From NCBI GenBank assembly GCA_026874595.1, contig CM049307.1:52761370-52825369 (forward strand): DNA of 64,000 bases. The letters are read 5' to 3'. The notes beneath the pieces were generated by a model that saw nothing but the letters and a program-made list of their open reading frames with translations, was not told the DNA's origin and made no database searches. A program made the translations under genes and the position numbers. This stretch comes from Sipunculus nudus (Eukaryota; Annelida; Sipuncula; Golfingiida; Sipunculidae). Position 1 is the first letter of the stretch; every line of letters begins with the position of its first letter. Of the stretch, positions 1-64,000 are shown in pieces.

Positions 1-468
1 TAATTTTTGCACATAACTTTGGCTTTGTAATGAGGAAATGTGTGCTCAAATATAACTTATTTAAGGAAACTACTGAAAAGTCTATGTTTACGATACAGTA
101 CATTACAATACAGAATTGTAGCTATAGAATTATTAAATTATTAGTTGCATGTAGGCCTACAAATCAGCTGAGATGATATACTGGTCTATATGGTCAGAAA
201 ATTCATACTTCTAAACAAATGACTATTTCTGATTATCAGTTGTAGAGGTCAACTGATTTTTACTGATGAATGATAAAAAAAATTACAACCAATTCCAAAC
301 ACCCAATGAATACATTTAATTTACATATTGCTTAAGACTTTGACACAGATTGCCTTCCCATGTTATGCTTCAAACTCCCATGTGACCTTCAAAAATGCTG
401 ACCAAAAGATCCCAGAGTACTGAATTTTTCTGATGACTGAAAGCCCTGTAGTAATATATTATACTTAC

Positions 469-613
469 TGCCTTTATTGAGCCATTCTGATGGTTGAACA
501 TTATTATGACTGCATGATGACTTGGTATATCTGTATTTTTGGGAAAAACTGTCACCACTTTGGTGGCCAAGGCCTGGTGATGTCTGCTGTAAGCTGGCAT
601 GTCAAGCATTTTC
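469..613 (-). CDS. CRYM: CRYM coding exon 2
   Basis: Second coding exon, between acceptor ttccag (ending at 614) and donor gtaagt (468). It has 48 codons plus one base and ends in phase 0 after SIKA. In human CRYM the sequence continues LLA-VMDGN, so the next exon should begin with a VMDGN-like motif and lies outside the window. Confidence 0.88.
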
Positions 614-3600
614 CTGGAAAAAAATTCTATACATATAAAAATTAAAAATACATGCCTATTTTAAAACAAGGGACCTATGGGTCACTGTGCTCAGCTGACG
701 TTAACCTTGAAGGTAAAAATCTAAAATGATATCAAATGGAGATAAAGTGTAAGAGGAAGAGGTAATAAAGGCCATGGTTGGTTTATATGATTGGTTTGTA
801 TTGATGAGCAAGAAATTGTTGCAAATAATATTTTGTGACCTGACCATGTGTTTCCTAATGTTGAAACTGAAGCATGTGAGCAGTTTGTGAACAAATGATC
901 TGTACAATTACCATGATCATTAGTTGGGTTTTCAATTAACTGTTGACATTTCAGTAGTTTACACATTTGTTCAATTGAATTTTTTTTTTGTATAATATAT
1001 ATTATTAAATATATGTTTTTTTTTTTATGAAATGTATACAGTTGAAATATAACTAATTAACAACATAAAACATGGCAAACAAAGCCTGATCTCAAATTCT
1101 GCTGATGCAGGAAAATAATGAACAAATGTTTGTAATAAATCCTCATTTTTTTATCACATCAATTTTTTTTTTAATTAAAGTTTATATTTCTATACATTTT
1201 CAATAAAACATATATATCTGAATAGAAAAGTTGATTCATTATTCTCAATTGCATCATCATAAATCTCAATCTTGTCAGATAACACCACATCATGCATTCA
1301 AATGTTAATTTATTTTTTACCACAAAAATATATCTTTTAAATCTGCAAAATAATAAATATCTAAAAGAAATACTTGATTTAGATTTCACAATTTTTAATT
1401 GTGTCTTTATTTATCCATAATGTGCTTCATATTTTATCATAATTTAAGCATACTGATGGGTTCCATTATGATTGGTAAAATGATTTAAAAGAAAAATGAT
1501 TTCTTTAAAAATGCTACATTACACAACATTGCATCTTCTGAATTACACCTAGAATTACTTTTTCAAGGAAAGTTTTTGCATATCAGAGTGGAAACAGCAT
1601 TACAATTAAGGAGATACAGTGAAAACAATAACAATACTGCATAACACTTGGTGGGTTGGGTTTGCGGGGGGGGGGGGGGGGGGGGGGGGGTGATTGGGGT
1701 GGTGATATGAGAATAACAGTACACCTGTCACAGCAGGGGATCTCCCCCAGTGACTGTAACAAATCAGAAACCCTGGCATAGCTGACTTCCAGTGACCTGG
1801 AGTGGGACCCTGCATCTGTAACCTCTAATCAAAGAAAATGACTACAACAGAGCCTCAAGAAAAAAAGCAATAACTAGCTTTAATTTTCAAGCTTTTATTT
1901 CCAAATTTCAGATTTAAACAAATTAAATATTTATGTTTACATGCTGTGAAAATTAAATCAATGGTACTTACAGGAAAAAAACGTGCCATGGTCAAAGTTG
2001 GGCAAAATTTAAGGTACTGATTTTATTTTTATGCTAATTACTTAAAAAATTTACAAAATTCAGATCTAATTTTGGGTAAGCAATTGAATCTTAATTAAAC
2101 ATAGTTATATACTTGGGAAAATAGACTCTAGTTTCAAAATTTTTCATGTTAAGTGAGTAAATATTTTTCCTGATTTTTTACAAAGTCCATTATGTTTGGG
2201 CCCATAACTTAAAGAATTTATACTTAACAGACTTAATTTCTGGCATGTACATAGGAACTATATGGAAGAATATTTATGGTAAATATGAGGAAAAACAGAT
2301 GAGTGGTTTTGATATTAGGCAGTCCTGAAGTGTGAAAATAGGATTTTAATAAAAAATTGAGGTTTTTCCTTAATTTCTCAAAGGAACAAAGTCGCAAAGA
2401 CCCAGTTTTCGGCTTGGTAGGAGATCTTGGGGACATCTAACATTATGCTGAATTTTGGATTCCTAGGTCTTACGGTTTCAAAACGTGCCACATCTACGGA
2501 TGGACGGACGGACGGACGGACGGACAGACGGACGGACGACGGACAATGGACCACGACTATAGCTCAGATGACTTATAGTCAGCTGAGCTAAAAATCTTAT
2601 TATTTTCCAATATGTTATATTTTACATGTATATGGCTGTGTATTTTGTATGTATAAAGTCTCACCATGTACCTAACAGAAGCACTGCATGGTCAATATTA
2701 AGGGTGTGGTAACATAAGAAATCATCATGTGTGAATAACATTACCTCAATTTACCTGGACAGACACTGTGTGTAATAACAATAACACAGGTTGAGCATCA
2801 ATGTAATAATGTAAGGACTTTATAATATTTGTAAAGTTAAACTGTTCAAGTTACAGAAAGTTACATTTGTATAATATATGCATCCTACATTCACAAATAT
2901 ATACTTTTATGTATTTTCATAATTTACTTGAGTTCATTTTGAATTATTTCCAAATCAGATCACATAATAATGATAATATCTGAATATCTAGTATCCCCAA
3001 ACAATTAATCCCCCACACCCTTTCAGAATAGGCCCCCATCTTAATGACACTTAACAAGTGACTATGGTTTCTTTCATCTATCAACTTGAGAAACAACAAT
3101 AGAACTTTTGAATTATTTCCAAATTAGATCACATAATAATGATAATATCTGAATTTCTAGTATCCCCAAACAATTAATCCCCCACACCCTTTCAGAATAG
3201 GCCCCCATCTTAATGACACCTAACAAGTGACTATGGTTTTTTTTCATCTATCAACTTGGGAAACAACATTTTTCACAAATATGGGAATATTCATGGTCAA
3301 GGCCGCTCTCATAGGAGGGTCATGAACCCAATTTAAATATACCACATCCCATAACCTATATCTATATCTATGTATATGCATAATATGAAAGAAATTTGTC
3401 CATTAGTTTTTTACCTATAATGCTCAATGTACTGTCATGTGGCAATGAAGGGGGTATTAAAAGGTGTGGAAACAATAAAAGGACAGAAGGTGGCACCACT
3501 GAAGACAATGCTATCAAAGATCTTCTGTCAATTTGATTTTGGGACCAATCCATGCATCCATGCAATTGAGATATTTAAGATTTTGTGCAATTTTACTACA

Positions 3601-5374
3601 TACAGAAATATTCAAGACCACTCTCAAAGAAAGGTCATGACCCTAATTTAACTAGAATACAGGTGGCTGACAAGCGACAGAGGCATGGGTAAAGGAAGGG
3701 AAGGAATGTTCCTCACATGACATAAATCCAAATTAGGGGCACCAGTGATACAAATTAAACTCCTCATACTTGTGCAATTTTACCAAAAAACAGATCTACA
3801 GATGGGTACAACATGCAAAATTTCTGGCCGCGACACCAATCTACGGCTGAGAAAAAGTGCATTAATGTATTCTATAAATACAGAACAGCAAGTGGCGCCA
3901 CCTGTCTGATCTACAACAAAGCTATCCAAGACTGGTTAACATGCCAAAATTTCAGTCTGATACATCCATCCACTCCTCAGACATGAGCGATTTTTACCTG
4001 AAGCAAATAGATGGATCACAAAAACAAGAAAAGGATAACAGGTGGCGCCACCAGTTTCCGGTATCCTTTCCTTGTTTTTGTGGGGTTTAATACCATCATA
4101 CCATCATTTTGTGCCATCATATTATGCATATACATAGACATGGGTTATGGGATGATGTGTATTTAAATTAGGGTCATGACCTTTCCTATGAGTGGCCTTG
4201 ACCTTGATTATTGCCATATATGCTGAAAATCACACAATATCATAAATATCTCATTAAGGGATGCATGGATTGGTCCAAAAATCAAATTGACTGAAGATCT
4301 TGGATAGCTTTGTCTTCTTCCATGCACGTTCTGTCCATTTCTTGTTTTCACGCCTTTTAATACCCCATTATTGCTACATGGCAGTACTGTGAGCATTATA
4401 AGTCAAACAATAATTGACAGATTGGGCTGAAATTGTGCATGTCCATTGATCTTGGATACCACCATCTTACATTCAAGACTGGTGGCGCCATCTGCAATCA
4501 CTTTTGTGTGGCGTCCATCTGTACATTTGCTCTCGGTGAAAATTGCTTATATCTCAGGAGTGGTTAATTTAGGTATAGGTCTGAAATTTGGCATGTCTAT
4601 CCATCTTGGAAAGTTTTCTGCAATAGTTTTCCCATTGCGTCAATCTGTAAAGGTGCTTTTGGAGAAAATAGCTCATATCTCTAGAGCGGTTCAAGGTATT
4701 AGTCTGCGATTTGGAATGTCCATAGATCTTGGGGAGTATTCTCATCAACCAGACACTTGGCGCCACCTACCTTACCATTTTTATAGTATAAATTAATCCT
4801 CCCCTTTTCTCAAGAGTTATTCACTGTATTGGCCCCCATATTTGGTGAAAAATATTGTTTCTCAAGTTGATAGATGGAAGAAACCATGGTCCCTTACCAA
4901 GTGTCAGTATATGCTGCTGAAGATGGGGGGGGGGGGGGGGTTATTCTTAAGAGGGGGGTTAATTGCCCGAGGAAACTATTGCACCTGCAATGTCAAGATA
5001 TGTCTAGTTCATATTATTAGTACTGCAATACACTATTATTATTATTATTATTATTATTATTATGATTATTATAAAATAATCATTGAAACAGCTGTGCAAT
5101 TATTGATTAATACAGCAGTTGTCAGGAGTATGGGGGGAAAACGTATTGAAAAAATTTACTACAAACTATCAATATTCACTTGAAAGTAAACACTTATAGT
5201 ATTCCTTTACCCTCTGTCCTCGATGTTGGTCTTCAATCTGACAGGCTGTGCCACGCCAGCTTCTGGTCCCTCGGAGAACTTGGCGAAAGCTTCCTCCAAA
5301 CTCAGCATCAACTCTTTCAAATCCAGGTACTTGAGGACCTGTTCCGGCCCGATGTACAACGGCGCAGCAGACAT
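469..5374 (-). CDS. CRYM: Ketimine reductase mu-crystallin (CRYM), exons 1-2 of a gene running off the left edge
   Basis: CRYM belongs to the ornithine cyclodeaminase/mu-crystallin family. It is an NADPH-dependent cytosolic ketimine reductase, and the vertebrate protein also binds thyroid hormone. Exon 1 (5374 down to 5211, 54 codons plus 2 bases) starts at ATG 5374-5372 and encodes MSAAPLYIGPEQVL, then FSEGPEAGVAQPVR, the family's N-terminal FxxGPExGVxQPVR block. It ends GG before the donor gtaaag. Exon 2 (613 down to 469) follows acceptor ttccag, completes the glycine codon, and encodes MPAYSRHHQALATKVVTVF then PSHHAVIIMFNHQNGSIKA before donor gtaagt. These are the substrate-pocket MPAYS block and the PSHxAxxxxF strand of the family. 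Only about 102 of roughly 310 residues lie here; the Rossmann NADPH domain would be beyond position 1. An upstream in-frame ATG at 5461 extends the frame by 29 residues but lacks family similarity. The gene is divergent from the canopy gene. Confidence 0.9.
1664..1691 (+). repeat. Poly-G homopolymer, ~27 bases
   Basis: An uninterrupted G run inside the family B element. Similar long G or C runs occur near 4925, 9698, 11770, 14208, 24008, 24052, 35004, 48307, 51841 and 51942. Confidence 0.9.
2495..2545 (+). repeat. GGAC tetranucleotide microsatellite
   Basis: Tandem GGAC units with a few substitutions, in the 5' part of family B copy 1. The nested copy has the complementary GTCC run at the equivalent place (about 10985-11030). 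Confidence 0.85.
2941..3270 (+). repeat. 169-bp tandem duplication including the edge of a repeat element
   Basis: The block beginning GAATTATTTCC at 2941 is repeated almost exactly from 3110. It contains the GTATCCCC element tip (2991) and about 50 bases of flank. The duplication therefore arose after the element was already in place. Confidence 0.85.
2991..4976. mobile_element. Foldback element: two inverted arms related to family C
   Basis: The left tip GTATCCCCAAAC plus about 100 further bases recurs inverted at the right end (about 4815-4976). Inside, 3290-3560 and 4120-4400 are also inverted copies of each other; both contain ATCCCATAACC, or its complement, beside ATTTAAAT. The same internal units occur directly at 45110-45400 in the family C element. 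The arms are separated by other units carrying the palindrome GGTGGCGCCACC. It looks like two head-to-head or palindromically copied elements, with no coding capacity. Confidence 0.6.
5036..5072 (+). repeat. ATT trinucleotide microsatellite
   Basis: About eleven ATT units with one GATT interruption, in CRYM intron 1 close to exon 1. Confidence 0.85.
5211..5374 (-). CDS. CRYM: CRYM coding exon 1
   Basis: First coding exon of the mu-crystallin gene; start ATG at 5374, donor gtaaag at 5210. The donor splits a glycine codon (GG|G), in phase with exon 2. Confidence 0.88.
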
Positions 5375-6481
5375 TTTATGCTTGTGAACTCTCCAGCAGC
5401 AAGTGGTTCTGTTCAGCTTATGATCGAACGTCGGCAGACAATATGTGACCTTTGTACACAAGATGACTTACACAAATTCAACCGTGCACTTTTTACTTTT
5501 CACACTTCGGTGGGGAAATCACTTCAGCCACGGCCGCTAGATGTCTCTGCGCTACAATGAACTCTTTTTAATTATGATTTCTCAGATGAATTTGGACGAC
5601 GGTTTTTTATTTGCCCACGTCGTTTCTGTTCGCTTGCCTTTTTGTCTGTGCACGTTATTAAACAAATCTTGACCTGATTTCGGTGAAACCTGTGGATATA
5701 TTTTTGTTTTAGAGCAAGGATATTGGATTAAATTGTATTATTAATTTTTTGTCTCCATTGATCATTTGTAGGTCTCTGCAGGATCATTCATTATTCATCT
5801 ATTCCTTCTTTAAATTAATTTTGAAAAAGGTATATGGAAACCGACACTAACATTTTAAGGAAAATTTGGACACTTTAAAGAATATAGCGCCCCGAATAGT
5901 ACTGTCTGTTGGAATATTTTGGTACTATCAAGGAAGAAAGAAAGAATTCTCTGTAAATTGGAAGGTGTTTGGTTTAGGGGTATTTCTACAAAAAGTCGCA
6001 TTTTAAGGGTTTTTATGGTGATTTTTTTTAATTTTGATTTTGATTTGACAAAACTTAATTTGTATAAAAATATCTTTACATTATAGAATAATGCCAGTAA
6101 TGCACTTCTCAGTTTCCTTTTTTTAAAAATAGTCCATTTAAGGGAAAAATATGAACCCTTTTCTCGACACCTTTACACGTAGGAAAATCTCACTTGCACT
6201 TTCAGAAATTGTTTTTATTGAATTTTTTTTGTGATACAGTGGGTATTGAGAATTATACTTTTTAGTTACTTTAATTCAAACCAAGAAGCAAACTTCTTTT
6301 TGAAAAATACTGTAATAAATCGATCAAGAGGACGACAGAAAAGCCTTTACTAACATAAAGTTTAAGCTTTTCTTACATGCGCATTGTTTTTCTTACATGC
6401 GCGTGTTCTTCATTGTAACTGAATAGTAGTACTAAAGCATTTTAAATCAAATATAACAAAATTATAGCAATCATCTTTTCA

Positions 6482-6554
<73 letters not shown>

Positions 6555-7022
6555 GGAAAATAAGGCACTAAAATTAAAAACAAATATTACAAAATACTAC
6601 TACTACTATAATAATAATAATAATTAAGGTTTTAACATTTTTCATCCGGTAATTCAAATAGCTACAACGTGCAACGTGCAGCGTGCAACAACACGCACAT
6701 GAGCATAGTATTATTAGTAACCGTAATGCACTTCTTTTTATAAAAATATCGACAATATAGTTAAACCATATGTGTTCTTAATTCTAAAATATTCAATTGG
6801 TGCATTCTGACTTATTTCTGCCTAATATTTACTTTTCAAGGGGATATACACAGCGTACATTTAAATATGCTACACCGTAATGGAATCCCTACTCGGGGAC
6901 CAATCAGATAGTGAGACGTGCATCTAAGGCAGGGGGTTTCCCGTTTCCTCATGTGCATGTAAACACAGAGAACGAGGAAGCCTGTACGCATGGGCGTGTG
7001 ACCGGCGGGCAGAGAAGGGAGC
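5375..7022. promoter_or_regulatory. Shared upstream region of the divergent CRYM and CNPY genes
   Basis: This 1.65 kb separates the two start codons and should hold both promoters. Most of it is AT-rich. The ~120 bases before the CNPY ATG (6900-7020) are richer in G+C and CpG. No TATA box is placed convincingly for either gene, and a dinucleotide microsatellite sits at 6485-6550. Confidence 0.45.
6485..6550 (+). repeat. Compound TA/TG dinucleotide microsatellite
   Basis: About 14 TA units run directly into about 18 TG units, within the CRYM-CNPY intergenic region. Such alternating purine-pyrimidine tracts are polymorphic and can adopt Z-DNA. Confidence 0.95.
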
Positions 7023-7161
7023 ATGGATGTCAAGCTTTCAGCCTTGGTGTGTTCCAGTCTTCTTCTTGTGGCTGTCTTTGCTGGCAAGAAAGGAGACGAC
7101 GGGGAGGAAGATGTTTATACAACCTCCGACCCCAGCAAGAGAGAGCCCTCACCATGTGAAG
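7023..7161 (+). CDS. CNPY4: CNPY coding exon 1: signal peptide and first cysteine
   Basis: ATG at 7023 opens a basic-hydrophobic leader ([18 protein letters not shown]). An acidic linker and SPCE follow before donor gtatgt. The CxxC motif CEVC is split by the 8.2 kb intron 1. Confidence 0.88.
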
Positions 7162-10100
7162 GTATGTGACTGAAACCTCGGCTGACAAAGCATCTCTTAA
7201 GACTTAATTAACGAGGTTTTTATTCTCCATGCTCAGGCTAAAAAAATCTTGAAATTTGATATGGACACAGGAATATATTGATTTAATAAAGGTTTTACTT
7301 TTATTTTATACACCTTGTAGTAAACAGGTCACAATGTATTAAACATTTAGAAAATATTATTTAATTATAGTTATTATACGTACAGGCAAGACCCTGAAGA
7401 TCATGTGCTATTAATTATCTTTGATTCTGGTTTTGTGTTATATTATGAAATTATGATATTATTCTTAATGCCCTTAAATCTTAATCCAATTTCCAAAGTT
7501 GGTTTAAAAATTTCACATGAATAATCATTAATATAATGTTTACCAGAAGCTATAACACGAAAAATAAAGAAGAAATTTCCCTGCAGTTGGGGAAAAAGGT
7601 GGTCTTACAACAGTATTTTCCCCCTGTACATAGGCAAGGGTGTGCCATTAGTTTTAGTCACAATGCTTTCATACAGACTTGTGGTTTTTCACGCCCAGTC
7701 ACTCCACTATCAGAATATATATATCGCATCAGAATGAATACAGCTCTACCAAAATGCAAAAAATACTGCATAGATAAAAAATAATCTGAAAACAAATGCA
7801 TGTTGTATAAATGTGCAGTAAAAATTAACTGACCCATAATAAAAAAGGTGTTTCATTAAAAACAAAATCAGATTAGATCATTTTATTTGAAATTGTGAGC
7901 AAGGTTAGAAAATTAAAAAGAAAATTTTTCTCTAAAATTTTACCTCAAAGATTTTTTACTCCGTATTTCTTTGTTTCCTTAATCAACTGGAATATAAAAT
8001 TAGATTTTAAGACTAGGATCCCAGTCTGGTTTAGTCAGTGGGTGATTTGTTGAGCTCAAATTTGATGGGGGTCCTGACTGGCCCAGTTTCCCAGTCTAGC
8101 TAACTGATTCAAACAAACATAGTGTTGGCTAGATGAAGCTAGCGATCAAGTTCAAGTTTTGGGGCTTGACACTCCTAAAATCTCAGTGGATTCTCCTTTC
8201 TCTTTTCCAGTGCTGGCTTTAGCGGGGTTCAAACTTAAGTTGGATGCACAATGCAATAACCCCCTCTCTTTAACTGTTGTGATAGCATCCTTGACCCTGT
8301 GCCATCTGCCTGGTAGTGAAACTCAGCAAGATATGTTAAAGCAAGCAGCAGAATGCTACTACTTAAGGAGTGTAGCATTCATACATAACATGCATTTATG
8401 TGGCACACAAAAATTGACCAAGATCCTGGTAGAGGTGTGTTTGGGGTCCCTGACTGCTCTCCAGCTTAAAACTTCAGGGTTCATAAATGGTTCATAATAA
8501 TAAACATCACAAAAGAAAAGAAAATTTTATACATGTACATAAATAGAATTTCAATGTGAAAGAGGAAATATCTGAAGATTTCTTACATTATTATAATCAA
8601 GTATTGTTTGCCTGTCAGAAAGTGGTGATGTGGTTTGATACTCTCATTTTCTTTACACACATGCTTTGTCAGCCATATTGTAATCATTTGATAAATTCCA
8701 GCTGCTTCCTGTTTTTACTTCCTTGCCTGTTATTACTAACTTCCCTGTGTTTGTACAGATTTTGCTTACTCTGTTCATGAATGCAAGTTGATTAAAAAGT
8801 CCATACATTATTTTGGTATACAAATTCTATATCTTGTTTCAACACCTTGTGTCCAGCTGTTCATTGCCAAAAAGAGTTTTTTTAAGTTTGTATTATTTAG
8901 TTAAAAAAATGTTGATTTTAGTGACACTGTGACAGTATAAAATAAATTCAAGATTTGTATACTAAGTCCCAGGTTTATACTTTGCAAATTTTTTTGTCTC
9001 TCCTGTCATTTGACAGACTGACTAACATATACGAAACCAGATTTGTAATACACAACCTTACTCCAATACAAGCAAGAACTGATTTATATTTCAACTCTTT
9101 TCTCCCAAAATCAATCAGATTATGGAACCAAATGGATCTTGATAAAAAAGCTTGCTTTACAAGTGCCTCATTAAACTACCAATTAAAAAAATCAGCTCTA
9201 AGAACTAAAACACCTACGTACTACAACTCAGGAACCAGAAAATCACAAATAATCCATGCACGCATGAGACTGTAATGTAGTGATCTAAATTATCATATGT
9301 ACACAAGACATAAAAGCAACACCAAAAAATGTCAATGTGGCCACCCATCAGAAGATCCCAACCACTACCTACTGCAATGCCACCTCTATAACTCCACTAG
9401 GAAAACATACTTACCAGGGATACCCCATTAAAAGTTCTACTTTTTGGTGACCCAAAAATAGATGACAAATCAAACAAGGAAATATTCGAAGCGGTAGCAA
9501 ACTTTATTGAAAACTCAAACAGATTCTAACATAAAATAATTTGACGATTTTGACAAACTCATCCCACACCCACCAAAACTCTCTCTCTCCTCTCAACTGG
9601 CACCTTACACTTTCCAAATCACAACTAAAAACATAGTCATTAGGCTATCCACATCTTCCATGATACTTCAGTCATCAATATGTTAACATCACACCCCCCC
9701 CCCCCTGCCATGCATCAGAAAATTACCACTTTAGAATTCAGGAGCGAGCTTCATAAGCTTTAAGTAGCTTGCGCTAAATCTATTGATACATGTTTATATT
9801 TATATATGTGCTTAGGTAGAATACCACATGAATGTACTTACTATGTATTGTGTCAATAAATCATTCAAACAAACTGAATATATATTTTGTTTCGGATTTA
9901 CATTGCATTGTCTAGTCACCATGTGTTCTGTGAGCATTTCATGCATATGTAGAGTAACCATTGATGTCTGAAATTAAATTTGGTTTCATTTCTTGAAAAG
10001 TGAAAATTGTGGAGTATTTTATCATATACAGTAAATACTTAAAATTATGACCAAAAATGGAACCTTGATAAAGTGTTCATCTTTTTAGATATCATCTAAG

Positions 10101-13100
10101 CAAGGTCTTAAAAGCAAAAAAGGGTCAGGACCATGAACAAGTGGCTATTATTTTGAGGTGGTCCCAAGGAGCAGATGGTTGTTCATTTAGGTATCAAACT
10201 GTTTCTTTTTGTTAATTTCCAGTATGTACATTTCTTGGTTTTCCCTTGTATTTTACTTTTTTATGCCCTCGCCACAAAGTGGCCGGGGCATATAGTTTTA
10301 CCCATGTCCGTCATCCTGTCCTTCCGTCATTCCGTCATTCCGAAATCAAACAGTTGTACAGACTTTTTTTCGCAATGCCTGCAGATATTGGCCTGATTTT
10401 TGGTGTGTAGGCAGATAATAACCAGTTACAGATCGAGTTCATGTTTATTCCCGGTTGACCTACTTTTGACAGTTTTACGGCTCCTAAACTTAGAAAATTT
10501 CATGAAAAAATGAAATTTAAATGACAAATACACATGTACGGATTTTTTTTCGCAATGCCTGCAGATATTGGCCTGATTTTTGGTGTGTAGGCAGATAATG
10601 ACCAGTTACAGATCGAGTTCATGTTTCTTCCCAGTTGACTTACTTTTGACTCTTTTACATCTCCTAAACTTAAAAAATTTCATGAAATATGAAATTTTCA
10701 TGACAAATACACATGTACGGACTTTTTTTCGCAGTGCCTGCAGATATTTGCCTGATTTTTTGTGTGTGGGCAGATATTGACCAGTTACAGATAGAGTTCT
10801 CGTTTCGTCCCGGTTGACCTACTTTTGAACGTTTTACGGCTCCTGAACATAGAAAATTTCATGAAAAATATAAATTTTCATGACAAATACACATGTACAG
10901 ACTTTTTTTTCGCATTGTCTGCAGATATTGGCCTGATTAGCTCAGCTGACTATAAGTCATCTGAGCTATAGTCGTGGTCCTTTGTCCGTCATCCGTCCGT
11001 CCGTCCGGCCATCTGGCCGTCCGTCCATTAACAGGGCACATTTTAAAACCGTTGGACCTACGAATCCAAAATTCTGCATACCATTAGATGTCATTAGAAC
11101 TTCGTTCCTCCGAGATATTAAGGAAAAATCTCCGTTTTCCATAAAAAAGCAATTGTTACACTTCAAGTCTGCCTAATATCAAAACCACTGATCTGTTTTT
11201 GATAATATTTAGTATTCATATTCTTCCATACATTTTCTGTGCACATACCAAGTATTTTGGTCAGTATTTGGTATTATTTTGAAGTTATAGGCCCAAATAT
11301 AATGCAATTTTTAAAAAATCAGGAAATATATTTGCTCACTTAACATGAGAATTGCTGAAGCTGAAGACTTTTTTTTCAGGAATATAACTTTATTTAATCA
11401 AGATTCAATTGTTTGCCCAAAATTAGATCTGAATTTTGCAAATTTTTAAGTTATTAGCATTAATGAAAAATCAACACCTTAAATTTTGTCCAAATTTGGC
11501 AGTGGCACGTTTTTTCCCTGTAAGCACTGTTGATTTAATTTTCACAGCATAAATACATAAGGATTTAATCTTTTAAAATATGAAATTTCAAAGAAATTGT
11601 TTGAAAAGAGTAGCTTTCATTCAAGTTTTCATACACCATGTCAAGTGTTGTTTACATCTGGCCCACCTAGTAGTACAGCCTTCACTTGCATTATGTAACC
11701 CACCCCAGGCAGCTTGCCTTGACCCAGCTTGGCCACTACTAGCAGGCTTCTCCTCTGCCTTGCACTCAACCCCCCCCCCCCCAGCTGGTGCATAAACTAG
11801 ATGAATGTTATAATTTTCTGTATTATATTTTATTCTTGGACATGCCACATTTTAGATTTTGTATTGTACCACCAGGGTTACAATGATTAAAGTGCACATT
11901 TAATTGTGACCACAAAGTGATGTATTGCTATGAAAGTGTGGATGTTCATCAGATAAGTAATGCTTTACTTCAGAAGAGTAAAACTTCACCAGGTGTGAAA
12001 TTGACTATTAATTCCAGTTATTAATTATAGCTGAGATTGTAATTAGCATAATGATATTGTTTGTCCCTCATTCAACCAACAGTGTGTATACTTTATTTGA
12101 AAAGATGTTTTTATTTTATCAAATTTACTGAATCTTTTATTTTATTTCGGTGAATAAAATTAAGCATGTCCTGAAAACTCCAATGTGCAAAACTTTTTTA
12201 AAGGGATTCAAGGAATAATTTTGTAGATGCCATGTTGTGGCATTATTTTCTTTTACATTCAGTTTAAACATTTGATTTAAAAATAATAAAAATATATGTG
12301 TATGCATAATATGACCCAATGTGAGCTACAATCTGGATATATAATGATTGCAACTTAGAATTCTAATATTTTAACTTATATTTTCACTTTTATATTACAA
12401 ATTTATAACACTTGAAAATAAAAAAAATGAATCAGATAAAAACTATTAATGAAAAAAGTGGATATGCTAAAAAAAAATAGGCTTATATATTAACTTAAAT
12501 GCATTATTCCCCTGAAAGTGAAATGAAGGTATTAGTACATTCTGTCCACTTGCCTGTCCATCTGTAAATTTTTCATATGCATCACAGTATCTCAAAACTT
12601 TTACTGTTTTTCTTCATGACAGTCTTGTCAGAGTATTAGTTTGCAATCATATATTGAGAACTTTACTATAACCAAGTAGGAGGGCCCTTTCCTCTTAGCT
12701 TCTCATATGCTTATATAAATATAAAACATTACAATAAAATATTTTTCATATTTTGCATTTGCTAGAATTTCAAACTTTTGTCGTGACCCATGGGTCCTTT
12801 GTTTATATTCTGGATTCTCAACATCATTGGATGGCTAAAACTGAATAAATACCAGACATGGTGCAAATACTTTGCAAATGTATATGAATATGAATATGTA
12901 CTCCATTATAAAATTTCTTGCATAAGATTGGGAATTCAGGTAAAAATGAAAGTATTTGAATACCAGTGCAAATACTTTCAAAATGTATTCATGAATGCAT
13001 ATATTCTATAATATTATTTCAGTTATATTTTATTTAAAAAATCATATGATTCTCTTATTATTTTTAATAAAAATTATATTGGCACAATATTTGTTATTAA

Positions 13101-16100
13101 ATTTTAATAAATAGTAAAAAACTCTTTTATTATATGTGCTGCTTATAAGTAATATGGCCAAATCAAAATCTGTGTGACAATAGCACTCCATTTGTTAATA
13201 AAATAAATGAAATCAATCCTCTTCCCTGTCTCCAAAGATACTATCAAAATCATACATAAGCTAAACACCAATAACTCATAATAAAGCTTATATTTATTAC
13301 CACACAAAACCAGCATATGCCTCTTTCCCAAATCATATTTTTTATCATATATAACAGCTGAGCGCCGTGACCCATGGGTCCCTTGTTTTTGGTTTGTGGG
13401 CAGATATAGACCAGTTACAGATTGAGTTTGCGTTTCGTCCCAGTTGACCTACTTTTGACTGTTTTACGGCTCCTGAACATAGAAAATTTCATGAAAAATA
13501 TGAACTTCCATGACAAATACACATGTACGAATTTTTTTTCGCAATGCCTGCAGATATTGGCCTGATTTTTGGTGTGTGGGCAGATATTGACCAGTTACAG
13601 ATCGAGTTTGCGTTTCGTCCCGGTTGACCCACTTTTGTCCGTTTTACGGCTCCTGAACATAGAAAATTTCATGAAAAATATAAATTTTAATGACAAATAA
13701 AAATGTACAGACTTTTTTTCACAATACCTGCAGATATTGGCCTGATTTTTGGTGTGTGGGTAGATAATGACCAGTTACAGATCGAATTCACGTCTTGTCC
13801 CAGTTGACCTACTTTTGACCATACGACACCACCTGAACGTCAATATTTTTTCAAAATTTAACAAATGTTTCTAATTTGCCCCAGGCGGGGGCATTCGTGT
13901 CATTCTGACACATCTAGTTATAATTAATTCTCTCATTATATGAACATATAATGTTTGACCATTTGAAGATTTATAATGGTTTTTTATATAAACACTTTTA
14001 TCATTCTTTTCCTTTGCAAAACTTTTCCTACCTCATGTTTTGAGCTTGCATTGCTACAGTAGGATTCTGGGGCAAAAACTACATTTATTCATGGCACATT
14101 TATCAGCCAGACATGACCAGTTGTCATTTAGTTCTTTTTGAAAGGGGTACATTTTTGTATGTATGCAGTGTCAAAGCAGTCACTGTTAGCCACTATGTAA
14201 CACCTCCCCCCCCCCCCCCCTGCTTTCTTCTCAAAAAAAAAATTTAAGACAACTCATAATGGAAATACATTGAAAGTATATGTGTTTTGAAATGTTGTAT
14301 ATTTGATCTGCCATATATAAGGGCAAAATCAAGGAAATTTGATTTGTTACATCCTGGGAACCCTGAACTGTGTCAAAAGTTTGTCACTTTGAACATATCC
14401 TTCCTTTATAAATTTAAAGGGAACATTTTGTACTTGGCTCAACTAATGGGAAGTAACATTTGGATTGTACATGGATTCTGTTGAGTTACAACTATTGGTT
14501 ACTTCCTTATGCAAAATAATGCATTTCTCAAGAATCCAGACAGATTTAAGATCATCCAAGTCAATCTGTGCATGATGCACAACCAGCTAGTACAGGTTAT
14601 TGCATTCAGGAACTTTGTTAACATTTTGATTTGAAGAATCAAAGCCGCAGTTTGCAAGACCTGTTTGGAGTAACAGTTTTGCTTCATTGGATGCTTTTTT
14701 ACAACTCAGTTATTGCTGAAAAATTTGTTCCACTGCTTGCTATAGTAATAAAATATTCAACTTGGGAAAATTTTTGTGACAAATGTAGATACTTAAAAGC
14801 ATGCCATATATAATTTGATATGAATATATTTTATTATATGCCACATATATCTTCAAGTCATAACACTATCTGTATCCTCATGTAATTTTTTCACGCCCAT
14901 CTTAGACAGAAAATATTTGTGTATAGACACCATCCTTCCATTTATTTTTAGTGTTGCTATGATAACTCGCCAAACCTTCATGGATTTAAAAAAAAAACTA
15001 CCTATAACGACTAAGTACTAAGCAATAGATTAAGTCACCGGAGAATGAATCTAGACAAAATCCACATTTATTTAATGAGTTCAGAGGTCATTTCTTTGTG
15101 AGACTTCTTTTTGGAATTGCTTTGATGACCAGGAATTTGATTAGTTTTGCTGATATTTAGTAGCAATGTTAAACCATTAAAGTTAATCCCCTTGGATTAA
15201 ATTGGCTGAAAAATCTGTGCATAATAATAAGGTCAGGGGTCACAATACATTTGACAAGCATATTATGCTATCCTGCAGTGCTCTTGTTACCATAATAAAA
15301 AAGATAAGCCCTGTTTACATGGTTAAATCATGTTTCTCTTAAATCATTCTCCATTTTGTCAAGGAATATAAAGCAGAAATTGTTATCTATTTTTCAGTGT
15401 GCAAGTTCTTTGTCACGGAGCTACAATCAAGACTGGATGAAACAGGAAAATCTAAAGAAGTTCTGGAGACAGGACACGGCCTGGAGCTTAAGAAGAAGAG
15501 ATTCAAGTACAACACAGCGTAGGTTTCTGTACATCCAGTGTACACCTAATGCTAAATTTTCTGTATACTACCTGTAAAATAAGGCCACATGTAGGACTGG
15601 CTGAAATTGTATTAGAATACCGGTGGCCTTATAACTCTTATTAGATAGGTCAGTTATAACCAATTGGAATGCTTTTGGTTCACTCAAGGGTGGTCTTAAT
15701 GGACGGGGGGTTTTATCACACTAGTGGTCCGACAGGTTCCTCAGTTTTAACACATAGCCAAACTGATCATTGTGTACCAGTAATTATAAATTATGCACTG
15801 AATATTAGTAAATTTATTAATATATCAATATTTTGAGGTGTCTAAATTGTTGAAAAAATATTAACTATCAGTGTGCTTTATGCATTTAATTTTATGCTGC
15901 AATTCAGAATACACAAAATCATCAGTTACAGTTTCCTTCGAAAACGATGGTTATGGCTCATATGTAGATTTTGTCTTTTGTGTACTTTTTTCATGTATAA
16001 ACTAAATGTTTATCTATGTTTTATTGATTCAGTGAGCTACGCTTGATAGAAGCACTGAATGACCCACACGTATGTGAGAGGATCCTAGAATATAATGTTC

Positions 16101-19100
16101 ATGCTGAGAGGAAGGGAAGTCTCCGCTATGCCAAGGGTCAGAGTGAAACCATGAGCACACTGCATGGACTTGTGTAAGTATCAGTAAGATAAACCAGACC
16201 TTGTGCTTTCTCTATTCACTCTGTCACACTCTGTTTCAACACCTCATGTCCATCTGTGTTTTTAAGCTTATATTTTGCACATATAGAATTGCACATAGGA
16301 GTGAACAACATAAATTGGCCCCATAGACAACGTAATATGTTCCTCTTTTTACAGCAAGTCTGGACTTTTTACAAAACTTAAAATACCAGATTTATCTTAA
16401 ATGAACTGTGAAAAAGACACTCACTCCAGACATTGGTGATAATAAGAGATTAGGCACACCACAAAGAGAATACTCATCATGAACACAGAATTCTTGTATT
16501 AATTGTAAAGTTTTTAGCCTAACTTTTCATATTAAATTTGTAGTATTATATCTATTCAAATGTCATATAAAAATGTTAAAAGTGAAAAATACCATTGCTC
16601 ATTATGTGATGAAAAGGACGAGATTCTCAGTGAAGACTGGTGGCGAAGTCTGTTGGACAGATTCAGTACTACTTTTGGACTAGACTTCATCAGCTGCAAC
16701 AAATATAGATAGATGTGGATTCTATTTGTTGTTATACCAGTGTGTCACATGGCAGCATCAGACAGATTCTAAGAGGATAAACCCGTGGCATCCTCATGAT
16801 GTCACATTTATAACAAGTATTTAGAAAATACTTGGACCTTCATAAGAGTTGCTGACCTGGGTCTTGTAAAGGGTGCGGCTCTAAGCAGATGTGCGGCTGT
16901 AAAAAAGGGGTCTTTAACTTGGCACTAAAAGTTTTATTAGTAAATCCTGAATGCCACATGCTGTTCCTTAATTTCCTCAGTTTTCCTTGATATTCTCCAG
17001 TGGTATCACACTCTGATCAAAATGAACAAATGGGCTGTATTGAATCAGAGTGAGACTTAATATCACTTATCAGCCATATTCTTGACTATTCTTCCAAAAA
17101 AAATTGAAAATGAAGAAAAACCATATCACCTTTTCAGGAATGTTTTTGATAATTGTGATTTATAAAATTATTTAAAGATTTGAATTTTTCTTCATTCAAA
17201 TGGTTCTTGAGTTTCATGGCCAGTTGTCACTTGTTTCCATCTTCACAGATTTAAAAGATTTATGTTAGCTTGGCACCATGAATCATCGACATTGATCTCT
17301 TTATTTTTCTTGTAAGTAAAAGATATCATATATTGTAAAAATGAATTATCAACTGATGCAGTGTAAATCAATTTGTCATGTGTTTTGCTAGGTGGGGATT
17401 GTAATATTGACATATAATAAATGTTTACAGGAACAAGGGTGTGAAGGTGGACCTGGGTATACCATATGAACTGTGGGACAAACCATCAGCAGAAGTCACC
17501 AAGATGCAGAGAGCTGTGAGTTATTATCATTCACACTCAGAGTATGGGAGAGAGAGAGATAGAGTAAGAAAATGTGAGAAACTTAGTATCAGAGAGAATG
17601 AGAGAGTGGCATGCAGGAAGAGAAATAGATGGACAGACAGAGAAAGACAGAAATAGAGAGGTGTGAGAAGGAGAGAGTGAGAGAGACAGACAGACTAATA
17701 TAGAATATCTTATAATATATAAATAAGGGATTACTGCAGGGTTATTTATCTCTGTTTTGTACAGTTCTTCTCCACAAGTATATTGTCACACCTTAGTCTC
17801 TAACCAGATTTGCATTTCAAGTCTTTGACTGACCTGAGATTAATACAAACTATGTAAGAATGTATCAAAGCTAAGACTAGAGCTTTCTTTCTCCCTACAT
17901 TTGTTCATGGCTTACAGCCAAATAATGTTTGGCATGAAATTCCATTTACTTCCATACATCCTGTCTATGGCATCTTGCATAATAAATAGGACCCTGTGAC
18001 CAGCACATTATATCTGCCTTTGTCACATGATTATATCTTAATTTTATTTAGAATAAAAATAAATTTCATTATCATAATATTGTGAACACTTCTTTTAAAG
18101 TGGTCATGATACATTTGTGCTTTAACCATTCCCTCATAACCACTTCTTTCATTAGCAAGGTTTGTTGTTTATTGCCAACAGGACCAATGTAGCATCACAG
18201 CCACATGAGTATAAACATTGCAGCATTAACCATCATGTGAGACAGAAATTCTGGCATGTTAATGTAGATATTATCACTGGCTTTCTCTCTTCAACATGGT
18301 ACAGTTTTGTAATAAAAAAAAAAAAAACATATTATATGAAATCAGTTTATGAAAAAGCATTGCATCCACTCTCACCTTGCTTACAGTGCTTCAAGCTGGC
18401 AGAAGATTATGAAGAAGACATAGAAGACTGGTTTTTTCACAAGCAGGAGGAGATATCAATAGCTAATTACATCTGCCGAGACCGCTACTTGAAAGGAAAA
18501 GATCAGCGTAAGTCACCATCACAGTATAACACTCCACTCATACATGCCTCAGTTCACTTCGTCTGCGAGGGTTTCAGTTTTGTGACCTTTGTGAAAGGCA
18601 AATTACTGTGAAAATCAACACAGGTGAACTGTCATTTATACATTCTACAGCCTCATTCACCTCTCATGTATGTTATCCATACATACTAGGGCTGTATAAA
18701 TAAACTGATCTATTGATAAATGTCGATACGCCATATCAATATGATTACCATTACTCTATGCATGCTGTATCATTGTATCGACTAAACACAAAAAACTTTC
18801 ACAAATATAGATACTTTTCATACAGCCATAACCTAAATTATAATCTGAGGTATTTTTAAAGTTAAACTACTTAAAATGTCTTTTATTGACCTTTTAAGAC
18901 TAAATAAAATCATGTTTTGTCGTATGATCTGCTGGACGTGGAATATATGTACAGATCTTAAAGCTTCCATGACAAGCCATGTGAGCAAGATAGACTAATC
19001 ATGGTCTTTTTTATTTGTTTACAAAAAAAAAATCCAAAGAGCATTTGATCGATACACAAAGGAAAATAAAGTGTATCATCAATTCATATCAGGTATTGTT

Positions 19101-21516
19101 TTAAGTATTTCGCAAAATGTATTGTCCATAAATGGGCATACTTATATTGTCAAAGTAGAAAAGTAACACTTTTTATTATCAGTAAATACAGTTGAACCTG
19201 ACAGAAGGCCATTTTTCTTATAAGGCCAAGAGTCTATTAAGACCACCCTTGCATTAACCGAAAGCATCCACATTGGTTAAAACTGATCTGTCTTATAAGA
19301 CCACCCGTGTTTTATGACCACCTTTGGCCAGTCCCACGGGTGATAGTATCAGACAAGTTTCCTGTAATTGATGAAGAATTTTACTTGTTTATACTTCCAC
19401 ATGGGTCTTGACTCTTAGGTTCAACTTATTTGTTGAGATGTTGCCCATAATAAAATCATAGGATGTTGTCCAGTATTTTGTGCCTGTTACAAAATAATTC
19501 ATGTACTACTGTACTCTGTGTAGGTTCCTGTGTGGGAGATCTCAGAAAATGGAACTCTTGTTTAAAAATGTAAAAGATGGAAAAATATTTAAATTTTACC
19601 TCACAAATTCAGACTCTGGCAAAGTTACTTTTCAAGAAATAACAAAATATGAGACGGAGCTATATTACTTTTATGTTCAGTATTGTTATATTTTGAGGCT
19701 CAACGCAGTGTTGCTGCCAGGCATAAAAAAACATCTTGTGTCTGATCATTTTATTTGATATTAACTAAAAAAAAAATCTCTCAAGTCTGTGTAACTAGTT
19801 AACAGTTTCCAACCTGTAATGTGATGGATATTCAGACAAATGTAAGCCTCCAAATTTATTGTCAGCGACTTGGGTCCCTCACTTTAACGCAATCAGAATC
19901 ATGAGCCCTTATGTAAAGCTAACTCTGATGCTATCAGTCAGACCCCCTCATTAGTGAAGGACAGTATCATTGACTCAAAAATATCCATAATTATAAAATG
20001 AGAAAGAAGTAATCCACCAAATAAAAAGAAAGGTATATTGTAAAAGGGTGAACTAAATATATGTGAAAATGTTGTTAGTGGAAATAGAAATGGATACAGG
20101 TAGATATGATAATAACAGGCATTTTGGTGTTCCACTCTTGTCTGATTGAGAAATCTGCCTGTTCACCCGGTTTACATTGTAGTGATTGATTTTTTTCCAG
20201 AGTGTTTGGCCGAGGTTTTTGTTCCTGGAAAGGATGACAAGGAAAAAGATGACCCAGAACCAGAGGAGAAAAAAGTAAAAAAGAAGAAAGGAAAAAGTAG
20301 GTGTCATCAGCTGTATGACCACGAGTTTGTGTGAATGAAAGTGTGAACAACTCCAATATAAAATTCAGTGAAAGATATCATGATGCTGTGAAAGCAATTA
20401 TTTAAGTAAGCTTGTGGTAAAATTAATGTTAAGAAGGTCCAGTTGCATATCCTCACTGTAGTCTTCATTTTGTAAGATGGATCGTAAGCACTAAGTCACT
20501 CTGCTGCAGAAAAACTGTATATGTTTGTAAAAAAAGGTGACATCATGTATCAGGCGAGGGTCAGTTTGAAGATACAAATTTGGGTAAAAATTATTTTTCA
20601 AGAAATATCCACCAGGTGGCACTCACTAAGAATTAGCATATCACATACTGCGATATCCCCTGATTGTCTAAAACAGTTCCTCAAACAATGTGATATCCTG
20701 TGTTTATAAGCAACCACTCCTTACTTGCTGTGATATCCTACAATTGTCTGCAACCATTCCTCACATGTTGTGATGTCCTGCTATTGTCTGGGACTTCCTT
20801 CAAAAGACTAATTTGTCCGCAAATTTTAAACATGTTCAAACTGCATTTTCTTTGATTCTTTGATATTTGTTTTGAAAAATATAAGTTGTTGGTAAACCAA
20901 CACACTACATCGAAAAAAAATTGGGAAACCAACATTGTAGTCTGGTATACTTGACCATTTCCACCACACAAGCGACATCTGTTGGTGGTGACCAAAATTA
21001 AGTATTCAAGTCTGTTATGTTGTACAAAGTGAGAGAGTATTTGTTTAATATCTAATTCTAAGAAATAAAACAGCTGCCTTACTTAAGGGAGTAGAGTTGG
21101 AGTCTCTGGTACATATCTTGTCTCATTTTATAAAATCCTCAGTGCTGGCTTACTGGACCTGAACATAGTAGGTCAACTTTAAGCACAGTGCACTTGCTCA
21201 TGGAAAAGGTCTCTTTGTGCCTTTACTTTCTTCTGGCATATCAGTTTTCCATTACCAGAATTTCTCATAAATATTTTGAAAATGTAGACCATTCAGGGTT
21301 CCAAATATTTAGGACTCTCGGTCAAATTCTCTCCCTACTGACAGATTTACAGATTTTTTAGCTCTAAAAATGATATCATTACAAAAATAAGGAACCTTTT
21401 AATTCATATCATCTTCCACAGAGAAAAAGAAGAAGAAGAACAAGGAGTTGAAGGGTGATACAGGGACCACAGGATCTCAGGAGGAGAAGAAATTAAATGT
21501 CAAGGATGAACTGTAA
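7023..21516 (+). CDS. CNPY4: Canopy family ER chaperone, CNPY3/CNPY4-like (complete, 7 exons, 265 aa)
   Basis: Exons: 7023-7161, 15398-15518, 16033-16173, 17431-17515, 18387-18507, 20201-20296, 21422-21516. All junctions are GT-AG and in phase, totalling 798 bases. Residues 1-20 form a hydrophobic signal peptide. Six cysteines fit the saposin-like canopy fold: C45 and C48 (CEVCK), C101 (VCERIL), C163 ([16 protein letters not shown]), C192 (YIC) and C204. The family hallmark [15 protein letters not shown], then LGIPYELWD, closely match vertebrate CNPY4/CNPY3. A lysine-rich tail leads to a terminal KDEL ER-retention signal. CNPY3 and CNPY4 are ER chaperones for Toll-like receptors (CNPY3 with gp96), so a role in receptor folding is inferred. 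CNPY3 versus CNPY4 cannot be settled here; the symbol denotes closest resemblance. Confidence 0.92.
7162..8950. other. CNPY4: First part of CNPY intron 1
   Basis: AT-rich intronic sequence with short chance reading frames only; no repeat boundary or gene is recognised. Confidence 0.6.
8950..9875 (+). mobile_element. 5'-truncated non-LTR retrotransposon (LINE) relic, C-terminal end and 3' tail
   Basis: The frame from about 8985 reads [13 protein letters not shown], then [18 protein letters not shown], then [18 protein letters not shown]. These are the typical end of a LINE ORF2: post-RT YNTR...FNSFLPxxxRxWN, then a CxC...HYLLxC zinc-binding cluster. A stop after ARMRL and a later frameshift break the frame, so it is dead. 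The 3' tail ends near AATAAATCATTCAAAC (about 9857-9872). No reverse transcriptase core remains. Confidence 0.75.
10263..13917 (+). mobile_element. Helentron-like non-autonomous element, family A, copy 1 (interrupted)
   Basis: The 5' tip ATGCCCTCGCCAC folds with GTGGCCGGGGCAT around an AAA loop and is followed by ATAG. A TCCGTCAT run follows, then direct units of about 178 bp (marker GCAGATATTGGCCTGA), and a 3' end with the inverted tip GGCGGGGGCAT (13884-13894). The terminal hairpin GTGTCA/TGACAC then precedes CATCTAG ending at 13917. Both outer flanks are T. It is split by a family B insertion at 10939-13385. It lies in CNPY intron 1 and matches the inverted copy in LIN54. Confidence 0.78.
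10939..13385 (+). mobile_element. Helentron-like element, family B, copy 2, nested inside family A
   Basis: It starts AGCTCAGCTGACT with the family's 5' hairpin and ATAG, then a GTCC run. It ends with inverted tip AGCTGAGC (13356-13363), perfect palindrome GACCCATGGGTC (13369-13380) and CCCTTG at 13385. It interrupts a family A unit inside GATTTTTGG, leaving TT on the left and TTTTT on the right, so the target was a T run. A second GACCCATGGGTC palindrome at about 12786 suggests an internal older end or a composite. Confidence 0.72.
13918..15397. other. CNPY4: End of CNPY intron 1
   Basis: AT-rich intron with a poly-C run at about 14207-14220; no gene or bounded repeat is recognised. Confidence 0.55.
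15398..15518 (+). CDS. CNPY4: CNPY coding exon 2
   Basis: Acceptor tttcag at 15397; encodes [17 protein letters not shown] then [18 protein letters not shown] before donor gtaggt. It holds cysteine 48 and the first canopy helix. Confidence 0.9.
16033..16173 (+). CDS. CNPY4: CNPY coding exon 3
   Basis: Acceptor attcag, donor gtaagt; encodes [20 protein letters not shown] and [18 protein letters not shown], the best conserved canopy segment. Confidence 0.92.
17431..17515 (+). CDS. CNPY4: CNPY coding exon 4
   Basis: Acceptor ttacag, donor gtgagt; encodes [19 protein letters not shown] and ends in phase 0 after QRA. Confidence 0.9.
17540..17700 (+). repeat. Purine-rich GA/GACA simple repeat
   Basis: Degenerate GAGA and GACA tract beginning 25 bases after the CNPY exon 4 donor. 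Confidence 0.8.
18387..18507 (+). CDS. CNPY4: CNPY coding exon 5
   Basis: Acceptor ttacag, donor gtaagt; encodes [18 protein letters not shown] and [14 protein letters not shown], carrying cysteines 163 and 192. Confidence 0.9.
18508..20200. other. CNPY4: CNPY intron 5
   Basis: AT-rich intron. A segment at about 19190-19345 with repeated AAGACCACC-type words resembles an old MITE; a second such segment lies at about 15610-15745. Neither has clean ends. Confidence 0.4.
20201..20296 (+). CDS. CNPY4: CNPY coding exon 6
   Basis: Acceptor ttccag, donor gtaggt; encodes [17 protein letters not shown] then a K/E-rich tail. It holds the sixth cysteine. Confidence 0.88.
20645..20795 (+). repeat. Short tandem repeat, ~50-bp unit, 3-4 copies
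   Basis: Repeats of TGTGATATCCT, then ATTGTCT, then ACCATTCCTCA in CNPY intron 6. Confidence 0.65.
21422..21516 (+). CDS. CNPY4: CNPY last coding exon: lysine-rich tail and KDEL
   Basis: After acceptor ccacag the exon gives a KKKKK run, a G/T/Q/E-rich linker and NVKDEL before TAA. The KDEL tetrapeptide retrieves soluble proteins to the ER lumen. The 3'UTR continues into 21517 onward; an AATAAA at 23246 is one candidate polyadenylation signal. Confidence 0.88.
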
Positions 21517-24500
21517 AATGTACATTCACTGAGAGCAAGTTCATGTCACCACTATTGTCCATTCTACAACAAGTCCTGACCTGAACTCTCATTTCTGATG
21601 GTAGGAGCTAATAGATGGTATTGGGGCCCTGAACAGGTTTTCAAATTTAATTGATTTTGGAATTAACAAGTGACCCATGGGTCATGTTTCTCATCTGCCA
21701 TACAGACTGTTGATAATATTTAGAAGATGATATGGGAGCCAGGAGCTTGTCTTTTATTGATTATTGTATGTTTTCATCATGATCTGCTCTGATGTTTCAA
21801 AGTAGGGTGTATGATTAATATTATCACATGCCTGTTAATGTAAGAAATATTGTTCAACAACTCACTAGCATTATTTCAAAAGCTTTATTGAAACATTTTA
21901 GGGCCTCAAGATCATTGTGATATTAAAAATTTTGTACAAAAAGACTTTGAACCGTAAAAGTAATCTGCATATTAATGCATTATGAATGGAATTAAACAAA
22001 TCCTAAGTTGGCATTTAACAACTTCATTCTTCTAATACTGAAATCAGATGATCCAACAAAACCAGCCAGTTATTTATGGTTTGTGAATTTATAATTTATA
22101 GTTAATGGTACCTTAAACTGATGTGTACAAATGAATGTCTTTATATTACATAAAAAAATGATTTTTTTTTCTGTGAGGGCTAATATTTTTTTCAAGTTCA
22201 CTGTTCTTCTGGGATGATGTTTTTTTCTGCTGATTTTAGAGCCTTACCTTTCATCACACCCTGTCAACAGGTATGAGAGATTTAGTAAGGGCTGATTTGC
22301 ACACAAAACCATCTGTTTGTTCCAAAAGGTTCATTAGATGCACTGTATGTTATTCAAGAGTGGCTTGAAATATCAAACACGTTTTGGTGCTTAGCATAAC
22401 CACCATTTAAAAGTCTAACAGCATTTTCGTATTAAGATAGGATCTTGTCTCTGCATGATATTGTTTGTATAATTAAACTAAGCTTGATAAATCACAACCC
22501 TATATCACATACTGAATGAAGCCTCAATGTGGTAGTGGGGTTTCTTATGACAATATCAGGTCTGCACAGAATAATGTTATTTACTGAGATACATCTTTTG
22601 TGATAGCACCAAATGTTGTCTTGTACAAGTGTGGTCATTATGTTAAATAATATCTTTGATTCATTTAGTTGTCTAGGAGGTATGCGTGATTCACCATGGC
22701 AACAATTATGATGTCACAATTGTAACAATGGTGCTCCTGGACTTCAGCCAAAATATTGTTCCTGCAATAGGACCCATATGTTCTTTCATATACTCAAATA
22801 TGAATGGTGTAAACAGAAATATGTCTATCTTTATAAGTATTTATAATAAATTTGTACATGGAATTTCCATTTTACATAAATGTACCATACAGGTCTAAAC
22901 TTAAGAACATGGTTGTTTCAGTATAATTTACAGTTACAGCAACATATTCCCTACAGGTTGGTTTCTGTAGAATTTTTCAAAGGAATTACAGGTTATACTT
23001 CATTGTATTGTGGACTGCATGGTAACATTTTCTTAAAACTGAGAGTAAAATAATAATTCTTTTAATTGGTAGAATGGCTAAAGGCACTGCCGTCGAAAAC
23101 CCAATTCATGTAGCATTTGATATTTGTATTGTGTTCTGTTTTGTGTTAATAGGTGGCATTTAGGGAGGTTGTTTTTAAATTTAGTGCCATCTTGCCATAT
23201 TCCCCACATCTCATTTCATGTTTTCATTCATAACCCTGTCATGTCAATAAACATAATTCTAAAGTTTATTTCATAGGATCATCTTTAAATTGGTCATGTA
23301 TAACTGATACATTGAATCAAATGTACACTTTTTTCTTAATAAAAAACTGTCAAAAGAATTTGGCCTTGAATACTGGTATGTATAATATGATTGAAAAGCA
23401 TGGGTAAGAATCTACTGATCAGCAGTTTAATTCATATGTTCAGCACCAGAGTGCAGCACCTCTGTGCTACACTGGTGGTCCTATCACTGGTGGTGAATGT
23501 ACAGGATTTCTCTGACCACGACAACAAAACAGCCAAAATTTAAAATTTTAGGTACACAAAAATGGTAAAAATGTCATCTAAGAATGTTAATAGAGACCTA
23601 CATCAAGGCTTACTGGCAGTCCTCAAGTGAATGTCTGCTTAAGGAGAGAGAGTCACTATGATGACCGTAATTTCACTACGGCTGATTCTCTACAATCTCA
23701 TTGTTATGCAAAGGACCCCGACTCATCCTTACTTCTTTTTCCATAAGGGTGTTCTGTTGTAGGGGTCCAATGTATATATAGGGGTATGTGTAATGGTATA
23801 TAAATTATCCCACAAGTGAATTTTTATAGTTGACCCCACATAAATAGTTAAAACTCAAGCACAAAATATAGTACCTTTAGGGGCTAGAGGACCTTTTTCA
23901 TGGACAGTGTTCCATGCATTTCATGAAAGCAAAATCCCTGATTTTACCCTCAATGAATTTTGAAAATTCCAGAAATTTCATTAAGTTTGTATTCTTTGTG
24001 TGTGTGTGGGGGGGGGGGGGGGGGGGGGATAGGAAAGTGGTTTTTTTTCCAGGGGGGGGGGGGGGGCAGGAAGGAGTAACACTGATTTTGGTAGAGTTTT
24101 CACAGGAGTCATGAGAGAGTATACAGAAACCAGCCCACTTTCTCTTCAGCGCCATTCATATTTCCTCATCCCTGAAAGGTTTCCCTTGACAATTATTCTC
24201 AAGTTTCCTTTTCCTTGACTGTATCAAGAAAAACTAAGGTTTTCAGGCTGGTTGGGAACTTTGATGGGCTGGCTATGTTGTGGGAAATGATATGATTAAA
24301 ACTTTGATATAGCTGGTCACCATTCCTACCATTCAAGGGCATGCCGAAGTTCGGCTGCCAAGGGTTATCTTCACTGTGCACCTTTACTATGATTATAACA
24401 TTTCATACAAATTTGACCATGAATTTTCATTATTTAGTAATTGTTGATAAAACAACTTTAAAAAATGGAACACTTTCGGCAAGGGTATATTGTATGGTAT

Positions 24501-27500
24501 CCCTTTTAAAGTTTTATTAAATGAGCAAAATCTGTATCTAAAACATGAGCTAAAAAGTAAATCATGGTATACACAACACAGTCCAGGTTTCATGATTCAT
24601 TATTTTATTACAATAGAACCATTCATCCAAGCAGTGTTGCTCAGCTAGAGACACATACAGCAGCAATTGAAACTTTATACAGGCAATGTATGTACACTAT
24701 ACAATAACAAACCAACCCTACCCCAGTTACAGTTGCGTGTAACAAATATGTGTTTGCTGAGGTATATGAAAATATAAATAATTCAGTAAAACCCCCTTTT
24801 TCATGATATCCCTACATTGTGCACTGGCGAACATGTTTTAACCATCAAATCTAAAGCAGCTATTATATATTACTAAGTGCAACATCTTTGGTTGATACTG
24901 TCAAGCTCTCAGAGTCTGCAGTCTGAAAGGTTCATGGAAAAAGCATTAACAAGTAATATTTATTGTGTTCCCATTAGACCAAGGTTTTCATTAGTCGTAC
25001 ATGCCAACCTTGACCTTGGGTTGTCCTGGTGTCGACTGATCAGATCTGCTGATGTATAAATAAGGTATCTGTTTCCTAAATCTACAAGGTCAAATGCCTC
25101 GCTGGCATCCTGGGACTACCACCACGTGACTATATACAACTGTTTCTGTTATGCATGTGTACATGTATGTATATATACATGATCCCATGTTTCGTTAATT
25201 TGATAATCCATCAGTTAAGTATTAGTTACACTGAGCATACAAGTATATTACACTTCTGTTAAAAATTTGTATCTGTTTTCAGTGTGGACTGAAAAGGATC
25301 TCACCTAAAATGAAGTTATCATAACCAAAGCCAGTACAGCACAATAAAAATGACTGATGTTCACATTAACTGTTTATCTATATACTGGACACTTCGTGAT
25401 TACCATCAATGGTAAAACAATGCCTTCTACAGGCAAATTTTTAAACAGCTAAATGTATTGTCTCTTGCAGTTGTCAAAGATACAAAGTACATTAGATGTA
25501 AAGATTTACACCAGTTGAGCCATTAAAGTTGAACAGCAGGATCTGTATTCTATACATAAGAAAGACCATTTATCCAGAAAGCCTTTACAGGACAATTTTT
25601 AGTTACAGGATCAGTATAACTAGAGTGTTTACAAGTGATTTCCATTTACAAATTACAGATACTAGCTGTAATTGTGCAGCGACCTTCAACCGTTTCCTCA
25701 TTCATTTACAGATACAACAAATTCCTATCACACAGGAATATGCCAAGTGTAATACTAGTATACTGATATCATAATGAATTGTGCAAGAGTAAAAGAAACT
25801 AAGTTTGGGTTTATAAAGGTATATTTTCAAGAGCAAAAGAGCTACCAATCACCATCATCAACAAATCCTGATCTGATGGTGGACTGATTGGTGCTGGCAG
25901 TAGGGGTATTGCTTCAGCTTAGCAGGCCTAGTCAACAAAACAACTACCCAATGTTTTTTTTCTGCACTTGGTTCTGCAATCATCACTTCGTTTTCCTTTA
26001 AAATTATGATCTTAGGTAAAACATGCAAACCATATATATCTGCTTGAAATTGTATTTTATTTTACAAAATTAAAGTACTTTTATATAATATAATGTGTAT
26101 ACTTACATAATGGGTATAGTTTTAGTTATAGTACTCTGAAAAGACTTATCAATGATAAAATCATGACCATAAACAACATTTGGCCGAAAAAAGTTGTCAC
26201 ACTCTGTAACATACCTATACAGTAAAACCTCCATTTTATGGACACTTAATGGGAGATTGGTTCTCATCCTCATTACAGAGGTGCCAATATGCAAACATTA
26301 GAATGGTTACTGCTGCATGTACAGGACCACCTTAAACATGATATATATATAGGTGTCCATCATATAGGGGTACCTGGGTAAAAGAAATATATATATATAT
26401 ATATATCTCCTGTGAGCTTTGTTTTGTATTCTTTTTTTCCTAAATTTCCAAATATACCAATGACTAATGTTCAACAACAGGATACTAATTAACATATATG
26501 TCACTGTGCAGTGCTGCTTGTATATACCCAATATACTGTACATGACAATTTAGGGGGGGGGTGTAAAATCATTTACATGTACACAGAATTAAGACAAACA
26601 TATGTTCACATGCTAGTAAGTTACCCCAACGTATACAGAAGGTGATATATATTAAGATACCTCTGTACATGACTAAATCACACACAAATCTCATATTTAC
26701 AGGAAGAAAAAGACATGCAGGGATGAAAATGAGTGACAGCAACTTTTTGATCAATGAAGATGAAGATGATTATGATGATTATAATAATAATAATAATAAT
26801 GAAACTTGATGTAATTAGATGCAGTGCTCCCATGTACAGCTGTGCTTGATCAAGTGACAATTTGCATTCACAGATGAGAAACTGAAAACCCCATACCTTG
26901 AATAAATTGACTAAAAATGCTACTTCTAATGTTACCTCACACTGCATCTTGCACAAGGTGATGCAACTGAATTCCAAATCCAAATCTATTGACAATTCAG
27001 GGTCCATGCTGTAAAGTTCTTTTCTTATATCCTTCATACAAATTTCATACAGCACATTTCCCAAACAATCTTTATTTAAACAAAAATAAATTATACTCAT
27101 TTAAATGAGAAACTTGCACTTTACTTATAAATGCAATATATGAGCTTATTTTCTTTTTCATAATATACAGTTTCTGTATTTTGTTTAATTGCTACATTTT
27201 GGCTATGTAATGTTATGTATGCTACATGTTGTGTAAGCTGCCTGATCTGCTGTTAATAAAGTGAAGTGTTAATGTGAAGCTAAATTTTGACTCAGTTTTG
27301 TAAAACCACATCATTACATCCAAGATATCTAATACGAAGAGCAAAACACAAAATAGAAGGTTAATAAATAAATTTGATTGGAGAATCTACCACTGTAATA
27401 CAGAACACACATTTCAGAGTGTTTTCTAAAATAAATCTGCGAATATGCTCTACACAATCTAATTAACGTTCCGCACCTTTATGACCTTTGTGAAATGTTA

Positions 27501-28582
27501 TAAACATCATCATAAACTAACACCTTAACTTCTTAAAATTTAGGTAACAATGTTATCCAATTAAACAGATTTTTCACACACCATGCAATCAAACTTAGAA
27601 GAAAGCCTCATGCATAAACAATACAACAGACATGGACTGGTCTTATTAATATTAAAAAACCCCGACTGATCATACTGTCTTACTGAAAATTAACTTGGTT
27701 TTTATCTAAGAATAGTGTCATGCATCAAAGTCCTGTCAATGGGAAAAATTGGTTTATTATTTCAAGGATAAGAATTTAGAACTTAGGATAAGCCTGATAC
27801 AGTTATGAAATTAAAGACTGTCCATTCTAACTATGCTCAGAAACAGCAAAATTAATGACAAATTAAAGGACTGACATCAATCCTGTCTTTAAAATGACCA
27901 TAATGTTAAGTTTACTTTCAACTGAATGTAAATAAAGCAAAAACACTTATGAGCTTTCTCTAAGCTACCACATGGAACATCTTCCAAAACAAAGGGGTAA
28001 AACAGTTGGAACACATTTTTCACTTATTCAAACTTGTCCATGGGTTCATACTATGTATTGCTTCTAACAACAACATCACACATTGAACATGGAGACAAAT
28101 CAATCCAATGTATAACATATACAAACACACTGACTATGAACACAGGCCAATAGATTGTCTATAATACTCATATTAACATATTGCACAATTCACAAGCAAA
28201 TGTAAGAGGCCACAATGATAACCTATATACAAAAGTTGATTACATTGCAATGAAATTAAATTAAATGCTTTCCTATTGCCAAATACACAGTCAGCCTCAT
28301 CACTGATGAATATCACTGTCGTAGCTCACAGAACAGTACTGGTTCTATGGAATTCTATTTCATGTACCAGCTGAAAACAATATTTATACAATAGGCTAGG
28401 TGTAGAATACTTAAAAAAGTTCTGTTCTTAAAGGATCTTGAAGTCTATTCATGCAAATTTAGAAGTGACAATATGATAACCCAAGAAAATGGTTTCCATT
28501 ATAATTGTTATAAATAAATGCTTGTACAATTAAAATAACACTGAAATACATATATTTAACAATGACATTACATTAAGAAATG

Positions 28583-28640
28583 ATATTAATGATCAATGGT
28601 ATCTTTCAACGATATTAATGATCAATGGTATCTTTCAACG
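28583..28640 (+). repeat. Perfect 30-bp tandem duplication
   Basis: The block GATATTAATGATCAATGG plus TATCTTTCAAC occurs twice in direct succession. Confidence 0.9.
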
Positions 28641-28791
28641 CCTATGAACAACAGTTCTATTATGCAAAATGCCCTAAAACAACATTTAAATTAGACCTAA
28701 ATATGGTTTTGAAACTTTCTGGAGTACATGATGTGCATAAATGAGCAAAGTGTTACAACATTTTATTAATCATAATTATCTTAGCTGATGA

Positions 28792-28931
28792 CAGTGAAAT
28801 CTAACTAATATGACCACCTATGTGACCAGATAAGGCGGTCGTGTTAGCAGATTAGTTTGGGACCAAAAATGTAATTCATGTTAGCTGCTGTGGTCTTGAT
28901 AGCAGGGTGGTCCTTGGGTGAGACTTCACTG
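28792..28931. mobile_element. Short MITE with CAGTGAARTCT inverted ends
   Basis: A 140-bp tract begins CAGTGAAATCT and ends AGACTTCACTG. Subterminal motifs are of the GACCACC/GGTGGTC type. Transposase superfamily and target duplication are not certain. Confidence 0.6.
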
Positions 28932-29799
28932 TATTAAACCAAGGCTCAAGCCTTACAGGAGTGACATGTTCAGTACAGTAACAAAGTCCATTATGTGTCA
29001 GTCCACTGCCAACACTTTCTACCACAGAATATGTGCTATGGCAATAAAGTGGATTCATAATATTGTGTAGGATTTTATGGTTTTTGTCCTCAGAAGTTCA
29101 TTTTGAAGGGTTGTTACTTTTATGGTTTTATCATTGTGTCAAAATGAAAAGCAGAATATTTCAGCTAAACAGATCCAAGGAACTTAAGATGCTACAACAA
29201 TACCTTCATATTTGTTATTCTTTAAAGATTTACAAATGCATTTGATGAGTTGCCCTAAAAGTTTTAATTAGTACAATGAAATTAAGAAATTCACATCTGT
29301 TACACAAGACACTGCATATTAAATATTGCAGGTTAGTATCTTTGATACTTTTCTTTAAACCATTTGGGCCATGGTCTTCTGGTGGTATAATAGGAACTAT
29401 TAAAATATTATCATCATATATGAAGAGTTAATTATTAAGCCTTCTTGATATCAGCTTCTACATGCAAAGGGCAAGAAATAATCCAGTGGTTATAACCTGT
29501 CATCAAGTTTTTCATGAGATTTTACTTTTGTTTCTCTTTGTGGCACTGTCAGGGTTCAAACTGGGAAACTACCACTCTGTAGTACAATGAGATACCCATA
29601 AAGATGTGCCAATCCTCCTTTATATGATATTTTACAGTCCCTTGGGTTCTTGAATTTGTTGAAACTGATAATCCAAAAATTTCATGACATAAAAACCACA
29701 CATATTTTCTGAATTCACAGAAACCTCCTGCAGCACATTATATATTCTGTGTTTGTAGCAGATTCCTCTGTGAGACATCTTCCACAATAGCAATGTCTT

Positions 29800-30490
29800 T
29801 GTCACATCTGCAGCAGTTAAAAGATCTGTAGCATAACATGTCCTGTGGCAGTTACATGTCCTGTAGCAGTTACATGCTCTGCAATATTACATTAACTGCA
29901 GCACATTACATGTACTGTAGCAGTTAAAAGCTCTGTAGATTACATGTACTGTAGCAGTAACATTATCTGTACCATTACATGTACTGTAGCAGTAACATGA
30001 TCTGTAACATGTCATGTACTGTAACAGTTACAAGCTCTGTAGCCATTACATGTTCTGTAGATATTACAAGCCTTGCAGTATTACATATACTGTAGCAGTT
30101 ACAGGCCCTGCAGCATTACATGTTATGTAGCACTTACAAGCATTGCAGCATTACATGTATTGTAGCAGTTACAAGCTCAGTAGCTGTTACACGTTCTGTA
30201 GATATTACAAACCTTGCAGCATCACATGTACTGTAGCAATTACATGCCTTGCAGCATTACATGTAATGAAGCAATTATAGCTTTACATGTACTGTAACAG
30301 TTACAAGCTCTGTAGCAGTCACGTTCTGTAGATATTACAAACCTTGCAGCATTACATGTACTGAAACAGTTACAAGCTCTGTAGCAGTTACATGTTCTGT
30401 AGATATTACATGCTCTGCAGCATTACATGTACTGTAGCAATTACATGCTCTGTAGCAGTTACATGTACCATAGATGTTACCAGCTTTGCA
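29800..30490 (+). repeat. Degenerate minisatellite of TTACATGTACTGTAGCAG-type units
   Basis: Roughly 19-bp units alternate as TTACATG-tyCTGTAG and TTACAAGCTCTGTAGC. They form higher-order pairs and quartets over about 690 bases; weaker copies continue to about 30850. Units diverge and abut without unique spacers. Confidence 0.88.
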
Positions 30491-31184
30491 GCAATCATTT
30501 ATTCTGTAGTCATTCCATGGTCTGCAAATTCTGGTTTTAACATTCAGCGAGCCACCCTAGCTCAAAAGTTAATACATGTAATGTGTATGTAAATGGTTTC
30601 ATAATATCAACATATTCTGTAGTAGATCACAAGATCAATAGCAGCTCGAACAAAATTGTCTAGTGATATTGCAGTGTACAACTGTTAAGTGTACTGAAGC
30701 AGTTACAAACTCTATAGCAGGTCTATTTTTTGTACAAGTTACATGTCTACAACGGTTACACAGTATGTAGAAGTTACATGTTATGTAAATATTACATATT
30801 GTACAATGGTTAAGACAAAATGTGTAGCAGCAGCACGTTCTACAGAACTTACGTTCTACAGCCTGGACAATGAATTCATTACAATGAAAACATAACCACA
30901 CGCAAAACACAGGCCACGAAACAGATAAGCATGAAGGCACTAAATGACACTGGTCGTGATGAACTAAAGCCACAGGGCTCCTGGGACAGAAAGGCACACG
31001 AGTGAGGCGAGGTGATGAGGTGGTTCCTACAGCTACCTATGGATGAGCATCACAAGCACCTTGGATGAGATGACACGTTTATAAAACCAACCAGAATGCA
31101 TGTATCCTTGGTTATATATAAAGAAAAGCCTGAGTTGCTGCCAATCACTGTATCACATTCAGCCGGTCAGGACTCTCTGTACCC

Positions 31185-31660
31185 CCAAGGCTACACTGTA
31201 ACAAAAAGTTAAGAAATATTTAATCATCCAGGGCTACACTGTAACAAAAAGTAAAGAAATATTTAATCATCCAAGGCTACACTCACAAAAAAGTAAAGAG
31301 ATATTTTATCATCCAAGGCTACACTGTAACAAAAAGTATGAAATATTTAATCATTCAAGGATACACTGTAACAAAAAGTAAAGAAATATTTAATCATCCA
31401 AGGCTACATTGTAACAAAAAAGTAAAGAAATATTTTATCATCCAAGGCTACACTTTAACAAAAAGTAAAGAAATATTTTATCATCCAAGGCTACACTGTA
31501 ACAAAAAGTATGAAATATTTAATCATTCAAGGATACACTGTAACAAAAAGTAAAGAAATATTTTATCATCCAAGGCTACACTTTAACAAAAAGTAAAGAA
31601 ATATTTTATCATCCAAGGCTACATTGTAACAAAAAAGTGAAGAAATATTTTATCATGCCC
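31185..31660 (+). repeat. 43-bp minisatellite, ~11 copies
   Basis: Units contain AAGGCTACACTGTAAC, then AAAAAGTAAAGAAATA, then TTTAATCATCC. Starts lie near 31189, 31228, 31270, 31313, 31356, 31400, 31444, 31487, 31530, 31573 and 31617. Confidence 0.93.
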
Positions 31661-32445
31661 CTGAGCATGGGAAATGATTAAGGATATGTGTTGGTATGTA
31701 GTTTTAAATGTATCTCTCTAAACAGTTATAACTTTGCATTGGCTAACATATCCAAATTGGTAATGTATATCAGATCTAATCATCATAATATTTATTAGAA
31801 ATATGATAAACATTGTGACTGTTGTGGTGCGGCTCCAGGTATGATCATTCATGTTCACAATAAATAATTGCTATTCAGCACAAAGCCTCCACATTTTCCA
31901 TTAGCAATGCCTGACCATTTTGTATCATCACAATGTCTGAATATATCTATCAAATAAAGTTTAACAATGGCTTAATTGCACAATTCTTATTTCTCACTGT
32001 CACTTATTGATCTTTGTTATATTTTGTCTGTGAAAGTTATTACCAGAAATTTACACTTTAGTGATAAGCTGACCAATAGCTTTATCTCATGAAAATACTG
32101 TGGCCAAAATACAGGTGCCACCAAACTTTGTTTACAAAATGATCCTCCAATGGCCAACCAAACTGACTTTATAAAAGCTTTCAATACAGCCAAAGAAATT
32201 GATTCCTCTGTGTAGTATCAGGGCTGGCCAACAGTGACAATTTTCAAACAGAATAGTGACAAATGTTGGATGATCAATTATTGATAAAATATCATCTGTA
32301 CAGCAAGATATATGTCATGAAAGTAATAACAGATAAGCAACAACAAATAATGTACCACATTTTACCTTCATGAACTTGACACAGCTGTACTATGGTAAGT
32401 TTTACAATGGTTAGTAATACTAATTTGTGGTATCTCAAGCTGACC
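31661..32445. other. Sequence 3' of the LIN54 stop codon
   Basis: AT-rich with no gene seen; likely includes LIN54 3'UTR, as the gene is transcribed from right to left. Poly(A) site not placed. Confidence 0.4.
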
Positions 32446-32632
32446 TCAAGACCTACCTTTCGTCCTGTTGGCTGATTCTATGATTTGCATAAGGCATCTG
32501 CCACATTCTTCCAGTATCCTCCTCTCTTGTACTATATCCATCTGCCGCGTACGTTCATTCTCCTCAGCCTGTGCCAGGAGGCATGAACAGGTGGCCTCTG
32601 CAACTTCCGTCGTTACAAAGGTGTATGGTAAC
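32446..32632 (-). CDS. LIN54: LIN54 coding exon 10: C-terminal helix
   Basis: Acceptor ttgtag; encodes [19 protein letters not shown] then [20 protein letters not shown], matching the vertebrate C-terminal segment. It runs to TGA at 32448-32446 after TKGRS. A gtaggt at 32457 could be a donor to a further short exon. Confidence 0.85.
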
Positions 32633-35600
32633 CTACAAAGGAGACAAAATTTTCAAAATATTAGCAGGTCAATGTCCGTAGCAAAAGTAGGGTCACCGTA
32701 ACATCTCTAAAGAACTGACAAGCTGAAGTTAAATGACCCTAGGGAAACAAGCAGAAGTTTAGTGCTTGACAGTGATAAAACTCCAAATATTGAAGAAAAC
32801 ACATTAATATTGAAAATTACAACTGGTACTACACTAAAATGTCACATTAACACCTAAAGGACAAAAAAGGTATTTTCTCAGAATGCTCAAGTATTTAGAA
32901 AATTTTCAATGTTGATATTCTGAGTATATGATTCACAGTATATACACATATGGCTCATCAGTACAGTATAAAACTGTATGAAGTACAATGTAGTATTTTG
33001 TTAGCAGCTCCATTTGCGTGAAGAAAGTGCAGAAGTTAGACAATGTTAAGAGATGGGCAAAAATTTATGATTATTTTGAGCAAATAACTTAGAGCTTGTC
33101 ATGAGAAGTTAGCTTATTAAGAATTGTATGGAAAGAAGAAAGGATAAGCTGCCTTCAGTGAAAAATATGAAATGTCAGTTTTGAGAAAATGGAAGGGGCT
33201 GAAGGTGGTGGATAAGGAGAGGGTGCACTCTTCTGGTTAATATTTATAAAGAGTTATATGAAAAATCCATAAGATTTTTGGTAAGGAACAATGGCACAAC
33301 CATAGTCTGGTGACCTTTGACCTCATTAAATATGCATGGATTTGCCAAGAATGGGATTTAGGCTAGATATTATATTAGCAAAAATTAATGTTGATTTTCA
33401 TGAAAATCCATCACATTCCTGATAAGTCATTGCAGCAACACAACTCATTAATTATGCATGGATTTAGCCTCAGATGAATTCAGGCCAGTTCATATATTTG
33501 TAAGTAGTAATGGTGAGTTTTCTGAAAAAAATTTGTCAAAGCCCCAGTAAGTTATTGTGGAGACATTAAAAGTTAGCAGATAGATCGTAGGTATATCATA
33601 ACACGTCCCGTCTAATACAGACGTATAATAAACTGTTTTGCAGACTTGCCTTTCTCCGGATGCATGCTGTGGTGGGCGGGGCGGCAGATCTTGGATCTGG
33701 GAAGACAGTTTGGTTTTGGCAGCTGCCTGCTGCTGTACCCGTACCTCGGCTGCGTCAGCGAGGTGCATTAACGTTTTACGTTCCGGGCTCTCCTGGAAAT
33801 TTTTACAACCTACACACTTGCACATGCTGGAACACAGAATTTTGGCCTGCAATGGAAACAAATTTTTCTTGGTCAGCCATAAGCAATCATATTAAAATAT
33901 AATCCAATCAAAAATGCACAATGACACTGTTTAATTTTTTTTAAACTGCTGGTCATATTAAATCATAACTAAAAGCATATTTATAATCAAAACTTATGAC
34001 TTTTATTTAAAAGTATTTTATTTGATATCAAAATGCAATTTATTGGGATATACAAAGGTTAACTGTCTTGCAATAGCTTGGATTTTCACAGTTTATCATA
34101 AAACAATGATATATACTTCATTTATTAATGATAATAATAATATTATACTTTTTCTTTAAATATATATTTTTTGGTGGAGGTAACCCCTTCTATTTTTTTA
34201 ATGCTTGCTGATCTAAGTACTATGTACATCTAGTTTTGGACTACATGACAGAGGCTCATACTCAATAATCCTGGTGTCAACCAGGTTCAGTGTACCACCT
34301 ACTGCGGGTCCTGGGTGTGTGTCATCCCCATTACTGGGTCATACTGCCTTTGCATTTGATGTAATACAATTACAAGTGGTTTTTCAATCACATGGGTCTT
34401 TTTTTTGTTAACCAGATAAGGCCAACTTATATGTTAGACGTTTCCTAAGTAAACATGCTTATGCTTACCTCGTAACATTCACAGTAATTTTTCAAACATC
34501 CTGAACGCTTACAGTTACACCCTTTATTGTGTCTCCTGTCTTCTCCATTTCTACCTTTACCTGCAAATATAAAAACATTAAAGGTGAGTGAATCACGTCA
34601 ACACAAAGAGACGTTAATAAAGCTGGTGTTCCCTGTACACATGAATCTAAGAAAATGGGAAACTGGTGTCATTTATGCACACTTGTTAATCAAAAAAAAG
34701 GTGGAAACATTGTCACACAGTCACTAGAAAAATTTCATCATATTTTTATGACTACTGGAACATTTTCTGAAATCATGTAAATGTTTACATAAGTCTCATT
34801 TCATATCTTAGGACTTTTTGATGGATTGATTTCTGATCTGTTTTCTGTGCTCTATATCTTTAAAATCCTACTGCAATGTGAGAATTTGAGTTTGGTCCAA
34901 ACAAAACATTATTCCTACTTTTGTGTCGCATCACGCACCCTTTATAAACCCTGAAAGATTCTTCTCAGAGTTTTTCAAAAAGACGTTAAGATTGGGGGGA
35001 AGGGGGGGGGGGGGGAAATTTTGTTTACAATCTAAAACTAGGATGTCAAAGGCCACGTATCAACATTATCGGTATACCGCTAGTACAGGGTTCCTGCACC
35101 TCTTGGCAAAGCAAATTTAAGACCTTTTTATGACCAGGTGACAGAAAATTTAAGACACTTTTATACACAGAATTCTTTAATGGCCCTACTGTGCTTTAAA
35201 ACTACTGAAGATCCCAACCTGGCGTCTGTTTGAGAGACTAATACTCCTGACATTTGTAGAGCCTTCATTTATTAGAAGAGCTGTCCTGAGGATCTAACGA
35301 GATATTTTTTCAAAAAGTCATTGTGGCAACTTCTCCTAAACTTTCAAGCTTACGTTCAACCACCAAACTGTTTATGCACATTCATTATATCAGGATGGGT
35401 AACATCATATTTAAGACCTTTTCAAGACCTTTATAAAGATTCTTGGCATTTTCAAAGCCTTAAAAATGAAAAATAAAAAAAAAAGACTTTTTAAGGAACG
35501 ACGGGAACCCTGTATAGTGTGTCTCAGGACCTGTGTCCCCATGATTTTCTGGGATAATTTTTCATACAAGTAAAGCAGTGACCTTTTCTTGTCTAAAGGT

Positions 35601-38600
35601 TGCAGGAGCTATTCGGCCAACTACCTGTGTAAAAAGTAATGCCTTACCTTGCTTTGATTTTGTAATCCAAAATATGACAAGTTACAGCGTCTACGACTTA
35701 TTCCTTGCCTAAGAACTGATAATAAACAAGCCAGTCAACCTTATGATGTCAGTCAATTGAAGGCGAGACGCAAGCCATCACTGTGACGTCTTTGTGATGT
35801 CACTGTTGTTTAACAAACATAAAATGCAGCCATAGACATGGAAAGTGTACCATTGAGGAATTTACTGTCCAGCAGTGCCACGAAGATGCCATCCACTGTA
35901 TTTCAGCATAAATAACACAAAAAAGTTGCAAAGTAAATACGTTTTAAATTATATATAACTACCAAACACATTTTCTGTTTATCTACTTCAGGCCAAAGGG
36001 CATTTTAAAAGAATATTCTTAAAATAATTATTGCAAAAAAACCAGGGGACAAGAGGTTTTGGGACAGACTTTAGTATATTCATACCTATTTTAGGATGGA
36101 ATGCCATGGGATTCCGATCCAAACATGCTTTGATGGCTCTAGATCTCTCATCCTCATGTTCCAAATTGTTAAAACAGTTCTGGCAGTTACAGTTGCTGCA
36201 GAACTCACCATTTGCAAAACAGTCACAGTATCTGGAAATAAAACATAATAAATGTCTGATTATATAAAGTATTTGATGTAACAACTAGCAAAATTAAAAA
36301 AAAAAAACTTCTAACTATCAGGTCTGTGGCAGCTAGCTGTGCTTTCACAGACCTTGATTCTGCAAATAATGGTTGGCCTGGTTGGACTTAGGGATTCAGC
36401 CATACAGCAATGGATGATATGCAAATACCACAAAAATATGGTAAGGATGGAATAGCCATGGGAGCTTTGTTATCATAATAATTTATGATTCTAGAGTCCT
36501 TTTCATATTAGTTGCTTGTTTAGCTTTTTAATTTGCACCTTTCCACAAATTGTAAATTTTATCTAAATACACAATTCTTTGTAAGAATGGACACTGGATT
36601 GGGATATTACTAATGTTAAACTGATGAAACTTATACTTAATACAACCTGCAAATTTTCCAATTCAGGCAGCAGTCATGTTCCCAAAGGGATGCTACTATC
36701 AATTAGTCCTGTAAATTGTGAGGGCCTTCAGCAGGCTTGGGTCAAGAACATGTACTTGTACTTGGTATTTGTACTTAAGTACAAATATCTTAGTACTTGC
36801 CTTGTTCTTGTACTTGGCACTTTTTACCAAGTACAGTACTTGAACTGTACTTGTACTTGCCAAAAATGCACTTGAAAAATCAAGTTCCAGTCAAGTACAA
36901 GATTGAAAAAAATTGCTACTAACCATAAACACAGCATGAGGAAACCTTGTGATGTAATGGACAAAATAGAGGTAATGGCAGCATGACCTGTGAGTAGATC
37001 TTCTGAGTGTACCTGTGCACACCTCCAGGCTATAAGCCATGGTAAATGACTCAAATGAGTAGGTTTAGAATGTAATGAGTAAATCCTGACTTGAGTTTTC
37101 ATAGCTGAATGGCAGCATTCTCTAGATCTGTGAGCAGATCTTCTGAGTAACCCTGTGCACACCTCGGGGCTAATTAGCCATGGTAAATGAGTAGGTTTAG
37201 AATGTAAGGAGCAAGTCCTGACTAGAGTTTTCACAGCTGAAACAAACACAAGTCAAGAAACTCAGGCAGCCTCATTGGCATATCAACTGTGAGTTGTGCA
37301 CACCTTACAAGGGGCATAAAATCACTATGTAAGAAGTGCCATCAGGGGGAGCATCAGAATTTCAGAAATAGACTGAACAGTTGTCAACGTGTGGCGGATA
37401 CAGACCATGGCATCTGCCATATGGAGCCAATATACCAAGCCTGAAAATTTGTTGTGTTTTTCTTTATCTGAAATAATTAAATGATAAAAGTACTTGTACT
37501 TAAGTACAGACTCCTGTACTTGTACATAAGTACACCATTAAATTTCTGTACTTGTACTTGTGAGAAGCTGAAGTACTGAGTACAGACCCCCTGTACTTTA
37601 CCCAAGCCTGGCCTTCAGAATTTATTCATTGATCAATTCTTTACCTTCAATTCAATTCTCGAATCAATTTTTACTTAAGTAGTAAATTTCAGACTTAAAA
37701 AATTTTTTTTTTATCAAAATGGATGTAAGTAAGTTTACACAAATAAAAGAATAATTTAGCTTTCCCTCTGTTTGTCGCCGCCATATATGTTTCCATGCAA
37801 GTTGGGTGGTCACCAGCATTCATTTAAAGTAGGTTTAGAGCAGATACACCATTAGAAATTTGACACTGCAAACTGCTCCATCAAATTTCTATGCTCATGG
37901 AGGACTTTGGGATGGTACATGCAAAAAAAATAATAATCAAATTAAATTGATTCAGTGGTTAATAATTCATTACAATTTACTTGAGGGCTTGCAATTCAAT
38001 GCATCAATTTTTCGAAGTGTTGCCACACCCCTACTATCTACAGCCCAACATAAATGAGGGCACTGTCCTTACTAGAAACCCTTTCTGCCAGATATATCTG
38101 TTAGTTTAACAAACTTTGTGTGAAGGCTAGCGTGGGCATTACTTTTCATTTTCGGATATATATTAAAACCTCCAAATGCATTGATTCAAACATGCTAACT
38201 GCTGGACAAATGGGCTGATCTATCATAGATATATTTAATTAAAATGAAACTTACAACTTCAGGCACTGGGACTTGGTGCAATTACATGGTTTCCTCTGTC
38301 GCTGACTGTTCCCTTCAGAGGTACTGCTACAATACAAATAGTAAGGCATGACTAAACACTCAATGCATAAACCCCAACCCCACTTACACTTTATAGAGAA
38401 ATTGAATTTTAGAGACAACTGCCTGAAATGCTGTTCTGGGACTTACCTATTTAGTAATTCAGAACTACACTATATCTTAAGCTTCACAAAGTCAGCATCA
38501 ATTTATTAAATTATACATGTCCTCTAATGTAGGCAATGATACTTTGCACTTTATCATTTATTTAACTAGATGTGTCGGAACGACACGAATGCCCCCGCCT

Positions 38601-41600
38601 TGGGCAAATTAGAAACATTTGTAAAATTTTGAAAATTTTTTTAAGTTCAGGAGGTGTCATATGGTCAAAAGTAGGTCAACAAGGGCAAAATGCAAACTCG
38701 ATCTGTAACGGGTCATTATCAAGCAACACACCAAAAATCATGCCAGTATATGCAGGCATTGTGAAAAAAAGTCCATACATGTGCATTTTCCATAAAAATT
38801 TCTGTCTTTCATGAAATTTTCTATGTTTAGGAGCCGTAAAACAATCAAAAGTAGGTCAACCGGGATGAAATGCAAACTCGATCTGTAACTGTCATTATCT
38901 GCCCACACATAAAAAATCAGGGTGGTATCTGCAGGCACTGAGGAAAATAAGTAAGTACATATGCATTTGTTATGAAAATTTATATTTTTCATGAAACTTT
39001 CTATGTTCAGGAGCAGTCAAATGGTCAAAAGTAGGTCAACTGAGAGAAAACAAGAACTCGATCTGTAACTGGTCATTATCTGCCTACACACCAAAAATCA
39101 GGCCCGTATCTGCAGGCACTGTGAAAAAAAGTCCATACATATGCACCTTTTCATGAAATTTTCTTTGTTAGAGCACCGTCAAACGGTCAAAAATAGGTCA
39201 ACTGGGACAAAACGTGAACTTGATCTGTAACTGGTCATTATCTGCCCACACACCAAAAATCAGGCCAATATCTGCAGGTATTGTGAAGAAAAGTCTGTAC
39301 AAGTCTATTTGTCATGAAAATTTATGTTTTACATGAAATTTTCTATGTTCAGGAGCCTTAAAACAGTCAAAAGTAGGTCAACCAGGACGAAATGCGAACT
39401 CAATCTGTAACTGGTCAATATCTGGCCACACACCAAAAATCAGGCCAATATCTGCAGGCATTGCGAAAAGAAGTCCGTACATGTGTATTTGTCATGATAT
39501 TTCATATTTTTCATGAAATTTTCTATGTTCAGGAGCCGTAAAACGGTCAAAAGTAGGTCAACCAGGACGAAACGCGAACTAGATCTGTAACAGGTCTATA
39601 TCTGCCCACACACAAAAAATCAGGCCAATATCTGCAGGCATTGCGAAAAAAAGTCTGTACATGTGTATCTTTCATGAATATTTCTATTTTTCATGAAATT
39701 TTCTATGTTTGTACAACGGTCAAAAGTAGGTCAACCGGGACGAAACGCGAACTTGATCTGTAACTGGTCTATATTTGCCCACACACCAAAAATCAGGCCA
39801 ATATCTGCAGGCATTGCGAAAAAAAGTCCGTACATGTGTATCTGTCATGAATATTTCTATTTTTCATTAAATTTTCTAAGTTTAGGAGCCGTTAAACAGT
39901 CAAAAGTAGGTCAACCGGGACGAAACGCGAACTCGATCTGTAACTGGTCTATATCTGTCCACACACCAAAAATCAGGCCAATATCTGCAGGCACTGTGAA
40001 AAAAAGTCCGTACATGTGTATTTGTCATGAAATTTCATATTTTTCATGAAATTTTCTATGTTCAGGAGCCGTAAAACGGTCAAAAGTAGGTCAACCAGGA
40101 CGAAACGTGAACTCGATCTGTAACTGGTCTATATCTGCTCACACACCAAAAATCAGGCCAATCTCGCAGGCATTGCGAAAAAAAGTCCGTACATGTGTAT
40201 CTGTCATGAATATTTCTATTTTTCATTAAATTTTCTAAGTTTAGGAGCTGTAAAACGGTCAAAAGTAGGTCAACCGGGACGAAACGCGAACTCGATCTGT
40301 AACTGGTCTATATCTGCCCACACACCAAAAATTAGGCCAATATCTGCAGGCACTGCGAAAAAAAGTCCGTACAACTGTTTGATTTCGGAATGACGGAAGG
40401 ACGGAATGACGGAATGACAGAATGACGGAATGACGGACATGGGTAAAACTATATGCCCCGGCCACTTTGTGGCGGGGGCATAATAAAATCTAGGTAAATA
40501 TTCATGTCAATTTAATATGATACAATGTTTTTTAACACTAAGTTATTCATATCTTTCTTTAGAATGGAACGTGTTGTATCTTTTTATCACCAAAAAAGTA
40601 TTAATTGAAGAACAGATCTTGCATCTTAAAACCTGGTATTGTTACACAAGTATGGTTAAATTTGGTATATTCTTATGCTTAATAACTTGACAATGTAGTA
40701 CAAATGAACAACCTGAATGATTCCCATAGTCTGTCTTAGCTGACAGTAAACCTAATGTTAATCAGGTCAGTGTGACCTATTTTTCTTTTATCAAAACATG
40801 ATCACAGTGCCTATAGATACACTTCTGGTGCTATCTACTTTCAACTTTGGAAGCAGAACTTTTAGAGTACTGCCCTGAGCCCTGCTGCATATTATGCCAT
40901 TGTGACCTACTTTTTTTATTAAATGAAACCATCATATTTTAGTGCTTCTGACATATTTTATTAACATTAGAGAAATGTCACCAGTTTACTGACCTGGCCT
41001 GCTTGTTTGAGCTGGCAGTGTGTGTGCTGGCAGGCCCTGGCAGAAAACTGGCTTCTTGTTTTTGAGGAGGTTGTTGCAGCACCTGCTGACCTCCCATGGT
41101 CTGCTGCAGCTGTGTAAAATGAAAGACAGTGCTGTCAAACTGCTGTTCTCATAATATTCCATGAAAAAAATATTACGCTTTTTCTTTAAACAGGGAAAGT
41201 TATTTGTTGTTTGGTAATAAAATCTGATTTTACATCTTACAAACTGTACGTTATTCACCATTATGCTCTGGGTGTTGACATGCTGTTTCCAAACATTTAC
41301 ATGCAAAAAATAAATGCAAATATAAGCTGCAATAGATCAGAGAATAGAAGTGTTATTTAATTCTCTAACACTACCAGACACAAATTTATGCCTTGTTCAG
41401 CTTCAGGATCATAATTAATTTTGTTTATGTGGAATGAAACACACTTAAATTTACATTTGAAACAACATTAATAGCTTGCAAATACAACCAGGAAACAAAG
41501 CAAGCCTGTATGAACAAATTTCAGATAATATGATACACAGTTTTTTATGGTGGGGAAATGGCATAAATGGTATAACAGTTTATATGTGTTTGTCGATATA

Positions 41601-44600
41601 TTATCTTTGTCCTGTCCTCACTGACCTGCTCTACATACTGCGCTGGTACAATGGCGAAGCCCTGAACGCCTTGTAGGTTTTGGCCACCAGAGGATATGAT
41701 GGTGGTACCAGGAGGAAACTGTGCGAGAGAACTGCTGTTTCCTGATTGGCTGCCGGAGTTGACGGTGGGCCGTATCTGAACCTGGGAGGTCGCTGGTAAA
41801 AGCACGCGCTGAGCTTGTGCCCCACTTAACTTTGGCAATACCTGGAGATAATGTTACGTATCACTGCAAGTGTGCATACAAATTATCAGTTACAGGTTAC
41901 AAACACAAACAAATTCACCAAGGATAATGGACTTTTAACAGATAAATAAATTCCTGAAGATGAAAATATGCTCTCGATAATATTGGTTAATTTAAAAAAA
42001 AAATTAAATAATAATTTTAGTTGATATGATTATGAAACATGCATTCAGGTACATCTGAGAAACAAATAAATGATTCTAGTACTTGCAAGGAGTACAGGGT
42101 TTTACTGTCACCATCAATCACCTGGCCAGCAAAAATCCATGAAAGTAAATAAAACTACTGCAACAGTATTCTACAGCAAATTTGTCCCAGGGACTCTTCA
42201 AATATATTAAATAATACACTTTTAAGACTCGTATGATACAACGATATGCCAGCCAATGCAAGAGCACCCATGTGATTGTCAATGGCTCTGACAAGAATCA
42301 AGGCAATGATCCATGCCTCTGAATATAAACTGACACTATTACTTATGGATCTGGCAAGAATTAATTTAAAAATTAAATGCAAATTTCATGAACTGGCAAA
42401 GCAAGGATAAGAGGGTTTCCAAAGAAAATTGAATACAAACTAAGCACAGCTGAAACATGTATCTTTTCCACTGGCTTCATCAAGACAATGCCATATTTCA
42501 ATTATTGTTTACCCGGGTTATGCTGCTTCTATGCAGTTATTCAAATATAAATTAGGGACTCATCTGTCATATAAATACGGATATTCTACATCATAGGGCC
42601 TAAAGCCAAGAAATCTGTCTGCAGAGGTCACAATTTCAGGCTTATTACATATGTGACACATTAAATGTCAAACTCATGTGACCTTTAGTCTTGCCTACCT
42701 GTTGACCCTGGTTAACAGAGACTGATCTGTACTGTCCTCCAGATGACCCAGATGACAGGGCAGGTGCTATAGGCTTAGCTTGTTGAGGAGTTGCTGTGGC
42801 TGTTCTGGTGACTGCACCTGTGAGACATCAAGGATTAGCCATGGCTAAACATAGGGCAAACTGTTAAGCCTCTTTCACATAATATGTAACCTGTAATCTG
42901 TATGTGTATACCTTTCAATAATATGATCATGAAATAAAACATTAGAAACACATTCTAATTATGTGGCCTCTTGTTGGCAATGTAATATTTCTATAACTTT
43001 ATAAAGGAAAGATAATTTATTTAGTCTATGGTAGTTTGAGGAACATGTCTGCCAAAGTCAGGCTCAGATAACATCTTTCGTCTCAGCTAATATTAGAATA
43101 CAGTCAGAGCCCAACTAAACAGTTGCAGATATTATGCTTAACTCCATGTTGCCAAGTTACGCCCCCTGGTATTTATAGTGGCACTTGGTCTTTAACTTTT
43201 TCATATAAAACATCAGGAAACAATCTAATTATGTGACCTGTTGTTGGAAATGTAATATTTGTATAAAGTGTCATATAAACAAAGGAAGCAGATTATACAG
43301 ACACTGAACTCTGCTATATTTAAATATGTATTGAACAAGACACAGTGACACATATCACTCTGTTTTTACCATTACCTTTTGAGGATGACTGAGTTGGCGG
43401 CAGACTGTTTGAGAGGCCTAGTTTCAATTTTGCTGGGGCAACATTCAACCAGTTATGTTCATGGTATAAATGTTTGAGGTATAAACTAGACATTTCTTGG
43501 CACCGCAAGTGCCAGAGTATCCCCAGACATAGTAGGCCCCCCCTTTAAGAAAAGACGCCCATTTTTAGCAGCATATACTGACACTTGGCATATTTATTGT
43601 TTCTTCCATCTAACAATCCACAATCTTGTTGAAGATGTTGGTCCTGTGACCTTGATCTTTTTAAAGATGTGTCCTTTGACCTTGACCTTTGACCTCATGA
43701 CCCCAAAATCAATTTGGGTCTTGCTTTTCCAATGGGACATATGCAAGTCAAGTTTGAAATCTATACATCAATAAAGCAGGAATTATCATCCAGAAACTAA
43801 TATTTTTTGACAGATGGCTCCTGTGACCTTTACCTTTGACCTTGTGACCTTAAATTGATAGTTTTCTTCCTCTCTTGGCAGGAGAACTATATGTGCAAGA
43901 TGAAAGATCTGAGATGAAATGTTTGGCTGAAAATGCATCCACATCTTTTTAAAGATGTGTCCTGTGACCTTGACCTTTGACCTCATGACCCCAAAATCAA
44001 TTTGGGTCTTGCCTTTCCAATCGGACATATACAAGTCAAGTTTGAAATCCATACATCAATAAAAGCAGGAATTATCATCCAGAAACTAATTTTTGGACAG
44101 ATGGCTCCTGTGACCTTCACCTTTGACCATGTAACCTCAAAACTGATAGGGGTCTTCCACTCTAAACAGGTGAACTATATGTGCAAGATGAAAGATCTGA
44201 GATGAATTGTTTGGCTGAAAATGCATCCATAATCTTTTAAAAGAGGTTTCCTGTGACCTTGACCTTTGACCTCATGACCCCAAATTCAATTTGGTTCTTG
44301 CTTTTCCAATGGGTCAAATACAAGTCAAGTTTGAAATCCATACATCAATAAAAGATGGAATTATCATCCAGAAACTAATTTTTGGACAGATGGCTCCTGT
44401 GACCTTCACCTTTGACCTTGTGACCTCAAAATTGATAGAGGTCTTCCCCTCTTGGCAGGTGAACTATATGTGCAAGATGAAAGATCTGAGATGAAATGTT
44501 TGGCTGAAAATGCATCCACATCTTTTTAAAGATGTGTCCTGTGACCTTGACCTTTGACCTCATGACCCCAAAATCAATTTGGGTCTTGTTTTTCCAATGG

Positions 44601-47600
44601 GACATATACAAGTCAAGTTTGAAATCCATACATCAATAAAAGCAGGAATTATCATCCAGAAACTAATTTTTGGACAGATGGCTCCTGTGACCTTCACCTT
44701 TGACCTTGTGACCTCAAAACTGACAGGGGTCTTCCACTCTTGGCAGGTGAACTATATGTGCAAGATGAAAGATCTGAGATGAATTGTTTCGCTGAAAATG
44801 CATCCATAATGTTTGTAAAGAGGTTTCTGTGACCTTGACCTTTGACCTTATGACCCTAGAACCTATAGGGTTCTTACTTTAGTGGTGGGCCATACATAAG
44901 TCATGTTTGAAATCCATATGGCTAAGTTTGGCTTAAAGTTTGGCTTAAAATGCATCCACAGTATCTTTAAAAATGCCAGTCCAGTGACCTTGACCTTTGA
45001 CCTCATGACCCTAGAACCTATAGGGTTCTTACTTTAGTGGTGGGCCATACATAAGTCATGTTTGAAATCCATATGGCTATCAACACTGGAGATATCATAA
45101 GAGATGTGTGATTTTCACCATATATGGCAATATTCAAGGTCAAGGCCACTATCATAGGAAAGGTCATGACCCCAATTTAAATAAACATCATCCCATAACC
45201 CATACCTATGTATATGCATAATATAAAAGAAATCTGTCCATTAGTTTTTGACTTATAATGCTCACAGTACTGTAAGGCCCATAACCCATACCTATGTATA
45301 TGCATAATATAAAAGAAATCTGTCCATTAGTTTTTGACTTATAATGCTCACAGTACTGTAAGGTGGCAATTTTGGGGGTATTAAACGGCACGAAAACAAG
45401 TAAAGAATAATAGGTGGCGCCACCAGTTTCTGGAACATGACAACCCTATCCATGATCTTCCATCAACTTGATTTTGGGATAAATCCATGCAAGATTTCTG
45501 GAGATATTAAAGAATTTGTGTGATTTTCCCCAAAATTGGATCTATTCAAGGTCAAGGACATTCTCCTAGTAAAGGTCATGACCTCATTTTAAATAGGCGT
45601 CGTCCTCTTACCCATATCTATACATATACCAAGTTGGGTAAAGTTCCGTGAAATATTTTTTGGGTTATCGCGCCAACAAGATTTATATGGGGCGGCGGGA
45701 CCGGTATGAAAACATAGTATCCCCCGACTTTGTCTGGGGATACAATGATTGATTTTATTCATGATTGCATGGTAATGAATGTAACTGTCAACATTTCTGG
45801 GTGACATCCCCTCATTCATCTTTGTACAGAAAAGTAACATAGACTGATAGAGGAGTCCAAACTGTACAAAATATATACTGATATTAGGGGTGGGTAGTCC
45901 TGAGCAGTGTAATCCTGCAAAATGATCATATAAAGTGGAACCCCACAAACTCCTACAAAATACCTGGATTGTATATTTGGGACCAAGAAAAGTGGTTGTA
46001 ATTGTGGGGGTGGTCGCAATTGCAGGGTGGTCTCAAGGCGGGGTTCCACTGTATGTCAATCATAACATATAAGCATTAAGGAGCACCGGTGTGGGAGAGA
46101 CAGTTTAATTTAATTTGAGGCCACTGTTTTTATTTAATGATCTTTGCTTTGATGTCATGATCAGTATTAAAACATAAACCTAGAAATGCCTGATAATGAC
46201 TTACCTGACGCATGTGATGTTGGTGCAGTCACCAAGCGTACATACGGGAATTTGCTGCCTGCCACCTGCATGGGCTGAACATTAGTGGCACCGCTTGATA
46301 TTGGCAGAAATAACTGTTTTGTAACAGTACTACTAGTGACCACATTGTTGTTCATCGGAGATATCAGTGATGTTTTACCCTGTAAATATATATCAGACTT
46401 CAGTTGTAATATGAATGTGTAGGTATTAATCCTGTGTATTTCCAGGCAAATAAGGAGACAGATTCATGATACAGCATTGAAATATGTCAATCAGTTTGCA
46501 AACATCCTTTCTTACATATTACACAAGAAGGAATAACCATACTGCATGCTGAATCAACATGATCAACTCTACCCAGGATCTGGTGACCCCTAGCCTAGTA
46601 TCAAAGAAGACACTACAAATAACTTGATATTGAATATTACAATACGTTCAGTCTAACAAAATATTTTTATTTATTCTTTGCTATTTCTATGTCTGTGTAC
46701 TTAACTAAGCTTTTTTAACAGTCATAAAATCATGAAAGCTATCCAGGATGTATTCGCATGCCAAATGTCAGGTGAATAAGTCCAACCACTGCAGAGTTAT
46801 GAGTGATTTTAACTCAAATCAAACTAACAGATGGACGCTGCGCAAAAACGGTTGTTGGTCGCACCACCAGTTTCTTGTATGATAAAGAGCCATGTGAGAT
46901 CTAAACACATGCAAAATTTCAGGAAGATAAGTCAAACCAGTCCAGAGATATTAGTATGGATGTCTGCAGCATGAACATGAATGTAGGTGGTGCCACCTGT
47001 CATAAAACAAAGAAAACTATCCAGGATGTATACCAATGCCAAATTTAAGGTGAACAAGTCCAACCACTGCAGAGATATGAGTGATTTTAACTCAAGGCAG
47101 TCTAACAGATGGACACTGCGCAAAAATGGTTTCAGATGGCACCACCAGTTAATTGAATGATATAAAGCTACCTAAAAGCTACACTGGTGTAAAATTTCAG
47201 CCTGATCGGTCAAATGAGTCCATAATGTGCAAACACAGACACACAGATGGATGCACTGCAGAAAGCAAAGGGCAGAGGTCAACACAAAATGGTGAGGCAC
47301 AAGTTCACTTGTGACCTGATAACTGGGTTAAGTTTTTGAAAAAATCGGTCTAGTGGTCTCAGAGTTCTCTGGAAACATAGATGGCAGCGGCAGTGGAACC
47401 CAGTCAAAAACATAGTATCCGCAAAACTTTGTTTTGGCGGATACAATAAACTATTGGTAAGTACTTATGGTGAGTTTCATGAAATCCTGGTAAGTTATCG
47501 CAGCGACACTAAAAGTTAACGGCCTATGGAAAGACAGACTGACGGACAGACTATGGGTATACCATAATACGTCCCCTCATAGACAGGCATATAAAAATAC

Positions 47601-50600
47601 AATCTAACAATCTTTTAAATGTCTCCAAAAGATTGATAGGCCATCATACAAGGGGATTCAACGGGTGCGAAATACAGCCAGATACAATCTTCAAAGAGAA
47701 ACTTTATAGGAAATGACCAATAAAAAAGTGACAAATTTGCTTCTGTAAATATTAATTGCATATGGTGTTCAATTACACATAACCCCTGCCTGGAATGTCT
47801 GTCAAGTGCTGCCCTAAATGAGTACTAATAAATATCCTGAAACAACTGTGGTCCAAGATAATCAGATACAAGTACTTATTCCCATTTTCTGTGACAGCTT
47901 ATTAATAACAGCCTACTTTGACACCTGTCAACATTATGCAATATCACCAACAGGCATTACTACTTTTGAGGTGAAATGACCCTTTTCTGTGTGCCTAGCT
48001 GTCAGTCTGTGCAATTGCACTAGCTGTGTTTTCACGAGAGCTTAACCCAATCTCCTAGTAAATCATGTCTCATGTGAAAAGGTCACTGATAAAAATTTGC
48101 AGTAGAAGGTATACTTCACCAAGTCGAGGTCGAAGTCATTCATCTTAAAGATTATAAACTCAATTTAAATAGGGCTTTGCCTTCTGACCCATATCTATGC
48201 ACTATAAGTATCTTAAAGAACATTTCTTATATTAGCTGGTTGTAGACAACTTACAACAAGAAAAAGATCTTGTGCTGAAAGACCAAAAAAGATGGTGCAT
48301 AAAATAAAACAAGACCCCCCCCCCCCCCCATCAGCACCTCTAGCAACCAACAAAGCTTTAGCTCAGACGACTTTTAGTCAGCTCAGCTACACAATACAAT
48401 AGATGATCTGTCAATCCATCAGTTGTTTTTAAGTGGTTTGGATATCCATGACCAAAGGTATAGATAAAGGTAGTGGGGGTTTATAGTTTGATATCACGTA
48501 TGATATAAGTCTCATTGGACTTAATTTTACACTTTGCCTTCCTGGTCTTTCGGGCCTGTCATTCTAGTAGATTTTCTCATCACTTTGTGGAGCATACACC
48601 AAGCAGCCACACATAGCTCTAGAAGGTTATTCGTTCTACATTTGTCTGACACCTATGTGTGACCAGTACCCATTCACTCCTGGGTGAAGAGAGCACACTC
48701 TTATGGTAAAGACTTTGGTTACCAGTCTTAGCGTGGAAAGCGGTCAGATCGGGACACAAACTAACTACCTCGTGGTCATGAGTCCAGCGCACTAACCATT
48801 ACCCCACCACGACCAACACTAACAATTCCAGAATAAACCATGTTGACACTACTGAGAGACAATGATCTCCTGTTTGAATTTTTTAGTGTTTCTGTGTTGA
48901 AAATTTAACTGATTTTATTCAACCTATTCATGACAACAAGGATAGGTCTGGCTGAAAAGCATATCTAAACTATGACTCCATGCAATATGTTCACCGATTT
49001 AACCAGGCAGAACCTTCTCAATTCTGTTGGGCAGAGGGAGAATCAAAGAGATCATTATGTGGAGTCTGGGCTACTTAGGTACCCTCACATATATCAGCTA
49101 CACCTCAACCATCACACCTTGGGATGATGTGCCAATTCAGCCCACTCTGCCATCAAGACTTGTTTGTGCCTGTTTATATTTTTCAGTCAATAAATAAAGA
49201 AGACATCAATGCTAGTCTGATTATCTTCTTTCTAATAGAATGAACCCTGCCTCATCCTGCCATTAACATATAATCTGTGATATGTACACAGATGCAAATT
49301 AATTGACCTATCCATGAACTCTATGTGACCTTAACTGCATATTCATTCAATGAATAATCATAAGCATTGAACTTACGAGAAACCAATCAGGTGACCTTTG
49401 GCATTGTTAACTGTCAATCATCTGACAAGCACACAATCTGTATATTTTTTGCAGAGCTCTGCCAAACAGAATATTTGTAATCTGTACCAGTGCCCATGTT
49501 TGGCATATTTTCTGGATATTTTTTTTAAGCAAAGGAGACCATATAAAAAGTTCTAGGCCAAAGTTTGCAGGAGCCATTCCTCAGACTACCAAGTGTATAA
49601 TAATGTTTTACTTGGCACGTAATTCATCCCAGACAAATAATCCAAAATATGGCATGACAGTTCACAATGACAGCGATATTCAACAATGGAGAACAGCGAC
49701 TCAAGTTGATGACATCAGTCAATGCGACATCATGCGTCATCAACTTTTGTGATGTCATTATTGTCTTATAAACAGCTGTTGCAACCATGGACATGGAAGA
49801 CCTCCTTTGTAGGAGAGTTTTAGGGGCTCATTATAATAACTAGGTTAAACCGGGCGGAGCATATGGGCTGTGATGGATAGGTCAATTCTTGACACATACA
49901 AAAACGTTGTAAAACTTGTTATGTAAAAGGGGCCCAATCACCAATCTGACCTTTATTTATAATCCCGTGGAGCTTTCATAAAAATAGGCGAGATAACGCA
50001 TATATCACCGCACACAGGCTGCTTGTTTTGTTTATATCAATGTGTTTATAATAGGCACTATGCTAGGACTCCTGTGTATGGAAGTGCACATTTTGAAAGC
50101 AACACATCCATCAGATTGTGAATAAAAGTGAAACTTGTGTAATAAGACTACCCATGGGACTGGCCAAAAGTGGTCTTAATAGACAGGTGGTATTTCAGTC
50201 AGGTTCCACTGTATATTGTTCATGAGTTGTCTTCATTCTTCAGTGACAGTGATTGTATTCACCACAGTATTTAAACCTTTCTAGAGATATATCTAATACT
50301 AAGAGACCTATTTGATGACAAGGTCACTAAACGTAGACTTTATTTTAGATAGGCTTCAATCTCTCACCCATGTTACATGTAAAAAAAAAATGTTCATTCA
50401 AATATTTTTTGAGTTAACGATTACTGTGATGGCATGACTGTTCTAGAGCTTTAGTATCCTAGAAGTTTCAGTCTGAGGATACAATGTAATCAACTGGCCT
50501 CAGGCCAAAGGTACATAACTGGCCCCAGACCAAAGGTACACACCATCACAAATGTACTGAGAATTCCTGTGCTGGTAATTCTTTCCCTGTAACTTGTACA

Positions 50601-53600
50601 TAAAATTAGAATGACCTATGTCAAATGAGAAATTATGCCTTGGCTGACAGTGAACTGTAGCCTAACTGTACTAAGATGTTCCAGTGCCAGCTGATCAAGA
50701 GTCAGAACTTATAAAGTCTGTCTAAACTGGAAGGAAGCAAACACCAGTAACTGTTTAGTGCTGGGATAGTTACTAGTGGCTCACTGGCTCCAAGTGGTAC
50801 ATACATGTATGTTTTGACTCACTGAAACAAGGACCAAGTTTAAAATATAAACATGCTACATGTACCATAATTGCTGCTACGGCTAAATTAGATATTTCTT
50901 ATTCTAACAGAATTCTAACAGAAATTCTAACATTAGTCAGAAACAAAATAGATCCTGCTAACAGATGGACACCTGAGCAAACACCCAAAGACCCATGCTG
51001 AAGCAAACTGAGCAGTGGCTTTTGTTCAGCTGAGCCAATAAAGATTCAGCTGGGCATTGTTACATTCTTTATCTCCAATACCATATTATCTGTTCTTGCT
51101 TAAGGACAGCTCCAAACAATCTCAGTGGAGAGATGGGGGGCTAAGGGGGAGGGATAAACTTGGCTCAAACACTTTGGTGACGCTCTTTCATCATCACCAT
51201 GGCAGTGAGCAATTTATGATGCATTTTCATACTGATCTAAATGATGAAAGATGAAACACTGGACAAGTTCAGGCTCATCTGAGGGCCAGATTTTCCATGA
51301 ATTGAGTTCACTGCCAGATACCTGTTGATGGCAGTCAGTGATAGATGGTGTGATAGATTGATGTGAAATAACATCAAATTTCTCAGGATTTATAGGAAAA
51401 TACGGAAAAGCATATTAGATCATATTTGGCACCGCTCCCACCTCAGAATGCCACACAGGACATCTGTAAAAACACCATTTATTACATTTCTTTCTTTGGA
51501 CTGTGGAGCCAACATACAATGTAATGAATGGTCCAAGTTAATATACTTTATCATGGCTTTTAGCATAGAAACAAATCTGATTGTGATGACAGACCAATTG
51601 TTAACTGTATCAATAAACATCCAGTAATGGGCCATGTACATGAACAGTCACAACTGGTTTTACACATGAAGATTTTTTTTTTATTTGTCCCAGGTTTTCC
51701 ACAAAAATGGCATGCTACTCTGTGATAATTTTACAAAGAGAGCTTGCCACAAGATCCATAAAGTGAAATATTTGCAGCCCAAATATTCACATAATATGTG
51801 ACATGTCAGTCAGACAAACCTAACAAAATTTCCTCAGGTCGGGGGGGGGGTCCAGGCCTCAAAAATTGGCCTGAAACCCTTAAAAAAAGGTTGCAGCAAC
51901 AGAAAAAGGGGGGGGGAGAAGAGGGAGGTTGACCAACATCCCTCCCCCCCCCCCCCCCCCCCCAGAACCCACTTCTGATCTTGGTGAGTGTATAATGGAC
52001 ACAATACCTTCAGACAAAGTGGGCACAGCTGTAAGTTACATAACAGCCCCTAATAATGATTATGCCCCCACTGAGGGCCTCAAACATGCTAATGCATTAA
52101 TAATGAATTAGATAGGGGTAGCTTTAATGTGTTTACAACATGTTTTCACATACTATTCTGTTGTTCTTTGTAAATATTTGTTGTTTCTGTAAACAAGGTC
52201 ACAGGCATTCAGCTACTGTGATTACCACTTGTTTAAGAGGGTTTCAAATTTGTGATATTCACGAAACAGATAAAATTGGGGAAATAAAACCCACTGTCTA
52301 ACTAATGTCAAAAAGCAAAGAACTTATACATAAATAATAGTAGATCTTCTACGTTATCCATGAATCAATGATTACTCTTATTTATGATAAAAATTTTTTC
52401 AAATAATCTACCAATAATGAATGAGAATTTCAACTTGTTCAATGTTTCCTTGAATCCCAGTAAAAAATGTCATGATTGCATACAAATTATTTAATATAAT
52501 TAATTCATATAATTTTGAAGATATACATGTATACATGATTCATATGGTATGTTGAGATTGAAAAAAATGGAACCCTCACAAAAAAAGTGAAAATAGCTAA
52601 GTTTTACCCTGTTAATATGAAGCCAGCCATAGTATATGTGTGGTCCTAGAACTGCAGGGAGGTTACCTGTCCATAAATACGTGACAACACCCAAATCTAG
52701 CAGTCCATGATGCTTACATCGGCTAATGTTCCTTAGATTATTGACCACAGTGACACTTGACACCTGAGTATCACCAGCCATAAAAGTGTTGCTTCTTTAA
52801 GTGCTTATCCACTTTGAGGAATACATTATCTCAACAGACAGGATTCCTGGGTGAATCATACTTCTGCAGTAACATACCTTTGATGAGCATGTAACAGATC
52901 ATTCCCTCTCATGTACCTCTAGATCTGCCAAAACAATTCCTTTATATTTTCGTGCCCTTAATGTATTATATACACTGAGAATGTAATGTCTTCTATACCT
53001 TTCCTAAAATTTCATGAAAAATACTTGTAAACATTCTGTATTCTAATAGATACTATCTTTGTTTTTTCTAGATTTCAGGATACCCTATTATCCTTCTTGG
53101 AAAATCGTAATGTTTTAAGCTGTGTTTCCATTCATCCGTAAATCTTGTAAGTCTCGTAAGCAAAAAATCGGATCCCTTTTTTTAAGATGAACTGTTTCCA
53201 TATGTATGTTTTAACGTGCTCCGCATGCGTATCCGCAAAAACGGACAGCACTGAAACAGATCGGTGAGCGATTCATCCATTTTGCAGATGGCAAAAATGC
53301 CTACATTTCCCAACAGTGCCCCGGCTCCAGGTGTGATGAGACATATTGACCTTCCTGCCTGTCGCCCTCGCAGTTTCAAAATAGGCACGTAAAAGGGTAT
53401 CCGCAAGAAAAACGTACGTACTTATGGAAACAGTTTTGACGGACTGCGCACTATGGAGCGTACGTACATCTTTTGCGGATACGATTTTTACGGATACATG
53501 GAAACACCGCTTTAGCATGATTTTCTTCAGGTAACTTTATTTATTTTAGTTTGATTGTACAAAAAGTTATGAAAACTAATGTGAGACACTCCATTGCTCA

Positions 53601-56600
53601 GCTGGTGGCATTCTGTTATCTGTAGGGGTAGATGAAACTGAAGAGGCAAGAAAATTTGACCGTGGACCGTCCACTACAACCCATACTTAAAGCCACAACT
53701 GGACTCAAACCCAGGTCACAAGTAAAGAGTTCCCACTCAACCGTCCAAGCATCAATATAATGTGAAGTCACTCTTGAAGTAAAGGTCATGACCCCAATAC
53801 ACAGGAATCTTTCCTCTAGCCCATAAAGATCTATGCATAATTTAAAATAAAATCTAGCTAATTAGCTTTAGAATTAGAGTTATAACTTAATTTTATATTT
53901 TCTCTCACCTTTTTTTCAGTGGCAGTGAAAGGGAGATAATCTACTTGAAACTGTAACAAGGCCTACAGGCCTAATGCGACCTGTGCAAAGTTTAGGAGTA
54001 TGAATGGAGGTTTATTTTTAAAATTTAATATTGATCCTCCTAAGTCCTGCATATCTACCTAAGGCATTATGATTTCAGCAAAATGGACGTTTCTGACCTG
54101 CAAGTTTCGGACTAGGACATTTTAAAACCAGAATATGGGTAGTCGACAAGCCACTAAGTGTATCAGAAGAACTGAGGGTGGGAAGGGTGAAGTGAGGCAT
54201 GGATTAAGTGGCAAGGGGAATAGAGCGTGGTGTGTTGCATATAAGCATGGATGTCTGCAGCTTAAACGTGAATGTAGGTGGTGCCACCTGTCATAAAATC
54301 GAGAAAATTGTCCAGGATGTATAAACCTGCAAAATTTCAGGTGGATAAGTCAAATCACTGCCGAGATATTTCAGGTGGATAAGTCAAACCACTGCTGAGA
54401 TATGAGTGATTTTAACCTAAGGCAGATGAACAGATGGATCCTGTGCATAAATGGTTGCAGGTGGCACCACCAGTTTTGCCTATGGTGAAGAGCTATGTGA
54501 GATCTATACAAATGCAAAATTTTGGCCTAATTGGTCAAACGGTTTCCGAGATATGAGCTTGGATGTCTGCAGAGTAAATGTGAATGTAGGTGGCGCCACC
54601 TTTCATAAAATCGAGAAACCTGTCCATGATGTATAAACCTGCAAAATTTCAGGTGGATAAGTCAAACCACTGCTGAGATATGAGCAATTTTATCTCAAGG
54701 CAGATAAAGATGGACGCTGTGCATAAGTGGTTGCAGATGGCGCCTCCAGTTTTGCCTATGATGTAGAGCTATGTGAGATCTATACACATGCAAAATTTTG
54801 GCCAAATCGGTCAAATGGTTCCCGAGATTTGAGCTTGGATGTCTGCAGAGTAAACGTGAATGTAGGTGGCGCCACCTGTCATAAAATCGAGAAAGCTGTC
54901 AATGATGTAAAATACCTGCAAAATTTCAGGTGGATAAGTCAAACCACTGCCGAGATATGAGTGATTTTATCCCAAGGCAGATCAACAGATGGACGCTGTG
55001 CATAAATGGTTGCAGGTGGCACCACCAGTTTTGCCTATGATGAAGAGCTATGAGAGATCTATACACATGCAAAATTTTGGCCTAATCGGTCAAACAGTTC
55101 CCGAGATATGAGCTTGGATGTCTGCAGAGTAAATGTATATGTAGGTGGCGACACCTGTCATAAAATCTGCGCCATCGCATAAGCTCACAGGTTCGCTAAA
55201 AAGAGGAATGAAGGATGCTCAACCAGATACAAGATGAAGCGATCCAAGAACTTCAGTCATACTGATTTTTAGAGAAAAATAAAAATTATCCATCATTCCC
55301 TGTGAGATATATTTTGGCATGATTTTCATGAAGAAAAATAATTCAAGATCATTCTCATAGAAAAAAAACATACACCCCAACCTTTAACGCAAGCTTTGTC
55401 CTCTGACCCTCAACTGATGCATGAATGGAAAAAAACTAGAATATCAGCAAAAGCTGACAAAAAGCCCTCAGCCAAAGAATGTTGTTTATGGGTTGTAACA
55501 GGAACAAGTATAAAATATTTGTTCTCACATTGTTGTATATATCTGTACAAGTTATAAATTTGAACTGAAGAGGTATGTAAGTACCTTTGCAGGTCTGGCA
55601 CCCCCAAACTCATGCAGCACTTAGAGATCAAGGCAAATGACCATACCATGTTTTATAACAATCCACCCAATGGTTCCTGAGAAAAAAGCTCCTAAGTTTT
55701 TTTTTTCTAATTATAAGCTCTGTGACCATGAAAAATAGGTCAAGGTCACCCATCTTTAAACTTGATCAAGATTTTGTTGAGATGCATCAGCACTGGAGAA
55801 ATGAAGGTCCTGTATTGAATAATTTAAGAGATATCCTGCTCACAAGGCCAAAATTGAAAACAATGATAATAAATTTATTAAAAATAACTATAGGTGGTGC
55901 CCCGAAACTTGTACCGCACTAAGAAATCATCAGGGCAAATGCTCATATAAAGTTTCATAACAAAACACCCAGTGGTTCCTGAGAAATAAGCACCTAAGTT
56001 TTTTTTCTAATTATAAGCTGTCACCTTGAAAAGTAGGTCAAGGTTACCCTTCTTTAAACTTGACTGAGATTGTGTTGATGCTGATAATGAAGATCAGGAC
56101 TGTGTTGAATACTTTTTCAGATATCCCGTTTAAATTGAAAATATCTGATAAAAATTCTAAAAAAAAAAAATCAGAAATTGTAGGTGGTGCTCTGAAACTC
56201 GTACAGCAGTTACAGACCATCAGTGGCAGTGCCAATAATCATAGCAAGTTTGATAACAATCCACCAAAGGGTTCCTGAGAATTAAGCTTCTACGTTTTTT
56301 TCTATATATGCTCTCAGACTGAAACGTAGAAAAATATGTCAAGGAAACAGTGACGTCATCCATCTTTGAACTTGACCGAGATTTTTTTTTATATACATCT
56401 GCACCAAAGAAATATAATTCCTACATTGAATCCTTTCAGAGAGATCCCGCTCACAAGGAAAAATTTAACAGATTCTGGCCAGCTGGACAGCTTGGGTGAA
56501 GACAATAGCCCTTCAGCCTCTAAGGCTGAGGGCTAAAAAAAAACTGAAGATTAGGTGACCAGTGTTGTAGAGATAAGGTGATAAGGATCTTTGTGGTCAT

Positions 56601-58526
56601 ACTTCATTGATTTTCTCTACTTTATCAAACTATTCTGGGTCAAGGTCATGACAACAATTTACAGACTTCATCCCATGAACCATATCTTAGGCCATGTAAA
56701 ATTTCTTGAAAATAAATCTTTCAAACTGTTTTTTAGTTATAAAAATAAATGCCAACAATCAGCACACTGTTTAAAGTAGCAGTGATGGAGAGGTAAACAG
56801 CACATTACAGAAAACTTTAGGTTGCACTACCACTACCAGATTTAAGAAAACTAGGGGCCCATGGGTGTCAACACTCAGCTGAATTTGTCTATAAGGCTTA
56901 TTTTAATGAGCTCGTTTTAAAAATGTAGGTCCTGCGCCCTTGACCCTTGTGACCTTAAAATCAAGAGATCTTCCCCAATTGATAGACATTCAAGATATTT
57001 TTTCACTCAAAATACACAAATTCTTGAAACTCATGAAAAATAATTCATACAAACCGCAAATGGTACAGAACATTAGTGTGCAAGGCATAAAATCCTAGTC
57101 CTATCTGATCAACCTTGCTTTAGTAGACAAAGGGTTACATCAGATTCAGTTTACGGAATCTTTACTCCATGAATTAAATGTCATTCAGTCATTTCTTCTT
57201 GAATGTCATCTTTTGACAATCATTAAATGTGATCATCAGCATATCTGGATATGATTGTGAGAGACAAATTAAGTATATAACTTTAGACAGCCATATATAC
57301 CCATAATTTCTACATGCTACCTGTGATTTCCATGTTTTAGTGTGTGCAAAATGGCAGATCCCATGAATGGTTAAAAAAAGTGGGGGAAATAAATTCATCA
57401 AGCTGGGATAAAGGCACATGAATGCAACATGAAAGTACTCTGAGGACAGAGCCCAGGTAAGAGAGTTTGGTGGAAAGGGGATTTGTATCAGGAAAGGTTA
57501 GATCAGAATAACACTTATTTTGGACCATGCCCAAACCCTCAAATTACAGGATTATACACAGCAACAATTCCAAATGTGGCAATGACCACAGTAGTCTTCT
57601 ATTCTACTTGCCTGTAGAAGACATATGCTACATCTATGCTCAACCAGCTTATCCTACTGGCAAACCCTGTACTGAAAGCGGATACACGATTCTAGGTTCA
57701 ATCACTTAACATTCTCAGAAATTTTTTATATTATATATAAATCAAATCAAATAATCAGAAATGAAACAGGACATTTAACAGCCAAGTCAGTCATACTTAC
57801 CCCAGCATTTCCTGGTTGTTTATGTATGATAACCTTTGACGGTGACATTGTGTAAGTTGCTGGTTTTGAGGCATTACTTGTCCCAGTGGTAACAGTCGTT
57901 AATGTATCGTTTTTCACCATGTGAATGACTTGATTTGGTGCTGGAGCAATCTTTTGAGGAGTCTTTGATAGTGGCACAGGAATCATAATTTTTGTTGGGG
58001 ACTTCATTGGGGATATAGGAATCTTCCCTCCAGATAAAGGGATAATTTGTTTTGTAGGTGTCCCTGGCATGGAGATAATCCCACTCTGTGATAACGTTAT
58101 AGTTTTTGTTGGTGTTACTGGCCCCTGATGAGCTGAGAATCCTTGTATCCCTTGCGTTACAACAGTTTGTGTTTGAGTGACAAGACTGTGGGATGAATTA
58201 ACCAAAGCAGTCGGCATTGATGTCATTATAATCTGCTGACTCTGTTGAACCTGGCTTGCTGGTATAGCTTGAGGCTGCCCAGAACTGCCTTTCTGAATGA
58301 AAACTTTTGCTACCATTGGCCCACCACTGTCTGTTGCTTTGCGTTTCAACACTTGTATCTTCCCGGACTGAAGATCCGCAGCACTGAGCACTTGGGACTG
58401 ATTTAGGATTTGGACATTCCCGAGCACCGGGCCATGCTGGGAATTGATGGAAGTCGCAGATTGAGGTACAGACGATACCCCACTCTGAGGTATGCTGTTG
58501 TTAGAGTTCACACTGTTAGCAGCCAT
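32446..58526 (-). CDS. LIN54: LIN54, DNA-binding subunit of the MuvB core of DREAM/MMB complexes (complete coding region, 10 exons, 681 aa)
   Basis: Coding exons in order: 58526-57801, 46379-46205, 42817-42699, 41841-41626, 41109-40994, 38326-38255, 36231-36086, 34560-34469, 33846-33650, 32632-32446. Phases agree and total 2046 bases. Residues 1-450 are low-complexity Q/S/T/N/P-rich. The tesmin/TSO1 CXC1 domain has nine cysteines at 465, 467, 472, 477, 479, 486, 489, 491, 494. CXC2 has nine at 538, 540, 545, 550, 552, 559, 563, 565, 568. Y476 and Y549 match the two tyrosines that read the CHR element (TTTGAA) in human LIN54. The helical tail continues [16 protein letters not shown] then [20 protein letters not shown]54 tethers MuvB to cell-cycle promoters in the nucleus. 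Intron 9 has a GC donor. The last exon could instead splice at AAAG|gtaggt (32458/32457). The 5' noncoding exon was not placed. Confidence 0.93.
33225..33635 (-). mobile_element. Repeat fragment adjacent to LIN54 exon 9 donor
   Basis: Contains GTTATCGCAGCAACAC-type units and a hairpin end (ACGTCCCGTC with GACGTAT near 33602-33630) that also occurs at 47450-47595. The minus-strand tip reads ATACGTC, then GACGGGACGT, then TTATG, the same end plan as families A-D. The far end was not found. Confidence 0.45.
33650..33846 (-). CDS. LIN54: LIN54 coding exon 9: end of CXC2 and [13 protein letters not shown] helix, GC donor
   Basis: Acceptor ttgcag; encodes [17 protein letters not shown] then [20 protein letters not shown]. 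No GT lies at the exon end. The junction needed for frame is GAAAG|gcaagt, the classical GC-type donor, joining in phase to exon 10. The 3' side of the donor is within about 20 bases of a repeat end. Confidence 0.92.
34469..34560 (-). CDS. LIN54: LIN54 coding exon 8: start of CXC2
   Basis: Acceptor ttgcag, donor gtaagc; encodes [18 protein letters not shown] then NYCECYE. It carries the second DNA-reading tyrosine (Y549). Confidence 0.94.
35086..35512. mobile_element. MITE with CAGGGTTCC inverted ends, hAT-like
   Basis: A 427-bp tract begins CAGGGTTCCTGC and ends GGGAACCCTG, with AAGACCTTTTT-type inverted subterminal words. No exact 8-bp target duplication remains, so the superfamily is by resemblance only. 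It lies in LIN54 intron 7. Confidence 0.6.
36086..36231 (-). CDS. LIN54: LIN54 coding exon 7: main part of CXC1 and RNPxxF linker
   Basis: Acceptor ttccag, donor gtatga; encodes [19 protein letters not shown] then [18 protein letters not shown]. It has six of nine CXC1 cysteines, the DNA-reading tyrosine Y476, and the RNPxAFxPKI linker that joins CXC repeats in this family. Confidence 0.95.
36732..37610. mobile_element. hAT-type MITE with perfect 8-bp target-site duplication
   Basis: The element begins CAGGCTTGGGTCAAG and ends CTTTACCCAAGCCTG. It is flanked on both sides by GCCTTCAG (36724-36731 and 37611-37618), the 8-bp duplication typical of hAT transposition. Subterminal regions are dense in GTACTTGTACTT and AAGTAC words. 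An internal ~165-bp direct duplication contains GCTATAAGCCATGG and TTCTGAGT words. It has no transposase, so it is non-autonomous. It lies in LIN54 intron 6. Confidence 0.9.
38255..38326 (-). CDS. LIN54: LIN54 coding exon 6: start of CXC1
   Basis: Acceptor ttgtag, donor gtaagt; 72-base exon encoding [16 protein letters not shown]. It contributes the first three zinc-binding cysteines of CXC1. Confidence 0.92.
38566..40481 (-). mobile_element. Helentron-like non-autonomous element, family A, copy 2
   Basis: On the minus strand it starts ATGCCCCCGCCAC, which pairs with GTGGCCGGGGCAT across AAA, followed by ATAG. A TCCGTCAT run and ten ~179-bp units follow (marker CAGGCCAATATCTGCAGGC on the plus strand, at about 38727 to 40325). 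The 3' end has GGCGGGGGCAT, then hairpin GTGTCG/CGACAC, then ATCTAG ending at 38566, with T outside. The hairpin stem differs from copy 1 by a compensatory A:T to G:C pair. It lies in LIN54 intron 5. Confidence 0.82.
40994..41109 (-). CDS. LIN54: LIN54 coding exon 5
   Basis: Acceptor tacacag, donor gtcagt; [20 protein letters not shown] then [12 protein letters not shown]. Ends in phase 2. The acceptor AG could alternatively be a few bases further in. Confidence 0.78.
41626..41841 (-). CDS. LIN54: LIN54 coding exon 4
   Basis: Acceptor tctccag, donor gtcagt; 72 codons including [20 protein letters not shown] and [15 protein letters not shown]. Confidence 0.87.
42699..42817 (-). CDS. LIN54: LIN54 coding exon 3
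   Basis: Acceptor ctcacag, donor gtaggc; encodes [20 protein letters not shown] and a [12 protein letters not shown] end. Low complexity; placement rests on frame and splice signals. Confidence 0.8.
43486..45743 (-). mobile_element. Helentron-like non-autonomous element, family C
   Basis: On the minus strand the 5' tip at 45743 is GTATCCCCAGAC. It folds with GTCGGGGGATAC across AAA and is followed by TATG. The 3' end has the inverted tip GTCTGGGGATAC (43528-43517), a perfect hairpin TGGCAC/GTGCCA (43514-43498), then CTAG at 43489-43486 and TTT outside. Without the 3' hairpin the two 12-bp tips look like simple terminal inverted repeats. The body holds a 288-bp tandem array. It lies in LIN54 intron 3. 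Confidence 0.78.
43640..45010 (+). repeat. 288-bp tandem array carrying nuclear-receptor-like half-site triplets
   Basis: Each unit contains TGACCTTGACCTTTGACCT. Exact copies start at 43677, 43965, 44254, 44542, 44830 and 44985, giving spacings of 288, 289, 288, 288 and 155. Each reads on the minus strand as AGGTCA, one A, AGGTCA, AGGTCA. Other shared words are GGACAGATGGCTCCTGTGAC and AAGATCTGAGATGAA. Confidence 0.9.
45933..46053. mobile_element. Short MITE with AGTGGAACCCC inverted ends
   Basis: A 121-bp tract has left end AAGTGGAACCCC and right end GGGGTTCCACTG, with GGTGGTC-type internal words and TA dinucleotides nearby. It lies in LIN54 intron 2-3 space, close to exon 2. Confidence 0.65.
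46205..46379 (-). CDS. LIN54: LIN54 coding exon 2
   Basis: Acceptor tttacag then [17 protein letters not shown] through [15 protein letters not shown]; donor gtaagt. Phase 0 in, phase 1 out. Confidence 0.85.
46740..47444 (-). mobile_element. Helentron-like element fragment, family C-related
   Basis: The minus-strand 5' end at 47444 starts GTATCCGCC. It pairs, with one bulge, to GCGGATAC across an AAACAAAGTTT core and continues TATG. The body has CCAGGATGTAT, AAGTCCAACCACTGC and GGTGG units shared with 54240-55165. The 3' CTAG end was not found. Confidence 0.55.
47450..47600 (-). mobile_element. Repeat end with TATACGTCCC-type hairpin
   Basis: Contains GTTATCGCAGCGACAC, AAAAGTTAACGG and a terminal hairpin-like segment near 47560-47593. 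It is related to the tract at 33480-33632, directly abutting the preceding fragment. Confidence 0.4.
48357..48388 (-). repeat. Isolated family B-like 5' hairpin
   Basis: The minus strand reads AGCTGAGCTGACT, AAA, AGTCGTCTGAGCT, like the 5' tip of family B. The matching 3' end was not found. Confidence 0.45.
48590..48815 (-). mobile_element. tRNA-derived SINE-like tract
   Basis: The minus strand reads GGTAATGGTTAGTGCGCTGG then ACTCATGACC, resembling a tRNA A box and anticodon arm. A degenerate B box follows. No functional tRNA fold is claimed. Confidence 0.45.
48816..51830. other. LIN54: Middle of LIN54 intron 1
   Basis: No gene seen. A hairpin at 50454-50482 (GTATCCT with AGGATAC, followed on the minus strand by TAAAG) resembles a family C 5' tip with a T flank. 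The rest is unassigned AT-rich DNA. Confidence 0.45.
51841..51963 (+). repeat. Adjacent poly-G and poly-C runs
   Basis: A G run at 51841, a second G run near 51909 and a C run of about 20 at 51942-51963 lie within 120 bases. Confidence 0.85.
53118..53511. mobile_element. PIF/Harbinger-like MITE with TTA target duplication
   Basis: The ends are AGCTGTGTTTCCATTCATCC and, inverted, AGCGGTGTTTCCATGTATCC, continuing GTAAA: about 25 bp with three mismatches. TTA lies on both sides (53115-53117 and 53512-53514), the 3-bp duplication typical of PIF/Harbinger. Length 394 bp, no transposase. It lies in LIN54 intron 1. Confidence 0.83.
53585..53757 (-). mobile_element. tRNA-derived SINE-like tract
   Basis: The minus strand reads GGACGGTTGAGTGGGAACTC (A-box-like), about 25 bases, then GGGTTTGAGTCCAG (a good RNA polymerase III B box). 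A non-tRNA body follows. The tRNA arms are not conserved enough for a tRNA gene. Confidence 0.55.
54245..55165 (+). repeat. ~280-bp tandem repeats with GGTGGCGCCACC palindromes
   Basis: Marker AATGTAGGTGGYGCCACCTG starts at 54271, 54583 and 54859, with a diverged copy near 55137 (spacings about 312, 276 and 278). Units share TTTCAGGTGGATAAGTCAAA and GAGATATGAGTGATTTTA, also found at 46740-47320. The right edge (55165-55200) has a hairpin-like ATAAGCTCACAGGTTCGCT end. Confidence 0.88.
55436..56534 (-). mobile_element. Helentron-like non-autonomous element, family D
   Basis: The minus-strand 5' tip at 56534 is AGCCCTCAGCC, pairing with GGCTGAAGGGCT and followed by ATTG. The body has about three ~300-bp units (marker GGTTCCTGAGAA near 55672, 55973, 56269). 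The 3' end has inverted tip GGCTGAGGGCT (55473-55463), hairpin TCAGC/GCTGA with TTTT loop (55457-55444), then ATTCTAG ending at 55436 and T outside. Same plan as families A and C. Confidence 0.78.
56851..56890 (-). repeat. Family B-related 3' end
   Basis: The minus strand reads TTCAGCTGAG, then CACCCATGGGCCCCTAG ending at 56851, then TTTT. This variant ends in CTAG instead of CTTG, linking family B to the other families. Its 5' end was not found. Confidence 0.5.
57801..58526 (-). CDS. LIN54: LIN54 coding exon 1 (start codon, low-complexity N-terminus)
   Basis: A 242-codon exon from ATG 58526 to donor gtaagt at 57800. It is rich in S, Q, T, N, P and V, with repeated [12 protein letters not shown] and VPLSKTPQK segments like the vertebrate LIN54 N-terminus. 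Several SP/TP sites could be CDK targets. The ~11.4 kb intron that follows is packed with repeats. Confidence 0.9.
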
Positions 58527-60555
58527 CCTGACAGGCTGCTTTCAGGTGCTGTCCATATGGCCTTTTATCGGTCTCCTTTCAACTTTTTTAGTACACTTAA
58601 ATATAAACCTGACACCAAGTATGGGATCACATGGTGACCTGAAACAAAAGAACCAGATATTTAAAATTATAATGATTTTTTATAACACAACATTCATAGC
58701 AAATAATGAGTTGAGTCATTGACATCTACACATTTTGCTCTGAACTTTTGATGATGAAAACCTGAAAATGCATTCATATCAATTTACAAATATAACTAGT
58801 ACAACAGTCAAGGGAATTAACAGTTTTTTTTCTGGAGAAAATAGTGTACAGTTTTCCAGAACATTGGTGAGCCACTATATTTGTAAAATTTGCATGTCTA
58901 CACTACAAAACATCTTTTCATGGTCATTTTGGTGCAGGGATGTTTTCAGCCAAGTTCTACAGAATTTGTTAGAAAAAATGTTTAATATTATCTCTACAGC
59001 TCTCGATAAAACAACTTTTCTAGAATAATCAGGGTTTCAAGGTCAAGGTTTATACAGTTTTTTTCTGACCATTGTTGGATTCACAACTGTACAAGTTAGT
59101 AGGAAACAACTTCCTGGATGAATTTTTAAGCTTTGCAGCAAGTATCTGGAGATGATTGTATTTCTATAGCAGTTACCTTGAGCTATGTCATTTGGCTGGT
59201 TCAAAACAAGTGGCATTTATACTGAACTAATTTTGTCATGAATCAGTGAATAAAAAATAATGTACATATGTTAAAAGTGACCCACTTTGCTGGAATCTTT
59301 TTTATTTCAAGTTTGTCCAAGTTCCAATATAAGAATAAATTGAAAATTCAACATGATTCATTTGATGGCCATATGATAAAACATATTTTGTAATCAACAA
59401 CACATGCAAAGGAAGAAAATGATATGATCAATGAGATTCAATAATATAACAAGTGATAATTCTGAAATTTCATTATCTGTCATTTGAAGACATCATGAAC
59501 TGTCAAAATTTACCCCTCTATGTCACAAAAATATATTACATCTCAATATTTCATTACCAGCTCAGCTTTAAGTGAATAATTAAGGTCTGTTTAGCATAAA
59601 GTCATGATTATGATATATGTGTCACCTGACATGGACGGGTCACACCACAAACACAAATAGAGGGCATGTCCCCATTGTTTACATCCATTATTTACATAGC
59701 TGCAGTGTATCATATTACTGCAGTGTGTGGGATGACACAAAAATATAGAAGACGCAAATCCCAGTCTCTCATCAACACGGATGGTGGCTTTCTTTTTACA
59801 TACCGTTCTAGACTGAAGACGTGATAAACAAATCAAATGACCCGCCATGGACGATCGCGGAAAGGCTGGGAAATTTGAAAGTGCTCAACACGTTCACTTT
59901 CTCATGAAACCACACTTTTACCACTCAAAACAATGCAAAGATTTCTCGATCTTAGTTCTGCCTACAATATTTTAGTTATGCACGTGTGATGGGCGCACAT
60001 CTGCTGAGATAGACATGTACCTACTGTATATGGGTAATTTTCGATCGCACCAAAACCTCGGACGTGGACTCGTCTTTCTTGGCCAAAATCCAAGTGAAGA
60101 TCTACATTAATTTTAGCGGCTAATCGGCAAGGAAACATGATTTGCACCCGGTTCATTGTTAATCAGAACCTACCTTCTCTATTCCTACTGAATTTGGTGC
60201 TTTATTGGGATTTCTCAGTGTCATAATTGATACTGAAGCTACAAGGAATTTGTTCAAAATCACGCGCCCACCATGGCCATCCCATAATGTCAAGCACCGA
60301 GGACAACAGTTCCGCGAAGCAAAATTGTGCACTTGGCGCGAAGGTTGAAATGCCATTGGATGTTATTTTTATGCATTAAATAAGGAAATATGCTTCAAAG
60401 CTACAGTATTTTACTAAGAAAATCAAATATTTATCAAAGATGTTTTATTCTAAACATTATGGACTTGTTAACTGATGTTTATAATATTTTATAATTATTT
60501 ATTTACTCGCCAATCACCAGCCCACATGAGGCGATACCGGGTGTGGAGTGACAAC
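58527..60555. promoter_or_regulatory. Bidirectional LIN54-COPS4 upstream region
   Basis: The two start codons are 2.03 kb apart in opposite directions, so promoters and any LIN54 5' noncoding exon lie here. Close to the COPS4 side are a dyad E2F-like site, a TTGAA, an inverted CCAAT and a CCAAT (see the next entry). The part nearest LIN54 exon 1 (58530-59500) is AT-rich and probably intronic. Confidence 0.55.
60333..60359. promoter_or_regulatory. E2F-like dyad, CHR-like TTGAA and inverted CCAAT box
   Basis: TTGGCGCGAA (60333-60342) fits the E2F consensus TTSSCGC on both strands. GTTGAA at 60344-60349 differs from the CHR consensus TTTGAA by one base. ATTGG (60355-60359) is an inverted CCAAT box. 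A further CCAAT lies at 60510-60514, 42 bases before the COPS4 start. Motif spacing is compact, but short motifs can arise by chance. Confidence 0.5.
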
Positions 60556-63514
60556 ATGGCGGCCATCAGACAACAACTTTCTGTGCTGTCAAGTGGAGGA
60601 GGCTCACATAAGGACCGTACAGAAAAGTGTGTGTCGTGTGAAGTGTCAATTATATGTTCATATGTGCTGCACACTTAGCATATACTACCCAGACGTAAAA
60701 TAATGAATAACCCTTTATTTATCTGTTTGTAGGAAACTATAATACATAAACTTCTTGAAACATGGTCAGTGACCAGGTGACACTTGACTTGGTCTTTAGT
60801 GTGACACTGTCAGTCATGACTCCTGTTTATATTTAGATAAATGTCATTTTAATTAGAATAGTCCTCAATTTATGTTTGATCATGCCAGTTTTTGAGCTGA
60901 CATTGTGACTTAATGACACAAATGTAGTGTCATTGTAATTGTAATTTAAAGTCTTATGACATGTTTATAAAAAGTATCATTCATCAGGTATAAGAATTTT
61001 TAGGAAACAGATCACTATTTTAAAAATTTAAGAATATTTTACATGCTGTGGAGCGATTGTAGAATGGATGCTGTATTTTACAGGTGCATTTTGGTCACTA
61101 ATATCACTGAAGGTGGCAGCTTGATATACCTTTCTATTATTTTTAACTTACAATCACACTTTTTACATATTTTTTTTTTCATAGAACAAAGTTTGAAGTG
61201 AAATCAGACATTTTTGGTACATGAAATATCAAGCAATACAATATATACTATGGGCTTGATCCATCCTGAAATCTGCAGCTAGGATCAGTATTCCACAACA
61301 CAAAAGACTGAGCTTCAAGCAGTAAACTGGGTCTTGCTGTACAGTATTGTAATGATAAATAAATGGAGTAACAAATGGAGTGTAACTAGGGCAAATACAT
61401 AATCATATATAAGATATTATTATTATTATAAGATCTATTTTTATAGATTTGTTCATGATAATGGCTATTGTCCCAGTGGCACTTTATACACCTTATACAA
61501 GTTTATTTTTTCTGAAAATAGATAGGGCCTAATTGTTTTATGTCCATAACCAGATCAGAACTTTGTATCCCTCAACCTCTGAAATATGTATTTTAAGTGT
61601 GGGCAAAATTCATTTTGGTAATTTCTCAAACCAAGAAGCTAGAATGCAATAATTTGTGACACCAAGGCAATATGGTTGCAAGTGTAGCACCATTTTTATA
61701 ATTTCATACCCATACAACAATAGATTAAGGTTATACATGTTCTAACATATAATTTATTACCTGTATCACTAAAGCAACAACAAAAATAAGCTTAATAGTG
61801 AGGCCTGAAAAAAATGCAGTTAAGTCATTCACCATATTGTACCATATAATTTAAATATGTGTTTTCAGTCTAATTTCCTTAGCAGCAGCTAAAGTAGCAT
61901 CTGAAAGAGCATTTATTTGCTATATGTTTATTAACCAGCTCATGGGGTTTGCAAAGGGTTGTGTGGGATACTGTCTGATGTGGCTTGTGTTTGTGCTATC
62001 CAGTTAAGCACTATGTAATTAGCATCTCTCCAAAGCTAACCACCACTGTGCCAGTGGTGATTAAAGCAGATCAGGGAACAATGCTCAAATCCTGACAATA
62101 GATAGGGGGAGGCTGGGCACTCCATAGGCCACCAGTCCACTGTTCAGTGATTGCTCAGAAGTTTAACCACAGAATGGTCATCCACAAGGGGTTATCTGTG
62201 TAATCTACTGATAAATGCACAAAAATACTGCAGACCTTAAATGATTTGCACTAATAAATATAAAACATGCTTCAAAGTACAACCTGGTGTATGACTGTGG
62301 ATAATTTCTTGTATAGTAAAAATACAGATATACAATTCTGCCAAGTGTTACGACTCATGACCATCTTTAAAGTTATTTAAGAGTTACCATGTCATATTTT
62401 ATTTATTTCATTAAAAATAGGATCTGTTTTGCTTGATATGATGGGTTTTCTCTTAAAATAAGAACTTTTGAAAAAAGGTCCTTTAAATTAAGTCAATTCC
62501 TCTATGCAGTATTACTTTTAACACAATTTCAGCAGTGGAATAGATCATGTCATTATTTGCAGTAACATCTGCTATGAGTCGAGCAGAATTTGACCTATCA
62601 TAAACCAGAGATATCATGAAAACACAAAATTGCTAAATTAAAGTTATGGTAATCGTTAAATTAACAAGAAGGTGGCAGCAGCAGATCCCCTTTGGTTCCA
62701 TCAGTTGAGAAGTAGGGGAATTATATTTCCGTATTAAAAAGTGATTATATTTCTTTTTCAGCTGTGAAAAATTTGAAGTAGGGTTGGTATGTAGCCATAA
62801 CTTCTTGTCTCTTATTGTGATAAATTTTAATCTCTACAGATACAAGGCTGTGTTAGACAGTGTTCTGAAGACAGAGGGGCCGCAGTTGATTGAAGGACTG
62901 AAAGCATTACTTGAAGCATGTAAGCTGTTTTGAATTATTATTGTTATGTATTAATTATGTATAAATGTGTTTTTGACACCATAGCAGCTTATTAAAAAAA
63001 GTAGATTTCCTGATTGTACCATGTGTAGAAAATCCTGGTATCAGGACATTTATAAAACAGTCCTTATCAGATGGGTTATGATTGGGTGGTGCCTTTATGG
63101 TGGCCCTTCAAATCAGTGCCTGCCAGTCTTGATGGAATCCGTTTGATTGTAATGAAACAATATTTATTTCTAAATAAGTACCCTTATCTTTGAAATATGA
63201 TTATTTAGCTTGTTATCTGACATTAGTTTAAATTATCATTAAACAACATGTATCATGTATATACCAGAGTGATTGTTTAACTTGTTAAACCATGAAGTAT
63301 TGTGTACTCATGATAGAGTTTAAAATTTTCAGTATTAATTGATCTGTGTCTTGTGATTTCAGTGGTGAACGAAAATGTTAGCCTGGTGATCTCCCGTCAG
63401 ATCCTGTCAGAGTTTTGTGGCCAGCTGAACAAACTGACAGATGAGACTGCCAAAGAGGTCTGTCATTTTGCCCTAGAAAAGATCCAGCCAAGGGTTATCT
63501 CATTTGAAGAACAG
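60556..63514 (+). CDS. COPS4: COP9 signalosome subunit 4 (COPS4/CSN4), exons 1-3 of a gene running off the right edge
   Basis: Exons 60556-60626, 62840-62919 and 63363-63514 are in phase and encode the first 101 residues. Exon 1 begins [20 protein letters not shown], with SGSHKD as in human. Exon 2 gives [20 protein letters not shown] then KALLEA. Exon 3 gives [18 protein letters not shown] and [13 protein letters not shown], nearly identical to vertebrate CSN4. COPS4 is a PCI-domain subunit of the COP9 signalosome, which removes NEDD8 from cullin-RING ligases. About 300 residues, including the PCI domain, lie beyond the window. Donors are gtgtgt, gtaagc and gtaacc. The start ATG sits in a YY1-like ATGGCGGCC context common in housekeeping promoters. 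Confidence 0.94.
60627..62839. other. COPS4: COPS4 intron 1
   Basis: AT-rich intron with no gene or bounded repeat recognised. The segment 62030-62220 has irregular short inverted words but no clear ends. Confidence 0.55.
62840..62919 (+). CDS. COPS4: COPS4 coding exon 2
   Basis: Acceptor ctacag at 62839, donor gtaagc at 62920. It starts by completing a split lysine codon and ends one base into the codon corresponding to human Met in EAMVNENVS (Leu here). Confidence 0.9.
63363..63514 (+). CDS. COPS4: COPS4 coding exon 3
   Basis: Acceptor tttcag at 63362, donor gtaacc at 63515. The most conserved part visible, ending exactly at the glutamine of SFEEQ. Confidence 0.93.
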
Positions 63515-64000
63515 GTAACCCTCTTGAATATAACAAAACTACACTCATATTGAATTCCTAGCAGATTAATCATTCATGCCTCTTCACACTCACTGAAACA
63601 CAGGGCTTTCACTGCAGCTTTCCATCTGAAGCATTCCTTGGATGTCTGTTTGCTGCAGGTCCAGGAAATGCTTATTGTTTCCAGCTGAGTGTCCATACAC
63701 ACATTCATATTTTTGCTTGTTTCCCTCACTTTATTCTTTAGGATTCCATTCCAGTGATATTGGTCTGCGTTTTGCACAGGGTCACTGTGTGCCTTACCCA
63801 TCACCATTTGCATTCTTTGATGATAGTCCATATTGGCTTTTGCTGTATTTTTGAGCTCAACTCTGGCCATCAGATATGAAGGATGTGAACTTCATAGCAT
63901 TCCGAAATAACTGAATGGTTCAGACATCCTGACTATGGTAGATACTAGGCATTTCTCGGTCTTATGGGTTTCATCGCTTGACTGATGGGGATAACAAAGT
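63515..64000. other. COPS4: Start of COPS4 intron 3, up to the window edge
   Basis: No exon is seen. The next coding exon is expected further right. Confidence 0.5.

What the first reader, a model, noticed from the sequence alone, without database searches (positions are those of the whole stretch)
10263..56534. Four repeat families with unrelated bodies share one end grammar, consistent with Helentron-like rolling-circle elements
Families A (10263-13917, 38566-40481), B (667-2589, 10939-13385), C (43486-45743) and D (55436-56534) differ in body sequence but share a layout. The 5' tip is a hairpin containing the subterminal repeat, followed by a TATAG/TATG/TATTG-like motif. The 3' side has an inverted copy of the tip, a separate short hairpin, then CTAG or CTTG. 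Outside bases are T. Known Helentron-associated elements have subterminal inverted repeats, a 3' hairpin and T-T insertion. The shared rule suggests one replication/helicase enzyme mobilises all four. This may define an unrecorded superfamily grouping in this genome.
Basis: partly seen in the sequence, partly recalled or inferred. Interest (0 to 1): 0.8.

Follow-up and report, generated by a model that had tools for sequence, protein, structure and literature searches.

The report
Helentron-type mobile repeats with matching partners
These four repeat families are non-coding passengers of a known class of copying jumping DNA (Helentrons); for two of them the genome also holds large enzyme-coding elements with the same ends, and the two end types go with two different enzyme lineages rather than one shared enzyme.

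Summary
In detail: all six copies sit at the stated coordinates with the stated end layout, each flanked by at least TT on both sides. The layout exceeds chance, and the 3' ends recur 3,254 to 29,312 times in the genome with zero matches to the reversed pattern. The layout is not unrecorded: it is the published Helitron2 / Helentron-HINE anatomy (PMC3627910, PMC4067079, oyster Cg_HINE PMC7492417).

What is added is partners. Family A's ends and 180-bp array flank a 12.4-kb Rep-helicase-endonuclease Helentron on C5; a second copy of that enzyme on C3 (96% identical) has the same 3' variant about 1.6 kb downstream and the same array upstream. A family-B-like 3' end lies in sense downstream of Rep at 22 of 45 sampled loci, against 3 antisense; one 14.2-kb Helentron has both B ends. 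A and B enzymes are only 34-36% identical, so 'one enzyme for all four' is contradicted for A versus B. No C or D end was found at the 45 loci. Verdict: new members of a known kind, with a useful partner link.

The parts
10263..13917 (+). Family A HINE copy A1 (5' tip to CTAG), interrupted by B2 at 10939-13385; 180-bp tandem array
10263..10295 (+). A 5' hairpin followed by ATAG
13887..13917 (+). A 3' inverted copy, hairpin and CTAG
38566..40481 (-). Family A HINE copy A2 with 180-bp array
10939..13385 (+). Family B HINE copy B2, nested in a T-run of A1
667..2589 (-). Family B HINE copy B1
43486..45743 (-). Family C HINE copy with 288-bp array
55436..56534 (-). Family D HINE copy; a 78-nt unit recurs 3 times about 300 nt apart
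46721..48392 (-). Probable further B-like copy: degenerate B 5' tip (28/32) near 48356-48387 and, on its 3' side, repeats related to the B Helentron L007; no 3' end recognised
   Evidence: extent is my inference

Best explanation
A-D are non-autonomous Helentrons (HINEs) of the Helitron2 type. Inferred mechanism, as the cited papers propose: a Rep nuclease fused to a PIF1 helicase nicks at the tip, one strand is peeled off and copied, copying ends where the 3' inverted copy can pair with the 5' tip and the 3' hairpin precedes CTAG/CTTG, and the strand is joined between T residues. Shown here: the ends, their copy number, the sharp 3' boundary of B, the T flanks, and end-matched Rep-helicase-endonuclease elements for A (both ends at one locus, 3' end and array at a second) and B (both ends at one locus, 3' ends at many). 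The A partner carries the 180-bp array itself. Different ends go with different enzyme lineages on one architecture. All enzymatic steps are inferred.
For: End layout and T flanks. Genome counts with control 0. Conservation of 32 distinct B 3' ends stops at CTWG|T. A Helentron C5:20300944-20313327: A tip 30/31, array, Rep/PIF1/endonuclease pieces, A 3' end 29/31. Second A-type enzyme C3:41768140-41770658 (96%) with the same 35-nt 3' variant 1,595 nt downstream (1,618 nt at C5); these are the only 2 of 9 matches without mismatch; array and upstream region also at C3, 93-98%. B-like 3' end in sense at 22 of 45 loci, antisense at 3 of 45; L007 has both B ends 14.2 kb apart. Rep motif FxxRGSPHxH type in the open frames, the S being the Helentron mark in PMC4067079.
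Against: No C or D end at 45 sampled loci. The B 3' hairpin does not fold better than shuffles. L011 and L032, the closest B 3' matches, show no B 5' tip in 10 and 7.7 kb upstream. The tip of the C3 A copy was not seen. The A enzyme frames at C5 are broken. TT duplication cannot be told from no duplication at the nested site. Seven of the nine 35-mer matches lie near no Rep match listed.
Confidence: 0.88

Rival explanations
1. One Rep-helicase recognises the shared architecture rather than the letters and mobilises all four families.
For: One layout in four families; C and D have thousands of 3' ends but no partner at 45 sampled loci, as if they borrowed an enzyme.
Against: A and B ends flank enzymes 34-36% identical; within B, end and enzyme similarity correlate, r 0.38, reached by 25 of 9,999 permutations.
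Confidence: 0.1
2. The A and B ends next to Rep genes are unrelated HINE copies that landed there, so no partner is shown.
For: HINEs are dense; three antisense B ends beside Rep genes and a complete sense A copy near L011 are such neighbours.
Against: 22 sense against 3 antisense of 45 loci; the A 3' variant lies at the same distance from both A-type enzymes and its upstream body is unlike the HINE.
Confidence: 0.05
3. Cut-and-paste miniature transposons with terminal inverted repeats.
For: Inverted repeats near both ends.
Against: The 3' inverted copy lies some 30-40 nt inside the 3' end; no duplication beyond TT at the nested site; end-matched elements code for Rep-helicase.
Confidence: 0.02
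4. Canonical Helitrons (Helitron1).
For: 3' hairpin followed by CTAG, as in canonical CTRR ends.
Against: No 5' TC in any of six copies, a 5' hairpin, T on both sides; Rep motif with S and an endonuclease domain.
Confidence: 0.02

Closest known systems
Cg_HINE elements of Crassostrea gigas (PMC7492417; passages and results part 1 seen)
   Same: 5' subterminal repeat with a complementary copy (hairpin), GTCC-type microsatellite, tandem array of 138-181-bp monomers, 3' subterminal repeat plus palindrome, T-rich target, no target duplication
   Different: Other sequences as far as read (no sequence comparison was possible); C has a 288-bp array; autonomous partners linked here for A and B, unresolved there
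Helentron / HINE, DINE-1 (PMC4067079; results parts 1-2 seen)
   Same: Subterminal inverted repeats, 3' palindrome, TT insertion, Rep-PIF1-endonuclease partner with S in Rep motif 2
   Different: No RPA gene looked for or seen in the Pfam scan of the tested frames; A and B partners have a DUF6570 match instead
Helitron2 (PMC3627910; passages seen)
   Same: 5' hairpin that includes the 5' inverted repeat, 3' inverted repeat upstream of a second hairpin, T at the 5' end; pairing model for termination; compensatory changes also reported there
   Different: Only the sequences; no structural novelty in the ends

Membership tests
Helentron/HINE | Subterminal inverted repeats at both ends | tested here: met
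   six copies
Helentron/HINE | Palindrome/hairpin near the 3' end | tested here: met
   A, C, D fold above shuffles; B is a palindrome but z +0.86
Helentron/HINE | Insertion in TT, T on both sides | tested here: met
   6 of 6 copies
Helentron/HINE | No target-site duplication | tested here: inconclusive
   nested site: 2+5 T against 5-6 T in 12 monomers, so nothing longer than TT; joined-flank searches of B1 and D found no empty site
Helentron/HINE | Autonomous partner with the same ends: family A | tested here: met
   both ends at C5, 3' end and array at C3
Helentron/HINE | Autonomous partner with the same ends: family B | tested here: met
   L007 both ends; sense 3' ends at 22 of 45 loci; for the exact B 3' type (L011, L032) the 5' tip was not found
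Helentron/HINE | Autonomous partner with the same ends: families C and D | tested here: inconclusive
   0 of 45 loci
Helentron/HINE | Rep motif 2 with S and a C-terminal endonuclease in the partner | tested here: met
   RGSPHxH in seven frames and in L030x; Exo_endo_phos in L001 and L030, weak and below cut-off in L007, absent from the L012 piece of L011
Helentron/HINE | Rolling-circle transposition (nicking, peel-off, circle) | not testable with these tools
   needs an assay
Helitron2 | Hairpin at both ends, 5' hairpin built from the 5' inverted repeat | tested here: met
Helitron1 (canonical) | 5' TC, no 5' hairpin, A|T insertion | tested here: not met
   tips AT, AG, GT; 5' hairpins; T outside
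Cut-and-paste MITE | Inverted repeats at the very ends and a fixed target duplication | tested here: not met
   3' copy lies inside, nothing duplicated beyond TT at one nested site

The most novel reading that the evidence does not exclude
Helentrons of this genome have split into several enzyme lineages with separate end codes on one fixed architecture; the satellite-like arrays of HINEs are part of the autonomous element and inherited from it rather than captured later; and families C and D, with thousands of 3' ends each, are moved by a lineage still unseen, lost, or borrowed.
Probability: 0.45. Interest if true: 0.55.

Novelty: new member of a known kind. Interest (0 to 1): 0.4.

Why it matters
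Two oyster papers could not tie HINEs to an enzyme: PMC7492417 (passages) says the relationship 'remains unresolved'; PMC7992393 (passages) found no autonomous element and took the copies to be inactive. Here two of four families are tied to Rep-helicase elements by their ends, and family A also by its satellite array. That makes two questions testable: does each Rep recognise only its own ends, and do autonomous Helentrons seed dispersed satellite arrays? In two searches of the held library (Helentron + bivalve, 13 listed; Helentron + mollus + autonomous partner, 2 listed) no listed title or abstract start reports such a partner in a mollusc. I saw listings only, except for the papers named, and subscription journals and Repbase are not held.

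Tried and rejected
X-lineage Rep-helicases (L001, L003, L005, L013; frames of 2,235, 2,250, 2,426 and 890 + 1,436 aa; OTU and endonuclease in L001) as partner of C or D: no A-D end found in 14 kb (L001), 20 kb (L005, L013) or 26 kb (L003). A 9.76-kb repeated unit on C1 with C ends looked like tandem autonomous C elements; it holds a C HINE and B pieces and no tblastn match to the Rep-helicase queries. No B 5' end upstream of L011 (10 kb) or L032 (7.7 kb). Joined-flank empty sites for B1 and D: only the copies' own flanks. The first fuzzy scan timed out and was redone without gaps.

Limits and dropped rows. The 45 loci were hand-picked from the 143 rows, not drawn at random; 150 of 195 candidates were scored there. 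The 22 of 45 counts sense hits of at least 24/31; scans ran at 0.65-0.68, and windows differed (14 kb, 4.5 kb, 2 kb). The Mantel test used 12 B loci with a protein hit and an end, none. The pair count used 24 distinct 31-mers out of 32 distinct flanked ends. One search scored 54 of 536 candidates and 39 of 10,783, so 'two A-type enzymes' holds among those scored.
Full report
WHAT WAS CLAIMED. Four repeat families with unrelated bodies share one end layout, read as Helentron-like, with one enzyme for all and perhaps an unrecorded grouping.

THE OBSERVATION. All coordinates check. A: 5' tip hairpin starting ATGCCCYCGCC, then ATAG; on the 3' side an inverted copy, hairpin GTGTC-GACAC and CTAG. 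B: hairpin starting AGCTCAGCTGAC, then ATAG; inverted copy, palindrome GACCCATGGGTC, CTTG. C: hairpin starting GTATCCCC, then TATG; inverted copy, hairpin TGGCAC-GTGCCA, CTAG. D: hairpin starting AGCCCTCAGCC, then ATTG; inverted copy, hairpin TCAGC-GCTGA, CTAG. Six of six copies have TT or more outside both ends. A rule scan gives five clusters, four of them claimed copies, against a mean of 0.07 in 30 shuffles (rule made after the fact; A1 and B1 missed). Single-strand folding supports the four 5' hairpins and the 3' hairpins of A, C and D, not that of B. A and B carry a short GTCC-like microsatellite just inside the 5' tip; A and C carry tandem arrays of 180 and 288 bp.

GENOME SCALE. The window lies on C2 of a 1.43-Gb assembly. 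3' ends: A 5,090, B 29,312, C 3,864, D 3,254 by 24-mer or 9 by 39-mer; reversed control 0 in each. Thirty-two distinct B 3' ends in hand are alike up to CTWG|T and unlike beyond. With the 5' part of the A Helentron as query, 24 of 57 match rows begin at query 112-115, in the T-run before the tip, and apart from the query's own locus none begins before 107.

NESTED INSERTION. B2 lies in the T-run of an A monomer. Twelve other monomers of the window have 5 or 6 T there; around B2 there are 2 T before and 5 T after. Either the element brought two T or TT was duplicated; nothing longer was. Searches with the joined flanks of B1 and D found only those flanks.

PARTNERS OF B. Pfam Helitron_like_N gives 143 match rows in the genome (150 of 195 candidates scored), none inside this window. 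I read flanks at 45 hand-picked loci. A B-like 3' end of at least 24/31 lies in sense at 22 of 45 (2 of 7, 11 of 18, 9 of 20) and in antisense at 3 of 45; those three also have the sense end. One locus, L007 at C17:35625479-35639637 (-), has a B 5' tip (31/32) with microsatellite and a B 3' end (27/31) 14.2 kb apart, around a 2,342-aa open frame; 1,833 aa of it match DUF6570, Rep and PIF1, and Exo_endo_phos weakly, below its cut-off. An older B tip (27/32) lies 0.7 kb further out. L011 has the exact 31/31 B 3' end and 114 nt at 83% to window B1 near its 3' end, but no B 5' tip in 10 kb; L032 (30/31) shows none in 7.7 kb.

PARTNERS OF A. At C5:20300944-20313327 stand an A tip (30/31), a microsatellite, the 180-bp array, broken frames with DUF6570, Rep, PIF1 and endonuclease matches, and an A 3' end (29/31) whose upstream body differs from the HINE. 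Among the candidates scored (54 of 536) only one other locus holds this enzyme type: C3:41768140-41770658, 94-96% identical; the next by score is 40%. The 35-nt 3' variant of C5 has nine genome matches; the two without mismatch lie 1,618 and 1,595 nt downstream of those two enzymes. The other seven, with 1-3 mismatches, lie near no Rep match that I was shown. The C3 locus also has the array and the region between array and Rep, at 93-98%, covering query 581-3251; neither the tip (query about 115) nor the outer flank is listed there, so the C3 tip is not shown.

ONE ENZYME? The A enzyme is 36% (L007) and 34% (L011) identical to B enzymes over Rep-helicase and 39% to the X lineage; L007 and L011 are 62% identical to each other. 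Within B, end and enzyme similarity correlate (12 loci, r 0.38, reached by 25 of 9,999 permutations). So: one architecture, several enzyme lineages with their own ends. C and D ends: 0 of 45 loci. The X lineage showed no A-D end in 14-26 kb. C and D may use an unsampled, lost or non-cognate enzyme.

STRUCTURE CONSERVATION. Among 24 distinct B 31-mers one hairpin pair is A-T in 12, G-C in 11 and unpaired in 1. The covariation score is 0.184 against 0.107 in shuffles (0 of 500 reach it) and at most 0.091 when slid. The number of pairs changed on both sides (1) and of further pair types (3) do not exceed shuffles (412 and 500 of 500 reach them). This is one pair, possibly one event inherited by a subfamily.

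KNOWN OR NEW. The end rule is that of Helitron2 (PMC3627910, passages); with endonuclease and TT it is Helentron/HINE (PMC4067079). Oyster Cg_HINEs have the same modules, microsatellite type included (PMC7492417). Added here: end-matched autonomous partners for two families, the satellite array inside the A partner, and evidence that ends and enzymes travel together. These are new members of a known kind with a useful link, not a new superfamily.

MECHANISM. Shown: ends, boundaries, T flanks, end-matched enzymes. Inferred from the cited models: nicking by Rep, strand displacement, termination by pairing of the 3' copy with the 5' tip, joining at T. Not shown: activity, circles, strand polarity.

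Noticed in passing
L018 (reverse strand) 1886 and 1931; L026 1369 and 1958; L032 1051 and 1228: Two sense B-like 3' ends in a row downstream of Rep, 45, 589 and 177 nt apart; perhaps read-through past a first 3' end to a second.
   Followed up: no
L001-L006, L013-L014, L059-L060: X-lineage Rep-helicases with long open frames, an OTU domain in L001, 69-nt repeats in or near the frame start and 148- and 319-bp arrays downstream; ends not found.
   Followed up: partly
G000:C1:63.71-63.75 Mb (L061): C 3' ends spaced 9.76 kb apart: a repeated block that holds a C HINE and B pieces, no Rep-helicase match.
   Followed up: yes
window 46721-48392 and 54239-55222: About 276-bp repeats with GTAGGTGGCGCCACC are related to repeats between the B 5' tip and Rep frame of L007, so probably Helentron-borne.
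   Followed up: partly
window 21667-21697 and 56851-56881, minus strand: Degenerate B-like 3' ends (25/31 and 24/31) without a recognised 5' tip.
   Followed up: no
window 29808-30493 and 31185-31656: Minisatellites of about 18/35/71 bp and 43 bp.
   Followed up: no
G000:C7:48.52-48.59 Mb: Three near-identical Rep genes about 30-32 kb apart, likely a recent repeated block.
   Followed up: no
L007 extended, 1641 and 2365: Two B 5' tips 0.7 kb apart upstream of one Rep gene; nested ends or an older neighbour.
   Followed up: no
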